Part shown: piece after piece, positions 1-64,000 of the stretch | Layout: the number at the start of each line of letters is the position of its first letter | Numbering within the stretch: the stretch's first letter is position 1 | NCBI RefSeq assembly: GCF_900105355.1 | Contig: NZ_FNSC01000001.1 | Span: 3,968,001-4,032,000, forward strand | Source of the DNA: Pseudomonas anguilliseptica | GTDB taxonomy: Bacteria; Pseudomonadota; Gammaproteobacteria; Pseudomonadales; Pseudomonadaceae | Direction: 5' to 3' | DNA length: 64,000 nucleotides | Made by a program: the position numbers and the translations under genes | The notes under the pieces: generated by a model | The model's database searches: none | What the model was told of the DNA's origin: nothing | What the model saw: the letters and a program-made list of their open reading frames with translations, nothing else

Positions 1-1277
1 GCGGCATCGTGTTGATGGCGCTGCCGCTGGTGGTCGCGCCGATTCTGATATTCGGCCGCCGCGTGCGCGCGCTGTCGCGGCAGAGCCAGGACCGGGTGGC
101 AGATGTCGGCAGCTATGTCGGCGAGGTGCTGGGGCAGATCAAGACCGTACAAGCCTACAACCACCAGAATGAGGACAAGCGCCGTTTCGGCCTGTCCGCC
201 GAGGCCGCCTTCGACACTGCGCGTCAGCGGATTGCCCAGCGTGCCTGGCTGATTACCGTGGTGATCGTGCTGGTGCTCGGCGCGGTGGGGGTGATGCTCT
301 GGGTCGGTGGCATGGACGTGATCGCTGGGCGGATTTCCGGCGGTGAGCTGGCGGCGTTCGTGTTCTACAGCCTGATTGTCGGCTCGGCCTTTGGCACCTT
401 GAGTGAGGTGATCGGCGAGCTGCAACGCGCCGCTGGCGCTGCCGAGCGCATCGCCGAGCTGTTGCAGGCGCGCAATGAAATCACCCCACCGGCTACGGAT
501 GCCTTGCATCTGACCCGGCCGGTGCAGGGCCGCATCGAACTGCAAGGGCTGCGTTTCGCCTATCCGTCGCGCCCCGGTAGTTTCGCCGTGGACGGTATTG
601 ATCTACAGGTTGCAGCGGGGGAAACCCTGGCGCTGGTCGGGCCGTCTGGCGCAGGTAAATCGACGCTGTTTGATCTGCTGTTGCGCTTTTTCGACCCGCA
701 GCAGGGCGGCATCCTGATCGACGGCGTGCCGATCCAGCAGCTTGATCCGCGCGAGCTGCGCAACAGCTTTGCCCTGGTGTCGCAGAATCCGGCGCTGTTC
801 TTCGGCTCGGTGGAGGACAACATTCGCTATGGACGTACCGATGCCAGCCTGGCTGAGGTCGAAGCTGCGGCCAAAGCGGCGCATGCCCACGAATTTATTA
901 TGAAGCTGCCGGATGGCTACCAGACTCACCTCGGCGATGCCGGGTTGGGACTTTCCGGTGGTCAGCGTCAGCGCCTGGCGATTGCTCGGGCATTGCTGGT
1001 GGATGCGCCGATTCTGCTACTGGATGAAGCTACTAGCGCGCTGGATGCCGAGAGCGAACATCTGATTCAGCAAGCCTTGCCGCCGCTGATGGAAGGCCGA
1101 ACCACCCTGGTGATTGCCCATCGCCTGTCCACGGTAAAAAGCGCTGACCGCATCGCAGTGATCGAGCACGGCAAGCTGGCGGCTATCGGCAGCCATAGCG
1201 AGCTGGTCAGTAACAGTCCGCTGTATGCGCGGCTGGCCGAGTTGCAGTTCAATAGCGACAGCGTAGAAACCGCCTGA
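1..1277 (+). CDS. ABC exporter, fused permease/ATPase (3' part)
   Basis: This is the C-terminal part of an MsbA/LmrA-type half transporter that fuses a membrane domain to an ATPase and would export a hydrophobic substrate across the inner membrane. The frame is open to the window edge, so the true start lies upstream. The first half holds the end of the transmembrane domain, with two clear helices (AWLITVVIVLVLGAVGVML and LAAFVFYSLIVGSAFG). The ATPase follows: Walker A GPSGAGKST near nt 638, signature LSGGQRQRLAIARA near nt 952, Walker B ILLLDEATSALD near nt 1012 and the H-loop IAHRLST. All catalytic motifs are intact. The substrate cannot be told from sequence; lipid, drug or peptide are all possible. 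The next gene starts 16 nt downstream, so they may be co-transcribed. Confidence 0.9.
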   Translation, partial: GIVLMALPLVVAPILIFGRRVRALSRQSQDRVADVGSYVGEVLGQIKTVQAYNHQNEDKRRFGLSAEAAFDTARQRIAQRAWLITVVIVLVLGAVGVMLWVGGMDVIAGRISGGELAAFVFYSLIVGSAFGTLSEVIGELQRAAGAAERIAELLQARNEITPPATDALHLTRPVQGRIELQGLRFAYPSRPGSFAVDGIDLQVAAGETLALVGPSGAGKSTLFDLLLRFFDPQQGGILIDGVPIQQLDPRELRNSFALVSQNPALFFGSVEDNIRYGRTDASLAEVEAAAKAAHAHEFIMKLPDGYQTHLGDAGLGLSGGQRQRLAIARALLVDAPILLLDEATSALDAESEHLIQQALPPLMEGRTTLVIAHRLSTVKSADRIAVIEHGKLAAIGSHSELVSNSPLYARLAELQFNSDSVETA

Positions 1278-1293
1278 GAAAGGAAATCGCACA

Positions 1294-2417
1294 GTGTCAG
1301 ATAAGAACTTCAAGGTTGTGGTGCTGGGCGGTTACGGCAATTTCGGCACTGTTATCGTCAATCGTCTGTGCAGCATCACTGGCATGAGTGTGTGGGTTGC
1401 CGGTCGCGATCAGGCCAAGGCCGAGCGGTTGGCGGCCCAGGCGGGTTGCCAAGCCGTGCGTCTGGATGGCAATCAGGCAGATCTGGCCGAGCGACTGAGC
1501 GACTGAGCGAATTGGGTACCGATTTGCTGATTTCCACCGCTGGCCCGTTTCAGGACCAGGATTATCGCGTGGCCCAGGCCGCCATTGCTGCCGGCGTGCA
1601 TTACCTTGACCTGGCCGATGCCCGCAAATTCGCCTGCGGCATAGGCGAACTCGACCAGGCGGCGCGCCAGGCCAATGTGCTGATCAGCAGCGGTGCCAGT
1701 TCGGTGCCGGCTCTGAGCGCTGCGGTGATCGATCAGTTGCTGCCGCGCTTCGGTCGCCTGGACAGCATCTGGCACGGCATCAGCTCCTCGGAGAAAACCC
1801 CAGGGGTATCGACCCTGGCGGCGGTACTCAACTATTGCGGCAAGCCGTTTCGCCAGTGGCGCGAGGGTCAGTGGCGTGAGGTCTATGGCTGGCAGGAGCT
1901 GACGGCTCATGACTTTCCCGCACCGCTGGGCCGGCGCTGGCTGGGCAACTGCGATATTCCCGATCTGGAGCTGTTTCCCGCTCGCTATGTGGGCGTGCGC
2001 AATGTGCGTTTTTCGGCAGGGGTAGGTTTGCGCGTGACCCAGTTCGGCACCTGGTTGCTGTCCTGGTTGGTGCGCGGCGGCTTGTTGCGCAGCGGCGTGC
2101 CCTTGGCCGGCTTGCTGCATCGCGGTGCGGTGCTGGTGGAGCCCTTCGGCGACCGCCTGAGCGGCATGTTCGTCAAGCTGCAGGGGCAGGGCGCGGATGG
2201 CCAGCCCTTGGGCCTGTGCTGGGAACTGATCGCCCGTGACAACCATGGGCCGAATATCCCCTGCATGGCGGCGGTGGCGCTGGCGCGCAAACTGGCCGCC
2301 GGCAACCTCGAACAACGCGGCGCCATGCCCTGTATGGGATTGCTTAGCGTCGACGAATATCTGGCCGAACTGGAGGGGCTGCAGATCGAAGCAGGCCTAC
2401 GCCCATGCTCTACCTAA
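1294..2417 (+). pseudogene. Saccharopine dehydrogenase-like protein, broken by an 8-bp tandem duplication
   Basis: This is a saccharopine-dehydrogenase-family NAD(P)-binding protein of unknown substrate. The N-terminus has a Rossmann motif, VVVLGGYGNFG. The GTG start at 1294 has an AAGGA ribosome site about 9 nt upstream. The frame runs to ...LAERLS and then meets D-TGA at 1501-1506, because the octamer GACTGAGC at 1493-1500 is repeated at 1501-1508. Removing one copy restores ...AERLSELGTDLLISTAGPFQDQDY and an open frame to 2417, about 371 aa, the usual family length. As written only a 70-residue stub is made. The end overlaps the DUF2269 gene by 13 nt, so loss of translation to the natural stop may also reduce that gene's expression. 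The duplication could be a real mutation, a reversible slippage site or an assembly artefact. Confidence 0.85.
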
Positions 2418-2869
2418 GCCTTAAATGGCTACATATCCTCAGTGCCACCGTGCTGGTGGGCGTGGGGTTCGGTACTGCCTTCTACAAATGGATGATCGAC
2501 CGCAGCGGAGATGTGCGGGCCATCGTCTATACCAGTCGACTGGTGGTGCTGGCCGATTGGCTGTTCACCACCCCGGCGATCATCCTGCAACCGCTGACTG
2601 GTTTGTGGATGCTGCATATCGCCGGCTATTCGCTGAGCAGCACCTGGATCGCCTGGACTCTGCTGCTATATGTCCTGGCCGGGGTCTGTTGGCTGCCGGT
2701 GGTCTGGCTGCAGTACCGCATGCGCGCCCTGGCAGCGGCGGCGCTGGCGACCGATCAGGCGCTACCGGCGAGCTATTGGCGCTGTGCGCGTATCTGGTTC
2801 TGGCTTGGTATCCCGGCTTTTTTCGCCATGTTGGCGATCTATGCACTTATGGTGTTCAAGCCACAGTAA
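2405..2869 (+). CDS. DUF2269 family integral membrane protein
   Basis: This 154-aa protein is predicted to be almost wholly membrane-embedded, with four hydrophobic segments: roughly residues 5-25, 45-70, 80-102 and 128-150. The N-terminal LKWLHILSATVLVGVGFG and the central WLFTTPAIILQPLTGLWML match the DUF2269 family as I know it. No enzymatic function is established. The ATG lies inside the 3' end of the saccharopine-dehydrogenase-like gene (13-nt overlap), an arrangement that usually means translational coupling and a shared role. No strong ribosome site of its own is visible. Confidence 0.8.
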   Translation: MLYLSLKWLHILSATVLVGVGFGTAFYKWMIDRSGDVRAIVYTSRLVVLADWLFTTPAIILQPLTGLWMLHIAGYSLSSTWIAWTLLLYVLAGVCWLPVVWLQYRMRALAAAALATDQALPASYWRCARIWFWLGIPAFFAMLAIYALMVFKPQ

Positions 2870-2930
2870 GCACCGATTGCGGGTCTCACACCTGCCAGGC
2901 TACTGCTCGCCTGCATGTCACAGTGGCGAC

Positions 2931-3803
2931 TCAGAAGGCCTTGGTTTTCGGCCTGATCGTCGCCGCCGCACCGGCTGAGGCAAGGATGATGGCGCTGATC
3001 GCCAGCCATTGACTGAGGGTCAAGCGCTCGCTGAGGAACAGCAGGCCGGAAAGCGCGGCAATCGCCGGCTCCATACTCATCAGGATGCTGAAGGTACGTG
3101 CGGGCAGGCGGGTCAGGGCGACCATTTCCAGGCTGTAGGGCAGGGCCGAGGACAACACGGCGACGCCGAGGGCAATGGGTAGCAGGTCCACGGAGAACAG
3201 ACCGCTGCCGGCTTGCCAAAGGCCAATCGGGAACACCAGCAGGGCTGCGACTATGGTGCCGAGTGCCACGGTGTGCTTGCCGTGTTCCGATCCGGCTTTT
3301 TGCCCGAAAATGATATACAGCGCCCAGCACAGCCCTGCTGCCAACGCCAGGCCCATGCCGGCCGGGTCCAGCGGTACATCGCTTTGCCCAGTGGGTAACA
3401 GCAGTCAGAGGCCGAAAACCGCCAGGGCAATCCAGATGAAATCCACCAGACGGCGTGACGATAACAGCGCCAGGCCCAGTGGCCCGGTAAATTCCAGGGC
3501 TACGGCAATGCCCAGTGGAATGGTTTTCAACGAGAGATAGAACAGCAGGTTCATGCCGCCCAGCGACAACCCGTAAGCCAGCAGCGAACGGCAGGACTTC
3601 AGCGTCAGCTTGGCCTGCCAGGGTCGCATCAGGATGCACAGGATCAGCGCGCCAAGGCTCAAACGCAGGGCCGTGGTGCCGCTGGCACCAATCTCCGGGA
3701 ACAGTCCTTTGGCCAGGGACGCGCCGCTCTGGATCGAGGTCATGGCGATCAGCAGCAACAGGATCGGCAGGATCACCAGAGAGAATTGCGCTGAGCGCGG
3801 CAT
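2931..3803 (-). pseudogene. rhtA: EamA/RhtA-type amino-acid exporter, in-frame stop
   Basis: This is a ten-helix drug/metabolite-transporter (EamA) protein most like RhtA, the threonine/homoserine exporter. The frame starts at ATG 3803 after an AAGGAA site and reads to FIWIALAVFGL, where a TGA occurs at 3407-3405. The same frame continues without a shift as LLLPTGQSDVPLDPAGMGLALAAGLCWALYI and runs to 2931. With one sense codon in place of TGA the product is 290 aa, close to the usual 295. Tryptophan fits the context, so a single G-to-A change (TGG to TGA) is the simplest explanation. TGA is used as a normal stop and TGG as tryptophan elsewhere in the window, so recoding is unlikely. The first fragment holds about five helices and should be non-functional. 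Confidence 0.85.
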
Positions 3804-3833
3804 GGCTGTTCCTTTGGATATCTATCCAGTAAT

Positions 3834-3863
3834 AAAAAAACCGGCCACTGAGGCCGGCTTTTA
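3834..3863 (-). terminator. Rho-independent terminator after ppnP
   Basis: Read on the minus strand, the sequence forms GCCGGCC-TCAGT-GGCCGG followed by seven T residues. It ends the ppnP transcript just before the RhtA-like gene, which therefore needs its own promoter. Confidence 0.85.
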
Positions 3864-3880
3864 TGCACCACGGCTAAGGC

Positions 3881-4162
3881 TTAGCGGTATTCACACAGAT
3901 AGGCGGTATCAGCTGCCACCTTGAGCAGAAATTTGCTGTCGGCCGGTACAGTGAACTTGCTGCCGCTGGTGAAGGTTTCCCAGCTGTCGCTGCCTGGCAG
4001 TTTCACGGTCAGGGCGCCGGCGACCAAATGCATGATTTCCAGCTGGTTGGTGCCGAATTCATACTCGCCTGCAGCCATCACGCCAATGGTGGCCGGGCCT
4101 TCAGCCATGCCGAAGGCGATGGATTTGACGGTGCCGTCGAAGTATTCATTGACCTTGAACAT
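3881..4162 (-). CDS. ppnP: Pyrimidine/purine nucleoside phosphorylase PpnP
   Basis: This 93-aa single-domain cupin belongs to the PpnP/YaiE (UPF0345) family, which splits a broad range of nucleosides with phosphate to give free base and ribose-1-phosphate in the cytosol. It is full length: the N-terminus [17 protein letters not shown] and the central [17 protein letters not shown] and [13 protein letters not shown] are typical of the family. A GAGGAA ribosome site precedes the ATG. The gene lies between an exonuclease gene upstream on the same strand and a terminator downstream. A salvage role is inferred from the family. Confidence 0.92.
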
Positions 4163-4223
4163 CTGCAGTTCCTCGAAAGGGGTTAGAAAAGGTCAGCCAG
4201 TATGCCCAAGCGGTTTTTCTTCG

Positions 4224-4775
4224 TCATCTGCTTTGCGCAGGCAAAACCAGTGGCAGCAGCCGGGCGGTATTGCGCGCATCGGTGAGGGCACGGTGTTGCT
4301 GGCCCTGGAACTGCAAACCCGCCAGATTCAGCGCCATTTTCAAACCAATCGGGCTGGGCAGCTGGCGGGCTTCGGCAAAGCGTTTTTTCAGGTTGATATG
4401 CGGGATCTGGCTCAGGTAACTGTTCAGCCCATGGGCATGCCATTCCTGTTCAAACTGACGGCGGTCGTAGTCGCCCCAGCTGGCCCAGCCCACCAGTTGC
4501 GCTTGATGGGCCAGCAACCAACGTTCGAATTGCGCCCACACCGTACTCAGCGGCGCCGCGGCATCGACATCGGCCTGGCTGATCTGCGTGAGCTGACGGC
4601 AGAAGTGGGTCAGGTGCGGGCGCCGAGTGGGCCGCACAAAGCGTTGGAAATGCTCAATTTCATGGCCGCCAGCATTGACCAGGCTGGCGCCGATTTCGAT
4701 GATTTCCATATCTGTGACCGGCCAACCGCCTTCTTCGGTGGTGGCTTCCAGGTCGATTACCAGCCAATGCTGCAT
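4224..4775 (-). CDS. DEDDh 3'-5' exonuclease family protein
   Basis: This 183-aa protein is a stand-alone DEDDh exonuclease of the RNase T / ERI-1-like group, which removes nucleotides from the 3' end of RNA or DNA using two metal ions. The motifs are all present: Exo I VIDLEAT with Asp and Glu near residues 8 and 10, Exo II around WASWGDYDRRQFEQE, and Exo III HRALTDARNTA with the catalytic His and Asp. No extra domain is present. The natural substrate cannot be inferred. The product ends at 4224 and ppnP starts 61 nt further along, so the two may share a transcript. Confidence 0.85.
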   Translation of the reverse strand: MQHWLVIDLEATTEEGGWPVTDMEIIEIGASLVNAGGHEIEHFQRFVRPTRRPHLTHFCRQLTQISQADVDAAAPLSTVWAQFERWLLAHQAQLVGWASWGDYDRRQFEQEWHAHGLNSYLSQIPHINLKKRFAEARQLPSPIGLKMALNLAGLQFQGQQHRALTDARNTARLLPLVLPAQSR

Positions 4776-4989
4776 AGGCCCTCCTTAGCGTGCCGCGAGT
4801 ATGGAAGCAGTTTTAACTCTGGGTAAAGCCTGTTGGTCGGGTGCATCCATACAGTTTTGCCCTATGGCTGTACTGGCGCTGACCCCATGTGGCGGGCATG
4901 CTTGCAGCCGGGTTCGTATCTGCCGGGCAATGCGGATATGAGGTTAAGCAAAAACGCGTTGTGAATGGCGCTAGAAGGTAGAGGTGGAT

Positions 4990-5859
4990 ATGGCAAAGCT
5001 GGCGTTTATCGGGCTGGGCGTAATGGGTTACCCGATGGCCGGGCATCTGGCGCGCGCCGGGCATCAGGTGTGTGTGTACAACCGCACTGCCGCCAAGGCT
5101 GTGCAGTGGGCCGCCGAATATGCCGGTAGCCACGCGCCGACCCCGCGTGAAGCGGCTGCGGGCGCTGAGTTTGTGATGGTCTGCGTGGGCAATGATGATG
5201 ATCTGCGTGGTGTGGTGTTGGGTGAGCAGGGCGCCTTTGCCGGCATGCAACCCGGTGCGGTGTTGGTCGATCACACCACCGCCTCGGCGCAGGTCGCGCG
5301 TGAGCTGGCCGAGCAGGCCGCTGCCCACCAACTGGGTTTTCTCGATGCGCCGGTATCCGGCGGTCAGGCCGGTGCGCAGAACGGTGCGCTGACCATCATG
5401 GTCGGTGGCGAGGCTGCGACCTACGCCAAGGCTGAGCCGATCATTCAGGCCTATGCACGCATGACCCGCTTGATGGGCGAAGCCGGTAGCGGTCAGCTGA
5501 CCAAAATGGTCAACCAGATCTGCATCGCCGGCCTGGTGCAGGGTTTATCCGAGGCCCTGCATTTTGCGGAGTGCGCCGGGCTCGATGCACATGGCGCGAT
5601 GGACGTGATCAGCAAGGGCGCGGCGCAGTCCTGGCAGCTGGAAAATCGCCACAAGACCATGTTGGCTGGCGAGTTCGAGCACGGCTTTGCCGTGGACTGG
5701 ATGCGCAAGGACCTGTCGATTCTGCTGGCCGAGGCACGCAGCAATGGCGCGCAGTTGCCGGTAACCGCGTTGGTCGATCAGTTTTACGCTGATGTGCAGG
5801 ACATGGGCGGCGGCCGTTGGGACACTTCCAGTCTGTTTGCCCGCCTGAACAAGCGCTAG
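4990..5859 (+). CDS. NAD(P)-dependent 3-hydroxyisobutyrate dehydrogenase-like enzyme
   Basis: This 289-aa protein belongs to the beta-hydroxyacid dehydrogenase family (3-hydroxyisobutyrate, tartronate-semialdehyde and related enzymes), oxidising a beta-hydroxy acid with NAD(P)+. Visible motifs are the nucleotide-binding GLGVMGYPMAG at the N-terminus, the substrate-binding DAPVSGGQAGAQNGALTIM, the catalytic lysine in GSGQLTKMVNQ (about residue 171) and the cofactor-binding KDLSILLAEA. I chose ATG 4990 over the GTG at 4984 because the GAGG at 4981-4984 gives normal spacing to it. The gene stands alone and its substrate is uncertain. The 214 nt upstream hold no gene that I can see. Confidence 0.88.
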   Translation: MAKLAFIGLGVMGYPMAGHLARAGHQVCVYNRTAAKAVQWAAEYAGSHAPTPREAAAGAEFVMVCVGNDDDLRGVVLGEQGAFAGMQPGAVLVDHTTASAQVARELAEQAAAHQLGFLDAPVSGGQAGAQNGALTIMVGGEAATYAKAEPIIQAYARMTRLMGEAGSGQLTKMVNQICIAGLVQGLSEALHFAECAGLDAHGAMDVISKGAAQSWQLENRHKTMLAGEFEHGFAVDWMRKDLSILLAEARSNGAQLPVTALVDQFYADVQDMGGGRWDTSSLFARLNKR

Positions 5860-5944
5860 CTGGCAGCTACAGCCGTCTATACTGGGTTCAAAGCCAGTAT
5901 GGATTCGGCGCTGTTCTCTCTGTTCAGGCAGGCGGGCACTGTTC

Positions 5945-8157
5945 ATGGATGACCAATTTGCATTCAGTGACGACCTTCCCTGCACCACCAGCCAGCCCGT
6001 GTGGCGCGTGCTGGCAGTTGATGATGACGCCGCTTCCAGCGTGCCATCGCCTTTGCCCTGAGCGAACTGGAGCTGCTGGGCGGGCGTATTGAGTTGATTC
6101 AGGCGTTCAGCTGCCGTGAAGCCTCGATGCTGCTGGCCAAGCACCATGACATTGCCCTGGTGTTGCTTGATGTGGTGATGGAAACCGAAGACGCCGGCTT
6201 GCGCCTGATCAAGGCGCTGCGTGAGGTGATCGGCAATCGCGAAACCCGCGTGGTGATGCTCACCGGTGAGCCAGGCCTGGCGCCGGCCCATGAAGTGATG
6301 CGCGATTACGACATCATTGACTATTGGACCAAGAGTGAACTCAGTGCCGAGCGCTTGCTGACGGTGCTCACCGCCGCGGTGCGCGGTTATGCCCAGCTCA
6401 GGGCTGTAGCCAGTGCGCGGCGCGGTTTGCAGATGATCGTCGAGTCGAGCAATGCACTTTTCTGTTCGAAGAATACCCGCGAGCTATCGGCCAAGATTCT
6501 GTCGGAGATCACCTCGCTGCTTGATCTGCAGACCGAGGGCATTGTCTGCGTGCGCGCCGATGAGGGGGACGCCACGGCTGAACCCAATGCGCGAATTGTC
6601 AGCGCCAGCGGGCGTTTTTTCGACTGTGTCGACGCCAATCTGGACGTGTTGCAGCTAGAGGTCGCAGCGGCGGTGCGCCAATGCCTGCAGGCGCAGCAGA
6701 CCCTGCGTCTGAGCGATTGCACGGTGTTGTTCTTTCCGCGCTTTCAGGCTGGCTCGGATTACGTTTGCTATATCGACAGTGCGCGGACTCTGGATGACAC
6801 CGAGTTGGAGCTGCTCAAGGTGTTCAGTGTCAGTATCAGTCGTGGCCTGTACAACATCGCGCTGTTCAGCCGCCTGGAGGAGATGGCCTATCAGGACGAC
6901 CTGCTGAAGATCCCCAACCGCAATGCGCTGATTCGCATGCTGGATATGACCCTGAAGTCCGAGGCCAAGGATCAGCGCGTGCTGGTGCTTATCGATATCG
7001 ATAATTTCTCCGGTGCCAACACCGCCTTTGGCACCGGTTATGGCGACTTTATTCTCGGCCTGGTGGCGAAGAAACTACGTGACGCTTTCACCCATGAGGT
7101 TCTGATTGCCCGGGTACGTGATGACCTGTTTGCCATCCTCGGCCCGCAAACCCAGGTTAATGCCGCGGACGTGGTGGCACTGTTCCGCCGGCATAAACGC
7201 CCTTATGAGCTGGGCCAGGTGCACAGTCTGAGCAGCGTGACCATGCACCTGGCTGATTTTACCGGCAGCGCCAGCGTGGCCCTGCAAGATGCGTTGTTGA
7301 CCCTGAAACAGGCCAAGCGCCTGGGTCACGACCAGCATGGTGTCTATGATCCGCGCCTGCAGAGTGCGCATGCCGAGTCATACCGCATGCTGCTGGCTTT
7401 GCGCGATGCGGTGGAGGCCGGGCAGATCAGTGTCGAGTTACAGCCGCAGATCGACCTGCAAACCCGTCGCATTACCGGTGTGGAAGCGCTGGCTCGCTGG
7501 CGCAAGGCCGACGGCAAGATGGTTCCGCCGCTGAGTTTTATCCCCCTGGCCGAGGCCACCGGTTACATCCTGCCGCTCGGCGATCTGTTGATGCGCTTGG
7601 CCCTGCAGGCGGCGAAACAGCTGACTGATGCCGGTTATCCGCATATTCGCGTGGCCGTTAACGTCTCCGCGCCGCAGCTGCTGCAGCATGACTTTATCGA
7701 GCGGTTCAACTCGCATCTGCAGGCGGCGGGGGTAGTGCCTGAGCAGATCGAGGTGGAAATTACCGAATCGGTAGCCATGCGCACCTTTGATACAGTCTGT
7801 GAAAAGCTCCGTGCGCTACGCGCTATGGGCGTAGAGGTGGCCATCGATGACTTTGGCACTGGTTTCTCATCACTCAGCTACCTGCGACTGTTGCCAGCCG
7901 ATCGCTTGAAAATCGATCGCAGTTTTGTTCTGGAAATCGGTGAGGTCAGCGATCAGCAAATGATCGCCGAGGCGGTGATCCAGATTGCTGCGCGGGTTGG
8001 CATGCAGGTAATTGCCGAAGGCGTCGAAACCCAACAGTAGGCCGACTGGATTCTCAAGCATGGCTGCCGGCAGGCGCAGGGCTATCTGTTTGCCAAGCCG
8101 ATGGCCTGCGCAGATTTACTCAGCTGGCTGAGTGACTGGCCAGGGCGCATGGCCTGA
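5945..8157 (+). pseudogene. Response regulator with DUF3369, GGDEF and EAL domains, frameshift plus amber stop
   Basis: The intended product is about 737 aa: a receiver domain (VWRVLAVDDDA... and LVLLDVVMETEDAGLRLIKAL), a DUF3369-like middle region, a GGDEF domain and an EAL phosphodiesterase domain. The usual GGDEF motif reads RDDLF, so cyclase activity is not expected. The EAL part keeps EALARW, NVSAPQL, VEITESV, IDDFGTGFSS and AEGVET. Two lesions are visible. Near 6037 one base is missing (ATG frame ...VDDDAASSVPSPLP-TGA; the true frame resumes as FQRAIAFALSELE). At 8038-8040 a TAG follows GVETQQ, and the same frame continues ADWILKHGCRQAQGYLFAKP to a TGA at 8155-8157. The stop removes the conserved QGY segment. 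The natural end overlaps the kinase ATG (TGATG), so this was a response-regulator/kinase pair. Confidence 0.85.
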
Positions 8158-10052
8158 TGCAGCAATCCAGGCGCGACAGGCTGTTGTCGCAACCGGTCAG
8201 GCGCAACCTATTGCTGTTATTTGTGCCGTGGACGTTGCTGATTCTGCTGCTGATGGCGCTGCTTTACGAGCGCCTGTTGGATGTGCGACTTGAGCCGTTG
8301 TTGCGCGATCAGCAGGTCAGCCTGAACGAGGGGGGCGGTGTGCTCAATCGGCACCTGGCGACCTTGCGTGGCAATCTGCAATTTCTCACTCAACAGCCGC
8401 TGTTGGCTGAAGTGCTACAGGACCCTAGTACGGATAACCGGCGTGCCCTGAGTCAACTGTTTGTCGAGTTCGCCCGTAGCAGTATGGTTTATGACCAGAT
8501 TCGCTGGCTGGATGAGCGTGGTGTAGAGCAGGTGCGGGTTGATTGGCGTGATGGCGAGCCACTGGCGAGTGATCAGGCGCAATTGCACAACCAGGCGCAG
8601 CACTATTATTTCGTTGAAACCATGAACCTGCCACCGGGCGCGTTCTATCTCTCACGTTTTGACCTGAACGCTGATTTGGGCCGCGTCGAACAACCACTCA
8701 AGCCTACGCTGCGGGGTGCCGAGCCGATTTTCGATGGCGAGGGCGAGCGACGCGGAATTCTGATCCTCAATTACCTGGGGCAAGTGCTGCTGCAGCGTCT
8801 GGCCGAGGTGTCCAAGAGTTACGGCAACAACCTGACTCTGGTCGACCATGAAGGCTATTGGATGCTCGCCGCTGATGTGCAAGATGCCTGGGGCTTTGCT
8901 CTGGGCAGGCCTGAGGCAACGCTGGCCAGCCGCTTTCCGGGTAGCTGGCGGCGTATGCAGGCTGCCCGCAATGGCGTGTTTAGCGACAGTGGTGGTTATT
9001 GGGCCTTCAATAAGTTCGATCCCTACCAGGGCAACGGCCAAGGCGCGGCAGCGGGTGAGTACTGGTTACTGGTTTCACACCTGCCTCAGGAGCAGATTCA
9101 GGGGCTGCGTGGGCAAGTACTCTGGCAGGTTTTACTGTTTGTCTGCGTGATGCTCTCTCTTGGGTTATTGGTGGTGTTGCACCTCGGCTTGGCGGAGTTC
9201 GAGCGTGATCAGGTGCGTGAGGCTCTGGAAGTCAGCAGTCAGGCGTTGCAACAGAGCAATACTGAGCTGCGTGACACGGTGGAACAGTTGCAGCGCACGC
9301 GCGGGGCCTTGATTCAGGCGGAAAAACTATCCTCGCTGGGCACCTTGGTCGCCGGCGTGGCGCATGAGCTGAATACGCCGATTGGGGCCGCAATCATGGC
9401 TGCCTCAACCCTGGATAAGGGTAATCAAGGGCTGCAGAAGAGTCTCAGTGAAGGGTTGCAGCGTTCGGCGCTGGAGCGCTTTGTGCAGCGCAATGATGAA
9501 GGACTGGCGATTATCCTCAATAGCCTGACGCGCATGGCGCAGTTGACCCGGGCCTTCAAACAACTGGCCAGTGACCGTGCGAGTACCGAGCGTCGCTGCT
9601 TTGATCTGGTCGAGTTGGTCGGTGAGGTCATGCTGCTGTTTGCCCCCAAGCTCAAGCAGTCAAACCATCGGGTGCAGCTGGAGCTGCCGCCGAGCCTGAT
9701 GCTCGACAGCTATCCGGGACCTCTGGGCCAGATCCTGCAGAACCTGATCGACAATGCGCTGATCCATGCCTTTGATTCGGGCATGAACGGCGTGGTTACG
9801 GTCAGGGTCGAGCATGATGAGATGCGCCGCGAATGCGTGATCGAAGTCAGCGATAACGGCGACGGCATGAGTGAGGAGGTGCTGGGGAAGATCTTCGATC
9901 CGTTCTTTACCACCCGGCGCGGACGCGGAGGCACCGGGCTTGGTCTGCATATCACCCACCAGTTGGCCGTGGATATTCTCGGCGCAGAACTGCAGGTACG
10001 CAGTGTGCCGGGGCAGGGCACGCAGTTCCGCCTGCGCTTACCGCTCGCCTGA
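8157..10052 (+). CDS. Membrane-bound sensor histidine kinase
   Basis: This 631-aa kinase has a transmembrane helix near residues 19-42, a large periplasmic sensor (about 43-320, with a Cache-like arrangement), a second helix (about 322-348), a coiled-coil linker and a catalytic core. The H-box GVAHELNTPIGAA carries the phosphorylated His near residue 402. The ATPase has the N-box NLIDNALIHAF, G1 SDNGDGM, F-box DPFFTT and G2 GTGLGLHI, all intact. No receiver domain is attached. Its start overlaps the end of the broken EAL response regulator upstream, which is the likely partner; that regulator's receiver is damaged, so the kinase may now lack its natural output. The ligand is unknown. Confidence 0.9.
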   Translation: MQQSRRDRLLSQPVRRNLLLLFVPWTLLILLLMALLYERLLDVRLEPLLRDQQVSLNEGGGVLNRHLATLRGNLQFLTQQPLLAEVLQDPSTDNRRALSQLFVEFARSSMVYDQIRWLDERGVEQVRVDWRDGEPLASDQAQLHNQAQHYYFVETMNLPPGAFYLSRFDLNADLGRVEQPLKPTLRGAEPIFDGEGERRGILILNYLGQVLLQRLAEVSKSYGNNLTLVDHEGYWMLAADVQDAWGFALGRPEATLASRFPGSWRRMQAARNGVFSDSGGYWAFNKFDPYQGNGQGAAAGEYWLLVSHLPQEQIQGLRGQVLWQVLLFVCVMLSLGLLVVLHLGLAEFERDQVREALEVSSQALQQSNTELRDTVEQLQRTRGALIQAEKLSSLGTLVAGVAHELNTPIGAAIMAASTLDKGNQGLQKSLSEGLQRSALERFVQRNDEGLAIILNSLTRMAQLTRAFKQLASDRASTERRCFDLVELVGEVMLLFAPKLKQSNHRVQLELPPSLMLDSYPGPLGQILQNLIDNALIHAFDSGMNGVVTVRVEHDEMRRECVIEVSDNGDGMSEEVLGKIFDPFFTTRRGRGGTGLGLHITHQLAVDILGAELQVRSVPGQGTQFRLRLPLA

Positions 10053-10140
10053 ATCTATAGATGGACGGCTGCCAAGCCATCTGTACCCACGTAGAATCGT
10101 CGGTCTGTACTCTGTGCTGTGATTTTGAGGTTTTCCTGTC

Positions 10141-10401
10141 ATGAATTGCCGTGCCGGCTGCGGCGCCTGCTGCATTGCCCCTTCAATCAGCTCCCCCATC
10201 CCAGGTATGCCCGATGGCAAGCCGGCGGGTGTGCGCTGCGTGCAGCTGGATGCGAATAACTACTGCCTGATTTTCGGCCAGCCTGAGCGGCCTGCAGTGT
10301 GTTCCGCATTTCATGCTGCCGAGTATGTATGCGGCAGCACCACGGCAGAGGCGCTGCAGTTGATTGGTTGGCTGGAGCAGAGCACGGCCGTTGCAGTCTG
10401 A
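10141..10401 (+). CDS. YkgJ-family cysteine-cluster protein
   Basis: This 86-aa protein begins MNCRAGCGACCIAP and later has C-V-Q..YC..F and VCSAFHAAEYVCG. The spacing of about eight cysteines matches the YkgJ (UPF0153) zinc- or iron-binding family. GAGG lies about 9 nt before the ATG. No biochemical role is established; metal binding is the only safe statement. It is followed after 36 nt by the START-domain gene and may be co-transcribed with it. Confidence 0.85.
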   Translation: MNCRAGCGACCIAPSISSPIPGMPDGKPAGVRCVQLDANNYCLIFGQPERPAVCSAFHAAEYVCGSTTAEALQLIGWLEQSTAVAV

Positions 10402-10437
10402 TACTGTGGCGCAGAGTTATTGGCTGCCGGAGGCATG

Positions 10438-11040
10438 ATGGTGCGGTTTACAGGGCTGCTCTTGGGCATTGTCGCGTTGCTGTCGGTGAGCGGGGCGCAG
10501 GCGACGCAATGGCGCCTGGTCAAGGATGAAGCGGGTATTCAGGTCTATCTGCAGCAGATCCCAGGTTCAAGTTTTCAGGCGTTTCGCGGTGTCACTCGTA
10601 TACGAGTGGATATGCCACGCTTGTTGGCCCTGCAGGATGATGTCAGTGCAGCCTGCGCCTGGATTCATGCCTGCAGCGAGCAAAGGCTGCTCAAACATGA
10701 GGGCGATCAGAGTTGGGCCTATAGTCGCTTCCATACACCCTGGCCGGTGCAACCGCGTGATTCAATCCTGCAGGTAACCACCACGCGTGATACCGATGGC
10801 CGGGTGACCCGCACCCTGCATGGGGTTGCCGACTATTTGCCACTGCAGCAAGGCTTTGTGCGGGTGAGCAAGGTTGAAGGCTTCTGGAGCCTTACGCCGC
10901 GCGAGGGCGAAATCGAGGTGATCTACCAGGTGCATTCTGAGCCCGGTGGCAGCGTGCAGGCCTGGTTGGCCAATAGCTTTGTTGTGGATGCACCGTTCAA
11001 TACCTTGCAGGGGTTGCGTCAGTTGGCTGAACAGCCGTAA
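10438..11040 (+). CDS. Exported START-domain protein
   Basis: This protein of about 200 aa has an N-terminal signal peptide (VRFTGLLLGIVALLSVSGAQA) followed by a START/Bet v 1-like lipid-binding domain: WRLVKDEAGIQVYLQQIPGS, WAYSRFHTPWPVQPRDSI, then the C-terminal helix VQAWLANSFVVDAPFNTLQGL. It should act in the periplasm and bind a hydrophobic ligand. GGAGG at 10429-10433 sits too close to ATG 10435, so ATG 10438 (4 nt) or GTG 10441 (7 nt) are better starts. A convergent terminator separates it from gltA. The ligand is unknown. Confidence 0.82.
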   Translation: MVRFTGLLLGIVALLSVSGAQATQWRLVKDEAGIQVYLQQIPGSSFQAFRGVTRIRVDMPRLLALQDDVSAACAWIHACSEQRLLKHEGDQSWAYSRFHTPWPVQPRDSILQVTTTRDTDGRVTRTLHGVADYLPLQQGFVRVSKVEGFWSLTPREGEIEVIYQVHSEPGGSVQAWLANSFVVDAPFNTLQGLRQLAEQP

Positions 11041-11061
11041 TGCTGGCTTATTCAGCACAAT

Positions 11062-11091
11062 AAAAAAGGCTGCCCGAGGGCAGCCTTTTTT
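11062..11091. terminator. Bidirectional terminator between START gene and gltA
   Basis: A6-GGCTGCCC-GA-GGGCAGCC-T6 forms a strong hairpin with a T tract on both strands, serving the two converging genes. Confidence 0.9.
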
Positions 11092-11108
11092 GTGCGGCGA
11101 AAGCTGAA

Positions 11109-12383
11109 TTACTTCTTCAGGTCGCGCTGCTCGTAGCCGGTGTACAGCTGGCGTGGACGGCCAATCTTGTACGGGCTGGAGAGCATTTCTTTCCAGTGCG
11201 AGATCCAGCCGACGGTCCGCGCCAGGGCGAAGATCACGGTGAACATGCTGGTCGGAATACCGATGGCCTTGAGGATGATGCCCGAGTAGAAGTCGACGTT
11301 CGGGTACAGGTTGCGCTCTTTGAAGTACGAGTCGGTCAGGGCGATTTCTTCCAGACGCATCGCCAGTTCCAGCTGCGGATCGTTCTTGATGCCCAGCTCT
11401 TTCAGTACTTCGTCGCAGGTCTGCTTCATCACGGTGGCGCGCGGGTCGCGGTTTTTGTAAACGCGATGACCGAAGCCCATGAGTTTGAACGGGTCGTTCT
11501 TGTCCTTGGCCTTGGCGATGAATTTGTCGATGTTGGAAACATCGCCAATCTCATCCAGCATGCTCAGTACGGCCTCGTTGGCGCCACCGTGCGCCGGGCC
11601 CCAGAGGGCGGCGATACCAGCAGCGATACAGGCGAACGGGTTGGCGCCCGAGGAGCCAGCCAGGCGTACGGTAGAGGTAGAGGCGTTCTGCTCATGGTCG
11701 GCGTGCAGGATAAAGATCTTATCCATGGCCTTGGCCAGTACCGGGCTGATCGGTTTGATCTCGCACGGGGTGTTGAACATCATGTGCAGGAAGTTTTCCG
11801 CGTAGTTCAGGTCGTTACGCGGATACATCATCGGCTGACCCATGGAGTACTTGTAGGTCATGGCGGCGATGGTTGGCATCTTGGCGATCAGGCGCATGGC
11901 CGATACTTCGCGGTGATGCGGGTTATTGATGTCCAGTGAGTCGTGGTAGAAGGCCGAAAGGGCACCCACTACGCCGCACATGATGGCCATCGGGTGAGCG
12001 TCACGACGGAAGCCGTTGAAGAAGGTCTTCAGTTGCTCGTGAACCATGGTGTGGTTCTTGATGGTGCTGACGAACTTGGCTTTCTCTTCTGCGTTCGGCA
12101 GTTCGCCGTTTAGCAGCAGATAGCAGGTTTCCAGATAATCGGATTGCTCAGCCAGCTGCTCGATGGGGTAGCCGCGGTGCAGCAGGATGCCCAGGTCGCC
12201 GTCGATGTAGGTGATCTTCGACTCGCACGAGGCGGTGGACATAAAGCCAGGATCAAATGTGAAACGGCCCGTGGCGGTTAAGCCCCGCACGTCAATTACA
12301 TCGGGACCAACGGTGCCGGTTAAAATGGGCAGCTCGACGGGGGCTGCGCCCTCGATGATCAACTGCGCTTTTTTGTCAGCCAT
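11109..12383 (-). CDS. gltA: Citrate synthase
   Basis: Type II citrate synthase of 424 aa, condensing oxaloacetate and acetyl-CoA to citrate in the cytosol as the entry step of the TCA cycle. Characteristic segments are [21 protein letters not shown], the catalytic-region histidines in [20 protein letters not shown] and [14 protein letters not shown], and the C-terminal [12 protein letters not shown]. The frame extends 21 codons upstream, but the ATG at 12383 has an AGGAGG 6 nt before it and begins [12 protein letters not shown] as in other pseudomonads. The gene is divergent from the sdh-suc operon and has its own strong promoter. The hexameric type II enzyme is usually inhibited by NADH; that is family knowledge. 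Confidence 0.97.
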
Positions 12384-12444
12384 GTTTGGCCTCCTAGTTA
12401 TGCTTGAAATCATCTGACTGCCCCCCCCACGCAGGGCTCGCACC

Positions 12445-12472
12445 ACTATAGTGAGATAAATTCGAATGTCAA
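12445..12472 (-). promoter_or_regulatory. gltA sigma-70 promoter
   Basis: On the minus strand TTGACA (12472-12467) is followed after 16 nt by TATAGT (12450-12445). The -35 is a perfect consensus and the -10 matches at five of six. It gives a leader of about 55 nt before the gltA ATG. Confidence 0.85.
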
Positions 12473-12586
12473 TTTGCGAAAACCCAGGCGGCAGAAGGGT
12501 TTGCGGGTTGTTTTCGGGCTTTTAAAGCGGCTCTTTACGCCATTTATTAGAGGTGTGCAATGCGCTTTTAGGTAGGGGGCTTTGCG

Positions 12587-12615
12587 TTGTCATTAGTAAC
12601 CTAACTGTCTATACT
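12587..12615 (+). promoter_or_regulatory. sdh-suc operon sigma-70 promoter
   Basis: TTGTCA (12587-12592), a 17-nt spacer and TATACT (12610-12615) form a near-consensus sigma-70 promoter. Transcription would begin near 12622, leaving a leader of about 110 nt before sdhC. Confidence 0.82.
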
Positions 12616-12733
12616 CTGCGCCCAGCTACCAAGGGCTTTAGCCTGTCTTTTGGTGGCTGTCACTCCTTGGGTGATGGGTACCTGACCAGTGCACTTCCCG
12701 ACAACTTTGCCCTGATAGTTAGGGGCTCTCAGT

Positions 12734-13123
12734 GTGATAAAAAAAGCCGTGAATAGCCAAAGACCTGTAAACCTCGACCTTAGGACGATCAAACTTCCTA
12801 TCACTGGCGTTACGTCATTCCTTCACCGCGTTTCTGGAATCATTCTGTTTTTCGGCATTGCCGTGCTGCTGTACGGGCTCGACAAGTCGCTGACATCTGC
12901 AGAAGGTTTTGCCGAGGTGAAAGAGTGCTTGACCAGCCCGCTGGCCAAGTTTGTGATTTGGGGGCTGTTGTCCGCTCTGCTGTACCACCTGGTGGCCGGT
13001 ATTCGCCACTTGATCATGGACATGGGCATCGGTGAGACGCTGGAAGGCGGCAAGCTGGGTTCGAAAATCGTTATCGTCGTTTCGACGATCGTGATCGTGC
13101 TGCTGGGGGTGTGGATATGGTAA
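12734..13123 (+). CDS. sdhC: Succinate dehydrogenase cytochrome b556 subunit
   Basis: Membrane anchor subunit that, with SdhD, binds heme b and ubiquinone and fixes the SdhAB enzyme to the inner membrane. It has three helices (about residues 33-50, 72-92 and 108-129). Key features are SFLHRVSGI near the quinone site and the heme-ligand region HLVAGIRHLIMDMG. The start is uncertain: GTG 12734 has AGGGG 8 nt upstream, while homologues as I recall them begin near the second GTG at 12749 (VNSQRPVNLDLRTIK), which has no clear ribosome site. Length is 129 or 124 aa accordingly. It is the first gene of the sdh-suc operon. Confidence 0.93.
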   Translation: MIKKAVNSQRPVNLDLRTIKLPITGVTSFLHRVSGIILFFGIAVLLYGLDKSLTSAEGFAEVKECLTSPLAKFVIWGLLSALLYHLVAGIRHLIMDMGIGETLEGGKLGSKIVIVVSTIVIVLLGVWIW

Positions 13124-13485
13124 CCAACGTCACGAACTTCTCGCGTTCGGGTCTTTATGACTGGATGGCGCAGCGTGTATCTGCTGTCGTCCTCGCGGCT
13201 TATGTGCTTTTCCTGCTGGGCTATGTGGTGTGCAATCCGGGCCTGGGTTATGCCGAATGGCAGGCGCTGTTCTCCAATAACGCAATGCGTATCTTCAGTC
13301 TGTTGACCCTGGTGGCGCTCAGCGTACACGCCTGGGTTGGCATGTGGACAATTTCCACCGACTACCTGACGCCAATGGCGCTGGGTAAGTGGGCGACTGT
13401 TGTGCGTTTTCTGTTCCAGGCTGCGTGTGGCGTTGCCATGTTCGCGATGTTCGTCTGGGGCGTGCAGATTTTTTGGGGTAACTGA
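13117..13485 (+). CDS. sdhD: Succinate dehydrogenase membrane anchor subunit
   Basis: The second anchor subunit (122 aa) of complex II, with three transmembrane helices. WMAQRVSAVVLAAYVLFLLG and the heme/quinone region LSVHAWVGMWTISTDYL are diagnostic. The ATG at 13117 overlaps the end of sdhC (ATGGTAA), indicating translational coupling. It acts with SdhC to pass electrons from the iron-sulfur subunit to ubiquinone. Confidence 0.95.
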   Translation: MVTNVTNFSRSGLYDWMAQRVSAVVLAAYVLFLLGYVVCNPGLGYAEWQALFSNNAMRIFSLLTLVALSVHAWVGMWTISTDYLTPMALGKWATVVRFLFQAACGVAMFAMFVWGVQIFWGN

Positions 13486-13488
13486 TCC

Positions 13489-15261
13489 ATGACAAGCATT
13501 CGCACTCTTTCTTATGACGCCATCATTGTTGGTGGCGGTGGTGCAGGCATGCGTGCCGCGCTGCAACTGGCTCAGGGCGGCCACAAGACCGCGGTGGTCA
13601 CAAAGGTTTTCCCGACTCGTTCGCACACTGTATCTGCTCAGGGTGGTATCACTTGCGCCATCGCTTCGGCCGATCCGAACGACGATTGGCGCTGGCACAT
13701 GTACGACACCGTCAAGGGTTCCGACTATATCGGTGACCAGGACGCTATCGAATACATGTGTTCCGTGGGTCCAGAGGCCGTATTCGAACTGGAGCACATG
13801 GGGCTGCCGTTTTCCCGTACTGAACAGGGCCGCATCTATCAGCGTCCGTTCGGTGGCCAGTCCAAAGGTCCGAATAACCCAACTCAGGCTGCACGTACCT
13901 GCGCTGCTGCTGACCGTACCGGTCACGCACTGCTGCACACCTTGTACCAGGCCAACCTGAAAGCTGGCACTTCGTTCCTTAACGAGTGGTATGCCGTGGA
14001 CTTGGTGAAGAACCAGGACGGCGCGATTGTCGGTGTCATTGCCATCTGCATTGAAAACGGCGAGACCGTTTACATTCGCTCCAAGGCTGTGGTTCTGGCC
14101 ACTGGCGGTGCGGGGCGTATCTACGCCTCCACTACCAACGCCCTGATCAATACCGGTGATGGCGTGGGCATGGCCCTGCGCGCTGGTGTGCCGGTGCAGG
14201 ACATCGAGATGTGGCAGTTCCACCCGACCGGTATTGCCGGTGCTGGCGTACTGGTTACTGAAGGTTGCCGTGGTGAAGGTGGTTACCTGATCAACGCCCA
14301 TGGCGAGCGGTTCATGGAGCGCTATGCGCCGAACGCTAAAGACCTGGCTGGTCGCGATGTGGTTGCCCGCTCCATGGTCAAGGAAGTCATCGCCGGCAAC
14401 GGCTGTGGCCCGGACAAGGACCACGTACTGCTGAAGCTCGACCACCTTGGTGAAGACGTGCTGCACAGCCGCCTGCCAGGCATCTGTGAGCTGTCGAAGA
14501 CTTTCGCTCACGTCGACCCGGTCGTCGCTCCGGTTCCGGTCATCCCTACCTGCCACTACATGATGGGCGGCGTGCCGACCAATATTCACGGTCAGGCCAT
14601 CACCCAGGATGCCAACGGCAACGACAAGATCATCGAAGGTCTGTTCGCCGTGGGCGAAGTGGCGTGCGTATCGGTTCACGGTGCCAACCGTCTGGGTGGC
14701 AACTCGCTGCTCGACCTGGTGGTGTTTGGTCGCGCTGCTGGCCTGCACCTGGAAAAAGCGCTGAAAGAAGGCGTGGAAGTCCGTGGTGCCAGCGAAACCG
14801 ACATCGAGCTGTCGCTCAAGCGTCTGGCGGGCGTCAACGAGCGCACCACTGGCGAAGATGTCGCGCCGCTGCGTAAAGAGCTGCAACAGTGCATGCAAAA
14901 CTACTTCGGTGTATTCCGCACCGGTGAGTACATGCAGAAGGGCATCGCCCAACTGGCCGACCTGCGTGAGCGGATCGTGACTGTCAAGATCGCGGACAAG
15001 AGCCAGGCATTCAACACTGCGCGTATCGAAGCATTGGAACTGCAAAACCTTCTCGAAGTGGCAGAAGCCACCGCGATCGCTGCCGAGGTTCGTAAAGAAT
15101 CCCGTGGTGCTCACGCTCGTGAAGACTTCGAAGAACGTGACGACGAAAACTGGCTGTGCCATTCCCTGTATATCCCAGGTGAAAAGCGCGTGAGCAAGCG
15201 TTCGGTCAACTTCTCGCCGAAGACAGTTCCAGCGTTTGAACCCAAGGTCCGGACTTATTAA
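13489..15261 (+). CDS. sdhA: Succinate dehydrogenase flavoprotein subunit
   Basis: The 590-aa catalytic subunit of complex II, oxidising succinate to fumarate with covalently bound FAD on the cytoplasmic face. It has the dinucleotide fold [17 protein letters not shown], the FAD-attachment motif [10 protein letters not shown] with its histidine near residue 45, the substrate-site segment [20 protein letters not shown], the [19 protein letters not shown] motif and a C-terminal helical domain ending [13 protein letters not shown]. The length is that of the family. It starts 3 nt after sdhD. The frame is undisturbed. Confidence 0.98.
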
Positions 15262-15272
15262 GGGTGCCTGAT

Positions 15273-15995
15273 ATGTCGCAAGCCAATCTGTTGCAAGTAA
15301 GCGTTTATCGTTACAACCCGGAAAAAGATGCTGCTCCGTTTATGCAGGATTTCCAGGTCGACACCGGCGGCAAGGACATCATGGTTCTTGACGTACTGGC
15401 GCTGATCAAGGAACAGGACGAGGGTTTCTCCTATCGTCGTTCCTGCCGTGAAGGCGTGTGCGGTTCCGATGGCATGAACATCAATGGCAAGAATGGCCTG
15501 GCCTGCATCACGCCGATCTCGGCGGCTGGCCTGAAAGGCGGCAAGCTGGTAATTCGCCCGCTACCTGGCCTGCCGGTCATCCGTGACCTGGCTGTTGATA
15601 TGAGCATCTTCTACAAGCAGTACGAGAAGGTGCAGCCATACCTGCAGAACAACACGCCGGCTCCGGCCATCGAGCGTCTGCAGTCGCCGGAAGAGCGTGA
15701 GAAGCTGGATGGTCTGTACGAGTGCATCCTGTGCGCGTGCTGCTCGACCAGCTGTCCGTCGTTCTGGTGGAATCCAGACAAGTTCCTCGGTCCAGCTGCG
15801 CTGCTGCAGGCTTATCGTTTCCTGGCGGACAGCCGTGATACCCAGACCGAACAGCGTCTGGCGTCGCTGGATGATCCGTTCAGTGTGTTCCGTTGCCGTG
15901 GCATCATGAACTGCGTGAACGTCTGCCCTAAGGGTCTCAACCCGACCAAGGCGATCGGCCACGTCCGTAACATGCTGCTGAAAAGCGGTACCTGA
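15273..15995 (+). CDS. sdhB: Succinate dehydrogenase iron-sulfur subunit
   Basis: The 240-aa electron-transfer subunit linking SdhA to the membrane anchor. Three clusters are visible: the plant-type [2Fe-2S] ligands in SCREGVCGSDGMNINGKNG, the [4Fe-4S] motif CILCACCSTSCPS and the [3Fe-4S] motif CRGIMNCVNVCPKGLNP. The ATG at 15273 has AAGGG 8 nt upstream and is preferred to the in-frame GTG at 15264. A 247-nt gap with two hairpins follows before sucA. Confidence 0.97.
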   Translation: MSQANLLQVSVYRYNPEKDAAPFMQDFQVDTGGKDIMVLDVLALIKEQDEGFSYRRSCREGVCGSDGMNINGKNGLACITPISAAGLKGGKLVIRPLPGLPVIRDLAVDMSIFYKQYEKVQPYLQNNTPAPAIERLQSPEEREKLDGLYECILCACCSTSCPSFWWNPDKFLGPAALLQAYRFLADSRDTQTEQRLASLDDPFSVFRCRGIMNCVNVCPKGLNPTKAIGHVRNMLLKSGT

Positions 15996-16027
15996 TTCAC
16001 GGTTGTTTGCTAGACCTGTAACACCTG

Positions 16028-16142
16028 CGGCGCTGCTTTCAACCCAGCGCCGTAGTTTTAGCCAGGGCTGCTGCTCACAAAGCGGTGGTTCTTAATTTGA
16101 AAAATATGACGACCAGCAGGGGCATCCGGGCTGGTGCCCGGA
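16028..16142 (+). other. sdhB-sucA intercistronic hairpins
   Basis: Two hairpins lie in the 247-nt gap: CGGCGCTG...CAGCGCCG (16028-16052), followed by a weak TAGTTTTA tract, and TCCGGGC-TGGT-GCCCGGA (16125-16142). Neither has a full T tract. They could give partial termination, processing or mRNA stabilisation, allowing the sdh and suc parts to differ in level. A separate suc promoter here is possible but I could not identify a convincing one. Confidence 0.6.
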
Positions 16143-16242
16143 CTATCTGCGGGATCCGTAGTGGCTTACCAGTCGCTGCTTCAGGACTGACAGCCATGCG
16201 GTTTCTTCGCCGGTGGTGTCCCCTTACCGAGGGTGACCAAGC

Positions 16243-19074
16243 ATGCAAGAAAGCGTGATGCAGCGCATGTGGGACAGTGCCCACCTATCCGGTGGTAACG
16301 CTGCCTATGTGGAAGAGCTCTATGAGCTTTACCTGCACGATCCCAACGCTGTGCCAGAAGAGTGGCGCACTTACTTCCAGAAGTTGCCGACCGACGGCAG
16401 CGCCGCCACAGACGTATCGCACTCAACGATTCGCGATCATTTCGTCCTGCTCGCTAAAAATCAGCGCCGCGCCCAACCAGTGTCCGCTGGCAGCGTCAGC
16501 AGTGAGCACGAGAAGAAGCAAGTCGAAGTGCTACGCCTGATTCAGGCTTATCGCATGCGCGGCCATCAGGCTGCCCAGCTCGATCCGCTTGGCCTCTGGA
16601 AGCGTCCTGTGCCGGCTGACCTGGCAATCAATCACTATGGTCTGACCGATGCCGACCTGGACACTACCTTCCGTACCGGTGGGCTGTTCATTGGCAAGGA
16701 AGAGGCTACTCTGCGCGAAATTCGCGATGCGTTGCAGCAGACATATTGCCGCACCATCGGTGCCGAGTTCACCCATATCGTTGATTCCGAGCAGCGCAGC
16801 TGGTTCCAGCAGCGTCTGGAAAGCGTCCGTGGTCGCCCACAATTTTCGGTTGAGGTGCAGAGCCACCTGCTTGAGCGCCTGACCGCAGCTGAAGGTCTGG
16901 AAAAGTACCTTGGCACCAAGTATCCAGGCACCAAGCGTTTCGGTCTGGAAGGCGGCGAGAGCCTGATTCCGCTGCTCGATGAGCTGATCCAGCGTTCCGG
17001 TTCTTACGGCACCAAGGAAATCGTCATTGGCATGGCCCACCGTGGCCGCCTCAACGTACTGGTCAACACCTTCGGCAAGAACCCGCGCGACCTGTTCGAC
17101 GAGTTCGAAGGCAAGAAAACCGAAGGCCTGTCCTCCGGTGACGTGAAATACCACCAGGGTTTCTCCTCCAACGTGATGACCGCTGGCGGTGAAGTACACC
17201 TGGCGATGGCATTCAACCCGTCCCACCTGGAGATCGTTTCTCCAGTGGTCGAAGGTTCCGTACGCGCCCGTCAGGACCGTCGCAGCGATGCCAGCGGCGA
17301 AAAAGTGCTGCCGGTTTCCCTGCACGGTGATGCGGCCTTCGCCGGTCAGGGTGTGGTCATGGAAACCTTCCAGATGTCGCAGACTCGCGGCTTCAAGACG
17401 GGCGGCACCATCCACATCGTGATCAACAACCAGGTCGGCTTCACCATCAGCAACCCGCTGGACTCGCGTTCCACCGAGTACTGCACCGATGTGGCGAAGA
17501 TGATTCAGGCGCCGATCCTGCACGTGAACGGTGATGATCCGGAAGCAGTGCTGTTCGTCACCCAGCTGGCTGTCGATTACCGCATGCAGTACAAGCGTGA
17601 TGTGGTCATCGACCTGGTCTGCTACCGCCGTCGCGGCCACAACGAGGCCGACGAGCCGAGCGGCACCCAGCCGATCATGTATCAGCAAATCACCAAGCAG
17701 CGCACCACTCGTGAGCTGTATGCCGAAGTGCTGACTGCAGCCGCGCGTCAGTCGGCCGATGAGGTGCAGGCCAAGATCGACGAGTACCGCACAGCGCTGG
17801 ACAACGGTCAGCATGTGGTCAAGAGCTTGGTCAAAGAGCCGAACAAGGAGCTGTTCGTCGATTGGCGTCCGTACCTGGGTCACGCCTGGACCGCGCGTCA
17901 CGACACGCGTTTCGAGCTGAAAACCCTGCAGGAGCTGTCCAACAAGCTGCTGGAAATTCCGGAAGGCTTCGTCGTGCAGCGCCAGGTTGCGAAAATTCTC
18001 GAAGACCGCCAGAAGATGAGCGCAGGTGCGCTGCCGATCAACTGGGGCTACGCCGAGACCATGGCCTACGCCACCCTGTTGTTCGAAGGCCACCCGATCC
18101 GCATGACCGGCCAGGACATCGGCCGCGGCACCTTCTCGCACCGTCATGCGGTGCTGCACAACCAGAAGGATGCCGGCACCCATCTGCCGCTGCAGAACCT
18201 GTATCAGGGGCAGCCACGTTTCGATCTGTACGACTCCTTCCTCTCGGAAGAAGCCGTACTGGCCTTCGAATACGGCTACGCCACCACACAGCCGCAGTCG
18301 CTGGTGATCTGGGAAGCGCAGTTCGGCGACTTCGCCAACGGTGCTCAGGTGGTGTTCGATCAGTTCATTTCCAGTGGCGAGCACAAGTGGGGCCGTCTGT
18401 GCGGCCTGACCATGCTGCTGCCGCACGGTTATGAAGGGCAGGGGCCTGAGCACAGCTCGGCGCGTCTGGAGCGTTATCTGCAGCTGTGCGCCGAGCACAA
18501 CATGCAGGTGGCGGTACCGACCACCCCAGCGCAGATCTACCACTTGCTGCGTCGTCAGGTGATTCGCCCGCTGCGCAAGCCATTGGTCGTATTGACGCCG
18601 AAGTCGCTGCTGCGCCACAAATTGGCCATCTCGACTCTGGAAGATCTGGCCGAAGGCTCGTTCCAGACCGTGATTCCGGAGATCGATGCCATCGACCCGA
18701 AGAAAGTCGAGCGTCTGATTCTGTGCAGCGGCAAGGTTTACTACGACTTGCTGGAGAAGCGCCGCAACGAAGGCCGCGAAGACATCGCCATTGTGCGTAT
18801 CGAGCAGCTCTATCCGTTCCCGGAAGATGATCTGGCCGAGGCAATTGCCCCGTACAAGAACCTCAAGCACATCGTCTGGTGTCAGGAAGAGCCGATGAAC
18901 CAGGGCGCCTGGTACTGCAGCCAGCATCACATGCGTCGCGTGGCGACAGCGCACAAGAAAGCGCTGTTCCTCGAGTACGCCGGTCGTGATGCGTCTGCTG
19001 CACCGGCCTGTGGTTATGCATCGATGCACGCCGAACAGCAGGAAAAACTCCTGCAAGACGCCTTTACTGTTTAA
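16243..19074 (+). CDS. sucA: 2-oxoglutarate dehydrogenase E1 component
   Basis: The 943-aa thiamine-diphosphate-dependent E1 subunit that decarboxylates 2-oxoglutarate and passes the succinyl group to the SucB lipoyl arm. Signature parts are the N-terminal SucB-binding segment YVEELYELYLHDPNAVPEEW, the catalytic GMAHRGRLNVLVN, the ThDP/Mg region HVNGDDPEAV, CYRRRGHNEADEPS and the C-terminal transketolase-like domain with GQDIGRGTFSHRHAVLHNQ and LPHGYEGQGPEHSSARLER. Length is normal. GAGGG lies about 8 nt before the ATG. It is the first gene of the suc part of the operon. Confidence 0.98.
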   Translation: MQESVMQRMWDSAHLSGGNAAYVEELYELYLHDPNAVPEEWRTYFQKLPTDGSAATDVSHSTIRDHFVLLAKNQRRAQPVSAGSVSSEHEKKQVEVLRLIQAYRMRGHQAAQLDPLGLWKRPVPADLAINHYGLTDADLDTTFRTGGLFIGKEEATLREIRDALQQTYCRTIGAEFTHIVDSEQRSWFQQRLESVRGRPQFSVEVQSHLLERLTAAEGLEKYLGTKYPGTKRFGLEGGESLIPLLDELIQRSGSYGTKEIVIGMAHRGRLNVLVNTFGKNPRDLFDEFEGKKTEGLSSGDVKYHQGFSSNVMTAGGEVHLAMAFNPSHLEIVSPVVEGSVRARQDRRSDASGEKVLPVSLHGDAAFAGQGVVMETFQMSQTRGFKTGGTIHIVINNQVGFTISNPLDSRSTEYCTDVAKMIQAPILHVNGDDPEAVLFVTQLAVDYRMQYKRDVVIDLVCYRRRGHNEADEPSGTQPIMYQQITKQRTTRELYAEVLTAAARQSADEVQAKIDEYRTALDNGQHVVKSLVKEPNKELFVDWRPYLGHAWTARHDTRFELKTLQELSNKLLEIPEGFVVQRQVAKILEDRQKMSAGALPINWGYAETMAYATLLFEGHPIRMTGQDIGRGTFSHRHAVLHNQKDAGTHLPLQNLYQGQPRFDLYDSFLSEEAVLAFEYGYATTQPQSLVIWEAQFGDFANGAQVVFDQFISSGEHKWGRLCGLTMLLPHGYEGQGPEHSSARLERYLQLCAEHNMQVAVPTTPAQIYHLLRRQVIRPLRKPLVVLTPKSLLRHKLAISTLEDLAEGSFQTVIPEIDAIDPKKVERLILCSGKVYYDLLEKRRNEGREDIAIVRIEQLYPFPEDDLAEAIAPYKNLKHIVWCQEEPMNQGAWYCSQHHMRRVATAHKKALFLEYAGRDASAAPACGYASMHAEQQEKLLQDAFTV

Positions 19075-19087
19075 CGCCTTCGCGCAA

Positions 19088-19110
19088 CAGGCGGCCAACT
19101 GGGCCGCCTG
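19088..19110 (+). other. sucA-sucB intercistronic hairpin
   Basis: CAGGCGGCC-AACTG-GGCCGCCTG is a perfect 9-bp stem 14 nt after the sucA stop, with no T tract. It is more likely to block 3' exonucleases or attenuate than to terminate. Confidence 0.65.
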
Positions 19111-19143
19111 CTAGAAGAAACCGAATTTAAGGAACCACACACA

Positions 19144-20367
19144 ATGGCTATCGAGATCAAAGCCCCTACTTTCCCGGAATCGGTTGCCGACGGCACCGTG
19201 GCCACTTGGCACAAGAAGCCGGGCGATGCGGTCAAGCGCGACGAACTGATCGTCGACATCGAAACCGACAAGGTAGTGATCGAAGTGCTGGCCGAGGCCG
19301 ATGGCGTCCTCGCGCAAATCATCAAGAATGAAGGCGACACCGTTCTGTCCAACGAACTGCTCGGCACCCTGGGTGAAGGCGGCGCTGCTGCTCCTGCGCC
19401 GGCTGTTGCCGCTCAGGCTGCTGCACCTGCCGCCGCTGCACCAGCTGCTGCCGCAGGCGACGACCAGATCCTCTCCCCAGCTGCGCGCAAGATCGCCGAA
19501 GAAAATGGCATTGACCCGAACAGCATTGCTGGCACCGGTAAAGGCGGTCGTGTAACCAAGGAAGATGTGGTTGTTGCCGTTGAAGCGAAGAAGAACGCGC
19601 CGGCTGCTGCACCTGCCGCCAAGCCTGCCGCGCCTGCTGCTGCACCGGTATTCGCCACTGGCGATCGTACCGAGAAGCGTGTGCCAATGACCCGCCTGCG
19701 TGCCAAGATCGCCGAGCGTCTGGTCGAAGCTCAGTCCTCCATGGCGATGCTGACTACCTTCAACGAAGTCGACATGACCGAAGTCATGGCGCTGCGTTCG
19801 AAGTACAAGGACCTGTTCGAAAAGAGCCACAATGGCGTGCGCCTGGGCTTTATGTCGTTCTTCGTCAAGGCCGCTACCGAGGCGCTGAAGCGTTTCCCGG
19901 CAGTCAACGCCTCGATCGACGGTAATGACATCGTTTACCACGGCTACGCCGACATTGGTGTTGCCGTGTCCAGCGACCGTGGCCTGGTAGTCCCGGTGCT
20001 GCGTAATGCCGAGCTGATGAGCTTGGCTGAAATCGAGAACGGCATCGCCACCTTCGGCAAAAAAGCCAAAGACGGCAAACTGTCGATCGAAGAAATGACC
20101 GGCGGCACCTTCACCATCACCAATGGTGGTACTTTCGGTTCGATGATGTCGACGCCGATCGTCAACCCACCGCAAGCCGCGATTCTGGGTATGCACAACA
20201 TCATCCAGCGTCCGATGGCCGTGAATGGTCAGGTGGTTATCCGTCCGATGATGTACCTGGCGTTGTCCTACGACCACCGCCTGATCGATGGTAAGGAAGC
20301 CGTGACCTTCCTGGTGACCATCAAGAACTTGCTGGAAGACCCGGCGCGTCTGCTGCTGGACATCTAA
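19144..20367 (+). CDS. sucB: Dihydrolipoamide succinyltransferase (2-oxoglutarate dehydrogenase E2)
   Basis: The 407-aa E2 core of the 2-oxoglutarate dehydrogenase complex, which moves the succinyl group from E1 to CoA. Domain order: one lipoyl domain (about 1-77) with the lipoylated lysine in [15 protein letters not shown], an Ala/Pro-rich linker, the peripheral-subunit-binding domain ([33 protein letters not shown]), a second Ala/Pro linker, then the catalytic acyltransferase domain ending with [17 protein letters not shown], where His and Asp are catalytic. AAGGA precedes the ATG. The repetitive linkers explain long antisense open frames here. Confidence 0.98.
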
Positions 20368-20386
20368 AAGCCAGTTTCTCCCACGG

Positions 20387-21870
<1,484 letters not shown>

Positions 21871-21893
21871 GACGTTGTTTGTTTGAGCGGATG

Positions 21894-21922
21894 CCTTCAC
21901 CGGCGTTGTGTACCGGTGAAGG
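21894..21922 (+). other. lpdG-sucC intercistronic hairpin
   Basis: CCTTCACCGG and CCGGTGAAGG form a perfect 10-bp stem with a 9-nt loop, 23 nt after lpdG, without a T tract. The remaining 156 nt before sucC show no gene and no clear promoter. Confidence 0.65.
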
Positions 21923-22078
21923 TGCAGCTCAACAGGAAGAACCACGGCCGACTGCCCGCGTACAGCTCAGGTTCTGCGCGGAACGTCAGCCGGATTGCTG
22001 CAGAAGCAGTCACAGGTGGTGCGGCATCACAAGTGCAGCACCGTATGCGCAATACCTAAACGAAGACGGTAGACAAGC

Positions 22079-23245
22079 ATGAATCTCCACGAGTATCAGG
22101 GTAAGCAGCTGTTCGCTGAATACGGCCTGCCCGTATCCAAGGGCTTCGCGGTAGACACCCCGGAAGAAGCCGCAGCAGCCTGCGAAAAAATCGGTGGCAG
22201 CGAGTGGGTCGTCAAGGCTCAAGTCCACGCTGGTGGCCGCGGTAAAGCGGGCGGCGTGAAGCTGGTTAAGAACAAAGAAGACGCCAAAGCCTTCGCCGCC
22301 AACTGGCTGGGCAAGCGTCTGGTGACTTACCAGACAGATGCCAACGGTCAGCCAGTGACCAAGATCCTGGTCGAGTCCTGCACCGACATCGCCAAGGAGC
22401 TGTACCTGGGCGCGGTCGTTGACCGTTCCAGCCGTCGCATCGTGTTTATGGCTTCCACCGAAGGTGGCGTGGACATCGAGAAAGTGGCGCACGACACCCC
22501 TGAGAAGATCCTCAAGGCGACCATCGACCCGCTGGTCGGCGCTCAGCCGTTCCAGGGCCGCGAGCTGGCATTCCAGCTGGGCCTGGAAGGTGATCAGATC
22601 AAGCAGTTCACCCAGATCTTCGTTGGCCTGGCCAAGCTGTTCCAGGACTATGACCTGGCTCTGCTGGAAGTGAACCCGCTGGTAATCAAGGCTGACGGCA
22701 ACCTGCATTGCCTCGACGCCAAGATCAACATCGACAGCAACGCCCTGTACCGTCAGCCGAAGCTGCGCGCCATGCACGATCCGTCCCAGGACGATCCGCG
22801 TGAAGCCCACGCTGCCAAGTTCGAACTGAACTACGTAGCGCTGGAAGGCAACATCGGTTGCATGGTCAACGGTGCCGGCCTGGCCATGGGCACCATGGAC
22901 ATCGTCAACCTGCACGGCGGCAAGCCAGCCAACTTCCTCGACGTAGGTGGCGGCGCAACCAAAGAGCGCGTGACCGAAGCCTTCAAGATCATCCTGTCCG
23001 ACAGCAACGTGGCTGCCGTACTGGTCAATATCTTCGGCGGTATTGTTCGTTGCGACATGATTGCCGAAGGCATCATCGGTGCAGTGAAAGAAGTCGGCGT
23101 GAAAATCCCGGTTGTCGTCCGTCTGGAAGGTAACAACGCTGAACTGGGCGCTAAAGTCCTGGCAGAAAGCGGCCTGAACATCATCGCGGCAACCAGCCTG
23201 ACCGACGCTGCTCAGCAAGTCGTCAAAGCTGCGGAGGGCAAGTAA
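22079..23245 (+). CDS. sucC: Succinyl-CoA synthetase beta subunit
   Basis: The 388-aa beta subunit of the ADP/GDP-forming enzyme that converts succinyl-CoA to succinate with substrate-level phosphorylation. It has an N-terminal ATP-grasp domain ([45 protein letters not shown]) and a C-terminal CoA-ligase-type domain with [17 protein letters not shown]. The length is normal. Its stop overlaps the sucD start (TAATG), typical for the two subunits of this complex. Confidence 0.98.
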
Positions 23246-24132
23246 TGAGCGTCCTGATCAATAAAGACACCAAAGTTATCTGCCAGGGCTTCACCGGCTC
23301 GCAGGGTACTTTCCACTCCGAACAAGCCATCGCCTACGGCACCAAGATGGTTGGCGGCGTGACTCCGGGCAAAGGCGGCACCACTCACCTGAATCTGCCG
23401 GTGTTCAACACCGTGCGTGAAGCAGTCGAGCAGACTGGCGCCACCGCCAGCGTGATCTACGTTCCGGCTCCGTTCTGCAAGGACTCGATCCTTGAAGCGG
23501 CCATGGGCGGCATCAAGCTGATCGTTTGCATCACCGAAGGCATCGCAACCATCGACATGCTGGAAGCCAAGGTCAAGTGCGACGAGCTGGGCGTGGTCCT
23601 GATCGGCCCGAACTGCCCAGGCGTGATCACGCCGGGCGAGTGCAAGATCGGCATCATGCCAGGCCACATCCACCTGCCAGGCAAAGTCGGCATCGTGTCG
23701 CGTTCCGGCACCCTGACTTACGAAGCCGTCAAGCAGACCACTGACGCCGGTTTCGGTCAGTCCACCTGCGTCGGCATCGGTGGTGACCCGATCCCGGGCT
23801 CCAACTTCATCGACATCCTGAAGCTGTTCCAGGAAGACCCGAAGACCGAAGCGATCGTGATGATCGGTGAGATCGGCGGTTCGGCTGAAGAAGAAGCTGC
23901 TGCTTACATCAAGGCCAACGTGACCAAGCCAGTAGTGTCCTACATCGCTGGTGTAACCGCTCCGGCGGGCAAGCGTATGGGCCACGCCGGCGCAATCATT
24001 TCCGGCGGCAAGGGTACTGCAGACGAGAAGTTCGCAGCCCTGCAAGACGCCGGTGTGAAAACCGTGCGTTCCCTGGCTGATATCGGCAAGGCTCTGGCCG
24101 AGCTGACCGGTTGGGAAGTCAAAAACGCCTAA
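23245..24132 (+). CDS. sucD: Succinyl-CoA synthetase alpha subunit
   Basis: The 295-aa alpha subunit, carrying the CoA-binding domain ([22 protein letters not shown]) and the phosphohistidine loop [17 protein letters not shown] with the active His near residue 247. [21 protein letters not shown] is also diagnostic. It is the last gene of the sdh-suc transcript and is followed by a strong terminator. Confidence 0.98.
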
Positions 24133-24154
24133 GCGTTGCTGACTGCTCATGAAA

Positions 24155-24178
24155 GGCCACCTTCGGGTGGCCTTTTTT
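24155..24178 (+). terminator. Terminator of the sdh-suc operon
   Basis: GGCCACC-TTCG-GGTGGCC followed by T6, a stable UUCG-tetraloop hairpin 22 nt after sucD. Confidence 0.92.
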
Positions 24179-24417
24179 ATTGCGGCCAGGGATGAACTGT
24201 TGTTGATGCGACAGCTTTTTTCACCAGTCCGACAGACTGACCTGTGCCAGTGCCGCTGTCGCGTCAATTTCGTTAGGCTTGCAACTATTAGCGCCTGCTC
24301 CGCCACAAGCGGTTCAGGGTGCTGCAGTGGCCCCGCTTAACCGGCTGGGTGACGTTTCCCCCGATCCATCGGGAAACCCTCGGAACCTTTAACTTTCTGC
24401 CTGTGGTATTCCCTTCT

Positions 24418-25731
24418 ATGACTCGTTTGAAAGGCTCGGATCTCCTGGCCCTTGGTTTTATGACGTTTGCGCTGTTCCTGGGCGCCGGCAACATCATCTT
24501 TCCGCCTAGCGCCGGTATGGCGGCGGGCGAGAACATTGGCCTGGCGGCGTTGGGCTTTCTGCTCACCGGTGTCGGCTTGCCGCTACTGACCATCGTTGCC
24601 CTGGCGCGTGTCGGCGGTGGTATGGCGTTGCTCACCGCACCGCTAGGCAAGCGCGCTGGCGTGCTGTTTGCCGTTGCGGTTTACCTGGCCATCGGCCCGT
24701 TGTTTGCCACGCCGCGCACGGCTGTGGTGTCGTTCGAGATGGGCGTCGCCCCGTTCAGCGGCAATAACAGCACAGCGTTGCTGCTCTATACCTTGGCCTA
24801 CTTTGCTGCGGTGTTGTTCCTGTCCCTTAATCCCGGGCAACTGGTGGATCGCATCGGCAAGTACATCACCCCGGTGCTGCTGGCTGCACTGTTGGTATTG
24901 GGCGGTGCGGCGTTGCTGGTTCCCGCAGGGGAGATCGGTCAGGTATCGCCTGATTATCAGAGTGCGCCCTTTGTGCAGGGTTTTCTGCAGGGTTACCTGA
25001 CCATGGATACCCTCGGTGCGCTGGTGTTCGGCATCGTGATTGCCACTGCGATTCGTGACCATGGTGTGACCGACGGCAAGCTGATTACCCGTTACTCGGT
25101 GATTGCCGGCCTGATCGCTGCAGTCGGACTGTCGCTGGTCTACCTGGCGCTGTTCTATCTCGGTGCGACTAGCCAGGGGATTGCCGGAGAGGCGCAGAAC
25201 GGCGTGCAGATTCTTACCGCCTATGTGCAGCACACCTTCGGCACGGCCGGCAGCCTGCTGTTGGCCGTGGTTATTACCCTGGCCTGCCTGACCACGGCTG
25301 TGGGGCTGTTGACGGCCTGTGGTGAGTTCTTCAGCGGCTTGTTGCCGGTTTCTTACCGTGCAGTTGTGATCACCTTCGGTCTGTTCAGTCTGTTGGTGGC
25401 CAATCAGGGTCTGACCCAACTGATCAGCTTTTCGATTCCGGTACTGGTCGGTTTGTACCCGCTGGCTATCGTTTTGGTGGCGCTGAGTCTGCTGGATGAT
25501 CTGTGGTGCTCGTCGGCGCGGGTATTCCGCCCGGTGATGGCGGTTACTCTGGTGTTTGGCCTGGTTGACGGTATTGCCGCCGCCGGCGGCAAGGCGCTGG
25601 TCCCAAGCTTCTTCAGCCAATTGCCGCTGGCGGACCAGAGCCTCGGCTGGCTGTTGCCGGTGCTGCTGACCCTGGCCCTGGCTGTTGTGGTGGACCGCGT
25701 ACTGGGTATGCCGAAAACTGCGGCAGCTTAA
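24418..25731 (+). CDS. brnQ: Branched-chain amino acid transporter, BrnQ/BraB family
   Basis: A 437-aa, twelve-helix sodium-coupled carrier for leucine, isoleucine and valine of the LIVCS family. The N-terminus MTRLKGSDLLALGFMTFALF and LGAGNIIFPPSAGMAAGE are family signatures. In P. aeruginosa the gene after sucD is, as I recall, braB, so this is probably its orthologue. The frame is open upstream to 24319, but homology supports the ATG at 24418; no clear ribosome site precedes it. The 240-nt leader between the suc terminator and the ATG holds a GTTTCCC...GGGAAAC hairpin at 24354-24377 that might influence expression. Confidence 0.92.
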   Translation: MTRLKGSDLLALGFMTFALFLGAGNIIFPPSAGMAAGENIGLAALGFLLTGVGLPLLTIVALARVGGGMALLTAPLGKRAGVLFAVAVYLAIGPLFATPRTAVVSFEMGVAPFSGNNSTALLLYTLAYFAAVLFLSLNPGQLVDRIGKYITPVLLAALLVLGGAALLVPAGEIGQVSPDYQSAPFVQGFLQGYLTMDTLGALVFGIVIATAIRDHGVTDGKLITRYSVIAGLIAAVGLSLVYLALFYLGATSQGIAGEAQNGVQILTAYVQHTFGTAGSLLLAVVITLACLTTAVGLLTACGEFFSGLLPVSYRAVVITFGLFSLLVANQGLTQLISFSIPVLVGLYPLAIVLVALSLLDDLWCSSARVFRPVMAVTLVFGLVDGIAAAGGKALVPSFFSQLPLADQSLGWLLPVLLTLALAVVVDRVLGMPKTAAA

Positions 25732-25763
25732 GTTCGGCTGCTCAGCCTCTGCTGTTTACCCTA

Positions 25764-25787
25764 GGCCGCTCATTGAGCGGCCTTTTT
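25764..25787 (+). terminator. Terminator after brnQ
   Basis: GGCCGCT-CATTG-AGCGGCC followed by T5, 32 nt after the brnQ stop. Confidence 0.88.
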
Positions 25788-25845
25788 GTTGGCCAGCTGA
25801 AAGCCAGGCCTGTCTATAATCGGCGCAAGTTAACAAGGAGTCTGC

Positions 25846-26580
25846 ATGCCAATCAGTGACTACTACCTACCGCACCTGCTTGCCGTTCTCTGGTTTGTCG
25901 TCTGCTGGGCCGGTTACACCCGTTATGCCCAGGCCAAGGGTCGCACCACGCCATGTCTGGCCAGTGTGCTGCACCTGTACCGCGAAGACTGGATGCGTCG
26001 CATGCTGCTGCGCGACAACCGCATCGCCGATGCCAACGTGATCGGCAATCTGGAACGCAACGCCTCATTCTTTGCCTCGAGTACGCTGATCATCCTCGCC
26101 GGTATTCTGACCGTGCTTGGCGCCTCTGATCGCGCGGTATCACTGCTGGCCGATCTGCCGTTTGTCCAGGCAGCCAGTCGTGAGCTGTCCGAAGTCAAAC
26201 TGCTGTGCCTGGGGGTGGTATTTGTCTACGCCTTCTTTACCTTCAGCTGGTGCATGCGTCAGTACAACTTCGCCGCCGTGCTAGTGGGATCTGCGCCGAT
26301 GGTGGGCGAGCGGCACGTGACGGAGCAGGAGCGCAAGGCCTTTGCCGAACGCACCGCGCGGGTGATCTCGATGGCTGCCAACCAGTTCAACCAGGGTTTG
26401 CGTGCCTATTACTTCGGCATGGCAACCCTGGCCTGGTTTATCAACCCATGGTTTTTCATGTTGGTCAGCACAGGTGTGGTATTGGTGTTGTACCGCCGTG
26501 AGTTTCACTCAGATGTACTGGAAGTGATGGTCTACACCCAGACCCCGGCGTTCGAATCGCCCAAGGAGAAAAGCGAATGA
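25846..26580 (+). CDS. DUF599 family membrane protein
   Basis: A 244-aa protein with four predicted transmembrane segments (about residues 7-25, 72-92, 122-140 and 195-222) and a conserved cytoplasmic section including NLERNASFFASSTLIILAG and RVISMAANQFNQGLRAYYF, which match DUF599. No function is known. AAGGAG lies 7 nt before the ATG and a TATAAT at 25816-25821 is a possible -10. The stop overlaps the MAPEG gene start (ATGA), so the two are one operon. Confidence 0.85.
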   Translation: MPISDYYLPHLLAVLWFVVCWAGYTRYAQAKGRTTPCLASVLHLYREDWMRRMLLRDNRIADANVIGNLERNASFFASSTLIILAGILTVLGASDRAVSLLADLPFVQAASRELSEVKLLCLGVVFVYAFFTFSWCMRQYNFAAVLVGSAPMVGERHVTEQERKAFAERTARVISMAANQFNQGLRAYYFGMATLAWFINPWFFMLVSTGVVLVLYRREFHSDVLEVMVYTQTPAFESPKEKSE

Positions 26581-26969
26581 GCATCCCATTCTGGTGCATC
26601 TTTATCAGTGCATTACTGATCTTTATCGCCAAGGCCCCGGTGGCCAAGGCCATGGCGAAGGAGGGTGACGGTCATTACGACAATCACCATCCGCGCGCTC
26701 AGCAAGCGCGTCTGACCGGCTTTGGCGCGCGAGCCCTGGCCGCGCACCTGAACAGTTTTGAAGCGTTTCCGCTGTTTGCCGTTGGCGTACTGATGGCCCA
26801 TGTGACCAGTAGCCACGGCGTTCTGGTGGATGTCTTGGCCGTGACCTTCGTTGTGGCGCGGGTGCTCTATCTGTTCTTTTACTGGGCTGACTTGCACTGG
26901 CAGCGCAGTCTGGTCTGGGTGGTCGGGCTGCTGTGTAGCCTGCTGCTGATGCTTACCCCGGCGCTTTGA
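26577..26969 (+). CDS. MAPEG family membrane protein
   Basis: A 130-aa four-helix protein of the MAPEG group (membrane-associated proteins in eicosanoid and glutathione metabolism). The conserved stretch ALAAHLNSFEAFPLFAVGVLM and the later FVVARVLYLFFYWADLHWQRS are family hallmarks. Bacterial members are mostly uncharacterised; glutathione transferase or peroxidase activity is possible but not shown. It is translationally coupled to the DUF599 gene and ends at a bidirectional terminator. Confidence 0.85.
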   Translation: MSIPFWCIFISALLIFIAKAPVAKAMAKEGDGHYDNHHPRAQQARLTGFGARALAAHLNSFEAFPLFAVGVLMAHVTSSHGVLVDVLAVTFVVARVLYLFFYWADLHWQRSLVWVVGLLCSLLLMLTPAL

Positions 26970-26982
26970 TTGCGCCATAAAC

Positions 26983-27010
26983 AAACAGGCCCGCATCAGC
27001 GGGCCTGTTT
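26983..27010. terminator. Bidirectional terminator between MAPEG and lipoprotein genes
   Basis: AAACAGGCCCGC-ATCA-GCGGGCCTGTTT is a 12-bp stem between converging genes; the T tract is short (T3) and lies partly in the stem. Confidence 0.8.
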
Positions 27011-27026
27011 GATTCAGCTGGAAGGC

Positions 27027-27371
27027 TTATTGGCCGTCGACAGCGTCTTTTACTTCATCGCCAGCATCTTTGAGAGCGTCAGCTGCATCATTGGCAGCGT
27101 CTTCGATTTTCTCGCCAGTGGTTGGCTCGGTGCCCATCACCTCATCAGCTTTCTGCTCGATGGCTTCGCCAGTTTCTTCAACGGCATCACCCATGGATTC
27201 GATGGCTTCAGCAGCGGACTCCTTGGCCGACTCTACTTTGTCTTCCGGGGTTTTCTCGCAGGCTGCCAGGCCGAGCATGGCGGCGAGAAGCAGAGCATAG
27301 GTGAATGGCTTTTGTACGGTTAGTACTCCTTGTAATGTAGAAATCAATGCCGGTCGCCCGGGCATAGCCAT
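27027..27371 (-). CDS. Small acidic lipoprotein, start codon abnormal
   Basis: The mature protein is a small alanine/glutamate-rich helical lipoprotein: signal segment KPFTYALLLAAMLGLAAC with lipobox LAAC, then heptad-like repeats such as ESAKESAAEAIESMGDAVEE. A perfect AAGGAG lies at 27331-27326, and 8 nt later stands GTA-CAA-AAG at 27317, where a start codon is expected. GTA is not a normal start. The nearest in-frame starts are TTG 27347 and ATG 27365/27371, which would put 10-18 extra residues before VQKPF and lie upstream of the ribosome site. Either GTG or ATG has mutated to GTA, or a long signal peptide is used. The coordinates given use the longest canonical start. Confidence 0.65.
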   Translation of the reverse strand: MAMPGRPALISTLQGVLTVQKPFTYALLLAAMLGLAACEKTPEDKVESAKESAAEAIESMGDAVEETGEAIEQKADEVMGTEPTTGEKIEDAANDAADALKDAGDEVKDAVDGQ

Positions 27372-27506
27372 TAAATAGCGCAGTTTCGTCGAAGTTCCCT
27401 ATTAATTTGCCGGCAGTTCTCGTCATCATGTCGGCTCCGTGGTGCCGGGCCTGGTGTCTGCGAGTATCATGCTCACCCTTTGTACAGTTGTCCTGAGTCT
27501 GAAGTC

Positions 27507-27971
27507 ATGAGTGATTCTCCTATTGCTGTGCGGGCGCAGCGTTTTCTAGCGGTCCTGCGTCATTGCCAGGTGCTCGGTATAAGTGTGCACAGCGCTGATG
27601 CGCAGGGGCTGATCCTGCGTTTGCCCTACAGCCCACAGATTGTTGGTAACCCGGAAACCGGTGTGATCCACGGTGGTGCGATCACCACACTGATGGACAC
27701 CACCTGCGGCATTTCCACCGTGTGCGTGCTGCCTGAGTTCGAAATCTGCCCGACCCTCGACCTGCGCATCGATTACATGCGCCCGGCAGAGCCGAACAAG
27801 GATGTATTTGGTTTCGCTGAGTGCTACCGGGTGACCGAGAACATTATCTTTACCCGCGGCTATGCCTATCAGGACAATCCCGATGAACCGATTGCCCATG
27901 TGGTCGGTGCCTTTATGCGCATGGGTAAACCTGCCGATCTGCAACGCACTGCCAAGGGAGCTGGCCAATGA
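27507..27971 (+). CDS. PaaI-type hotdog thioesterase (first of a pair)
   Basis: A 154-aa hotdog-fold protein of the PaaI/4HBT group, which hydrolyses acyl-CoA thioesters in the cytosol. The core is VIHGGAITTLMDTTCGIS, where the HGG loop and following acidic residue form the usual active site, followed by CPTLDLRIDYMRPA. It overlaps the next gene, another PaaI-like protein, by 4 nt. The substrate is unknown. The ATG at 27507 follows GAAG at weak spacing. Confidence 0.85.
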   Translation: MSDSPIAVRAQRFLAVLRHCQVLGISVHSADAQGLILRLPYSPQIVGNPETGVIHGGAITTLMDTTCGISTVCVLPEFEICPTLDLRIDYMRPAEPNKDVFGFAECYRVTENIIFTRGYAYQDNPDEPIAHVVGAFMRMGKPADLQRTAKGAGQ

Positions 27972-28414
27972 GCACGCTGAACCTCAACCAGCTGGTGCGC
28001 GAAGCCCACGAGCAGAATAACTATGACCCGCTGATCAGTCTGATTCCTTACGCCAAATTGCTTGGCATCGAGTGCCTGCGCCTGGGCGATGACATGGTGT
28101 TTCGCCTGCCGGCCAACCAGGACAATATCGGTAACCCGACCTTACCCGCGCTGCATGGTGGGGTGATCGCCGGTTTTATGGAGCATTCGGCGATGCTTCA
28201 TCTGCTGATGTTTATGGGCATTCCACATTTGCCGAAAATCATCGACTTCTCGATAGATTACCTTCGCGCCGGCCATTATCGTGACACCTTCGTGCAATGC
28301 CAGGTGTGGCGCCAGGGTCGCCGGGTTGCCAACGTGGCCATTACTGCCTGGCAAACCAACCAGACCGAGCCAATTGCCACGGCGCGGGCGCACTTTAAGG
28401 TCGATGAACCTTGA
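27968..28414 (+). CDS. PaaI-type hotdog thioesterase (second of a pair)
   Basis: A 148-aa hotdog-fold protein related to its neighbour. ALHGGVIAGFMEHSAMLHLLM is the active-site helix, but the acidic residue after HGG is Glu instead of Asp. KIIDFSIDYLRAGHYRDTF follows. The ATGA overlap suggests that the two proteins are made together and may form a hetero-oligomer, which is inference. Function is otherwise unknown. Confidence 0.82.
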   Translation: MSTLNLNQLVREAHEQNNYDPLISLIPYAKLLGIECLRLGDDMVFRLPANQDNIGNPTLPALHGGVIAGFMEHSAMLHLLMFMGIPHLPKIIDFSIDYLRAGHYRDTFVQCQVWRQGRRVANVAITAWQTNQTEPIATARAHFKVDEP

Positions 28415-28468
28415 GGGCAGTCGGGTCTGCGGATAACCCCTTGTTTAACCATCGCTAAGGATTACTGA

Positions 28469-29722
28469 ATGGATGCGCTGCTGATTCTGGGTGGCTTGCT
28501 GCTGATACTCGCCGGGTTGGTCTGGCTGGTGATGCGCGCCTTTGCTACCAGCCTGCTGTGGGGCTGGGCCAGTTTCATCCCGCCGTTCACCTTGCTGTAT
28601 GTGTTGCGCCACTGGCGTTCGGCGCGGCCGGCCGTGATGTTGGCCTGTTTGGGGATTATTCCGCTGGTGGTCGGCCTGACGTTGCTGGCCAACCATGATG
28701 CGCAACGTCTGGAGGCCATCCTCAGCCTCAAGTGGCTCAAGCCTGAGGTGCAGGCACCGGCCGAGCTGGCTATCGATCTGCGCGGTGAGTTGAATGGCCG
28801 GCCATTTGCGCCGCAACAGGCCGAGTTGCTCGATGGCGTATTGAGCTTGCGTGAGGGGCAGGATTTCTTCGCCCAGAGCGAACTGGTGATTCGTCTGCCG
28901 AAAGTCGACAGGGGCCCGGTACGGTTCGATGTGTTGCCGGCCGATAAAGGCATACTGCCGGAGGTGGAAATCAGCTGGTTACTGCCTGAGCAGGAGTTGC
29001 CCGAAGCGCGGCGCTTGAGCCGCGGCTACACCTTGCATCTGGACCTGCAGCCGGTGCCGCCGAACAAGCTGGCCGGTGATTTCCACCTGGTACTGCCGCC
29101 GCAGTTCAAAACCACCCAGAGCGGCAAGCTTGAGCTGTTCCGCAATGGCCTGCGTTATCAGGGCGATACAGTCGATCGCCAGTTCGACTCGGTGGATACC
29201 GTCAGCCATGTGATTGAGGACTACTTGGAGCGCCGCTTTGCCACTCGCCGGGTGGAATTGTTGCCGATCGGTAACTTGAACTTTCCACTGCAGAGGGTTG
29301 ATCTAGACGTCCAGGCACGGATCAACGGTGAGCTGCAGCAATTGCCGATCCTGTTGCAGAAGCAGGACAAGCGTGGCTGGCAGGTTGCTGCCGATAGCTT
29401 TCCGCCGTTACCTAGCGCCGTTGCGCCGCCTGTTGCCGAGGCCAAACCGGCTGCAGTGGCGGCAGTCGTTCCGGAGCGCGTCAGCCGGCCCCTAGATCGG
29501 CGCGTGCGCTTCAGCCTCGATGGCTTGCTGCGCAGTCCCAACCGTTATGAAAACCTCAGCATGCGTGCAACCACCGAGCGTGGTAACAGTGCCGAAGGGC
29601 GTTTCCATGGTATCGATCAGGACGGGCGGATCATTCTGCGTCAGCGCATGAGCGGGCAAGGTGAGGTCAGTTACAGCCTGCTGCCGGAAGAAATTACGCG
29701 CATCGAGTTGCTTGAGCCCTGA
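28469..29722 (+). CDS. Uncharacterised membrane-anchored protein
   Basis: A 417-aa protein whose N-terminus carries three hydrophobic segments (about residues 4-25, 29-45 and 50-73), followed by a long soluble region with no catalytic motif that I recognise. The soluble part includes beta-rich repeats, an Ala/Pro-rich linker (PLPSAVAPPVAEAKPAAVA) near residue 320 and a C-terminal YENLSMRATTERGNSAEGRFHG. It lies just upstream of htpG on the same strand with no terminator between. I do not assign a function. Confidence 0.75.
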   Translation: MDALLILGGLLLILAGLVWLVMRAFATSLLWGWASFIPPFTLLYVLRHWRSARPAVMLACLGIIPLVVGLTLLANHDAQRLEAILSLKWLKPEVQAPAELAIDLRGELNGRPFAPQQAELLDGVLSLREGQDFFAQSELVIRLPKVDRGPVRFDVLPADKGILPEVEISWLLPEQELPEARRLSRGYTLHLDLQPVPPNKLAGDFHLVLPPQFKTTQSGKLELFRNGLRYQGDTVDRQFDSVDTVSHVIEDYLERRFATRRVELLPIGNLNFPLQRVDLDVQARINGELQQLPILLQKQDKRGWQVAADSFPPLPSAVAPPVAEAKPAAVAAVVPERVSRPLDRRVRFSLDGLLRSPNRYENLSMRATTERGNSAEGRFHGIDQDGRIILRQRMSGQGEVSYSLLPEEITRIELLEP

Positions 29723-29730
29723 GCCAAGCA

Positions 29731-29760
29731 CTTGAAATCGCACAACATGCCTCCACCTGT
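29731..29760 (+). promoter_or_regulatory. Candidate heat-shock (sigma-32) promoter of htpG
   Basis: CTTGAAA (29731-29737) is a full match to the sigma-32 -35 core. After 15 nt comes CCACCTGT (29753-29760), a partial match to the CCCCATNT -10. It sits 50 nt before htpG, a classic heat-shock gene. Confidence 0.55.
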
Positions 29761-29809
29761 ATGACATCCGCCGCACTGCGGCTTCGTCAACAACGTGGAG
29801 TAAGAGAGC

Positions 29810-31714
29810 ATGAGTGTGGAAACTCAAAAAGAAACCCTGGGCTTCCAGACCGAGGTGAAGCAACTGCTTCACCTGATGATCCATTCGCTGTATTCGAACA
29901 AGGAAATCTTCCTTCGGGAACTGATTTCCAACGCATCGGATGCCACCGACAAGCTGCGTTTCGAAGCGCTGGCCAAGCCTGAGTTGCTCGAAGGCGGCGC
30001 TGAACTGAAAATTCGCGTCAGTTTCGACAAGGACGCCAAGACCGTTACCCTCGAAGACAACGGCATCGGCATGAGTCGCGAAGATGCGATCACTCATCTG
30101 GGCACCATCGCCAAATCCGGCACCGCTGATTTCATGAAGCACCTGACCGGCGACCAGAAGAAGGATTCGCACCTGATCGGTCAGTTCGGTGTGGGCTTCT
30201 ACTCGGCCTTTATCGTTGCCGACAAGGTTGATGTGTACAGCCGCAGCGCCGGTAGCCCGGCCAGTGAAGGCGTGCACTGGTCGAGCAAAGGCGAGGGCGA
30301 GTTCGAAGTTGCCACTGTTGAAAAAGCCGAGCGCGGTACCCGTATCGTCCTGCACCTGAAAGCCGGCGAAGACGAGTTCGCCGATGGCTGGCGTCTGCGC
30401 AACATCATCAAGAAATACTCCGACCACATTGCTTTGCCGATCGAGTTGCCGAAGGAATTCCATGGCGAGGAGAAGGACAAGCCCGCTGAAGTCGAGTGGG
30501 AAACCGTCAACCGTGCCAGCGCCCTGTGGACCCGTCCGCGTACCGAGATCAAGGACGAGGAATACCAGGAGTTCTACAAGCACATCGGTCACGATTTCGA
30601 GAACCCGCTGAGCTGGAGCCACAACAAGGTCGAAGGCAAGCTGGAATACACCTCGCTGCTGTACACCCCGGCGCGTGCACCGTTCGATCTGTATCAGCGT
30701 GAAGCGCCGCGTGGCCTGAAACTCTATGTGCAGCGCGTATTCGTCATGGATCAGGCCGAGTCCTTCCTGCCGCTGTACCTGCGTTTTATCAAAGGCGTGG
30801 TCGACTCCAACGATCTGTCGCTGAACGTATCCCGCGAAATCCTGCAGAAAGACCCGATCATCGACTCGATGAAGTCGGCGCTGACCAAGCGCGTGCTGGA
30901 CATGCTGGAAAAGCTGGCCAAGAACGAGCCTGAGCAATACAAGAGCTTCTGGAAGAACTTTGGCCAGGTGCTCAAGGAAGGCCCGGCAGAAGACTTCGCC
31001 AACAAGGAGAAGATCGCCGGCCTGCTGCGCTTTGCCTCCACCCGTACTGAAGATGGCGAGCAGAGCGTGGGCCTGGGCGAGTACATCGCGCGCATGGCCG
31101 AAGGTCAGGACAAGGTCTACTACCTGACTGGCGAATCCTATGCCCAGGTGAAGAACAGCCCGCACCTGGAAGTGTTCCGCAAGAAAGGCATCGAAGTGCT
31201 GCTGCTCACCGACCGTATCGATGAGTGGCTGATGAGCTACCTGACCGAGTTCGACGGCAAACATTTCGTCGACGTGGCACGTGGCGATCTGGACCTCGGC
31301 AAGCTAGATTCGGAAGAGGACAAGAAGGCCCAAGAGGAAGTCGCCAAGGCCAAAGAAGGTCTGGTCGAGCGTTTGAAGACTGCGCTGGGTGAGCAGGTTG
31401 CCGACGTACGCGTTTCGCACCGCCTGACCGATTCGCCAGCCATCCTGGCCATTGGTGAGCAGGACCTGGGCCTGCAGATGCGTCAGATCCTCGAAGCCAG
31501 CGGGCAGAAGGTGCCGGATTCCAAGCCGATCTTCGAGTTCAACCCAAGCCACCCGCTGATCGAGAAACTGGATGCCGAGGCCGATGAAGATCGCTTTGCC
31601 GACCTCAGTCATATCCTCTTCGATCAGGCTGCCCTGGCCGCCGGCGACAACCTGAAAGACCCGGCCGCTTACGTGCAGCGTCTGAACAAGCTGCTGGTCG
31701 AACTCTCCGCCTGA
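29810..31714 (+). CDS. htpG: Molecular chaperone HtpG (Hsp90)
   Basis: The 634-aa bacterial Hsp90, a cytosolic ATP-driven dimeric chaperone. The N-terminal GHKL ATPase shows [35 protein letters not shown] and [16 protein letters not shown]. The middle domain has the conserved [15 protein letters not shown] segment [14 protein letters not shown], with its catalytic Arg. The C-terminal dimerisation domain is complete. Length is normal. GTGGAG precedes the ATG, and a likely heat-shock promoter and a strong terminator flank it. Confidence 0.97.
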
Positions 31715-31732
31715 TCGCTGTAAACCCCAAAA

Positions 31733-31757
31733 AGCCCGCCATTGGCGGGCTTTTTTT
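31733..31757 (+). terminator. Terminator after htpG
   Basis: AGCCCGCC-ATT-GGCGGGC followed by T7, 19 nt after the stop. Confidence 0.9.
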
Positions 31758-31851
31758 GTCGGCGTTTGATTGACACACCGGACAGTCTCGTTTGTCATGC
31801 TGTCATTGCGCCACTAGTGCGCATGCACAACCGATGCAGTCTTGGGGTGGT

Positions 31852-34800
31852 ATGCATTTTCTTGATCAGTTGTTTATTGCCGGTGCCGATCCCAGCGTAC
31901 TGGTACTCAGCAATTACGACCCGTTACTGGTGCTGATGTCGCTGTGCATTGCCGTATTCACCTCAGGCATGGCCCTGCAGCTGGCAGGCGTGGCCCGCGA
32001 CAGTGAAACCGCCTGGTGGCGGCAGATTACCATTCTGACTGGCTCGCTGGCCCTGGGGTCTGGGCCATGCACTTTCTCGGCATGCTGGCGTTTCAGCTGT
32101 GCGCCGAGGTGCGTTTTGATCTCGACGTAACTTTGCTTTCAATGCTGCCGAGCCTGGCGGCTTCATGGGTGGCGTTGACGGTGCTGGCGCGGCGCAACCT
32201 GAGCCTGCTGCAGCTGTGTATCGGCGGGGTACTGGTCGGCGCTGGAGTTGGCGCGATGCACTACAGCGGCATGGCCGCGATGCAGATGGCGCCGCTGCTG
32301 CGCTACGACCCCTGGATGTTTGCCCTGTCTATTCTGGTGGCGGTCGGCCTGGCCATTCTCGCCCTGTGGGTGCGCTTTGGTCTGGAAGGCCGTTTGCCGG
32401 CGCTCTGGGCCTTGCTGATTAGCGCGTTGGTGATGGGCCTGGCGATCAGTGGCATGCACTACACCGGTATGGAGGCGGCCCGTTTTGTTGGTGTAGCCGA
32501 GTCCGAGCAGCCGATTGCCGTGGTTGACAGCCTGTACCTGGGCAGTGCGATCTCGCTGATTACCGTTGCCCTGACGGTCTTTGTCGTGGCGGCTAATGCG
32601 CTGCTGCGCTATCTCCGCCTGAGCCTGCAGCTGCAGGCCAGCGAGCAGCATTTACGTTCAATCTTCGACACCGCACTCGACTCGATCCTGACGGTCGACC
32701 ACCACGGCATTATTCGCTCGGCCAACCGAGCCGCTATCCGTCTGCTGGGCTGGCAGCCCGATGAGCTGGTCGGTTTGCCGATCCGCCGTCTGCTCAACGA
32801 GCATGATGGCAACGTCTATGCGGCGCACCTGCGCAACTACCTGGAGAACGGCACTCTGGCATTGTCGGGCGCCGAGCAGGAATTGCACTGCATTGCCAGC
32901 GATGGTCAGGCCAAGCCGGTACGCATCAGCGTCGGTGTGACTCGCTCGGATAATCACCCGCTGTTTGTGGTGTTCGTCAACGACATCAGCGGGCGTATCC
33001 AGATGGAGCAGGCGCTGCGTGAGAGTGAACAGCAATACCGTTCGCTGATCAGCAATATCCCCGGGGTTTCCTTCCGCTGCCTGCTGGATAGCGACTGGAC
33101 CATGCTGCTTGTCAGCGATGCGGTACAGGCTCTCACGGGTTGGAGTGCCGATGACTTCATCAGCAAACGCCAGTCGATTGCTGCGCTCTATCATCCTGAC
33201 GACTATCAACCGGTGGCCGATCAAGTGCTGGCCGCCATTGAGCAGCGGCGCAATTACACCGTCGAATACCGTCTGTTCGACCGCGATGGCAAGGAGCACT
33301 GGATCTGGGAAAGCGGCAGTGCTGTATGCGATGAGCAGGGCATACCGCGCTGGATTGACGGGGTGCTGCTCGATCAGACCGAAACCAAGCTGCGTAACGC
33401 CGAGTACGAAGGCAAGGTCAATGCCATCAGCAAGGCCATGGCACTGGTCGAATTTGACCTGCAAGGCCGTGTGCTGGAGATCAATGACAACGCGCTGGAT
33501 CTGTTTGGTTACACGCGTGCCGAGGTGATCGGCCAGAATCACAGTCTGTTCTGCGATCCGCTGTATGCCGACAGTGACGACTACCGACAGTTCTGGGCGG
33601 CCTTAGGCAATGGGCAGTTCTCTGCCGGTGAATACCGACGTATTGCCCGCGGTGGGCGAGAAGTCTGGATTCAGGCGACCTACAACCCGATTCTCGATAC
33701 CGATGGCAAACCTTTCAAACTGGCCTCTGACCTGACGCCACGGCGCTTGATGGAGCAGGAAACCCGTGCGGCCCGCGACCGTGCCGAGGCGGCAGCGGCG
33801 GCGCGCAGCAGTTTCCTGGCGAACATGAGCCATGAGATTCGCACGCCAATGAACGCCATTATCGGCTTTACCGAACTGCTGATCGGGACTCAATTGGCCG
33901 AGGATCAGCGTCGCCATCTGCAGACTGTGCAGCAGGCTTCGCGCTCGCTGCTGGGCTTGCTCAACGACATCCTCGATACCGCTAAGCTCGACCGTGGCGC
34001 GATTGAGCTGGAAGACCTGGATTTCTCCCTGCATGAGCTGTGCGAGCAGGTCTGCGCTACCCAGCGTCTGGCGGCGGAAAACAAGGGTTTGGTGTTGCAG
34101 CTGGAATACCCGGCGCAGTTGCTGGAGTTCTACCGTGGCGATGCCTTGCGCCTGCAACAGGTGCTGACCAACCTGCTGGGCAATGCGGTGAAATTCACTG
34201 CCCAGGGCCGCGTCTGCCTGCGCGTGCAGGGCGAAGCCGGTGCGATCCGCCTGATCGTCGAAGACAGTGGCATCGGTATTGCCGCCGACCGTCTGGAGAA
34301 AATCTTCGAGCCCTTTGCTCAAGCGGATGCCTCGATGAGCCGGCGTTTTGGTGGCACAGGGCTGGGCACCACTATCTCGCGGCAGCTGGTCGAGCTGATG
34401 GGCGGGCGCTTGCGGGTGGAAAGTACTTTGGGCGAGGGCAGCCGTTTTATCGTCGAGCTGCCTTTGCGCGCCGGCCAGCAGCTGGCTCCGCAGGTACGTC
34501 AGGCGCTGCCACAACTGGCGGCATTGCATATTCTGGCCGCCGACGATGTACCGCAGAACCTGGAGCTGTTGCAGCTCAACTTGCAGCGTCTGGGCCACCA
34601 GGTTACCTGCGTTGCCGATGGGCAGGCGGCAGTCGAGGCCTTTATCAGCGGTCGTTTTGATCTGGTGCTGATGGATGTACAGATGCCCCTGGTCGATGGC
34701 CTGGAGGCATCCCGGCGTATCCGTGCACTGGAAGCCACTCAGCAGCGTGTGCAACTCCCGATCATTGCCTTGACCGCCAGCGTGCTTGATCAGGATCGCC

Positions 34801-35474
34801 AGGCCGCGCTGGATGCCGGGATGAACGGCTTTGCCTCCAAGCCCCTCGATTTGCCTGCCTTGCTGGCGGAAATGGCGCGCCTGCTGGGTACGACTCAGGA
34901 GCCAGGCGCTGTCGAGCATACTGCCGCAGCAACGAGCGGGCTGTTTGACTGGCAACGCGGGGCCAGTCTCTGGGGTGGGCCTGTGCAGATGAGCCAGGCG
35001 ATTCAGCGTTTTCTGGCCGAGCAGGACGCTCTGGTCGAGCAACTGGGCAGCATGCTGGAGAAGAATGACTGGGATACCGGGCGCAGTCTGGCACACCGTT
35101 TCCGTGGTGCGGCGGCCAATCTGGCGCTGACCCACCTGTCCGGTCTGGGGCAGGCTATCGAGCAGGCGTTCAACCGGCGCGAGGGGCTGCATTTGCGCAG
35201 CCTGCTACAGGTGCCGGCGACGACTACTGAGACGCAGACGCTGGACCTTGAGCAGCTGCGTGCAGCGCTGCTGCGTTTGCAACACGCCGTCAGCCGTGGC
35301 GGGCTGGATGATCAGGCATTGGACTGTTTGAGCCTGGGGCTGCAGGGCGCGCAGCAGAAAAAGGCCTTGGCGCGTATCCGCCAGGCACTGGATGATTTTG
35401 ACTTTGAGCAGGCGCAGCAAGCACTTAGCGAACTGCTACAGCAGTTGCATGACGAGGAAAGCCAGACACCATGA
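31852..35474 (+). pseudogene. MHYT-PAS hybrid histidine kinase with receiver and HPt, 1-bp deletion
   Basis: The restored product is about 1207 aa: an MHYT membrane sensor with three motifs (WAMHFLGM, AMHYSGM, GMHYTGM), three PAS domains, HisKA (NMSHEIRTPMNAIIGF), HATPase ([25 protein letters not shown]), a receiver (LMDVQMPLVDG) and a C-terminal HPt (AHRFRGAAANL). The ATG at 31852 reads MHFLDQLFIAGADPSVLVLSN into the first MHYT helices, then loses frame at the G run 32055-32058 and stops at 32130. The correct frame resumes at 32058 as VWAMHFLGMLAF. Adding one G restores it. A shorter product starting at an internal ATG after 32067 would lack the first helices. It overlaps the HD-GYP regulator by 4 nt and clearly forms a pair with it. 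Confidence 0.85.
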
Positions 35475-36469
35475 TTACCCCAGTCGATGCCCGCCCGTTG
35501 CTCCTGCTGGTTGACGATGAGGCCACCAACCTGCAGGTGCTGCGGCATATCCTGCAGGAGGACTATCGCCTGCTGTTTGCCAAGGACGGCGGCAAAGCCC
35601 TGGAGATGGCTGAGCGTGAGCGACCGGATCTGATCCTGCTGGATGTGATGATGCCGGGTATGACCGGTTATGAGGTGTGTCAGGCACTCAAGGCTCAGGC
35701 GCATCTGGAAGCGGTTCCGGTGATATTTGTCACCGCCCTGGCCGATGTTGAGGATGAAGCACGCGGCTTTGCCGTGGGCGCAGTTGATTACATTACCAAG
35801 CCGGTCAGCCCGCCGATCGTGCGCGCTCGGGTGCGTACACACCTGTCACTGGTGCGCATGGATGAGTTGCGCCAGACCCGCCTGCAGATCGTTCAGCGCC
35901 TCGGTATGGCGGCCGAATACAAGGACAACGAAACCGGCTTGCACGTGATTCGCATGAGCCATTTCTCCAAGGTCCTGGCCCTGGCCGCAGGCTTCAGCGA
36001 AGCGGCCGCCGAAGAACTGCTCAATGCTGCGCCGATGCACGATGTTGGCAAGATCGGCATTCCCAATGCGGTGTTGCGTAAGCCGGGCAAGCTCGATGAG
36101 CAGGAGTGGGCGGTGATGCGCCAACACGTCGAGATCGGCGCGCGGATTATTGGCGAGCATGCCTCGGGCCTGTTGCGTACCGCGCAGCGCATTGCCCTGT
36201 CGCACCACGAGAAGTGGGATGGTACGGGCTACCCCAATGGCCTGAGCGGCGAGGATATTCCGCTGGAAGGGCGAATCGTGGCGATTGCTGATGTGTTCGA
36301 TGCGCTGACCAGCGTACGTCCCTACAAGACCGCCTGGTCGGTTGAGGAAGCCGTCGGCCTGCTGCGCGAAGAGAGCGGCAAACACTTCGATCCGCAGCTG
36401 GTCGAGCTGTTTATTCAGCAGCTGCCGGCGATTCTAGAGATCAAGGAACGCTGGGCGGAGCAGGGTTGA
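35471..36469 (+). CDS. HD-GYP response regulator (c-di-GMP phosphodiesterase)
   Basis: A 332-aa two-domain regulator. The receiver (about 8-125) has LLLVDDEATNLQVL, the phospho-acceptor LILLDVMMPGMTGYE and the conserved lysine in YITKPVSPP. The HD-GYP domain (about 150-325) keeps ETGLHVIRMSHFSK, MHDVGKIGIPN, the HVEIGARII histidine, HHEKWDGTGYPNGLSG and RIVAIADVFDALTS, so it should hydrolyse c-di-GMP. The ATG overlaps the stop of the MHYT hybrid kinase, its likely phosphodonor. If that kinase is really broken, this enzyme may be uncoupled from its signal. The genome's other c-di-GMP enzyme in this window, at 5.9 kb, is also damaged. Confidence 0.92.
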   Translation: MITPVDARPLLLLVDDEATNLQVLRHILQEDYRLLFAKDGGKALEMAERERPDLILLDVMMPGMTGYEVCQALKAQAHLEAVPVIFVTALADVEDEARGFAVGAVDYITKPVSPPIVRARVRTHLSLVRMDELRQTRLQIVQRLGMAAEYKDNETGLHVIRMSHFSKVLALAAGFSEAAAEELLNAAPMHDVGKIGIPNAVLRKPGKLDEQEWAVMRQHVEIGARIIGEHASGLLRTAQRIALSHHEKWDGTGYPNGLSGEDIPLEGRIVAIADVFDALTSVRPYKTAWSVEEAVGLLREESGKHFDPQLVELFIQQLPAILEIKERWAEQG

Positions 36470-36583
36470 GACGGTAACAGGCTGAAACCTTTGCAGCTGA
36501 TCCAGGCGGCGTCCACGCTTGGTCATCACCCGGTGGCGGTCTATGGTTGTCGCTGCGCTTAATCCATCCCGAGGAGCCTCGCC

Positions 36584-37369
36584 ATGTCCACGAAAACCCT
36601 GTTGCCCTTGCTGTGTGCCGGCATGATCGGTTTTGCTGAAGCCGCTGTGGTGGTCAACCCGGTGCCTTATGAGATCGATGGTGAAGCCTTCGAAGGCTTG
36701 CTGATCTACGACGATGCGGTGACCACGCCGCGCCCCGGACTGCTGATGGTGCCCAACTGGCTGGGCGTTACCGAGGGTTCGGCGAAGAAGGCCGCCCGCG
36801 CGGCCAGCGATAAATACGTGGTGTTTATGGCTGACATGTACGGCAAGGCCGTACGCCCGAAAAATGCCGATGAAGCCAAGGCCGCCGCGACCCTGGTGCG
36901 CAGCGACCGGCCGCTGATGCGTAAACGTGCGCAAGCCGCGGTGGCGGTGCTCAAGACGCAAACTGCGCAGGTGGCGCTGGATGTCAGTAAGCTGGGGGCG
37001 ATCGGTTTCTGTTTTGGCGGCGGTGCGGTGCTGGAGCTGGCGCGTTCCGGCGCAGACCTGAAAGGCTTTGTCTCGTTCCACGGCAATCTGGATACCCCCA
37101 ATCCGAATGACGCACAGAACATCAAGGCACCGGTTCTGGTGCTGCATGGCGCTGACGATCCGGCAGTGCCGCAGACGCAGGTCGATGGCTTTATTGCGGA
37201 AATGAAAGCGGCGAAAGCCGATTGGCAGTTGGTCAGCTACGGCGGTGCGGTGCATTCCTTCACCAATCCGGTGGCCAATGTGCCGGGGCGCAATGAGTAC
37301 CACCCGGTGGTGGCCACGCGCGCCTTTAAGGCCATGGATGATCTGTTCGCGGAAGTCTTCGCCCAGTAA
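36584..37369 (+). CDS. Dienelactone hydrolase family protein, exported
   Basis: A 261-aa alpha/beta hydrolase with an N-terminal signal peptide (MSTKTLLPLLCAGMIGFAEA). The nucleophile motif GFCFGGG has cysteine, as in dienelactone hydrolases, near residue 142; the acid lies in LHGADDPAVP and the histidine in GGAVHSFTNP. The export signal distinguishes it from catabolic cytosolic enzymes and its true substrate is unknown. CGAGGAG lies close before the ATG. Confidence 0.88.
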   Translation: MSTKTLLPLLCAGMIGFAEAAVVVNPVPYEIDGEAFEGLLIYDDAVTTPRPGLLMVPNWLGVTEGSAKKAARAASDKYVVFMADMYGKAVRPKNADEAKAAATLVRSDRPLMRKRAQAAVAVLKTQTAQVALDVSKLGAIGFCFGGGAVLELARSGADLKGFVSFHGNLDTPNPNDAQNIKAPVLVLHGADDPAVPQTQVDGFIAEMKAAKADWQLVSYGGAVHSFTNPVANVPGRNEYHPVVATRAFKAMDDLFAEVFAQ

Positions 37370-37378
37370 GGCGTAAGC

Positions 37379-37400
37379 GGGAAGGCCCGGCGGCCTTCCC
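37379..37400. terminator. Hairpin between converging genes
   Basis: GGGAAGGCC-CGGC-GGCCTTCCC is a perfect 9-bp stem between the dienelactone hydrolase and DUF4394 genes. A T tract is absent, so termination efficiency is uncertain. Confidence 0.6.
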
Positions 37401-37410
37401 ACATGTGGAT

Positions 37411-38202
37411 TTACATACCTGGCAACACGGCGATATCGATGATATTGCCCGGCAGGTCGGCAACCTCTCCCAGAGTGGTCGGCTTACCCGTGGCCAGATC
37501 CAGGGTGTGCAACGTGGTGCCGGTCAGCAGGTAGGCAGTGTTGCCACCCTTACCGTCGCTGGCGATGTCCATCGCCGCGTTCTTCAGGCCATCGGCGACC
37601 ATGCCAACCACTTGCTGAATGCCATCGTTTGGCGGGTTCTGCAGCATCAGGCTGATGCTGGCGATATCAAAGTTGTACAGCGAGGTAGCCTGGGTACCGG
37701 CATAGGAGTTGGTATAGGCACCTGCCACCACCTGTGCACTTTTACCTGCAAAGGCGCCGTCAGCCGCGTAGGCCACTGAACCGTCGACTACCACTTCACC
37801 CGCTTCGACATTGACGCGGAAGTTAGTGCCGTCGGCGGCGAGCATGCGCAGTTTGTCGGCGACCGGATTGAAGTCGATCACCGCCTGACCGCGGCCTGGT
37901 AGCTGCTTGTTCAGACTGGCGACCTTGCTGGCGGCGCCAGTAGCCTGGTCCAGGGTGTAGAGCTGATTGTCACCGCCCAGGGCATAGAGCATACCGTTGG
38001 CCGGACGTACATCGATGCCGCGCAGTGGGCTTGGGCTGTTGGTAGCCATCGTGCCAGTGACTTTCTGACTGGCGCTGTCGACCTTGAACAGCTGGCCGTC
38101 GGCGCCAAGGGCCAGCAGCGTTGCTGCGCTGGCAGTGCCGGCGGCGAGGCTGAGGGTGGCAGTGGCAACGGCTGTTGTCAGCAGGGTATTGAGCCTGTTC
38201 AT
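37411..38202 (-). CDS. Exported DUF4394 protein, probable ECF-sigma target
   Basis: A 263-aa protein with a signal peptide (MNRLNTLLTTAVATATLSLA, cleavage near ASA) and a DUF4394 beta-propeller-like body: LLALGADGQLFKVDS, GIDVRPANGMLYALGGDNQLY, RQ-like AVIDFNPVADKLRMLAADG, DGSVAYAADG and HTLDLATGKPTTLGEV. It would work in the periplasm or outside the cell. Function is not known. The ATG at 38202 has GAGGA upstream. It has its own promoter (38291-38317) that nearly duplicates that of the ECF sigma gene at 39.6 kb, so it is probably transcribed by that sigma factor. Confidence 0.82.
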   Translation of the reverse strand: MNRLNTLLTTAVATATLSLAAGTASAATLLALGADGQLFKVDSASQKVTGTMATNSPSPLRGIDVRPANGMLYALGGDNQLYTLDQATGAASKVASLNKQLPGRGQAVIDFNPVADKLRMLAADGTNFRVNVEAGEVVVDGSVAYAADGAFAGKSAQVVAGAYTNSYAGTQATSLYNFDIASISLMLQNPPNDGIQQVVGMVADGLKNAAMDIASDGKGGNTAYLLTGTTLHTLDLATGKPTTLGEVADLPGNIIDIAVLPGM

Positions 38203-38290
38203 AAGCGTCCTCTCATCTGTGGTTATCCAGCATCGATACAAGGCCGAACATTGCCGGCCTTGCAGGTGCCTCGATGAAACACCTGATAGC

Positions 38291-38317
38291 TATACCCACG
38301 AGAGAACGTCTGGATGT
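38291..38317 (-). promoter_or_regulatory. Putative ECF-sigma promoter of the DUF4394 gene
   Basis: On the minus strand CGACATCCA, a 13-nt spacer and GGGTATA. The same two blocks with a 14-nt spacer lie in front of the ECF sigma gene (39650-39677). The promoter is 89 nt upstream of the DUF4394 ATG, after the end of the anti-sigma gene. Confidence 0.65.
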
Positions 38318-38355
38318 CGCTGCCTGAAAATAAATTCAGTTTTTTGCAAATGACC

Positions 38356-39068
38356 TCAGTTGACCGAAGCCATCACCGCGCGGCCGATATACAGCACCTT
38401 GCCGGTTGGCCGATCCTTCGGCGAGCCGCCGGCCGGTTCCAGCGTCAGTTCGAATAGTTGGCCGGCTTGTACCGCGCAAATCTGCTCGGCAGACAGTTGC
38501 AACGGCTTACCCGGTTCGACCAGGCCCAACGAGCGCGGGCCGATGGTTGGGTCGATCAACGTCCAGAATTGCACGGAACGATCGGCCGGAATTTGATCGT
38601 CCAGCAGTGGTTGCAGACGCAGGCTGCCAGTGCCATCCACATGCATCACCAGCCGGGTTTGGCCGCTTCCCCGGGGGCTTGCAGCACCACGGTGTAGCTG
38701 TTGCCAGGCATATCCGTGCGCCACAGATCAGGCATAAGTACGACGATCAGGGCGAGTGCCAGAGCGGCGCTGGTCAGACGCCAGGTGGTCAGGCTCTGCC
38801 ACCAGGCCAGCCAGGTACTCACCCGGCTAACGGCCGGCGTCAGGCCGAGGCTGTCCTGTAGGCGTTGCCACAGTTGCGCTGAGGGTGTCTGTGGCGGCAA
38901 TTGGTCGCTCAGTTCGAGAAAGTGCTGTTGCCACTGCAGGGCCATTTGCGCGGCTTCGCTGTCGTGCTCGATCAGCTCGCGCACCTCAGCGGCTTCGGCC
39001 TCATCGAGCAGGCCCAGGATATATTCGCCGATCAAGGCGCGGCGTTCGGCAGGTTGCTGCGGAATCAT
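38356..39068 (-). pseudogene. RskA-type anti-sigma factor, frameshifted
   Basis: The restored product is about 237 aa: a cytoplasmic anti-sigma part (RRALIGEYILGLLDEAEAAE, lacking the zinc-binding HxxxCxxC), a transmembrane helix (LTSAALALALIVVLM) and a periplasmic RskA domain (MHVDGTGSLRLQPLLDD, TIGPRSLGLVEPGKPLQL). The first frame stops at 38646 after EAAKPGW, while the periplasmic part continues in the next frame as LVMHVDGTG. One base (or four) is missing near 38650-38660. The shortened protein keeps the inhibitor domain and membrane helix but loses the sensing domain. The ATG overlaps the sigma gene stop (ATGA). Confidence 0.85.
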
Positions 39069-39613
39069 GCTTGTAAACACTCCTGCAGTGCGCGCAGGCC
39101 TGTGCGAATACGGTCCTTGATGGTGCCCAGCGGGGTGGTCAGGCGGTTGGCGATCTGTTCATGGGTCAGGCCACGGTAGAAAGCCAGCAGAATCGGGTGA
39201 CGGCGGTTGCGTTCGATACTTTGCAGGCAACGACCCAGTTGTTGCTGTTCGCCCTGTTGTTCAAGCAGTTCGGCGGCCTGCGGGCTGTCATCGGCGGCGC
39301 GCTCGATAAAGTCGTCATCCATCTCCAGCGTACGGCCACGGCTGCGCAACTGATTCAGCGCGCGGTAGCGCAGGATGCTGTAGATCCACGCACGGCCGCT
39401 GCCAAGCGCCCGCTGAAAGCGCTGGGCGTTGCGCCAGATTTGCACAAAGGCATCGTGCACGCAGTCTTCGGCTTGATCACGGCGGCCGAGCAGGGTGATG
39501 GCCAACCCGAGCATCTGCGCGGCCTCCTGTTGGTAGAGCGCCTGGAATGCGCGATCGTCCTGCCGGGCGCAGGCTTCCAGATGGCTTTCGTAATCAAACA
39601 GCGGCTGCGCCAT
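39065..39613 (-). CDS. ECF RNA polymerase sigma factor
   Basis: A 182-aa extracytoplasmic-function sigma factor of the SigK/RskA-associated type. Region 2 shows AEDCVHDAFVQIWRNAQRF and RAWIYSILRYRALNQLRSRG; region 4 shows GLTHEQIANRLTTPLGTIKDRIRTGLRAL, a helix-turn-helix that reads the -35 element. It directs RNA polymerase to a small regulon. It is translationally coupled to its anti-sigma gene downstream. A promoter shared with the DUF4394 gene lies 37 nt upstream, so positive autoregulation is likely. The inducing signal is unknown. Confidence 0.92.
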   Translation of the reverse strand: MAQPLFDYESHLEACARQDDRAFQALYQQEAAQMLGLAITLLGRRDQAEDCVHDAFVQIWRNAQRFQRALGSGRAWIYSILRYRALNQLRSRGRTLEMDDDFIERAADDSPQAAELLEQQGEQQQLGRCLQSIERNRRHPILLAFYRGLTHEQIANRLTTPLGTIKDRIRTGLRALQECLQA

Positions 39614-39649
39614 GCACAGGGTTTTTGAATGTGTGAGCGTGCCAAGGGT

Positions 39650-39677
39650 TATACCCGAGCACCTGCGCTTTGGATGT
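39650..39677 (-). promoter_or_regulatory. Putative autoregulated ECF-sigma promoter
   Basis: On the minus strand CGACATCCA, a 14-nt spacer and GGGTATA, 37 nt before the sigma ATG. Both blocks recur before the DUF4394 gene. This is the pattern of a sigma factor that transcribes its own gene. Confidence 0.68.
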
Positions 39678-39703
39678 CGTGCGAGTGCAACAAATCTTCT
39701 CCG

Positions 39704-40564
39704 TCAGCGCGGCAGCTCGATGCGTGCGGTTTCGCCAGGCACGCTTGGCCAGTCCTGTGCGGCCCAGCGCTGGCGGGCTTGCTCGATCAGCGCCGGATCG
39801 CTGGCGACAAAATTCCAGTTGATTCGGCGTGGACCAATCGGTGCCCCACCAATCAACATCAGGTGGCTCTCGCTGCAGGCGCTGAGGGTGTAGGTCTCGC
39901 CGTCAGGCAGCACCAGCAGGCCACGCAATGGCAGTTGATGGTCATCCAGGGTGGCCTCGCCATCAATCAGGTACAGCGCGCGTTCGGCATGCTCGGCAGG
40001 GATTTGCAGTGCGCTACCTGCGGCCAGTTTGATCTCGGCGTAGATAGTGGGCGACAGCACCGGTACCTGTGATTGCAGGCAGAAACCGGTGCCGGCAATC
40101 AGGCAGATGTCCACGCCCATACTGCTACTGCGCGGCAGGCTGTCGGCTGCGTGATGGCTGTAGCGGGGTTCGCCTTGCTCCTCGGCGGTGGGCATGGCCA
40201 GCCAGACCTGCAGGCCATGCATGTGCGAGCCGCTTTCCCACAGCGTTTGCGGTGTGCGCTCGACATGCGCGACGGCACGGCCTGCGGTCATCCAGCTGAC
40301 TTCGCCGGGGCTGACCAGCTGATTCGAGCCGAGGCTGTCCTTGTGCTGCAGTTGCCCCTCGAACAGGTAGGTGAGGGTGGACAGGCCGATATGCGGGTGC
40401 TGGTTGATATTCATGCCGCTGCCGGCCGGGTAGGTGTTTTCCAGAATATGGTCAAAGAACACGAACGGCCCAACGCTGCGGCACTTGGCCGAGGGCAGGG
40501 GGCGCAGGATAGGTTGCCCGCCGAGGTTTTCCGGGCGTGGCTGGATCAGCAGAAAGTCGTTCAT
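39704..40564 (-). CDS. Pirin family protein
   Basis: A 286-aa bicupin. The N-terminal cupin carries the metal-binding histidines in NINQHPHIGLSTLTYLFEG and a later HVERTP; the C-terminal pirin domain includes PIGPRRINWNFVASDPALI. Some bacterial pirins act as quercetin dioxygenases or regulators; no role can be chosen here. The ATG at 40564 overlaps the stop of the OsmC gene by one base, so the start is fixed by coupling, although the frame extends further upstream. Confidence 0.9.
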   Translation of the reverse strand: MNDFLLIQPRPENLGGQPILRPLPSAKCRSVGPFVFFDHILENTYPAGSGMNINQHPHIGLSTLTYLFEGQLQHKDSLGSNQLVSPGEVSWMTAGRAVAHVERTPQTLWESGSHMHGLQVWLAMPTAEEQGEPRYSHHAADSLPRSSSMGVDICLIAGTGFCLQSQVPVLSPTIYAEIKLAAGSALQIPAEHAERALYLIDGEATLDDHQLPLRGLLVLPDGETYTLSACSESHLMLIGGAPIGPRRINWNFVASDPALIEQARQRWAAQDWPSVPGETARIELPR

Positions 40565-40962
40565 CAGACGCCCTTGCTCAGCTGAGTGCTGACCTCGACC
40601 GTGCTGCTGGTCAACAGTTTGTGGATCGGGCATTTATCGGCGACGCGCAGCAATTGCTGGCGTTGCGCGTCATCCAGCGCGCCGTGCAGGGTCAGTTCTA
40701 CGTCCAGGCGGTAGATGCCCTGACGCTCCTGGCTGTCATCGCGGTTGAGCTTTACGTCGGGGCCTTCAAGCGGCAAACCACGTTGTTTGGCATACAGCGC
40801 CAGGGTCAGCGCCTTGCACGCGCCCAGCGCAGCATCGAACAGGTCATGGGGTTCGGGGGCCGACCCTTCACCACCCAGCTCCACCGAGACGTCGCTGTGC
40901 AAGGTGTGCGGGCCGATGCTGATGCGCTGCAGCAGGCCTTTTTCGTTGCTGATGCTGATCAT
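40564..40962 (-). CDS. OsmC/Ohr family protein
   Basis: A 132-aa OsmC-fold protein, usually a thiol-dependent peroxidase or relative. Two cysteines expected for the family are visible in AALGACKALTLALYAK and ADKCPIHKLL. I prefer ATG 40962 (MISISNEKGLLQR), which has GGAG about 8 nt upstream, over the longer frame. The gene overlaps both neighbours in the operon: the solute-binding protein upstream and pirin downstream. A role against organic peroxides is inferred from the family. Confidence 0.87.
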   Translation of the reverse strand: MISISNEKGLLQRISIGPHTLHSDVSVELGGEGSAPEPHDLFDAALGACKALTLALYAKQRGLPLEGPDVKLNRDDSQERQGIYRLDVELTLHGALDDAQRQQLLRVADKCPIHKLLTSSTVEVSTQLSKGV

Positions 40963-41858
40963 TTGAGCTCCTTGGGCTGAAACCATAATTCTTTGCGGGC
41001 AAATGGCGTTGCTGGGGGCAGGTCGGGGTTGTGCAGTTCAATGATGCGCCGCTGATGCAAGTTGGCCTGGCGCAGGGTATCGCCGTGGTATTGCTCGAAC
41101 AGGCGCTGAAAGCTGCCATCGGCAATCATCGCTTCCAGCCCGCGTTCGATATCGGCGGCCAGGTCCGCACGGTTGCGCGAGGTAAAAAAGTAGAACGCGG
41201 TTGGGTAATGCAGCAACAGGTGGTTGTCGATACTCAGCGCCAGCCCGTCTTCTACGGCTCGCGCCTGTTCCTGCCAGGCCACCACCACTTCGCGGGGAAA
41301 CAGATCGAAGCGTCCGGCGGCGAGCATCTGGAACAAACCGCGGTAGTGCTGGCTGGTGACTACTTTCAGGCCATTGGCACGCAGAATCGCGGTGTCCGGC
41401 CAGTCGTGGCGTTGGCCGAAGTTGAAGCGCTTGAGCTCATCGAGGTTTTCTACCGAAGCCAGCTGCTCGGCCGCATTACCGCGCTGCATCAGCACACGCC
41501 AGCCGATCAGGCCACGGTAGATCGGGATACGGATTGGCAGCAGGCGGGCTTCACGCTCCCGGGTGGTCATGGTCCACATCACCTGCACGCTTTTGCTGTC
41601 GTGCTCGATGGCCAGCAGCGCGCGGCTTTGTGCCATGGGCACCGGTGTGGGTTGCAGCCGGTAGCGTCCGGGCGTGCGCTCCAGCGCTACGCTCAGCAGC
41701 GCCAGGGCATAGGCTTCGGGATCAATGCCGTCTGAGTGCAATGGGTAGTTCAGGCGCTCTGTCGCATGGCTTGTGGGCAGCAAGAGAAAGGCAAGAACCA
41801 GCAGTGTCTGCAGGGAGTTTGGCCAGGTGCATGGTCGGTGTGTCGAAGCTGAAGCCAT
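40959..41858 (-). CDS. Periplasmic solute-binding protein-like (SBP_bac_3 fold)
   Basis: A 299-aa protein with a signal peptide (SLQTLLVLAFLLLPTSHA) and a type II periplasmic-binding fold. Features are WTMTTREREARLLPIRIPI, GLIGWRVLMQ, FDLFPREVVVAWQEQ and a C-terminal helix IERGLEAMIADGSFQRLFEQYHGD typical of the family. No ABC permease genes lie nearby, so it may be an orphan binding protein or a periplasmic sensor. The end overlaps the OsmC gene by 4 nt. No strong ribosome site is seen before the ATG. Confidence 0.82.
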   Translation of the reverse strand: MASASTHRPCTWPNSLQTLLVLAFLLLPTSHATERLNYPLHSDGIDPEAYALALLSVALERTPGRYRLQPTPVPMAQSRALLAIEHDSKSVQVMWTMTTREREARLLPIRIPIYRGLIGWRVLMQRGNAAEQLASVENLDELKRFNFGQRHDWPDTAILRANGLKVVTSQHYRGLFQMLAAGRFDLFPREVVVAWQEQARAVEDGLALSIDNHLLLHYPTAFYFFTSRNRADLAADIERGLEAMIADGSFQRLFEQYHGDTLRQANLHQRRIIELHNPDLPPATPFARKELWFQPKELK

Positions 41859-41934
41859 TGCTGCAATCCTGGTTTCTGAACTAGAGCTCAGTGTAGTGAG
41901 TCAATTGTGCTCACGTCTTCCGGAGGGTTGGGGT

Positions 41935-42957
41935 TTGAAGCGACTTGCGTTGAGTCTGGCTGTTCTCGTCACTGTCTGTAGTCCGCTGGCGCTGGCACGC
42001 GATTACCGCTTTAGCGATGCTCATCTGCACTATGTCGACTTCTTTCAGGAAAGCGCGGGAATGACCGAACTGTTCGAGCAGATGGCCGCCGGCAATATCG
42101 AGCATGTGATGCTCTCGGGCATTCCGGTGGCGAAGAAGTGGCATGAAGACGAACCCAAGCGGCCACGTTACTACGCCGGCGACGATGCCAACGCCTATTG
42201 GTACAGCGCCACCGATGTACTGGTGGCGCATGCCTATAAGCAGGTGCCCGCCGAGCAGCGCAAGCGTCTGCATCCATTTCTCTCCGGCTTCAACCCGAAT
42301 GACAAGAATGCCGATGCGCATATCCGCCGCATGCTCGAGCTCGATCCTGGCCTGTGGCAAGGCATCGGCGAGATTTTCACCCGGCATGACGACCTCACCG
42401 CGCTGATTCATGGTGATGCGCCGCGGGCTAACAACGAGGCTTTGGCGCGGGTCTTCCATCTGGCTGCCGAGTATGATCTGCCGGTGATGCTGCACTCCAA
42501 TATCACGTCCAAGCGTGAGCGCAATCCGCTCTACCTGCAGGAAATCGAGGACCCGCTGCGCAACCATCCGCATGTGCGATTTATCTGGGCGCATGCTGGT
42601 ACCAGCATGGAAGTTCATCGGCACCAGGAAAAGCTGGAATTCTTGTTGCCTACGCTTGAACGGATGCTCAAGCAGTATCCCAATCTGTATATCGATCTGT
42701 CCTGGACTGTGCTGCAGCCCTATCTGCTGGATGCTGACGGCAAGCCTGATCCTGCCTGGGTGAAGCTGGTCAGCAGCTATCCGGCGCGCTTTATGCTCGG
42801 CTCCGATGTGGTCGGACGCTTCACCAGCTTGGCGGACTATATGAGCGGTTTTAAGCCGTTTCTCGATGCCTTGCCTGAGGATGTCGCGCAGCAGGTGGCA
42901 CGCGATAACTTTCTCGCGGTGCTGCCGCGCCGGGTTCAGACCGATCTGGCAGAGTAG
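41935..42957 (+). CDS. Exported amidohydrolase-2 family protein
   Basis: A 340-aa TIM-barrel metal hydrolase of the amidohydrolase-2 (ACMSD-like) group. The first metal site is FSDAHLHYVDF, the central histidine lies in LPVMLHSNITS, the next in RFIWAHAGTSMEVHRH, and the catalytic aspartate in FMLGSDVVGRFT. A signal peptide (MKRLALSLAVLVTVCSPLALA) places it outside the cytosol, which is unusual for decarboxylases of this family. TTG 41935 is the best start: GGAGG lies 8 nt upstream and the signal peptide begins there. It is divergent from the solute-binding protein gene. Confidence 0.85.
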   Translation: MKRLALSLAVLVTVCSPLALARDYRFSDAHLHYVDFFQESAGMTELFEQMAAGNIEHVMLSGIPVAKKWHEDEPKRPRYYAGDDANAYWYSATDVLVAHAYKQVPAEQRKRLHPFLSGFNPNDKNADAHIRRMLELDPGLWQGIGEIFTRHDDLTALIHGDAPRANNEALARVFHLAAEYDLPVMLHSNITSKRERNPLYLQEIEDPLRNHPHVRFIWAHAGTSMEVHRHQEKLEFLLPTLERMLKQYPNLYIDLSWTVLQPYLLDADGKPDPAWVKLVSSYPARFMLGSDVVGRFTSLADYMSGFKPFLDALPEDVAQQVARDNFLAVLPRRVQTDLAE

Positions 42958-43019
42958 GGCTGTCATTGCTCTGTCATACGGGTGTCATAGGCTCGCGCCA
43001 TCTAAAAAAGGAGCGCGAC

Positions 43020-43472
43020 ATGCAATACACCCGTTTTAGTGCCCTGGCCGCACTTGTGTTGATCAGCAGCCTGGCGCAGGCCGAAGTCCGGGTAGACGGC
43101 CCGGTCGAGCACGGCGTTTTCGCCAGCGATTATCAGGACTTTCAGGAAGGTGAGCGGGTGTTGACCCGCAGTAACCAGCAGATTGAGCAAGGCGAAGTAA
43201 TTCCTGCCAAGTTCGGCATGCGTTACACATTGGTTGGCAAAGTGGCAGAAGACTCGCCGCTGACGTTGCTGTACCTCACCCCTGGCGTGGTCACTCCACA
43301 AGGCACGCGTCACGACAAATTCGTTGTGACGCAAAAGCTGGTTCCCGGGGCGCCGCAGGATGTCATGGCCTTTGAGTTCACCGAGCGGCATGAAGTGGTG
43401 CCCGGTGAGTGGCACTTTATGGTGTTCCAAGATGATCGCAAGTTGCTGGAGCAGCGCTTTATCGTGCGTTGA
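43020..43472 (+). CDS. Exported DUF3859 protein
   Basis: A 150-aa secreted protein with a signal peptide (MQYTRFSALAALVLISSLAQA) and a beta-sandwich-like body (HGVFASDYQDF, KFGMRYTLVGKVAEDSPL, VVPGEWHFMVFQDDRKLLEQRF) that matches DUF3859. No function is known. AAAAAAGGAG stands 7 nt before the ATG. A terminator follows. Confidence 0.8.
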   Translation: MQYTRFSALAALVLISSLAQAEVRVDGPVEHGVFASDYQDFQEGERVLTRSNQQIEQGEVIPAKFGMRYTLVGKVAEDSPLTLLYLTPGVVTPQGTRHDKFVVTQKLVPGAPQDVMAFEFTERHEVVPGEWHFMVFQDDRKLLEQRFIVR

Positions 43473-43495
43473 AGTTAGCTGAAGTTTTCACGCTG

Positions 43496-43521
43496 AACCC
43501 GAGCCCAGGCTCGGGTTTTTT
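43496..43521 (+). terminator. Terminator after DUF3859 gene
   Basis: AACCCGAGCC-CA-GGCTCGGGTT with a T6 tract, 24 nt after the stop. Confidence 0.9.
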
Positions 43522-43660
43522 ATGATCGATAGGTCAAGAAGGCTAAGAGTGAGTCGATAGCTGTATCTGTAGATATTGGCTGAAGGTCTTAAGGCATTCA
43601 TAAGGATAATGGCCATACGCTATCGAATAAGCTGCTTCAGAACTGTAAAGGACTGCCGTG

Positions 43661-45286
43661 ATGACCCTAAGAAATCTCAATATTGCGCCCAGAGCGTCGC
43701 TGGGCTTTGGCCTGGTGGCGCTACTGGTTCTGCTGCTCGGTAGCTTTTCGTTGCTGCAGATGAGCGAAATGAACAAGCAGTCGGAGCAGATAAATGGGAA
43801 CTGGTTGCCCAGTATCCTGAGTCTGGCAGAGATGAATCAGGATCTGCTGCGGCTACGGGCACTGGCCCTGCGCTCAATGCTCAACAGCGATGAGTCATCG
43901 ACCAAGCAGAACATCGCCAGAATGGAAGAGTTCCGAGGCCTCTTACACAAAGCCCAACGTGAATATGAAAAGCTGATTTCCAGTGCAGAGGAAAAGACTC
44001 TTTACGGGCGCTTCAAGCAGGCTGAGAGCAGTTATCTGCAGGAGCAAAACAGGATCGTTGATGCGTTAAAGAAAAATGACTTGGACGCTGCACTAGCGGT
44101 CGCCCACGGCTCGCTCAACGGCCACGCCGACAGCATGGCCAAGGCCCTGGCTGAACTGTCTGAGTTGAACCGGGTTGGCGCCACCGCCGCTGCCAAAAAT
44201 GCCGATGAGGTATTTGAACGCTCGCGTTGGTGGGTAATCGTGATGATTGCTCTGGCACTTGGCCTGACGGTGATCCTGGCACTGCTGCTGACCCGCAGTA
44301 TCGTTGCGCCGCTGAGCGAGGCGGTACGGGTGGCCGAAGTGGTGGCAAGCGGCAACCTGACCCAACCCATCGAGGTGCAGGGCAGTGATGAGCCGGCGCG
44401 TTTATTGAGTGCCTTGAAAAGCATGCAGCAGAGCCTGCGCAGCACCATCAGGAATATTTCCGACTCCTCCACGCAGCTGGCCTCGGCGTCAGAAGAACTC
44501 AGTGCGGTGACCGAGGACTCGACCCGCGGCTTACACCAGCAGAACAATGAAATCGAGCAGGCGGCTACAGCGGTCAATCAAATGACCAGTGCCGTGGAAG
44601 AGGTCGCGCGTAATGCCGTCAGCACCTCTGAGGCATCCAGTGAGTCCAACCGCACGGCCCAGCATGGCCGCGAGCAGGTGCGCCAGACTGTCGAATCGAT
44701 CAGTAACCTGGCTGATGACGTGACCCATACCGCCTCCGAAGTTGAGCAGCTGGCCGGGCAGGTGCGCGATATCAGCAAGGTACTGGATGTGATCCGTTCG
44801 ATTGCCGAGCAGGCCAATCTGCTGGCGCTGAACGCCGCGATTGAAGCCGCGCGGGCAGGTGAAGCCGGGCGCGGTTTTGCCGTGGTAGCCGATGAGGTGC
44901 GGGCCCTGGCGCATCGCACCCAGCAGTCGACCCGTTAAATCGAGCAAATGGTCAGCGGCATTCAGCAGGGCACCGACAAAGCGGTGAGCTCCATGCAGAA
45001 CAGCAACAGCCGGGCGCGTTCAACTCTGGATGTAGCCAAGGCTGCAGGCCAGGCGCTGGATGAGATTGCGGCTGCGATTTCGCAGATCAACGAGCGTAAC
45101 CTGGTGATTGCCAGCGCTTCGGAAGAGCAGGCTCAGGTGGCCCGCGAAGTGGATCGCAATCTGGTGAATATCCGTGATCTGTCGATGCAGTCTTCGGCCG
45201 GGGCCAACCAGACCAGTGCAGCCAGCCAGGAGTTGTCACGTCTGGCGGTGGACCTCAATGCACTGGTAGCGCGCTTCTCTATCTGA
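43661..45286 (+). pseudogene. Methyl-accepting chemotaxis protein with in-frame ochre stop
   Basis: The full frame is 541 codons: a helix near residues 13-33, a four-helix-bundle ligand domain, a second helix (about 188-208), HAMP and a long cytoplasmic signalling domain. The tip is intact ([35 protein letters not shown]). Directly after AHRTQQSTR a TAA stands at 44936-44938 and the same frame continues IEQMVSGIQQGTDKAV to 45286. GAA is the likely original codon. The stop removes the whole returning helix of the hairpin, including the C-terminal methylation region, so normal kinase control is not expected. AAAGGA lies 8 nt before ATG 43661. Confidence 0.88.
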
Positions 45287-45310
45287 GTGAGCTCCGAGTA
45301 AAGCACAATA

Positions 45311-45340
45311 AAAAAGGCCATCCCGAGGGATGGCCTTTTT
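45311..45340. terminator. Bidirectional terminator between chemoreceptor and fabB
   Basis: A5-GGCCATCCC-GA-GGGATGGCC-T5, symmetrical, between converging genes. Confidence 0.92.
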
Positions 45341-45363
45341 ATGCTGCAAACACAGGGCGAGGC

Positions 45364-46584
45364 TTATTGGCCTGCCCAGCGCTTGAGCACCAGAGTGGCG
45401 TTGGTACCACCGAAGCCAAAGCTGTTGCTCATCACGGTGTCGAGCTTGGCATTCTCGACGGTACTGCGCTGGATCGGCAGGTCGGCGATTTCCGGGTCGA
45501 CTTCGTCGATGTTGACCGAGCCAGCGATAAAGTTGCCTTCCATCATCAGCATGCAGTAGATCGCTTCCTGCACGCCGGCGGCGCCCAGGCTGTGGCCCGA
45601 GAGGCTCTTGGTCGAGCTGATGGTTGGCGCCTTGGCACCGAACACTTCGCGTACTGCGCGGCTTTCCGCGACGTCGCCGACTGGAGTCGAGGTGCCGTGG
45701 GTGTTCAGGTAATCGATAGGGGTATCGACGGTGGCCAGGGCTTGCTGCATGCAGCGCACTGCGCCTTCGCCGCTTGGGGCAACCATGTCATAGCCGTCGC
45801 TGGTGGCGCCGTAGCCGACGATTTCGGCGTAGATCTTGGCGCCGCGCTTGAGGGCGTGCTCCAGTTCTTCGACCACCACCATGCCGCCACCGCCGGCGAT
45901 AACGAAACCGTCACGCTTGGAGTCGTAGGCACGCGAGGCTTTTTCCGGGGTTTCGTTGTACTGGGTGGAGAGGGCGCCCATGGCGTCGAACAGGAAGCTC
46001 TGGCTCCAATGTTCTTCTTCACCGCCGCCGGCAAACACTACATCCTGTTTGCCCAGCTGGATCTGCCCCATGGCATTACCGATGCAATGGGCGCTGGTGG
46101 CGCAGGCCGAAGAGATCGAGTAGTTGACGCCCTTGATCTTGAACGGTGTGGCCAGGCAGGCGGAAACGGTGCTGCCCATGGTGCGCGGCACGCGGTACGG
46201 GCCAACGCGCTTGACGCCCTTTTCGCGCAGGATGTCCATGGCCTCCATCTGGTTGAAGGTCGACGCGCCGCCGGAGCCTGCAATCAGGCCCACCCGTGGG
46301 TTGGAAATTTCTTCAGCACTGAGGCCCGAATCTTTGATCGCCTGTTCCATAGACAGGTAGGCAAATGCCGCCGCATCACCCATAAAGCGATAGACCTTGC
46401 GATCAATCAGCTCTTCCAGGTTCAGGTCAACGGAACCGGATACCTGGCTGCGCAGGCCCATTTCGGCATAGGCAGGGTTGAAGCGGATGCCTGACTTGCC
46501 AGCACGCAGGTTGGCAGAGACGGTGGCTTTGTCATTGCCCAGGCAGGAAACGATGCCCAGGCCGGTAATCACGACGCGACGCAT
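45364..46584 (-). CDS. fabB: 3-oxoacyl-ACP synthase I
   Basis: A 406-aa condensing enzyme that elongates acyl-ACP and is needed for unsaturated fatty acids. The catalytic triad is visible: Cys in [18 protein letters not shown], His in [12 protein letters not shown] and His in [17 protein letters not shown]-terminal [17 protein letters not shown] is typical. It follows fabA by 12 nt in the conserved fabAB operon. Confidence 0.97.
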
Positions 46585-46596
46585 GCGATAAGTCCT

Positions 46597-47112
46597 TTAG
46601 AAATTGTCGGTAGAAGTGAACAGGCCAACCCGCAGGCCTTCGGCGCTGTAGATTTCGCGGCCATCAACGCTGACGGTACCGTCGGCGATAGCCAGGACCA
46701 GGGAGCGGGCGATGGTGCGTTTGATCTGAATGTTGTAGGTGACTTTCTTGGCGGTCGGCAGGACCTGGCCGAAGAATTTCACTTCACCCGAACCGAGGGC
46801 GCGGCCGCGGCCGGGATTGCCCTGCCAGCCGAGGTGGAAACCCACCAGCTGCCACATGGCATCCAAGCCCAGGCAGCCTGGCATTACCGGATCGCCTTCA
46901 AAGTGGCAGGCGAAGAACCACAGGTCAGGAGTGATATCGAGCTCGGCGACAATTTCGCCCTTGCCGTACTTGCCGCCGGTGTCGCTGATGTGAGTGATGC
47001 GATCGATCATCAGCATGTTCGGCGCGGGCAGTTGCGCATTACCTGGGCCGAATAGTTCGCCGCGACTGCAAGCGAGCAGTTCTTCCCGGGTGAAGGCGTT
47101 TTGTTTTGTCAT
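46597..47112 (-). CDS. fabA: 3-hydroxydecanoyl-ACP dehydratase/isomerase
   Basis: The 171-aa bifunctional dehydratase/isomerase that introduces the cis double bond in anaerobic-type unsaturated fatty acid synthesis. The active His is in [15 protein letters not shown] and the Asp in [33 protein letters not shown] is the normal start and GGAG precedes it. It is the first gene of fabAB. A perfect inverted repeat 126 nt upstream may be an operator. Confidence 0.97.
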
Positions 47113-47237
47113 GCGAGCTCCTCAATTTGTCCCATGCGCCAAGGCTGGGCGAATCATCCTGGCTGGCGACGCAGCCTCTGCGCCTGCCAACAGCCTAGTC
47201 ATAGACTGTTGCGTTGTGGTGAAAGTCACAGCCTTGT

Positions 47238-47253
47238 GAGTACAGTTGTACTC
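47238..47253. promoter_or_regulatory. Candidate operator upstream of fabAB
   Basis: GAGTAC-AGTT-GTACTC is a perfect 16-bp inverted repeat between fabA and the divergently abutting kinase gene. Its TACA..TGTA core resembles binding sites of the TetR-family fatty-acid regulators FabR and DesT, which control fabAB in gamma-proteobacteria. The assignment to a particular regulator is inference. Confidence 0.5.
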
Positions 47254-47284
47254 CGCTCTTGTTGGCCTGTCATAGCCCATGGCT

Positions 47285-49214
47285 CTAGCCTGCAGCAGTT
47301 GAGCCTTCTTGACTACCCGTCAAAGGTCGAGAGGGCAGCCAGCGTTGCAGGATTCGCTGCAAATCAGCCCGTTTGAAGGGTTTTGCCAGGTAGTCATTCA
47401 TGCCCGATTGCAGGCAGGCCTCGCGGTCGCCCTGCAGGGCATTGGCGGTCAGGGCGATGATCGGCAATTCGGCGCAGCCCGGCAGGCGGCGGATCTGCCG
47501 CGTGGCCTCGTAGCCATCCATGATTGGCAGGCGGCAATCCATCAGAATTGCTGCATATCTCTGCTGGCTGACCTGATGCACGGCCTGGGCACCATCGCCG
47601 ACCAGACTTACCTGATAGCCCAGGCTGCGCAGCATCGCCTCAATCTACGGTCTGGTTGACCGGGTTGTCTTCGACCAGCAGCACCGGCTGGCCTTTACCC
47701 TGGTCTGCTGGCAGTGGTGCGTCGCTGACAGCAGGTGCGACCTGCTGGGAAAAGGGCAGTGGCACTTCCAGGGTAAATACCGAGCCCTGGCCTTCCTGGC
47801 TGACCGCGCGCAGGGTGCCGCCCATGCGCTCGGCAAGGGTGCGGGCAATGGGCAAACCCAGCCCGGTGCCTCCGTAACGTCTTGAAATAGAAGTGTCGGC
47901 CTGCTGGAAGGCATCGAACATATGTTCCAGGCGCTCGGGGGAGATGCCGATGCCGCTGTCGTGTACCGCGCAGCTGAACCACAGTACCTGGTTGTCCAGC
48001 GCCTGCCAGGTGCTGTGTACGCGGATACTGCCGCTTTCGGTGAATTTCAGGGCGTTGCCGATCAGGTTGACCAGAATCTGCCGAATCCGCGTTGGGTCGC
48101 CCTGTACCTGTACCTGCAGCTGCTCCAGCCCGCTCTGCGTGTCCAAGAGCAATTGCAGGCCTCGCTGCTGGGCGCTGTGTTGGAATACCTGAATCGAGCT
48201 TTGCAGCAGGTCGAGCAGGCTGAAAGGGATGCGCTCCAGTTCCAGCGCACCGCGTTCGATGCGCGAGAAATCGAGAATATCGTTGATGACTTTCAACAGG
48301 TGCTCGGTGGACTCGGTGGCCAGGGCGGCGTATTCCGCCTGCTCCTGGGTCATTTCCGTGGTTTCCAGCAACTGCAGCATGCCCAGTACGCCATTCATCG
48401 GTGTGCGCAACTCGTGGCTCATCATCGCCAGGAAATCGGATTTGGCACGGTTGGCCAGCTCCGACTGTTCGCGCGCTTGAATCAGCAGGGCCATGGCCCG
48501 TTGTTGTTCTTCACTTGCGCTGGCCAGGCCGTGGGCGAGGTTGTTGATATGCCGCGCCAGCGCCTGCAATTCCCCTTCACCGACTTCGGGCAGAGTGGTC
48601 TGGTAGTTGCCGGCCTGAATCGCGCTAACCGCTTCGCCCATGGCGCTAAGCGGTTGTGACAGATGGCGGGCCAGGCGGCGAGCGAGAAGAAAGGTCAGTA
48701 CCAGGGCAAACAGGGCGATCAGGGTGGCCTTGAAGAGGATTTCCTGCTGGCGGGTGTTGAAGGCATCGTTGGACATGCCCACGACGACATAACCCAGGTA
48801 GTCATCGGTCAACGTTTGCTGAGTGGGACTGTTTAATGCCGCGCGTTGCAGATGGATCGGCGCCTGGAATACCTCAACCAGGCTACTGGCGTGGCCGCTG
48901 CCGGGTGTCTGTTCGACGTAGACGAGAATCTTGCCGGTGTGGTCGCGTACTTCAAGGAAGCGCACATGCGGGGTCTTCAACGTGGCTTGCAGCAGGGCAT
49001 CGAGGACATCGAGGTTGCCGGAAATCACCCCGTAGGTGCTGGCCGGGGCCAACTGGCTGGCGATCAGCTGGCCGTTGTGGTTGAGCTCCTGACGCAGGTC
49101 CTGCAGGCGGGCAAAGGTGAAGAATCCGGTGAGCAGCAGGGTCAGCAACAGGGCGGGGCCGACACTGATCAGTTGAGTACGGGTATGGATATTCCAGCCG
49201 CGGCGCAGAATCAT
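47285..49214 (-). pseudogene. Hybrid sensor kinase like PA1611, 1-bp insertion before receiver
   Basis: The restored product is about 642 aa: a helix (about 17-35), a periplasmic sensor, a second helix (about 165-185), HAMP, HisKA ([20 protein letters not shown]), HATPase ([38 protein letters not shown]) and a receiver. The kinase frame reads [13 protein letters not shown] then D-TGA; removing one base at 47645 gives [19 protein letters not shown] and a complete receiver with LMDCRLPIMDG, ending 47285. Position next to fabAB and domain order match P. aeruginosa PA1611, which is reported to bind RetS and influence the Gac/Rsm switch. As written, kinase and receiver are separated, and the receiver lacks its own start. 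Confidence 0.87.
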
Positions 49215-49417
49215 CGGGCCACTCCGCTGCTGCGCAGAACTTGCGAGCGCTGGAGAGCTGGCCGATTTTTCACGACCTTAGGGTGAAGCCGGGCTTGGGT
49301 GCTATAGATCACGCCACAACCTTGTTTGCGTTTTAAAAGGCTGCATGTTAACTGAGCTGCCTGGCTTTGCCAGTGCCAGGCAACCTGCTAAAAGCTGGCT
49401 GCATACAGGTGTCGCCG

Positions 49418-49423
49418 TATAAT
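49418..49423 (+). promoter_or_regulatory. Probable -10 box of the gpsA promoter
   Basis: TATAAT at 49418-49423, 42 nt before the gpsA ATG. The -35 is weak (TGGCTG with a 16-nt spacer), so the promoter is only probable. Confidence 0.5.
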
Positions 49424-49465
49424 GCGAGCGATTCGCCACTTTCAATGGTTTACCACGGATGCGTT

Positions 49466-50488
49466 ATGACTGATCAGCACCCCATCGCAGTGCTTGGCGG
49501 CGGTAGCTTCGGCACTGCGATTGCTAATTTGCTGGCCGAGAATGGCCAGCACGTCCTGCACTGGATGCGCGACCCACAACAGGCCCAGGCGATTCGGCTG
49601 ACCCGTGAAAATCCGCGTTACCTCAAAGGCATCAAGATTCACTCAGGCGTTGACCCGGTAACTGACCTGAGCGCGACCCTGAAGGCTTGTCAGCTTATTT
49701 TCGTGGCCTTGCCCTCCAGTGCTTTGCGCCAGGCCTTGCAGCCGGTGGCCGAGCTGCTGAGCGGCAAGTTGCTGGTGAGCACCACCAAGGGCATCGAGGC
49801 GCAGAGTTTTCTGCTGATGAGCCAGATTCTCGAAGACATTGCTCCGCAGGCGCGCATAGGCGTGCTGTCTGGCCCGAATCTGGCGCGTGAAGTGGCCGAG
49901 CATGCGCTGACTGCTTCGGTCGTCGCCAGCGAGGACGAAGATCTCTGCCAGCAAGTGCAGGCCGCGTTGCACGGCCGTACCTTCCGCGTGTACGCCAGTG
50001 GCGACCGTTTTGGCGTCGAACTGGGCGGGGCGCTGAAGAACGTCTACGCGATCATTGCCGGTATGGCGGCGGCCATGGACATGGGCGAAAACACCAAAAG
50101 CATGCTGATTACTCGCGCATTGGCGGAAATGACCCGCTTTGCGGTCAAACTGGGCGCCAATCCCATGACTTTCCTCGGGCTGGCCGGGGTGGGCGATCTG
50201 ATCGTCACCTGCTCCTCGGCGAAAAGCCGCAACTATCAGGTCGGTTTCGCCCTCGGTGAGGGGCTGAGCCTGGAGGATGCTGTAACGCGTCTGGGTGAAG
50301 TGGCGGAAGGGGTAAACACCCTCAAGGTGCTGAAAGCCAAGGCTGAAGAGTTGCAGGTCTACATGCCGTTAGTCGCAGGTCTGCATGCCATTCTGTTCGA
50401 GGGGCGCACGCTGAATCAGGTGATCGGCGCACTTATGAGTGGTGAGCCGAAGACCGACGTCGACTTTATTCCCACCACCGGTTTCTAA
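49466..50488 (+). CDS. gpsA: Glycerol-3-phosphate dehydrogenase [NAD(P)+]
   Basis: The 340-aa cytosolic enzyme that reduces dihydroxyacetone phosphate to sn-glycerol-3-phosphate for phospholipid synthesis. It has the nucleotide fold [19 protein letters not shown], the [12 protein letters not shown] substrate segment, the catalytic lysine in [15 protein letters not shown], and [20 protein letters not shown]. The frame is open further upstream, but ATG 49466 gives the normal N-terminus [13 protein letters not shown] and size. DUF4389 and sixA follow closely. Confidence 0.97.
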
Positions 50489-50522
50489 GATTTAGCTTTC
50501 TAAACCCTGCAAGGAGATGAGC

Positions 50523-50870
50523 ATGAGTGATGACAATCAGGAACTGCAGCGCGAATCGATTCTACTGCGCATCCTCTGGATGGTGATCTTCACCATTGTC
50601 TGGCAACTGGCGGAAATCCTCCTGGGCGCCGTGGTGTTGCTGCAGCTTGGTTACCGCTTGTTTTACGGTGCGCCGAATGCCGGTCTGCTGAGCTTTGGTG
50701 ACAGCTTGAGCCAGTACCTGGCGCAGATCGGTCGCTTTGGCACCTTCAATAGCGATGAAAAACCCTGGCCTTTTGCCGACTGGCCTACCCCGCAAGCACC
50801 ACAAGGTGAGACTCCGCACAGCATTCCGGCGGCGGCCCACCCAGTGCGTGACGAAGAACCGAAGCTTTGA
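50523..50870 (+). CDS. DUF4389 family protein
   Basis: A 115-aa protein with one long hydrophobic region (ILWMVIFTIVWQLAEILLGAVVLLQ split into segments around residues 17-42) and the conserved LGYRLFYGAPNAGLLSFGDSLSQYL that marks DUF4389. AAGGAG lies 6 nt before ATG 50523, preferred over ATG 50517. Function is unknown. It sits between gpsA and sixA, an order common in Pseudomonas. Confidence 0.82.
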   Translation: MSDDNQELQRESILLRILWMVIFTIVWQLAEILLGAVVLLQLGYRLFYGAPNAGLLSFGDSLSQYLAQIGRFGTFNSDEKPWPFADWPTPQAPQGETPHSIPAAAHPVRDEEPKL

Positions 50871-50895
50871 CTGGTCGGTTGATGGGGGCAGGGCG

Positions 50896-51360
50896 GTGAA
50901 GCTGTGGCTGCTGCGCCACGGTGAAGCCGAATCGACTGCACGCACTGATGCCGAGCGCAACCTGACTGCCCATGGTCGGCAGCAGGTGCGTGAGGCAGCT
51001 GCGCACTTGCTGGACCGGCCATTGCAGGCCGTTCTGGTCAGCCCCTATGTCCGGGCGCAGCAGACGGCCGATCTGGCCTGCGACGTTTTGGCCTTTAGCG
51101 GTAGCCGGCAGACTGTGCCCTGGCTAACGCCGGAGAGTGACCTGCGCCAGACGCTGCGCGAGCTGGACGGCTATGCGTTCGACGAGCTGTTGCTGGTTAC
51201 CCATCAACCGCTGGTTGGCGCCTTGGCGGGCTTGCTGATTCATGGCCATCGCCAGCAACCGCTGCCCATGAACACCGCCAGCCTGGCGTTGCTGGAAGGT
51301 GATGATCTGCTGGCCGGGTTAATGAAATTGTCGCTCCACAAGCACCCGGCGCAGCGCTGA
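50896..51360 (+). CDS. sixA: Phosphohistidine phosphatase SixA
   Basis: A 154-aa histidine-phosphatase-superfamily protein. The catalytic RHG motif is in KLWLLRHGEAES, the second arginine in SPYVRAQQTADLA, and the second histidine in LLLVTHQPLVGAL. SixA dephosphorylates phosphohistidine in HPt domains or phosphotransferase proteins. GTG 50896 is the likely start since the domain begins there; GGGGGCAGGG precedes it. It is 25 nt after the DUF4389 gene. Confidence 0.88.
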   Translation: MKLWLLRHGEAESTARTDAERNLTAHGRQQVREAAAHLLDRPLQAVLVSPYVRAQQTADLACDVLAFSGSRQTVPWLTPESDLRQTLRELDGYAFDELLLVTHQPLVGALAGLLIHGHRQQPLPMNTASLALLEGDDLLAGLMKLSLHKHPAQR

Positions 51361-51423
51361 CGGCTTACTACACGCCGAAACATTTCTCCTCTTGCGGGCC
51401 GCCTTTGTGCGTGGAATAGTCCG

Positions 51424-51461
51424 ACCAAGCAATTGCTTGGTTGGCTCCACAAAAACAATAA
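51424..51461 (+). promoter_or_regulatory. Palindromic operator candidate and Hfq/Crc motif before acyl-CoA synthetase gene
   Basis: ACCAAGCAATTGCTTGGT (51424-51441) is a perfect 18-bp palindrome that could bind a dimeric regulator. AACAATAA (51454-51461) fits the AANAANAA motif bound by Hfq/Crc and adjoins the AGGAGG ribosome site (51462-51467), the usual position for catabolite repression in Pseudomonas. Confidence 0.6.
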
Positions 51462-51474
51462 AGGAGGAAGCCCT

Positions 51475-53142
51475 GTGGCTGATGCAATCCGTTTGCCGCT
51501 TGAGGTGTTTTATGAGCGCGAGGCTCGGCACCCGAATAAACGCTACATGGTGCAGCCGCTGCCGGGTGGTCAGCTGCAGGAACTGAGTTGGGCCGACGTC
51601 GGCGAGCAGGCGCGCCGTGCGGCCAACTGGCTGCGCAGCCGCGAACTGCCACAGGGCAGCCGCATCGCGATCATTTCCAAGAACTGTGCGCACTGGATTG
51701 TCACCGACCTGGCGATCTGGATGGCTGGTCACGTTTCGGTGCCGTTGTATCCCAACCTCACCGCCGAATCGGTTGGTCAGGTGTTGCGCCATTCCGAGGC
51801 CGCACTGGTGTTCGTCGGCAAGCTGGATGATTGGCCATCCATGTTGGCGGGTGTGCCTGAGGGCGTGCCTACTATCGGCCTGCCGCTGCGCCCGCAGGGC
51901 GAATTCAGCTTTACCTGGGATGACCTGCAGGGCTGTACGCCGATTCAGGACAACCCCAAGGCGGCTGCCGACCAGCTTGCCACCATCATCTACACCTCCG
52001 GCACCACCGGCACGCCGAAAGGGGTGATGCATCACTTCAGCAATTTCGGCTTCGCCGCCAGCCACGCCACTGAGCTGTTTGGCGTTGGCGAGAATGACCG
52101 GGTGCTGTCCTACCTGCCGCTGTGCCATGTGGCCGAGCGTATGTTTGTCGAACTGGCGTCGATCTACGCCGGACAGACGATCTTCTTTGCCGAGAGCCTG
52201 GACACCTTCCTCGAAGACCTCAAGCGCGCGCGGCCAACGGTGATGTTTGGCGTGCCACGGTTCTGGACCAAGTTCCAGATGGGCGTCTACAGCAAGATGC
52301 CGGCCGAGAAACTGGACTTCCTGCTCAAGCTGCCGATTATTGGGCGTATCGTCGGCAAAAAGGTACTGGTCGGCTTGGGTCTGGACGCTGTGCGCTATGC
52401 GCTGTCTGGCGCGGCGCCGGTGCCTGAGGCACTGCTCAACTGGTACAAGCGCCTGGGCCTGGATGTGCTGGAGGTCTATGGCATGACCGAGAACTGCGGT
52501 TACTCGCACGTATGCCGGCCAGGCAAGTTCAAACAGGGCTGGATCGGCCAGAACAGCCCCGGCGTCGAGGTGCGGATTGCAGAGGATGGCGAAGTGCAGG
52601 TGCGCAGCGGTGCGACCATGCAGGGCTACTACAAGGACCCGGAAAAGACTGCAGAAACCATCACCCCGGATGGCTTCCTGCGCACTGGCGACAAGGGCGA
52701 ACAGGATGCCGAGGGTAACCTGCGCCTGACCGGGCGGATCAAGGAAATCTTCAAGACCAGCAAGGGCAAATACGTTGCTCCGGCACCCATTGAAAACCGC
52801 CTGGGCGAGCACTCGCGCATCGAACAGGTGTGTGTGGTCGGCGATGGCATGGCCCAGCCGATGGCACTCTGTGTGCTTTCTGATGTAGGCCGCAGCGAAG
52901 CCCTCAACGGCGCGCGTGGCGAGCTGGAAAGCAGCCTGAAAAAACTACTGGAAGAGGTCAATCAGAATCTCGACAAGCATGAGCGCCTGCAACGCCTGGT
53001 GCTGGTCAAAGAGGTGTGGGCGGTGGATAACGGCTTCCTCACCCCGACTCTGAAGATCAAACGCGCGGTGGTTGAAGGCACCTATGGTGAACGCTTCGAC
53101 GAGTGGACCACTCGCAGCGAAGCGGTGCTCTGGCACGAGTGA
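51475..53142 (+). CDS. AMP-binding acyl-CoA synthetase
   Basis: A 555-aa ANL-superfamily ligase that activates a carboxylic acid, probably a long-chain fatty acid, to its CoA ester through an acyl-adenylate. Motifs: P-loop YTSGTTGTPKGVMHH, ALSGAAPVPEALL, YGMTENCGY, FLRTGDKGEQDAEGNLRLTGR and the C-terminal catalytic-lysine region FLTPTLKIKRAVVE. GTG 51475 follows a strong AAAGGAGG. It is followed by a thioesterase, suggesting shared acyl-CoA metabolism. Likely under catabolite repression because an Hfq/Crc motif overlaps the ribosome site. Confidence 0.92.
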   Translation: MADAIRLPLEVFYEREARHPNKRYMVQPLPGGQLQELSWADVGEQARRAANWLRSRELPQGSRIAIISKNCAHWIVTDLAIWMAGHVSVPLYPNLTAESVGQVLRHSEAALVFVGKLDDWPSMLAGVPEGVPTIGLPLRPQGEFSFTWDDLQGCTPIQDNPKAAADQLATIIYTSGTTGTPKGVMHHFSNFGFAASHATELFGVGENDRVLSYLPLCHVAERMFVELASIYAGQTIFFAESLDTFLEDLKRARPTVMFGVPRFWTKFQMGVYSKMPAEKLDFLLKLPIIGRIVGKKVLVGLGLDAVRYALSGAAPVPEALLNWYKRLGLDVLEVYGMTENCGYSHVCRPGKFKQGWIGQNSPGVEVRIAEDGEVQVRSGATMQGYYKDPEKTAETITPDGFLRTGDKGEQDAEGNLRLTGRIKEIFKTSKGKYVAPAPIENRLGEHSRIEQVCVVGDGMAQPMALCVLSDVGRSEALNGARGELESSLKKLLEEVNQNLDKHERLQRLVLVKEVWAVDNGFLTPTLKIKRAVVEGTYGERFDEWTTRSEAVLWHE

Positions 53143-53148
53143 TCAGGC

Positions 53149-53180
53149 ACGTGGCCGGCATACTTGTATGCCGGCCACGT
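53149..53180. other. 14-bp perfect hairpin between acyl-CoA synthetase and thioesterase
   Basis: ACGTGGCCGGCATA-CTTG-TATGCCGGCCACGT is one of the strongest hairpins in the window. It lies 7 nt after the stop and has no T tract, so it may act as a 3' stabiliser or weak terminator. Confidence 0.75.
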
Positions 53181-53210
53181 TCTGGCTGAATCGACCTTAA
53201 AGGACTGACT

Positions 53211-53657
53211 ATGGCCCTCTGGCAGCAAACCCCGAACCTGGCTCAGCTCAATGGCTTTCTGAAAAACACCATCGGCGAGCAACTGGATATCCGCTTTGAC
53301 GCCTTCGACGACGAGTCGCTGACCGCCAGCATGGTGGTCGACTCACGTACTCACCAACCCTACGGCCTGCTGCATGGCGGCGCGTCGGTGGTGCTGGCGG
53401 AAACCCTTGGCTCCACCGCCAGCCATCTGTGCATCGACAGCAGCAAGTTCTACTGTGTTGGCCTGGAAGTAAACGCCAATCACCTGCGCGGCTTGCGCAG
53501 CGGCCGGGTGACTGCGGTCGCCCGCGCGGTGCATCTGGGGCGTACCACCCATGTATGGGATATCCGCCTGAGTGGCGAGGATGGCAAGGCCAGCTGCATT
53601 TCCCGGCTGACCATGGCCATTGTGCCGTTGGCTGAGAACGGTCCGGCGCAACGCTGA
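53211..53657 (+). CDS. Hotdog thioesterase (EntH/PaaI type)
   Basis: A 148-aa hotdog-fold thioesterase. LLHGGASVVLAETLGSTASHL is the active-site loop and helix, with Glu as the catalytic acid, as in EntH/YdiI enzymes. LEVNANHLRGLRSGRV follows. AAGGA precedes the ATG. Position after an acyl-CoA synthetase suggests that it releases CoA from overloaded acyl-CoAs, which is inference. Confidence 0.9.
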   Translation: MALWQQTPNLAQLNGFLKNTIGEQLDIRFDAFDDESLTASMVVDSRTHQPYGLLHGGASVVLAETLGSTASHLCIDSSKFYCVGLEVNANHLRGLRSGRVTAVARAVHLGRTTHVWDIRLSGEDGKASCISRLTMAIVPLAENGPAQR

Positions 53658-53794
53658 GGGCCGCCCGCGCTATTCGTTGGCGGGCCTCCCATCAGCTTTG
53701 GCTATAGTGCCGTCATTCACTGGCCGTTTTGTCATTGCTGCATCTCAAGCACTGCCGGACAATCGTTGGCAACTTCCCTGATAAGCCCGCCGCC

Positions 53795-54604
53795 ATGACC
53801 CAGTCCGTATTCTTCGCCCATGCCAACGGCTTTCCCTCGGCCACCTACGGCAAGCTGTTTGCCGCGCTGGCGCCTGACTACTCGGTGCAGCACCTGGAGC
53901 AGCATGGGCATGACCCGCGTTTCCCGGTGAATGACAACTGGAGCAATCTGGTCGATGAGCTGATTCACCACCTCGAAGCCAGCCGGCAACCGGTCTGGGG
54001 TGTTGGTCATTCCTTGGGTGGCGTGCTGCATTACCATGCCGCCTTGTTGCGTCCCGAGCTGTATCTGGGCGTAGTGATGCTCGACTCGCCAGTGCTGACC
54101 CTGGCCGACAAGATGGTGATTCGCGCAGCCAAACGCTTTGGCTTTATCGACCGCATCACCCCGGCAGGGCGCACGCTGGGCCGGCGTGAGGAGTTTTTCG
54201 ACCTGGCCGAAGCACGCGGCTATTTCGCCGGCAAGGGCCTGTTCCGCCGTTTCGATCCCGAATGCCTGGATGCCTATGTGCAACACGGTCTGCAAGCGGC
54301 GGGTAGTAACCTGCGCCTGCGCTTTGATCCGGCTACGGAAATCAGCATCTACCGCAGCGTGCCGCATACCAGCCCGGGTCGGCCGCAGCAGTTGAAGGTG
54401 CCGCTGGCCATGGTGCGTGGCCGCCATAGCCGGGTGGTACTGCCGCATCACGCCCATCTGGTGCGCCGCGTGCCGAAGGGTGAATACCTGACCCTGCCCG
54501 GCGGGCATATGTTTCCTCTGGAGCGCCCACAAGATACGGCGGAGTTGCTGAAAAAGCTGTTCCAGCGCTGGGCCGGGCAACCCGCGAGCGAGCAAAGCGC
54601 ATGA
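53795..54604 (+). CDS. Alpha/beta hydrolase
   Basis: A 269-aa alpha/beta hydrolase. The nucleophile elbow is GVGHSLGGVLHYH (Ser), with FFAHANGFPSATYG at the oxyanion region and the catalytic His in LPGGHMFPLERP. The ATG at 53795 has no good ribosome site; a TATAGT near 53703 could be a -10. It overlaps a second hydrolase gene by 4 nt. Substrate unknown. Confidence 0.87.
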   Translation: MTQSVFFAHANGFPSATYGKLFAALAPDYSVQHLEQHGHDPRFPVNDNWSNLVDELIHHLEASRQPVWGVGHSLGGVLHYHAALLRPELYLGVVMLDSPVLTLADKMVIRAAKRFGFIDRITPAGRTLGRREEFFDLAEARGYFAGKGLFRRFDPECLDAYVQHGLQAAGSNLRLRFDPATEISIYRSVPHTSPGRPQQLKVPLAMVRGRHSRVVLPHHAHLVRRVPKGEYLTLPGGHMFPLERPQDTAELLKKLFQRWAGQPASEQSA

Positions 54605-55464
54605 GCCTGAATTTTGAAGAAGTCCGTCTGCGCCTGCCGCATATCGAGCTGGCTGCCCATCTGTATGGCCCGGAAGACGGCGTGCCGGTGATTGCTCTGC
54701 ACGGCTGGCTGGACAATGCCGCCAGCTTTTCCCGCCTGGCGCCGTTGTTGCCTGGGCTGCGCATTGTGGCCCTGGATTTTGCCGGCCACGGCCATTCTGA
54801 GCATCGTCCGCCAGGCGCCGGTTACGCCATCTGGGACTATGCCCATGATGTGCTGCAGGTCGCCGAACAGTTCGGCTGGCAGCGCTTTTCTCTGCTCGGG
54901 CATTCCATGGGCGCGATCGTTTCGGTGTTGCTGGCCGGGGCGATGCCGGAGCGGATCGAACGCCTGGCGCTGATTGACGGGCTGATTCCCTACACCGGTG
55001 AGCCGGACACGGCGCCACAGAAACTCGGCGAAGCGCTCAAGGCGCAGCTGGCCCTGGCGGGCAAGAGCAAGCCGGTGTATGCCGAGTTCGACCGGGCCGT
55101 GCAAGCGCGGATGCGCGGGGTAGGGGCGGTCAGCCGTGAAGCCGCAGAATTGCTCGCTCAGCGTGGCCTGATGCCGGTGCCCGGTGGTTATACCTGGCGC
55201 ACCGACAGCCGCCTGACGCTGCCATCGCCGCTGCGCCTGACCCAGGCCCATGCGTTGGCGTTTGTGCGCAGCCTGCAATGCCCGGCCAAACTGGTGATGG
55301 CGCAGCAGGGCATGTTGCTTGCTCAGCCGAGCATGACTCAGCTGGTCGAGGGCCTGGCCATCGAGGTGGCGCAGCTGCCTGGCGGCCATCATCTGCATCT
55401 GGATGACGACGCTGGGGCGGGCTTGGTAGCAGACTGTTTCAAAGCTTTCCTGGGCGCGCCTTGA
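54601..55464 (+). CDS. Alpha/beta hydrolase
   Basis: A 287-aa alpha/beta hydrolase with ALHGWLDNAASFSRLAPLL (oxyanion), LLGHSMGAIVSVLLAG (nucleophile Ser) and LPGGHHLHLDD (catalytic His). It is coupled by an ATGA overlap to the upstream hydrolase; the two are distinct in sequence, so this is not a recent duplication. Substrate unknown. Confidence 0.9.
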   Translation: MSLNFEEVRLRLPHIELAAHLYGPEDGVPVIALHGWLDNAASFSRLAPLLPGLRIVALDFAGHGHSEHRPPGAGYAIWDYAHDVLQVAEQFGWQRFSLLGHSMGAIVSVLLAGAMPERIERLALIDGLIPYTGEPDTAPQKLGEALKAQLALAGKSKPVYAEFDRAVQARMRGVGAVSREAAELLAQRGLMPVPGGYTWRTDSRLTLPSPLRLTQAHALAFVRSLQCPAKLVMAQQGMLLAQPSMTQLVEGLAIEVAQLPGGHHLHLDDDAGAGLVADCFKAFLGAP

Positions 55465-55515
55465 CTTGGTAAAGGCAACTGGGGAAAGGTGTGGGCGATA
55501 GCCACGGAGATTCGC

Positions 55516-56178
55516 ATGATCGACCTGTATACCGCCGCCACCCCCAACGGCCATAAAGCGTCCATCGCACTGGAAGAGTTACAACTGCCGTACACCGTGC
55601 AGGCTTTGAGTTTCGACAAGCAGGAACAGAAGGCTGCGGCTTTTCTCAAGATCAATCCCAATGGCCGCATTCCGGCGATTGTTGACCGCGCCAATGATGA
55701 TTTCGCCGTGTTCGAGTCCGGTGCCATTCTGCTGTATCTCGCCGAGAAAACCGGGCAGCTGCTGCCCAGCGACGCCAAGGGGCGCTCGCGGGTGATCCAG
55801 TGGTTGATGTTCCAGATGGGCGGGCTCGGCCCGATGCAGGGGCAGGCCAATGTGTTTTTTCGCTATTTTCCGGAAAAACTGCAGGGCCCGATCGACCGTT
55901 ATCAGCACGAAACCCGCCGTCTGTATGAAGTGCTCGACACTCGCCTAGGCGAGTCGCAGTACCTGGCCGATGACTACAGCATCGCCGATATCGCCACCTA
56001 TCCCTGGGTGCGCATCCACGATTGGGCCGGCGTCTCAGTCGACGGCCTGGAGCATCTGCAGCGCTGGATGGCTGAGCTGGCTGATCGCCCTGCAGTGCAG
56101 CGCGGCTTGCTGGTGCCGCAGCGTGAAGCAGACGGCGACAAAATCGTTAAAGCGGCGCAAGCGATGCTGATCAAATGA
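55516..56178 (+). CDS. Glutathione S-transferase family protein
   Basis: A 220-aa two-domain GST-like protein. The thioredoxin-like N-domain shows [34 protein letters not shown] and the glutathione-binding [15 protein letters not shown]. The all-helical C-domain contains [20 protein letters not shown] resembles the YfcG/YghU group of disulfide-bond oxidoreductases. The ATG at 55516 follows CGGAG at about 8 nt. It overlaps the DUF4892 gene by 4 nt. Confidence 0.9.
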
Positions 56179-56987
56179 GCGGCCTTAATCGTTATTGCCT
56201 TGCTCTGAGTCTGCTGCTGGGCAGCGCCGTTGTCTGGGCAGATGTTGCTGGTAGCCAGGATCTGGACGTGCTGCCGCGTTTCGCCGGGAGCAAGATTGTC
56301 AGCTTCAAGGATGTTGCCGAACAGGAGCGCATTTACCCGCAGGGGGCGATTCGCCGCATCAGCGGCACTCTGCGTTACGAGCGCGAAGTGGCCGCCCAGG
56401 GCCAGTTGACCGCCGTGACCTATGAGCTGCCGCGCACTCACACGGCCAATGAGGTGTTCGCCAAGGCCCGCGGCGATCTGCAAGCCCAGGACGCCGAGTT
56501 GCTTTACTGGTGCGTGGGTCGTGAATGCGGTTCCAGTAGTCTATGGGCTAACGCGGTATTCAATAACGCTACCCTAACCGGTTCGGATGACCAGCAAACG
56601 TACGCATTGCTGCGTCTCGCTGAGCCACGTCAGGACAGCTTGTTGGCGCTGTACAGCATCACCCGTGGCAACAAGCGCGCTTACCTGCATGCCGAGATGC
56701 TGAACGCCAATGCGCCGTTGGGGGACGTCTTGCCTACCCCAGCCACCCTGCTGCGCCAGCTGAAAAGCACTGGAGAACTGCGCTTGGCCAAACAGGCCGA
56801 ACCCAGCGCTGCCTGGGTCGAACTGCTTGCGCGCAGCCTCAAGCTCGACAGCACCCTGCGCATCGTCATCAGCGGCGCACAGGCTGAAGCCTGGCGCGAT
56901 GCGCTGGTAGAACAGCGGGTGCGTGCCAGCCGTCTGGAGCTGGGTGATGCTGACGTGAGCGGCGTACAACTCAACGTGCTGCGCTAA
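56175..56987 (+). CDS. Exported DUF4892 protein
   Basis: A 270-aa secreted protein with a signal peptide ([22 protein letters not shown]). The mature part has two regions: an N-terminal section with [18 protein letters not shown] and [18 protein letters not shown], and a C-terminal OmpA-like-looking stretch ([29 protein letters not shown]) that may bind peptidoglycan, though I am not sure. It matches DUF4892. Function unknown. A terminator follows. Confidence 0.8.
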
Positions 56988-57026
56988 GACGCTACTGCCG
57001 GTACTCTTGCGGTGATTAATTGATCC

Positions 57027-57055
57027 GGCTCTGTCCCATGCGGCAGAGCCTTTTT
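57027..57055 (+). terminator. Terminator after DUF4892 gene
   Basis: GGCTCTG, a 10-nt loop, CAGAGCC and T5. Confidence 0.82.
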
Positions 57056-57078
57056 GCGTTGTGCAGGGAGCTGGTTGA

Positions 57079-58143
57079 ATGGCCAATAACGATCGTTTGC
57101 TGGTGCAGATTCTCCTGCTGGTCCTGTTGGGTGCCAGCCTGTGGGTATTGGCACCGTTCTGGTCGGCGCTGTTGTCGTTTGCCAGCTGGCCGGTGATGCG
57201 CGTGCTGACACGCCTGCTCGGTGGCCGTCAGGCGCTGGCTGCGGGGCTGCTAACCCTGGTTTGGACCGTGGTGGTGGCCGTGCCATTGGTGATGCTGGGC
57301 TTCAACCTTGCGGATCACATCAAGGATGTCACCGCCTTGCTCAAGGACTTTCAGGTCGAAGGGCTGCCACCGGCACCCACCTGGTTGGCTGGCGTGCCGC
57401 TTGTGGGTGAGCGCCTGGTGGGCTTCTGGATGACCATCGACCAGCAGGGTGCGGCGTTTTTCGCCACAGTGCGGCCGTACCTGGGGCAGGTTGGCAACTG
57501 GCTGCTGGCGCGCAGTGCGCAGATCGGTGGCGGCATGCTGGAATTGGCCCTGAGCCTGATTCTGGTGTTCTTTTTCTACCGCGACGGGCCGCGCCTGGCG
57601 GCGTTTGCCGAAAGCCTGCTGCAGCGCCTGATCGGCGATCGCGCCGAGCATTACCTGGAGTTGGTGGCCGGCACCGTGCAGCGGGTGGTCAACGGGGTGA
57701 TCGGTACTGCCGCAGCGCAGGCGATCCTGGCCTGGATCGGTTTCACCATCGCCGGCATACCCGGTGCGCTGGTGCTGGGGATTCTGACGTTTGGCTTCAG
57801 CCTGATCATGGTTCCACCGCTGATCTGGGGCCCAGCTGTAGCCTGGTTGTTCTGGCAGGGCGAAGTCGGTATGGGTGTGTTCCTGCTGATCTGGGGTTTC
57901 CTGGTAATCAGCGGCGTCGATAACATCCTCAAGCCGTACCTGATCAGTCGTGGCGGTAACCTGCCATTGATCGTGGTGCTGCTTGGTGTGTTTGGCGGCA
58001 TCCTGGCGTTCCGCTTTATGGGCTTGTTCCTCGGCCCAACCCTGTTGGCCGTGGCGTATAGCCTGCTCAGTGACTGGGTTGGTAGCCCTGTTGTAAACGC
58101 CGCTGCGAGCAGCGCGGAGCCGGCGGACAAACCGCTCAGCTGA
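57079..58143 (+). CDS. AI-2E transporter family membrane protein
   Basis: A 354-aa protein with about seven to eight transmembrane helices of the AI-2E/UPF0118 (TqsA/YdiK) family. Motifs include the FFFYRDG segment after a helix, the long VPPLIWGPAVAWLFWQGE region and VDNILKPYLISRGGNLPLIVVLLGVFGG, a family hallmark. Members export varied small molecules or act as Na+/H+ antiporters; the substrate is not predictable. GGGAG precedes the ATG. Confidence 0.9.
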   Translation: MANNDRLLVQILLLVLLGASLWVLAPFWSALLSFASWPVMRVLTRLLGGRQALAAGLLTLVWTVVVAVPLVMLGFNLADHIKDVTALLKDFQVEGLPPAPTWLAGVPLVGERLVGFWMTIDQQGAAFFATVRPYLGQVGNWLLARSAQIGGGMLELALSLILVFFFYRDGPRLAAFAESLLQRLIGDRAEHYLELVAGTVQRVVNGVIGTAAAQAILAWIGFTIAGIPGALVLGILTFGFSLIMVPPLIWGPAVAWLFWQGEVGMGVFLLIWGFLVISGVDNILKPYLISRGGNLPLIVVLLGVFGGILAFRFMGLFLGPTLLAVAYSLLSDWVGSPVVNAAASSAEPADKPLS

Positions 58144-58264
58144 GTTCGCAGTGCAACCGTGCTGGTGTTCGAGCGGGTTGGCATTCTCGGGAAATTTCCC
58201 CCGCGGCGCCTTGGTCGCCTGTAGCCGGGGTGGTAGCCTTGCTGCGCTTCGCCGGCTGATACAC

Positions 58265-58295
58265 GGCTTGCGCAGTCAGGCGTTGTGCGCAAGCC
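58265..58295. other. 10-bp hairpin in the leader of the YdgA-like gene
   Basis: GGCTTGCGCA-11 nt-TGCGCAAGCC is a perfect inverted repeat in the 231-nt gap before 58375. It lacks a T tract and could be an operator or an mRNA structure. I see no gene in the gap. Confidence 0.55.
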
Positions 58296-58374
58296 CGACG
58301 CCGCGCCTCAAACCGCAACAGGCGGTAGCAGGGAAGCCCCACACCTATAACGGACACGCAGGATTACTCCTCCC

Positions 58375-59918
58375 ATGAAGAAAATTGCAGGCAGCGCCCT
58401 TGGCGCAGTTGTCGTTCTCGGCGCATTGAGCACCGCAGGCGCCTGGTACACCGGTCAGCAGCTTCCAGCGGTGCTGGAAACCTCGATTCAGCAAGCCAAC
58501 CAGGATATGGGCAAAACCCTGCCGGCCCTTGGCCTCAGCGCCAGCATCGAGCTGGTTTCCCTGGAGCGCCAGCTGTTCAGCAGCAACGCGCGCTATCGCA
58601 TTCAGTTTGCCGGCAGCCTGGATGGCGAATCGCCGAGCAACTTCGAGTGGTTAGTCACCGACCGCATCGAACATGGGCCTTTCCCGCTTTCGCGGTTGCA
58701 AAGCCTGAAGTTGCTGCCCGTTATGGCCACCAGCAACTATGCGCTGGAGCGCAGCCCGGAGCTGGAGAAGTGGTTCGCCGGTAGCCAGGGCGGTGCGCCG
58801 CTGCAGGGCCAGGTCAGCCTCGGTTATGACCGTTCGATGAGCGGCAACCTGCGTGTGCAGCCGCTGCAGATGGCGCTGGATGAACAGAGCCAGATTGATT
58901 TCAGCGGCCTGGAGATCGACTTCGACAGCAGCGCGAATGTCGAGAAAATCAGCGCCAGTGGCGTGATGGACAGTTTCAAGGTCACCTCAACCCTGTCCAC
59001 CGATGAAAGCATGCGCCTTGAGTTCAGGGGTATGAACCTCACCAGCAACACCCGCAAGGGTACCAGCGACTTCTACCTGGGACAGAACGAGGTGCGTCTG
59101 CAGCAGATCGAGCTGCAGATTGGCGAGAGCGCGCCCATCCTGTTCAAGGATTTCGTTCAGCGTGATGAGACCAGCGAGGCCAACCAGCAGCTGTCGGCAC
59201 GCTACAGCTATGACGTCGGCATGATCAGCTATCAGGGCACTGATATCGGCTCCTCGCAAATGCTCTGGACCGTGAAAAACCTCGACGCGCGGCTCTGCAG
59301 TCGATGATCGAGCTGTACGGCAGCCTGCTGCAGAGCGGCAAGGTCGACAGTGAAAGCGGTATGCCGCAGCTGACCGACGAGCAGACTGCGCTGTTCAAGA
59401 CCGATCTGGAAAAACTGCTGGCCGGCAAACCGGGCCTGGCCCTGGAAAAACTGGCGTTCAAGACCGCCAACGGCGAGAGCAGCTTCAGCTTTGGCTTGGA
59501 CTTGAACAAGCCGGCATCATTCGACCTGCCGGCGCCTGAGCTGGCCAAGCAGCTGATCGCTCAGCTGGATGCCAAACTGCTGGTGTCCAAGGCGATGATT
59601 GCCGATGTAATTGGCGTGCAGGCCACTCTGGCCGGGGAAACCGACAAGGAAGCGATTGCCCAGCAGGCTGCGATGGTAGGTGACATGGCCAGTGGCATGG
59701 CGGTGGCCAGCGAACTGGCGGTGGTGCAGGGCGAGGACATCAGCTCCAGCCTGCAGTACGCCAACGACCAGGTGACTTTCAACGGCAAGCAGATGACCGT
59801 AGAGCAGTTCGTCGCACTGGCCATGAGCAGCGGCGGCGGTTTGGCGGGCATGGCCCCTGAAACCCCGGCTGAGGAAATGCTGCTGGAAGAAAGCGAGGCT
59901 GAAAGCACCCTTCAGTAA
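58375..59918 (+). pseudogene. YdgA/DUF945 family protein, 1-bp deletion
   Basis: The restored product is about 514 aa and matches the YdgA (DUF945) family of inner-membrane-anchored periplasmic proteins of unknown role. An N-terminal anchor (IAGSALGAVVVLGALSTAGAW) precedes a long beta-rich region. The first frame ends LWTVKNLDARLCSR-TGA at 59307; the next frame supplies MIELYGSLLQSGKVDSESG and continues to 59918. One base is missing near 59291, probably one G of the GG at that place, giving LDAR-ALQSMIELYG. The truncated product lacks about 200 C-terminal residues. Confidence 0.87.
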
Positions 59919-59960
59919 CGCTTTCAGCGCTACGCCCTCAGCGTAGCCAGCGCGTCACAT

Positions 59961-60003
59961 ACGGCCAGACGACCTGTAGAGCAGGGCGCCTGGCCGTTTT
60001 TTT
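59961..60003 (+). terminator. Terminator after YdgA-like gene
   Basis: ACGGCCAG and CTGGCCGT pair over a 21-nt internal region, followed by T7. Confidence 0.8.
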
Positions 60004-60020
60004 GCCCATGGCCCGCGATC

Positions 60021-60071
60021 TTTACGCTTTCTTTATGCCGGGTGGCACCGCCCGCACTCGTTCCTTTACGC
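60021..60071 (+). promoter_or_regulatory. KdpE-like direct repeats without kdp genes
   Basis: TTTACGC (60021-60027) and TTTATGC (60032-60038) are direct repeats 11 nt apart, one helical turn, and a third TTTACGC lies at 60065-60071. This resembles the KdpE box of kdpFABC promoters. The 305-nt gap 59919-60223 holds only the terminator, these repeats and a 13-codon ORF. In PAO1, as I recall, kdpFABCDE lies in this interval, so the site may be what is left after loss of that operon. Confidence 0.45.
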
Positions 60072-60114
60072 CCTGTCTGCTGACAGTTTGCCCACGCGGT
60101 AGAGGAGCAAACAC

Positions 60115-60156
60115 ATGAGCACTACTCGCCCTCTGGGTCGCGCTAAAGCGCGTTAG
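60115..60156 (+). CDS. 13-codon leader ORF
   Basis: MSTTRPLGRAKAR followed by TAG, preceded 7 nt upstream by a strong AGAGGAG (60101-60107). It lies downstream of the KdpE-like repeats and has no gene in operon after it. It may be a leader peptide or the start of a deleted gene. The basic composition is unremarkable and expression is unproven. Confidence 0.4.
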   Translation: MSTTRPLGRAKAR

Positions 60157-60223
60157 CCGCAGCAGCTTGCCGAGCCTGTTTTTAACGCAGCAGGGTCGAC
60201 GCGCAGCAGATCGTAAAAAGGCT

Positions 60224-61249
60224 CTAGCGGTCCCCGCGCTCGTACTTATCCAGCGTATCGCTGGCGATCTGCCGGCCGAGCATGATCAGTTCCGGCGCCT
60301 TGTAGAACTCGAAGAAGCGGCACACGCGCTTGGGCACGTTGATCAGGATATCCGGCGGGTAACCAGCAATCTTGTACTGCGCCAACGAGGTCTGCATCAC
60401 TTCGAAGCTCTGGTTGATCAGCTCCAGCAGGGATGCCGGGCCGCTGAGGTCGGCCACCCGTGAGCCGCTTGCAGATTTTGGCGCGGCAGGTTTGTCCAGA
60501 CTGCTGCGGGTGTTCTGCTGCCAGGGGTTGATGGCTTCTGGCTGTAGTGCAGGGCTCTGGTCTTCCAGTAAAAGTAGTTCGTCATCTTCCCCGGGCTTGC
60601 GTTTGAACGAGGGTAGGCGTGAGCCGAGCGAACTCATCAGCAGGTCGAAGCGGCCCTTGAGCGCGGGTGCACGTTCGATAGTCGGCAGTTCGTAGTGTTG
60701 CTGATGGGCCGAGTTGAGGTTGACCGCGATAATCAGATCACAGTGCGCGGACACTACCGGGACGATGGGCAGGGGGTTGAGCAGGCCGCCGTCGACCAGC
60801 ATGCGCTTGCCTTGCACCACCGGGGTGAACAGGCTGGGGATCGCAGCCGAGGCGCGCATGGCCTGGTGCAGGCAGCCTTCCTGGAACCAGATTTCCTGCT
60901 GGTTGGTCAGGTCGGTGGCCACGGCGGTGAAGGGGATGGGCAGCTCTTCAATATTGATCTCGCCGACTATTTCGCGAATTTTGCCGAAGACCTTTTCACC
61001 GCGAATCGCCCCTAGACGAAAGCTCACATCAAGCAGGCGCAATACGTCCAGATAATCCAAGCTCTGCGTCCATTCGCGGTATTCATTGAGTTTGCCGGCG
61101 GCGTAGATACCGCCGACCACCGCGCCCATGGAGCAACCGGCGATGCAGGCGATTTCATAACCACGGGCTTCCAGCTCCTCGATTACGCCGATGTGCGCAT
61201 AACCGCGCGCACCTCCGGAGCCCAATACCAGTGCAATGCGCTTACTCAT
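60224..61249 (-). CDS. Patatin-like phospholipase (RssA family)
   Basis: A 341-aa patatin-domain serine hydrolase. The oxyanion hole is GSGGARGYAHIGV, the nucleophile serine lies in GCSMGAVVGGIYAAG, and the dyad aspartate in LVDGGLLNPLPI. ASAAIPSLFTPV is also typical. The C-terminal part (about 230-341) is a lower-complexity extension ending in a helical module. I prefer ATG 61249 (MSKRIALVLGSGG) with GGGGA upstream. Substrates are probably phospholipids or acyl esters. Confidence 0.92.
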   Translation of the reverse strand: MSKRIALVLGSGGARGYAHIGVIEELEARGYEIACIAGCSMGAVVGGIYAAGKLNEYREWTQSLDYLDVLRLLDVSFRLGAIRGEKVFGKIREIVGEINIEELPIPFTAVATDLTNQQEIWFQEGCLHQAMRASAAIPSLFTPVVQGKRMLVDGGLLNPLPIVPVVSAHCDLIIAVNLNSAHQQHYELPTIERAPALKGRFDLLMSSLGSRLPSFKRKPGEDDELLLLEDQSPALQPEAINPWQQNTRSSLDKPAAPKSASGSRVADLSGPASLLELINQSFEVMQTSLAQYKIAGYPPDILINVPKRVCRFFEFYKAPELIMLGRQIASDTLDKYERGDR

Positions 61250-61493
61250 CTTGACGTCCCCCATCACTATTTATCTAGCGAACATACGCGCCGTGTCGTA
61301 CGCCGCCAAGGCGCGATTTGCTAGTATCCAGCACATTCGAGTTTACCCGCTGTGGCTTGCTAGAGCGGTTGCAAGGGTGTTGGCACTTTTACCTGTTCTA
61401 CGCGTCTTAGTGGCTGTATTGATGCGTCGCGAATATTGACGGCGATGCGTTGTGATGCCGAGTCAATCGTCTGTCTATTGCAGGAGTCACCTG

Positions 61494-61772
61494 ATGAAAC
61501 TGTGGATCGTGTTGCCCATGCTGCTGTTGGTGTTGAGCGGTTGTGCGGGGAAAACGGCTTATCGCAACAGCTGCGCCAATCAGCTGGACGCCGCCTGGCG
61601 CGAGCTGGACCTGGCCAAGGCCGAGGGTTTCGCCGGTACGGTGAGTTACTCCAAGGCGCTGTCGCTGCTGACAGCGGCGAAAACCCAGCAGCAGTTCGAG
61701 GGGTACAAAGGCTGTACGGCGAAGTCCGAGCGCGCCCGTTTCTATATCCGCGAGTCGCGAGCAGGCCGCTGA
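61494..61772 (+). CDS. Small lipoprotein
   Basis: A 92-aa protein with a lipoprotein signal (LWIVLPMLLLVLSGC, lipobox LSGC) and a short helical mature part (SCANQLDAAWRELDLAKAEGF, SYSKALSLLTAAKTQQQFEGY). The mature segment has two further Cys. CAGGAG lies about 8 nt before the ATG. Its stop overlaps the flavin reductase start (TGATG). Function unknown. Confidence 0.82.
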   Translation: MKLWIVLPMLLLVLSGCAGKTAYRNSCANQLDAAWRELDLAKAEGFAGTVSYSKALSLLTAAKTQQQFEGYKGCTAKSERARFYIRESRAGR

Positions 61773-62380
61773 TGCAACTGGACTTCAGCACACTGCAACC
61801 GCTCGAACGCTACCGCTGGCTGGCGTCGACCATCACCCCGCGACCGATTGCCTGGGTTTCCACGCAATCGACCGAGGGTGTCAGCAACCTGGCGCCGTTC
61901 AGCTTCTTCCAGGTGATCAGTGATGACCCGCCGACCCTGATGGTCAATGTCAATCACCGCGCCGATGGCGGCTTGAAAGACACTCTGCTGAATGTACAGG
62001 CCAATGGCGAACTGGTGATTCAACTGGTGTCCTTTGCCCAGGCCGAGGCGATGAATGCCAGCGCGGCGGTGCTGCCCTACGGCATCAGCGAGTTTGAGCA
62101 GTGCGGCATCGCCAGCCAGCCATCGCAGCGGGTTGCGCCGCCTCGGGTGGCTGGCGCAGCTGTGGCTTTTGAGTGTCGGGTGGCGCAGATTCAGGCTTAT
62201 CCGGCAGAAAAGCCCAATTGCCATCTGATCTTCGCCGAAGTGCTGTTGGCGCATATCGACGATGCGGTGCTCAATGAGCAGGGCCGTATCGATGCGCACA
62301 AGCTCGATCTGGTCGGGCGTCTGGGTGGCATGGCCTATAGCCGCACCCGCGATACGTTCGAGATGCAGCGTCCCAACTAG
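61772..62380 (+). CDS. Flavin reductase-like FMN-binding split-barrel protein
   Basis: A 202-aa split-barrel flavoprotein. STITPRPIAWVSTQSTEGVSNLAPFSFFQ is the FMN-binding signature and is followed by DPPTLMVNVN and ELVIQLVS. Such proteins are flavin reductases or oxidoreductases that partner monooxygenases; no partner lies nearby. The ATG at 61772 overlaps the lipoprotein stop, which fixes the start, although the frame is open upstream. Confidence 0.9.
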   Translation: MQLDFSTLQPLERYRWLASTITPRPIAWVSTQSTEGVSNLAPFSFFQVISDDPPTLMVNVNHRADGGLKDTLLNVQANGELVIQLVSFAQAEAMNASAAVLPYGISEFEQCGIASQPSQRVAPPRVAGAAVAFECRVAQIQAYPAEKPNCHLIFAEVLLAHIDDAVLNEQGRIDAHKLDLVGRLGGMAYSRTRDTFEMQRPN

Positions 62381-62567
62381 CTCTGATCGCGGCTGACTCC
62401 TGTTGGGAGCGGTCGGCGCGGCAATCAAGCCAAAAGCGACCTCTGTTTAGCTGTTAGCACCACGCACCAGCCTGCTGGCTTGTCGCCAGCACGGCTGTGC
62501 TCCTATGTTGCCAACCTTGAATGCAGGCAGCGCCGGGCTGTCTTGTGGTCGTTCGACAGGGGGAGCT

Positions 62568-64000
62568 ATGTGGACGGTGGTGCAGCGGCAGGTCGCCAGT
62601 TTGAGCACGGCGAGCAAACTGGCCTCGGGCTTTGGCATCGTTCTGGCGCTCACCGCTCTGGTGGCGGCCACCGGGTTTCTGGCACTGCGTGATGTCAGCG
62701 CGCGCTCGACGCTGCTGGAGCGCATGAGCGCGATCAATAGCCAGGTCATGCAGATTCGCCGCAGCGAGCAGGATTTTGTTCTCAGTAGCGACAAGCAGCA
62801 CGCCACCCGGCTGCACGAACAGGCGCAGCAGATTCTCGACGCCAGTGCTGCGCTGCAGGCGTTGTTGCCGGAGGCCGAGCGGGCCGGGCTGGATCAGGTG
62901 GCCGAGGCTATGACAGCCTATCGCGCTGCCTTCGATCGCTATGTTGAGCAGAGCGACAATATGCACCTGTCGCTGGAGGCCGCGACCTGGTTGGTAGTCA
63001 GCGCGTCCAACAGCCTCGATCTGCTCAAAGACGGTTTGGCTGAAGACGGCGTCGATCTGCTCAAAAGCAGCCAGGGCCAGCAGGGCGGCGAATCCGTGCT
63101 GCAGGCGGGGCAGATCAGTCAGGTGCATCAGCTGTTGCTGCGTGCGCTGGATCAGGCTCGTGTGCTGCTGGAACAAAGCCGCAGCAGTGGCGAAGCGATT
63201 CCGACCCGTATTCAGGAAGCCGTCGAAGCCCAGCAGTTGGCCGGTGAGCTGCGCGATGCCATGGCGGACCCCGGTTATGCGGCGGTGTTGGCCGAGGTGA
63301 TCGGCAACGTCAACTCCTTCAATGACCGGCTGGGCGAATACACCGGATTGTTGCAGCAGCAAAAGCGCGAATACCAGAGCCTGGTGCAACAGGCCGAACG
63401 CATCCTCAGTCTGGTTGATCAGGCCTACGGGCGGCAGAAGGCCAGCCTGCATGGACAGCTGCAGGCCAGTACCTGGTTGATTGTGCTGGCCACGGCGTTG
63501 GCGCTGCTGATCGGTCTGCTGGCAACGCTGACCATCACCCTGCTGATCGTGCGCCCGCTCAAACAGGTGATCGAACAGGCGCGGCGCATTGCCGAGGGTG
63601 ACCTCAGCGTCCAGGTCGAGGTGCAGCGCGGCGACGAGATTGGCCAGTTGCAGGCGGCCATGCAGGGTATGTCCAGCAATCTGCGCGCGATGGTGGGGCG
63701 GCTGCAGGGTGGGGTGCTGCAGATATCCGCGTCTGCGCAGTCGCTGTCAGCCAGTACCGAGCAAACGCGTCTGGGCGTGAATGGGCAGAAGGTGGAAACC
63801 GATCAGGTCGCCACCGCCATGAGTGAAATGACCGCCACCGTGTACGAGGTGGCACGCAATGCCGAGGCTGCGGCGTCGTCCACCGAACAGGCTGATCACC
63901 GCGTCAATAGCGGCGTAGCGGTGGTGCAGCAGACCCTGGAGCGAATCAACCAACTGGCCAGTGCCATGCAGATCACCACCCAGAGCATCGAGCGGCTCAG
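62568..64000 (+). CDS. Methyl-accepting chemotaxis protein (5' part)
   Basis: The frame from ATG 62568 (GGGGGAG 5 nt upstream) is open to the window end, at least 477 residues. It has a helix (about 20-42), a long helical periplasmic sensor (about 45-305) beginning with IRRSEQDFVLSSDKQHATRL, which suggests a helical-bimodular (HBM) domain, a second helix (about 310-332), HAMP (VRPLKQVIEQARRIAEGDLS) and the start of the methyl-accepting domain (TDQVATAMSEMTATVYEVARNA). The signalling tip lies beyond the window. By position it may correspond to PA1646 of P. aeruginosa; ligand unknown. Confidence 0.88.
   Translation, partial: MWTVVQRQVASLSTASKLASGFGIVLALTALVAATGFLALRDVSARSTLLERMSAINSQVMQIRRSEQDFVLSSDKQHATRLHEQAQQILDASAALQALLPEAERAGLDQVAEAMTAYRAAFDRYVEQSDNMHLSLEAATWLVVSASNSLDLLKDGLAEDGVDLLKSSQGQQGGESVLQAGQISQVHQLLLRALDQARVLLEQSRSSGEAIPTRIQEAVEAQQLAGELRDAMADPGYAAVLAEVIGNVNSFNDRLGEYTGLLQQQKREYQSLVQQAERILSLVDQAYGRQKASLHGQLQASTWLIVLATALALLIGLLATLTITLLIVRPLKQVIEQARRIAEGDLSVQVEVQRGDEIGQLQAAMQGMSSNLRAMVGRLQGGVLQISASAQSLSASTEQTRLGVNGQKVETDQVATAMSEMTATVYEVARNAEAAASSTEQADHRVNSGVAVVQQTLERINQLASAMQITTQSIERL

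Follow-up and report, generated by a model that had tools for sequence, protein, structure and literature searches.

The 64,000-nucleotide stretch of the Pseudomonas anguilliseptica genome analyzed here (referred to as the window) carries nine disabling lesions in eight genes, as an earlier note on the same DNA had claimed. All nine were confirmed as real by comparison with close relatives, one of the checks that the note had proposed: orthologous loci were aligned at the nucleotide level, counting distinct genomes aligned over each site among the matches listed, and every relative aligned was free of the lesions. The nearest relatives belong to the Pseudomonas peli group, with the six nearest at 82 to 93% DNA identity. 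A saccharopine-dehydrogenase-like gene (1294..2417, forward strand) has lost its frame through a tandem duplication of 8 bp (1493-1508), a net gain of 8 bases relative to all 10 matching relatives' loci (11 loci searched, 10 matched, 73 to 82% identity), and its downstream frame gave a Pfam Sacchrp_dh_NADP match below the cutoff. This family is found in 88 of 298 genomes of the genus, including the present one, with no counterpart at the same locus in the ten relatives compared. Two of the matching relatives (G303 and G307) have a stop of their own in this gene. The RhtA-type EamA exporter (2931..3803, reverse strand) has an in-frame stop at 3405-3407, ca. 45% into the gene, that was missing from 13/13 relatives in the nucleotide alignment, and the P. 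peli copy is intact (290 amino acids [aa]). Two lesions, a 1-bp deletion at about 6037 and an in-frame stop at 8038-8040, fall in a receiver-DUF3369-GGDEF-EAL regulator (5930..8157, forward), each of them missing from 13/13 relatives, with a whole P. peli protein of 742 aa.

The remaining five genes showed the same picture. In the MHYT-PAS hybrid sensor kinase with Hpt (31822..35474, forward), a deletion near 32057, missing from 4/4 relatives, shifts the frame at residue 79 of the 1,237-aa P. peli protein. This was the only lesion whose type had been misread: 7 bp were lost and not 1, with an identical effect on the frame. The anti-sigma factor (RskA type; 38356..39080, reverse) has a 1-bp deletion at about 38655 that was missing from 6/6 relatives, and the P. 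peli RskA_C protein is whole (241 aa). A methyl-accepting chemotaxis protein (43658..45286, forward), intact at 541 to 542 aa in relatives, is cut within the signaling domain by an in-frame stop at 44936-44938 that was missing from 6/6 orthologues. A hybrid sensor kinase (sCache-HAMP-HisKA-HATPase-receiver; 47285..49235, reverse) has its receiver severed by a 1-bp insertion at 47645, while the relatives, 8/8 of which lack the insertion, have whole proteins of 640 to 647 aa with the receiver domain. Finally, a YdgA-like DUF945 protein (58375..59918, forward) is split into two reading frames by a 1-bp deletion at about 59291, missing from 5/5 relatives, and is whole in P. peli (514 aa). The three stops are three different stop codons, two produced by transitions, the minimum claimed before, and one by a transversion. 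None of the nine lesions resulted from an insertion sequence (IS). The untouched core described in the note was also recovered in part: the stretch used for comparison at 11109..24132, a TCA cluster, was lesion free, and its genes, named from Pfam domains, encode citrate synthase, a succinate dehydrogenase flavoprotein, and lipoamide-dehydrogenase-type and succinyl-CoA-ligase-type proteins, together with a 943-aa protein that we take to be 2-oxoglutarate dehydrogenase. The htpG (Hsp90) gene (29810..31714, forward) is likewise intact; no fabAB or gpsA products were among the ten window proteins that were domain scanned.

Applying one rule in both directions, we found lesions in 19 of 235 genes of the present genome versus 5 of 238 in P. 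peli (Fisher P = 0.003). Some of the 19 are doubtful, such as a cobalamin adenosyltransferase (near C1:2876210) that has its domain past the stops, and two of the five P. peli calls come from fragments of genes that the present genome itself has broken and hence do not count as lesions of P. peli. Gene decay, one of the options left open by the note, reaches past the window. The rule considered stops and frame changes located at 15% to 97% of the gene in tblastn matches, for genes of at least 150 aa. It misses four genes that we hold to be broken, namely, the MHYT kinase (lesion at 6% of the gene), an HPP-CBS protein (ca. 11 to 15%), a fatty acid cis/trans isomerase flagged by earlier screens only, and the saccharopine-dehydrogenase-like gene, which has no P. 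peli partner. A first lesion caller, based on global alignment, had given no difference (38/269 versus 40/285 in P. peli) and was replaced because many of its calls in both directions were differences in gene starts. Among window genes with a P. peli partner, 6/37 were lesioned versus 13/198 in the rest of the sample (P = 0.09), so the clustering that had been claimed was not significant in the window itself. Constraint, however, separated the genes sharply, with 17/117 lesioned in the divergent half versus 2/118 in the conserved half (P = 0.0002) and a median divergence at codon positions 1 and 2 of 0.031 in lesioned genes versus 0.019. Eight genes in the rpoB region were lesion free. The victims outside signaling include the fatty acid cis/trans isomerase and the HPP-CBS protein as well as a YhhN protein, a sodium symporter, and a DsbA-like protein, and the pseudogenes mostly carry one or two lesions. 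There was no reduction in genome size (5.23 Mb, with nine of the relatives at 4.0 to 5.0 Mb and a tenth at 5.2 Mb), a change expected only at a later stage of degradation. No second strain of the species was found, the best protein matches being 98%, 96%, 93%, and 94% identical.

Clustering in signaling genes did appear genome-wide for the chemoreceptors, the signaling class that was counted. After curation, about 12 of 34 chemoreceptor genes were broken, compared with about 1 of 37 in P. peli. This share exceeded that of the other sampled genes (15/228; P = 1.5e-5, and P = 0.002 per base). Before curation, the script had flagged 17/34 and 3/37, respectively. Six were dropped in the present genome (three that differed in start site, one altered at the very C terminus, one two-gene chain, and one undecided case on contig 2), and one was added for which only 29% of the reference was matched, while two start-site cases were dropped in P. 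peli. Chemoreceptors that partly matched a distant reference and had neither a stop nor a frame change were scored as intact in both genomes, and the references used for two of the 12 broken ones were distant (27% and 49% identity). One of the 12 holds an IS inside the gene. In the flagellar region, all ten frames sampled, including FliK, FliP, FlhB, FlhA, CheA, and CheB, were intact. The order of loss is readable here, the receptors of chemicals having been lost before the motor that they steer.

The second peculiarity of this genome is its load of IS5-family transposases, with at least 150 copies versus a single one in each of four relatives. We found 175 PF01609 candidates, 150 of which were scored and all 150 matched, and 155 exact right ends of the element (0 in the reversed control). 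In a first look, the present genome had 174 candidates, none of the 128 other genomes of the genus that were listed exceeded 31, and 20 further genomes had no match. The element is ca. 1,197 bp long, with a DDE transposase (PF01609) and related terminal ends, and 4-bp repeats such as CTAA flank several of twelve copies; a 4-bp target duplication is the rule for the IS5 family. These twelve copies belong to several coresident subfamilies, within which they are 99.6 to 100% alike, indicating that the spread was recent. When the flanks of 11 IS copies were compared with P. peli sequence, one revealed an empty site and 10 were without a match in the sequence compared. Given that no window lesion is an IS and that these 10 flanks were unmatched, the link between IS and decay is one of co-occurrence.

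Substitutions bear on how old the decay is and on whether the lesions come from a mutator or from faulty sequence. Intact genes showed few amino acid changes on the present branch (24 nonsynonymous [N] and 306 synonymous [S] in 6,858 codons), so that their N/S ratio was not raised but lower than that of P. peli (0.078 versus 0.151; P = 0.01). This speaks against weak selection of long standing and means that the decay must be recent. The seven broken genes did not differ significantly from the others (14/101 versus 24/306; P = 0.12), again pointing to recent decay. Poor sequence or assembly errors are hard to reconcile with these figures, since base errors that make stops would raise N too, nor would they avoid conserved genes, where 2 lesions fell against 17 in the other half, or the eight genes of the rpoB region. 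Moreover, the assembly is 99.98% complete, and the indels avoid homopolymers. The collection may contain errors of this sort, as G038, another of the genomes compared, has rpoB in two frames, but as an explanation of the present lesions, we regard this option of the earlier note as very improbable. Its suggestion of a lineage devoid of mismatch repair fares no better and is highly unlikely. It had in its favor that single-base indels account for four of the nine lesions in the window and transitions for two of the three stops, to which a higher ratio of transitions to transversions in the seven broken genes of the window, taken by themselves, can be added (41/13 versus 70/51; P = 0.03). Yet, in intact genes, the lineage-specific transitions and transversions at fourfold sites (122/50) did not differ from those of three relatives pooled (314/134; P = 0.92), and no excess was seen over all genes (163/63 versus 384/185; P = 0.23). 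Ten broken genes yielded 11 single-base indels, one of which belongs to an in-frame 6-base insertion; just 1 of the 11 falls in a run of 5, the other 10 in runs of ≤3. As for the repair genes, which were to be inspected for breakage, MutS is an 868-aa open frame without a stop and the MutL-like protein (625 aa) is intact, a statement about frames that is compatible with missense changes. Silent changes on this branch (306) were also fewer than in P. peli (411), though more than in G038 (175) and G040 (192). Recoding or read-through that restores the products would fit the high sequence identity downstream of each lesion, its sole point in favor, and was rejected on the grounds of the three types of stop; six frameshifts at unrelated sites and the absence of the events in aligned relatives also make it practically negligible.

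The explanation that we favor, with a probability of roughly 0.7, is an early and recent decay, sampled by the window, under relaxed selection and drift and accompanied by an IS burst. Genes that can be dispensed with would be under weakened purifying selection, probably because of host association, a bottleneck, or a narrower niche, and stops and small frameshifts would then pile up singly where constraint is weak. Meanwhile, an IS5-family element, present as several coresident subfamilies, has spread to about 150 to 175 copies. Chemoreceptors have suffered heavily, and the sampled core genes, the sampled parts of the flagellar and chemotaxis apparatus, and mismatch repair are still intact. 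The data show directly the lesions and their absence from relatives, the excess past the window, the number of IS copies, the chemoreceptor losses, and the low replacement rate; from these, we infer the cause (relaxed selection with drift) and any change of habitat. The excess of broken chemoreceptors beside an intact sampled flagellar and chemotaxis core could also reflect adaptive loss, that is, selection in a stable niche (biofilm, particle, host, or reactor) for losing specific regulators and chemoreceptors. However, the victims outside signaling are varied, and chemoreceptors are probably a large, partly redundant family in which relaxed selection predicts an equal outcome, and hence, we consider adaptive loss unlikely. 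Somewhat less so, but still doubtful, is a neutral IS burst with drift in one clone, for example, after long culture or a severe bottleneck, with the habitat unchanged. The IS copies are indeed very similar, and published modeling (PMC4072520) indicates that an imbalance among duplication, deletion, and transfer can cause transient IS expansions with no change in population size required. Nevertheless, the window lesions are point lesions and not IS insertions, and the lesions of the sample concentrate in less conserved genes. It is possible, although we put it forward tentatively, that a lineage of the P. peli/P. anguilliseptica group stands at the onset of a host-restricted or otherwise very narrow life in which environmental sensing (chemoreceptors, cyclic di-GMP, and hybrid kinases) decays first, with metabolism, the flagellum, and the core of chemotaxis still whole.

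The process is of a known kind, and the genus is unusual for it, Pseudomonas species being generally viewed as versatile generalists. To our knowledge, early genome decay is rarely caught before the genes vanish. Here, intact genes in the sister species, few lesions per pseudogene, and at least 150 IS copies allow the order of loss to be read. If strains from known habitats were found, the trigger of the IS burst (bottleneck, host restriction, or transfer imbalance) could be tested directly. The fish pathogens Aliivibrio salmonicida and Aeromonas salmonicida, described in a review (PMC3364575) as having IS expansion and pseudogenes, resemble the present genome in combining many IS copies with many pseudogenes, and the review ties both to host restriction or genome reduction. 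According to the same review, A. salmonicida has lost flagellar genes, unlike the sampled ones in the present genome (the genera differ), and has 88 copies of 10 IS elements, compared with at least 150 of one family here. In a Pseudomonas lineage, genome degradation is also known from “Candidatus Pseudomonas adelgestsugas,” a Pseudomonas-derived insect symbiont with a highly reduced, AT-rich genome (PMC8857208). That study found the genomes of adelgid symbionts that it examined to be free of insertion sequences, whereas the present genome has 5.2 Mb and is IS rich. Close counterparts of the element are ISPst7, ISPre1, and ISPa16 (annotation names on Pseudomonas plasmids); the best 20 matches covered almost all of the 1.2 kb at 86 to 88% DNA identity. 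They have the transposase family in common with the present element (IS5, per the plasmid records), and the plasmid records listed had at most 9 places each, versus at least 150 in the present genome.

Measured by protein identity, the nearest genomes found for G000 (5.23 Mb in three contigs, completeness of 99.98%) were P. peli DSM 17833, the metagenome-assembled genome (MAG) HGW-Gammaproteobacteria-13 (G038), the Pseudomonas MAGs G039 and G040, MAG UMS_A.mb.22 (G042), and P. anguilliseptica MatS1 (G047). The window spans G000:C1:3968001-4032000; across the alignable blocks of its initial 18 kb, DNA identity to these six was 82-93%, which places G000 in the P. peli/P. anguilliseptica group of Pseudomonas. 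Judging from the same values, its species would differ from theirs. No conspecific genome was found in protein-match searches for relatives. The contig G000:C2 (206,092 bp), with mutS and one chemoreceptor, is chromosomal in appearance, and the assembly may therefore have left the chromosome open. In G038, rpoB is split over two frames (G038:C15:5908-7511), probably an assembly error.

Nucleotide alignment confirmed that all the disabling lesions listed in the earlier note are present in G000 and missing from the aligned relatives, with one correction: the event near 32057, described as a 1-bp deletion, removed 7 bases. Among the matches listed, the lesions at 3405, 6037, and 8038 were each lacking in 13 of 13 distinct genomes, that at 32057 in 4 of 4, those at 38655 and 44936 in 6 of 6, that at 47645 in 8 of 8, and that at 59291 in 5 of 5. 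The proteins are intact in relatives, with lengths of 290 aa (EamA exporter), 742 aa (receiver-DUF3369-GGDEF-EAL), 1237 aa (MHYT-PAS hybrid kinase), 241 aa (RskA-type anti-sigma factor), 541-542 aa (chemoreceptor), 640-647 aa (hybrid kinase), and 514 aa (DUF945). The 8-bp duplication in the saccharopine-dehydrogenase-like gene was also recovered: G000 has a net 8 bases more than each of the 10 relatives that matched (the locus of an eleventh gave no match), and two of the ten carry their own stop in this locus. The segment containing this gene (1278-2930) was missing from ten relatives compared, with a short gap there instead. As had been proposed, TCA genes and htpG were untouched: citrate synthase, the succinate dehydrogenase flavoprotein, the lipoamide-dehydrogenase-type and succinyl-CoA-ligase-type proteins, and htpG were whole, as was a 943-aa protein, presumably 2-oxoglutarate dehydrogenase. 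At 61436-62380, a flavin-reductase-like frame aligns with a P. peli counterpart that has an in-frame stop.

Beyond the window, we compared G000 and P. peli in both directions over the aligning parts of ca. 0.68 Mb of G000, counting only stops or frame changes at 15%-97% of genes of at least 150 aa. Nineteen of 235 P. peli genes were lesioned in G000 versus 5 of 238 G000 genes in P. peli (P = 0.003), and two of these five were G000's own gene fragments opposite an intact P. peli gene. The proportion was 6 of 37 testable genes in the window versus 13 of 198 in the rest of the sample (P = 0.09). Broken genes outside the window included three chemoreceptors, a fatty acid cis/trans isomerase, and HPP-CBS, YhhN, HDOD, sodium symporter, and DsbA-like proteins. 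The isomerase gene (G000:C1:3953073-3955325, ca. 13 kb upstream of the window) is split by two deletions. An earlier lesion caller, since replaced, gave no difference (38/269 for G000 and 40/285 for P. peli), largely because differing gene starts were counted.

Chemoreceptors were hit hard. The signalling domain PF00015 gave 37 matches in G000 and 40 in P. peli, merged manually into 34 and 37 genes. After manual curation, about 12 of 34 were broken in G000 versus about 1 of 37 in P. peli (P = 0.0004; P = 0.008 against the uncurated 3 of 37); the script had flagged 17 and 3, respectively. The damage consisted of stops, frameshifts, and truncation, and one gene contains an insertion element. The excess over other sampled genes (15 of 228 broken) was marked, with P = 1.5e-5 by gene and P = 0.002 when counted per base. 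In the flagellar region, ten frames were whole: FliK, FliP, FlhB, FlhA, CheA, CheB, a MotB-type protein, and three that would, from their domains, encode FlhF-, FleN-, and ParA-type proteins.

Poor sequence and a mutator lineage had both been suggested as sources of the lesions. Random errors should fall in proportion to gene length, from which the observed spread departs: when genes were split by conservation, the better conserved half (118 genes, 147.7 kb) held 2 lesioned genes and the other half (117 genes, 127.3 kb) held 17 (P = 0.0002). Over 6858 codons common to five genomes (51 genes, excluding the seven broken ones), the G000 branch had 24 amino acid versus 306 silent changes, which is hard to reconcile with base errors numerous enough to create stops by chance. 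Moreover, 10 of 11 single-base indels fell in runs of 1-3, unlike long-read errors. Poor sequence is thus not supported.

Neither is loss of mismatch repair, since the MutS and MutL-like frames are whole. Transitions/transversions at fourfold sites of intact genes were 122/50 in G000 versus 314/134 pooled for P. peli, G038, and G040 (P = 0.92); values were 41/13 versus 70/51 (P = 0.03) in the seven broken genes only and 163/63 versus 384/185 (P = 0.23) in all genes. Silent changes per branch (306 in G000, 411 in P. peli, 175 in G038, and 192 in G040) and the avoidance of homopolymers by indels likewise make a mutator lineage unlikely.

G000 also carries an IS5-family burst. All 150 scored candidates (175 in total) matched the PF01609 transposase, versus 1 match each in P. 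peli, G038, G047, and the genome G014. A first-look survey of 149 genus genomes, with at most 19 candidates scored per genome, gave 174 unconfirmed candidates in G000 versus at most 31 among the 128 others listed, the 20 without a match falling outside the list. The right end of the element occurred exactly 155 times (0 in the reversed control). Twelve copies compared closely were ca. 1,197 bp long, one being cut at the left end, and formed subfamilies 84-91% alike but 99.6-100% alike internally, with 4-bp repeats flanking several; the copies look young. Relatives in plasmid records (ISPst7, ISPre1, and ISPa16) are labelled IS5 family. No copy lay in the window among the matches listed (chance of none in 64 kb, 0.15). 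Elsewhere, the listed matches included eight abutting head-to-tail pairs spaced 1195-1197 bp apart (e.g., G000:C1 3345104 and 3346299, 2453604 and 2454800, and 3572670 and 3573866). A second repeated element (ca. 2.06 kb, 131-aa and 518-aa frames, 99.8% identical) was located at G000:C1:4033747, 4044658, and 3768001, and G000:C1:4047803-4066348 is a tandem duplication of ca. 9.4 kb (copies 99.9% identical).

The lesions, their excess, the number of insertion elements, and the chemoreceptor loss are direct observations, and gene decay, also among the options of the earlier note, is the supported one; it is real and ordinary in kind, but unusual for the genus Pseudomonas and in degree. Behind it we infer relaxed selection, with an ecological cause: most likely, selection on dispensable functions relaxed recently, and drift fixed small lesions while insertion elements spread. 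Published cases with a similar signature come from host-restricted fish pathogens (PMC3364575); modelling cautions that expansions of insertion elements do not necessarily mean a smaller population (PMC4072520). A known reduced Pseudomonas symbiont stands at the opposite, late end of such a process, and the study covering it reports no insertion elements in the symbiont genomes examined (PMC8857208). On the G000 branch, nonsynonymous/synonymous (N/S) changes did not differ significantly between the seven broken window genes (14/101) and the other genes (24/306) (P = 0.12); thus, selection seems to have acted on the broken genes along most of the branch, their breakage being recent. The N/S ratio of intact genes (0.078) was below that of P. 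peli (0.151; P = 0.01), which argues against long-standing weak selection.
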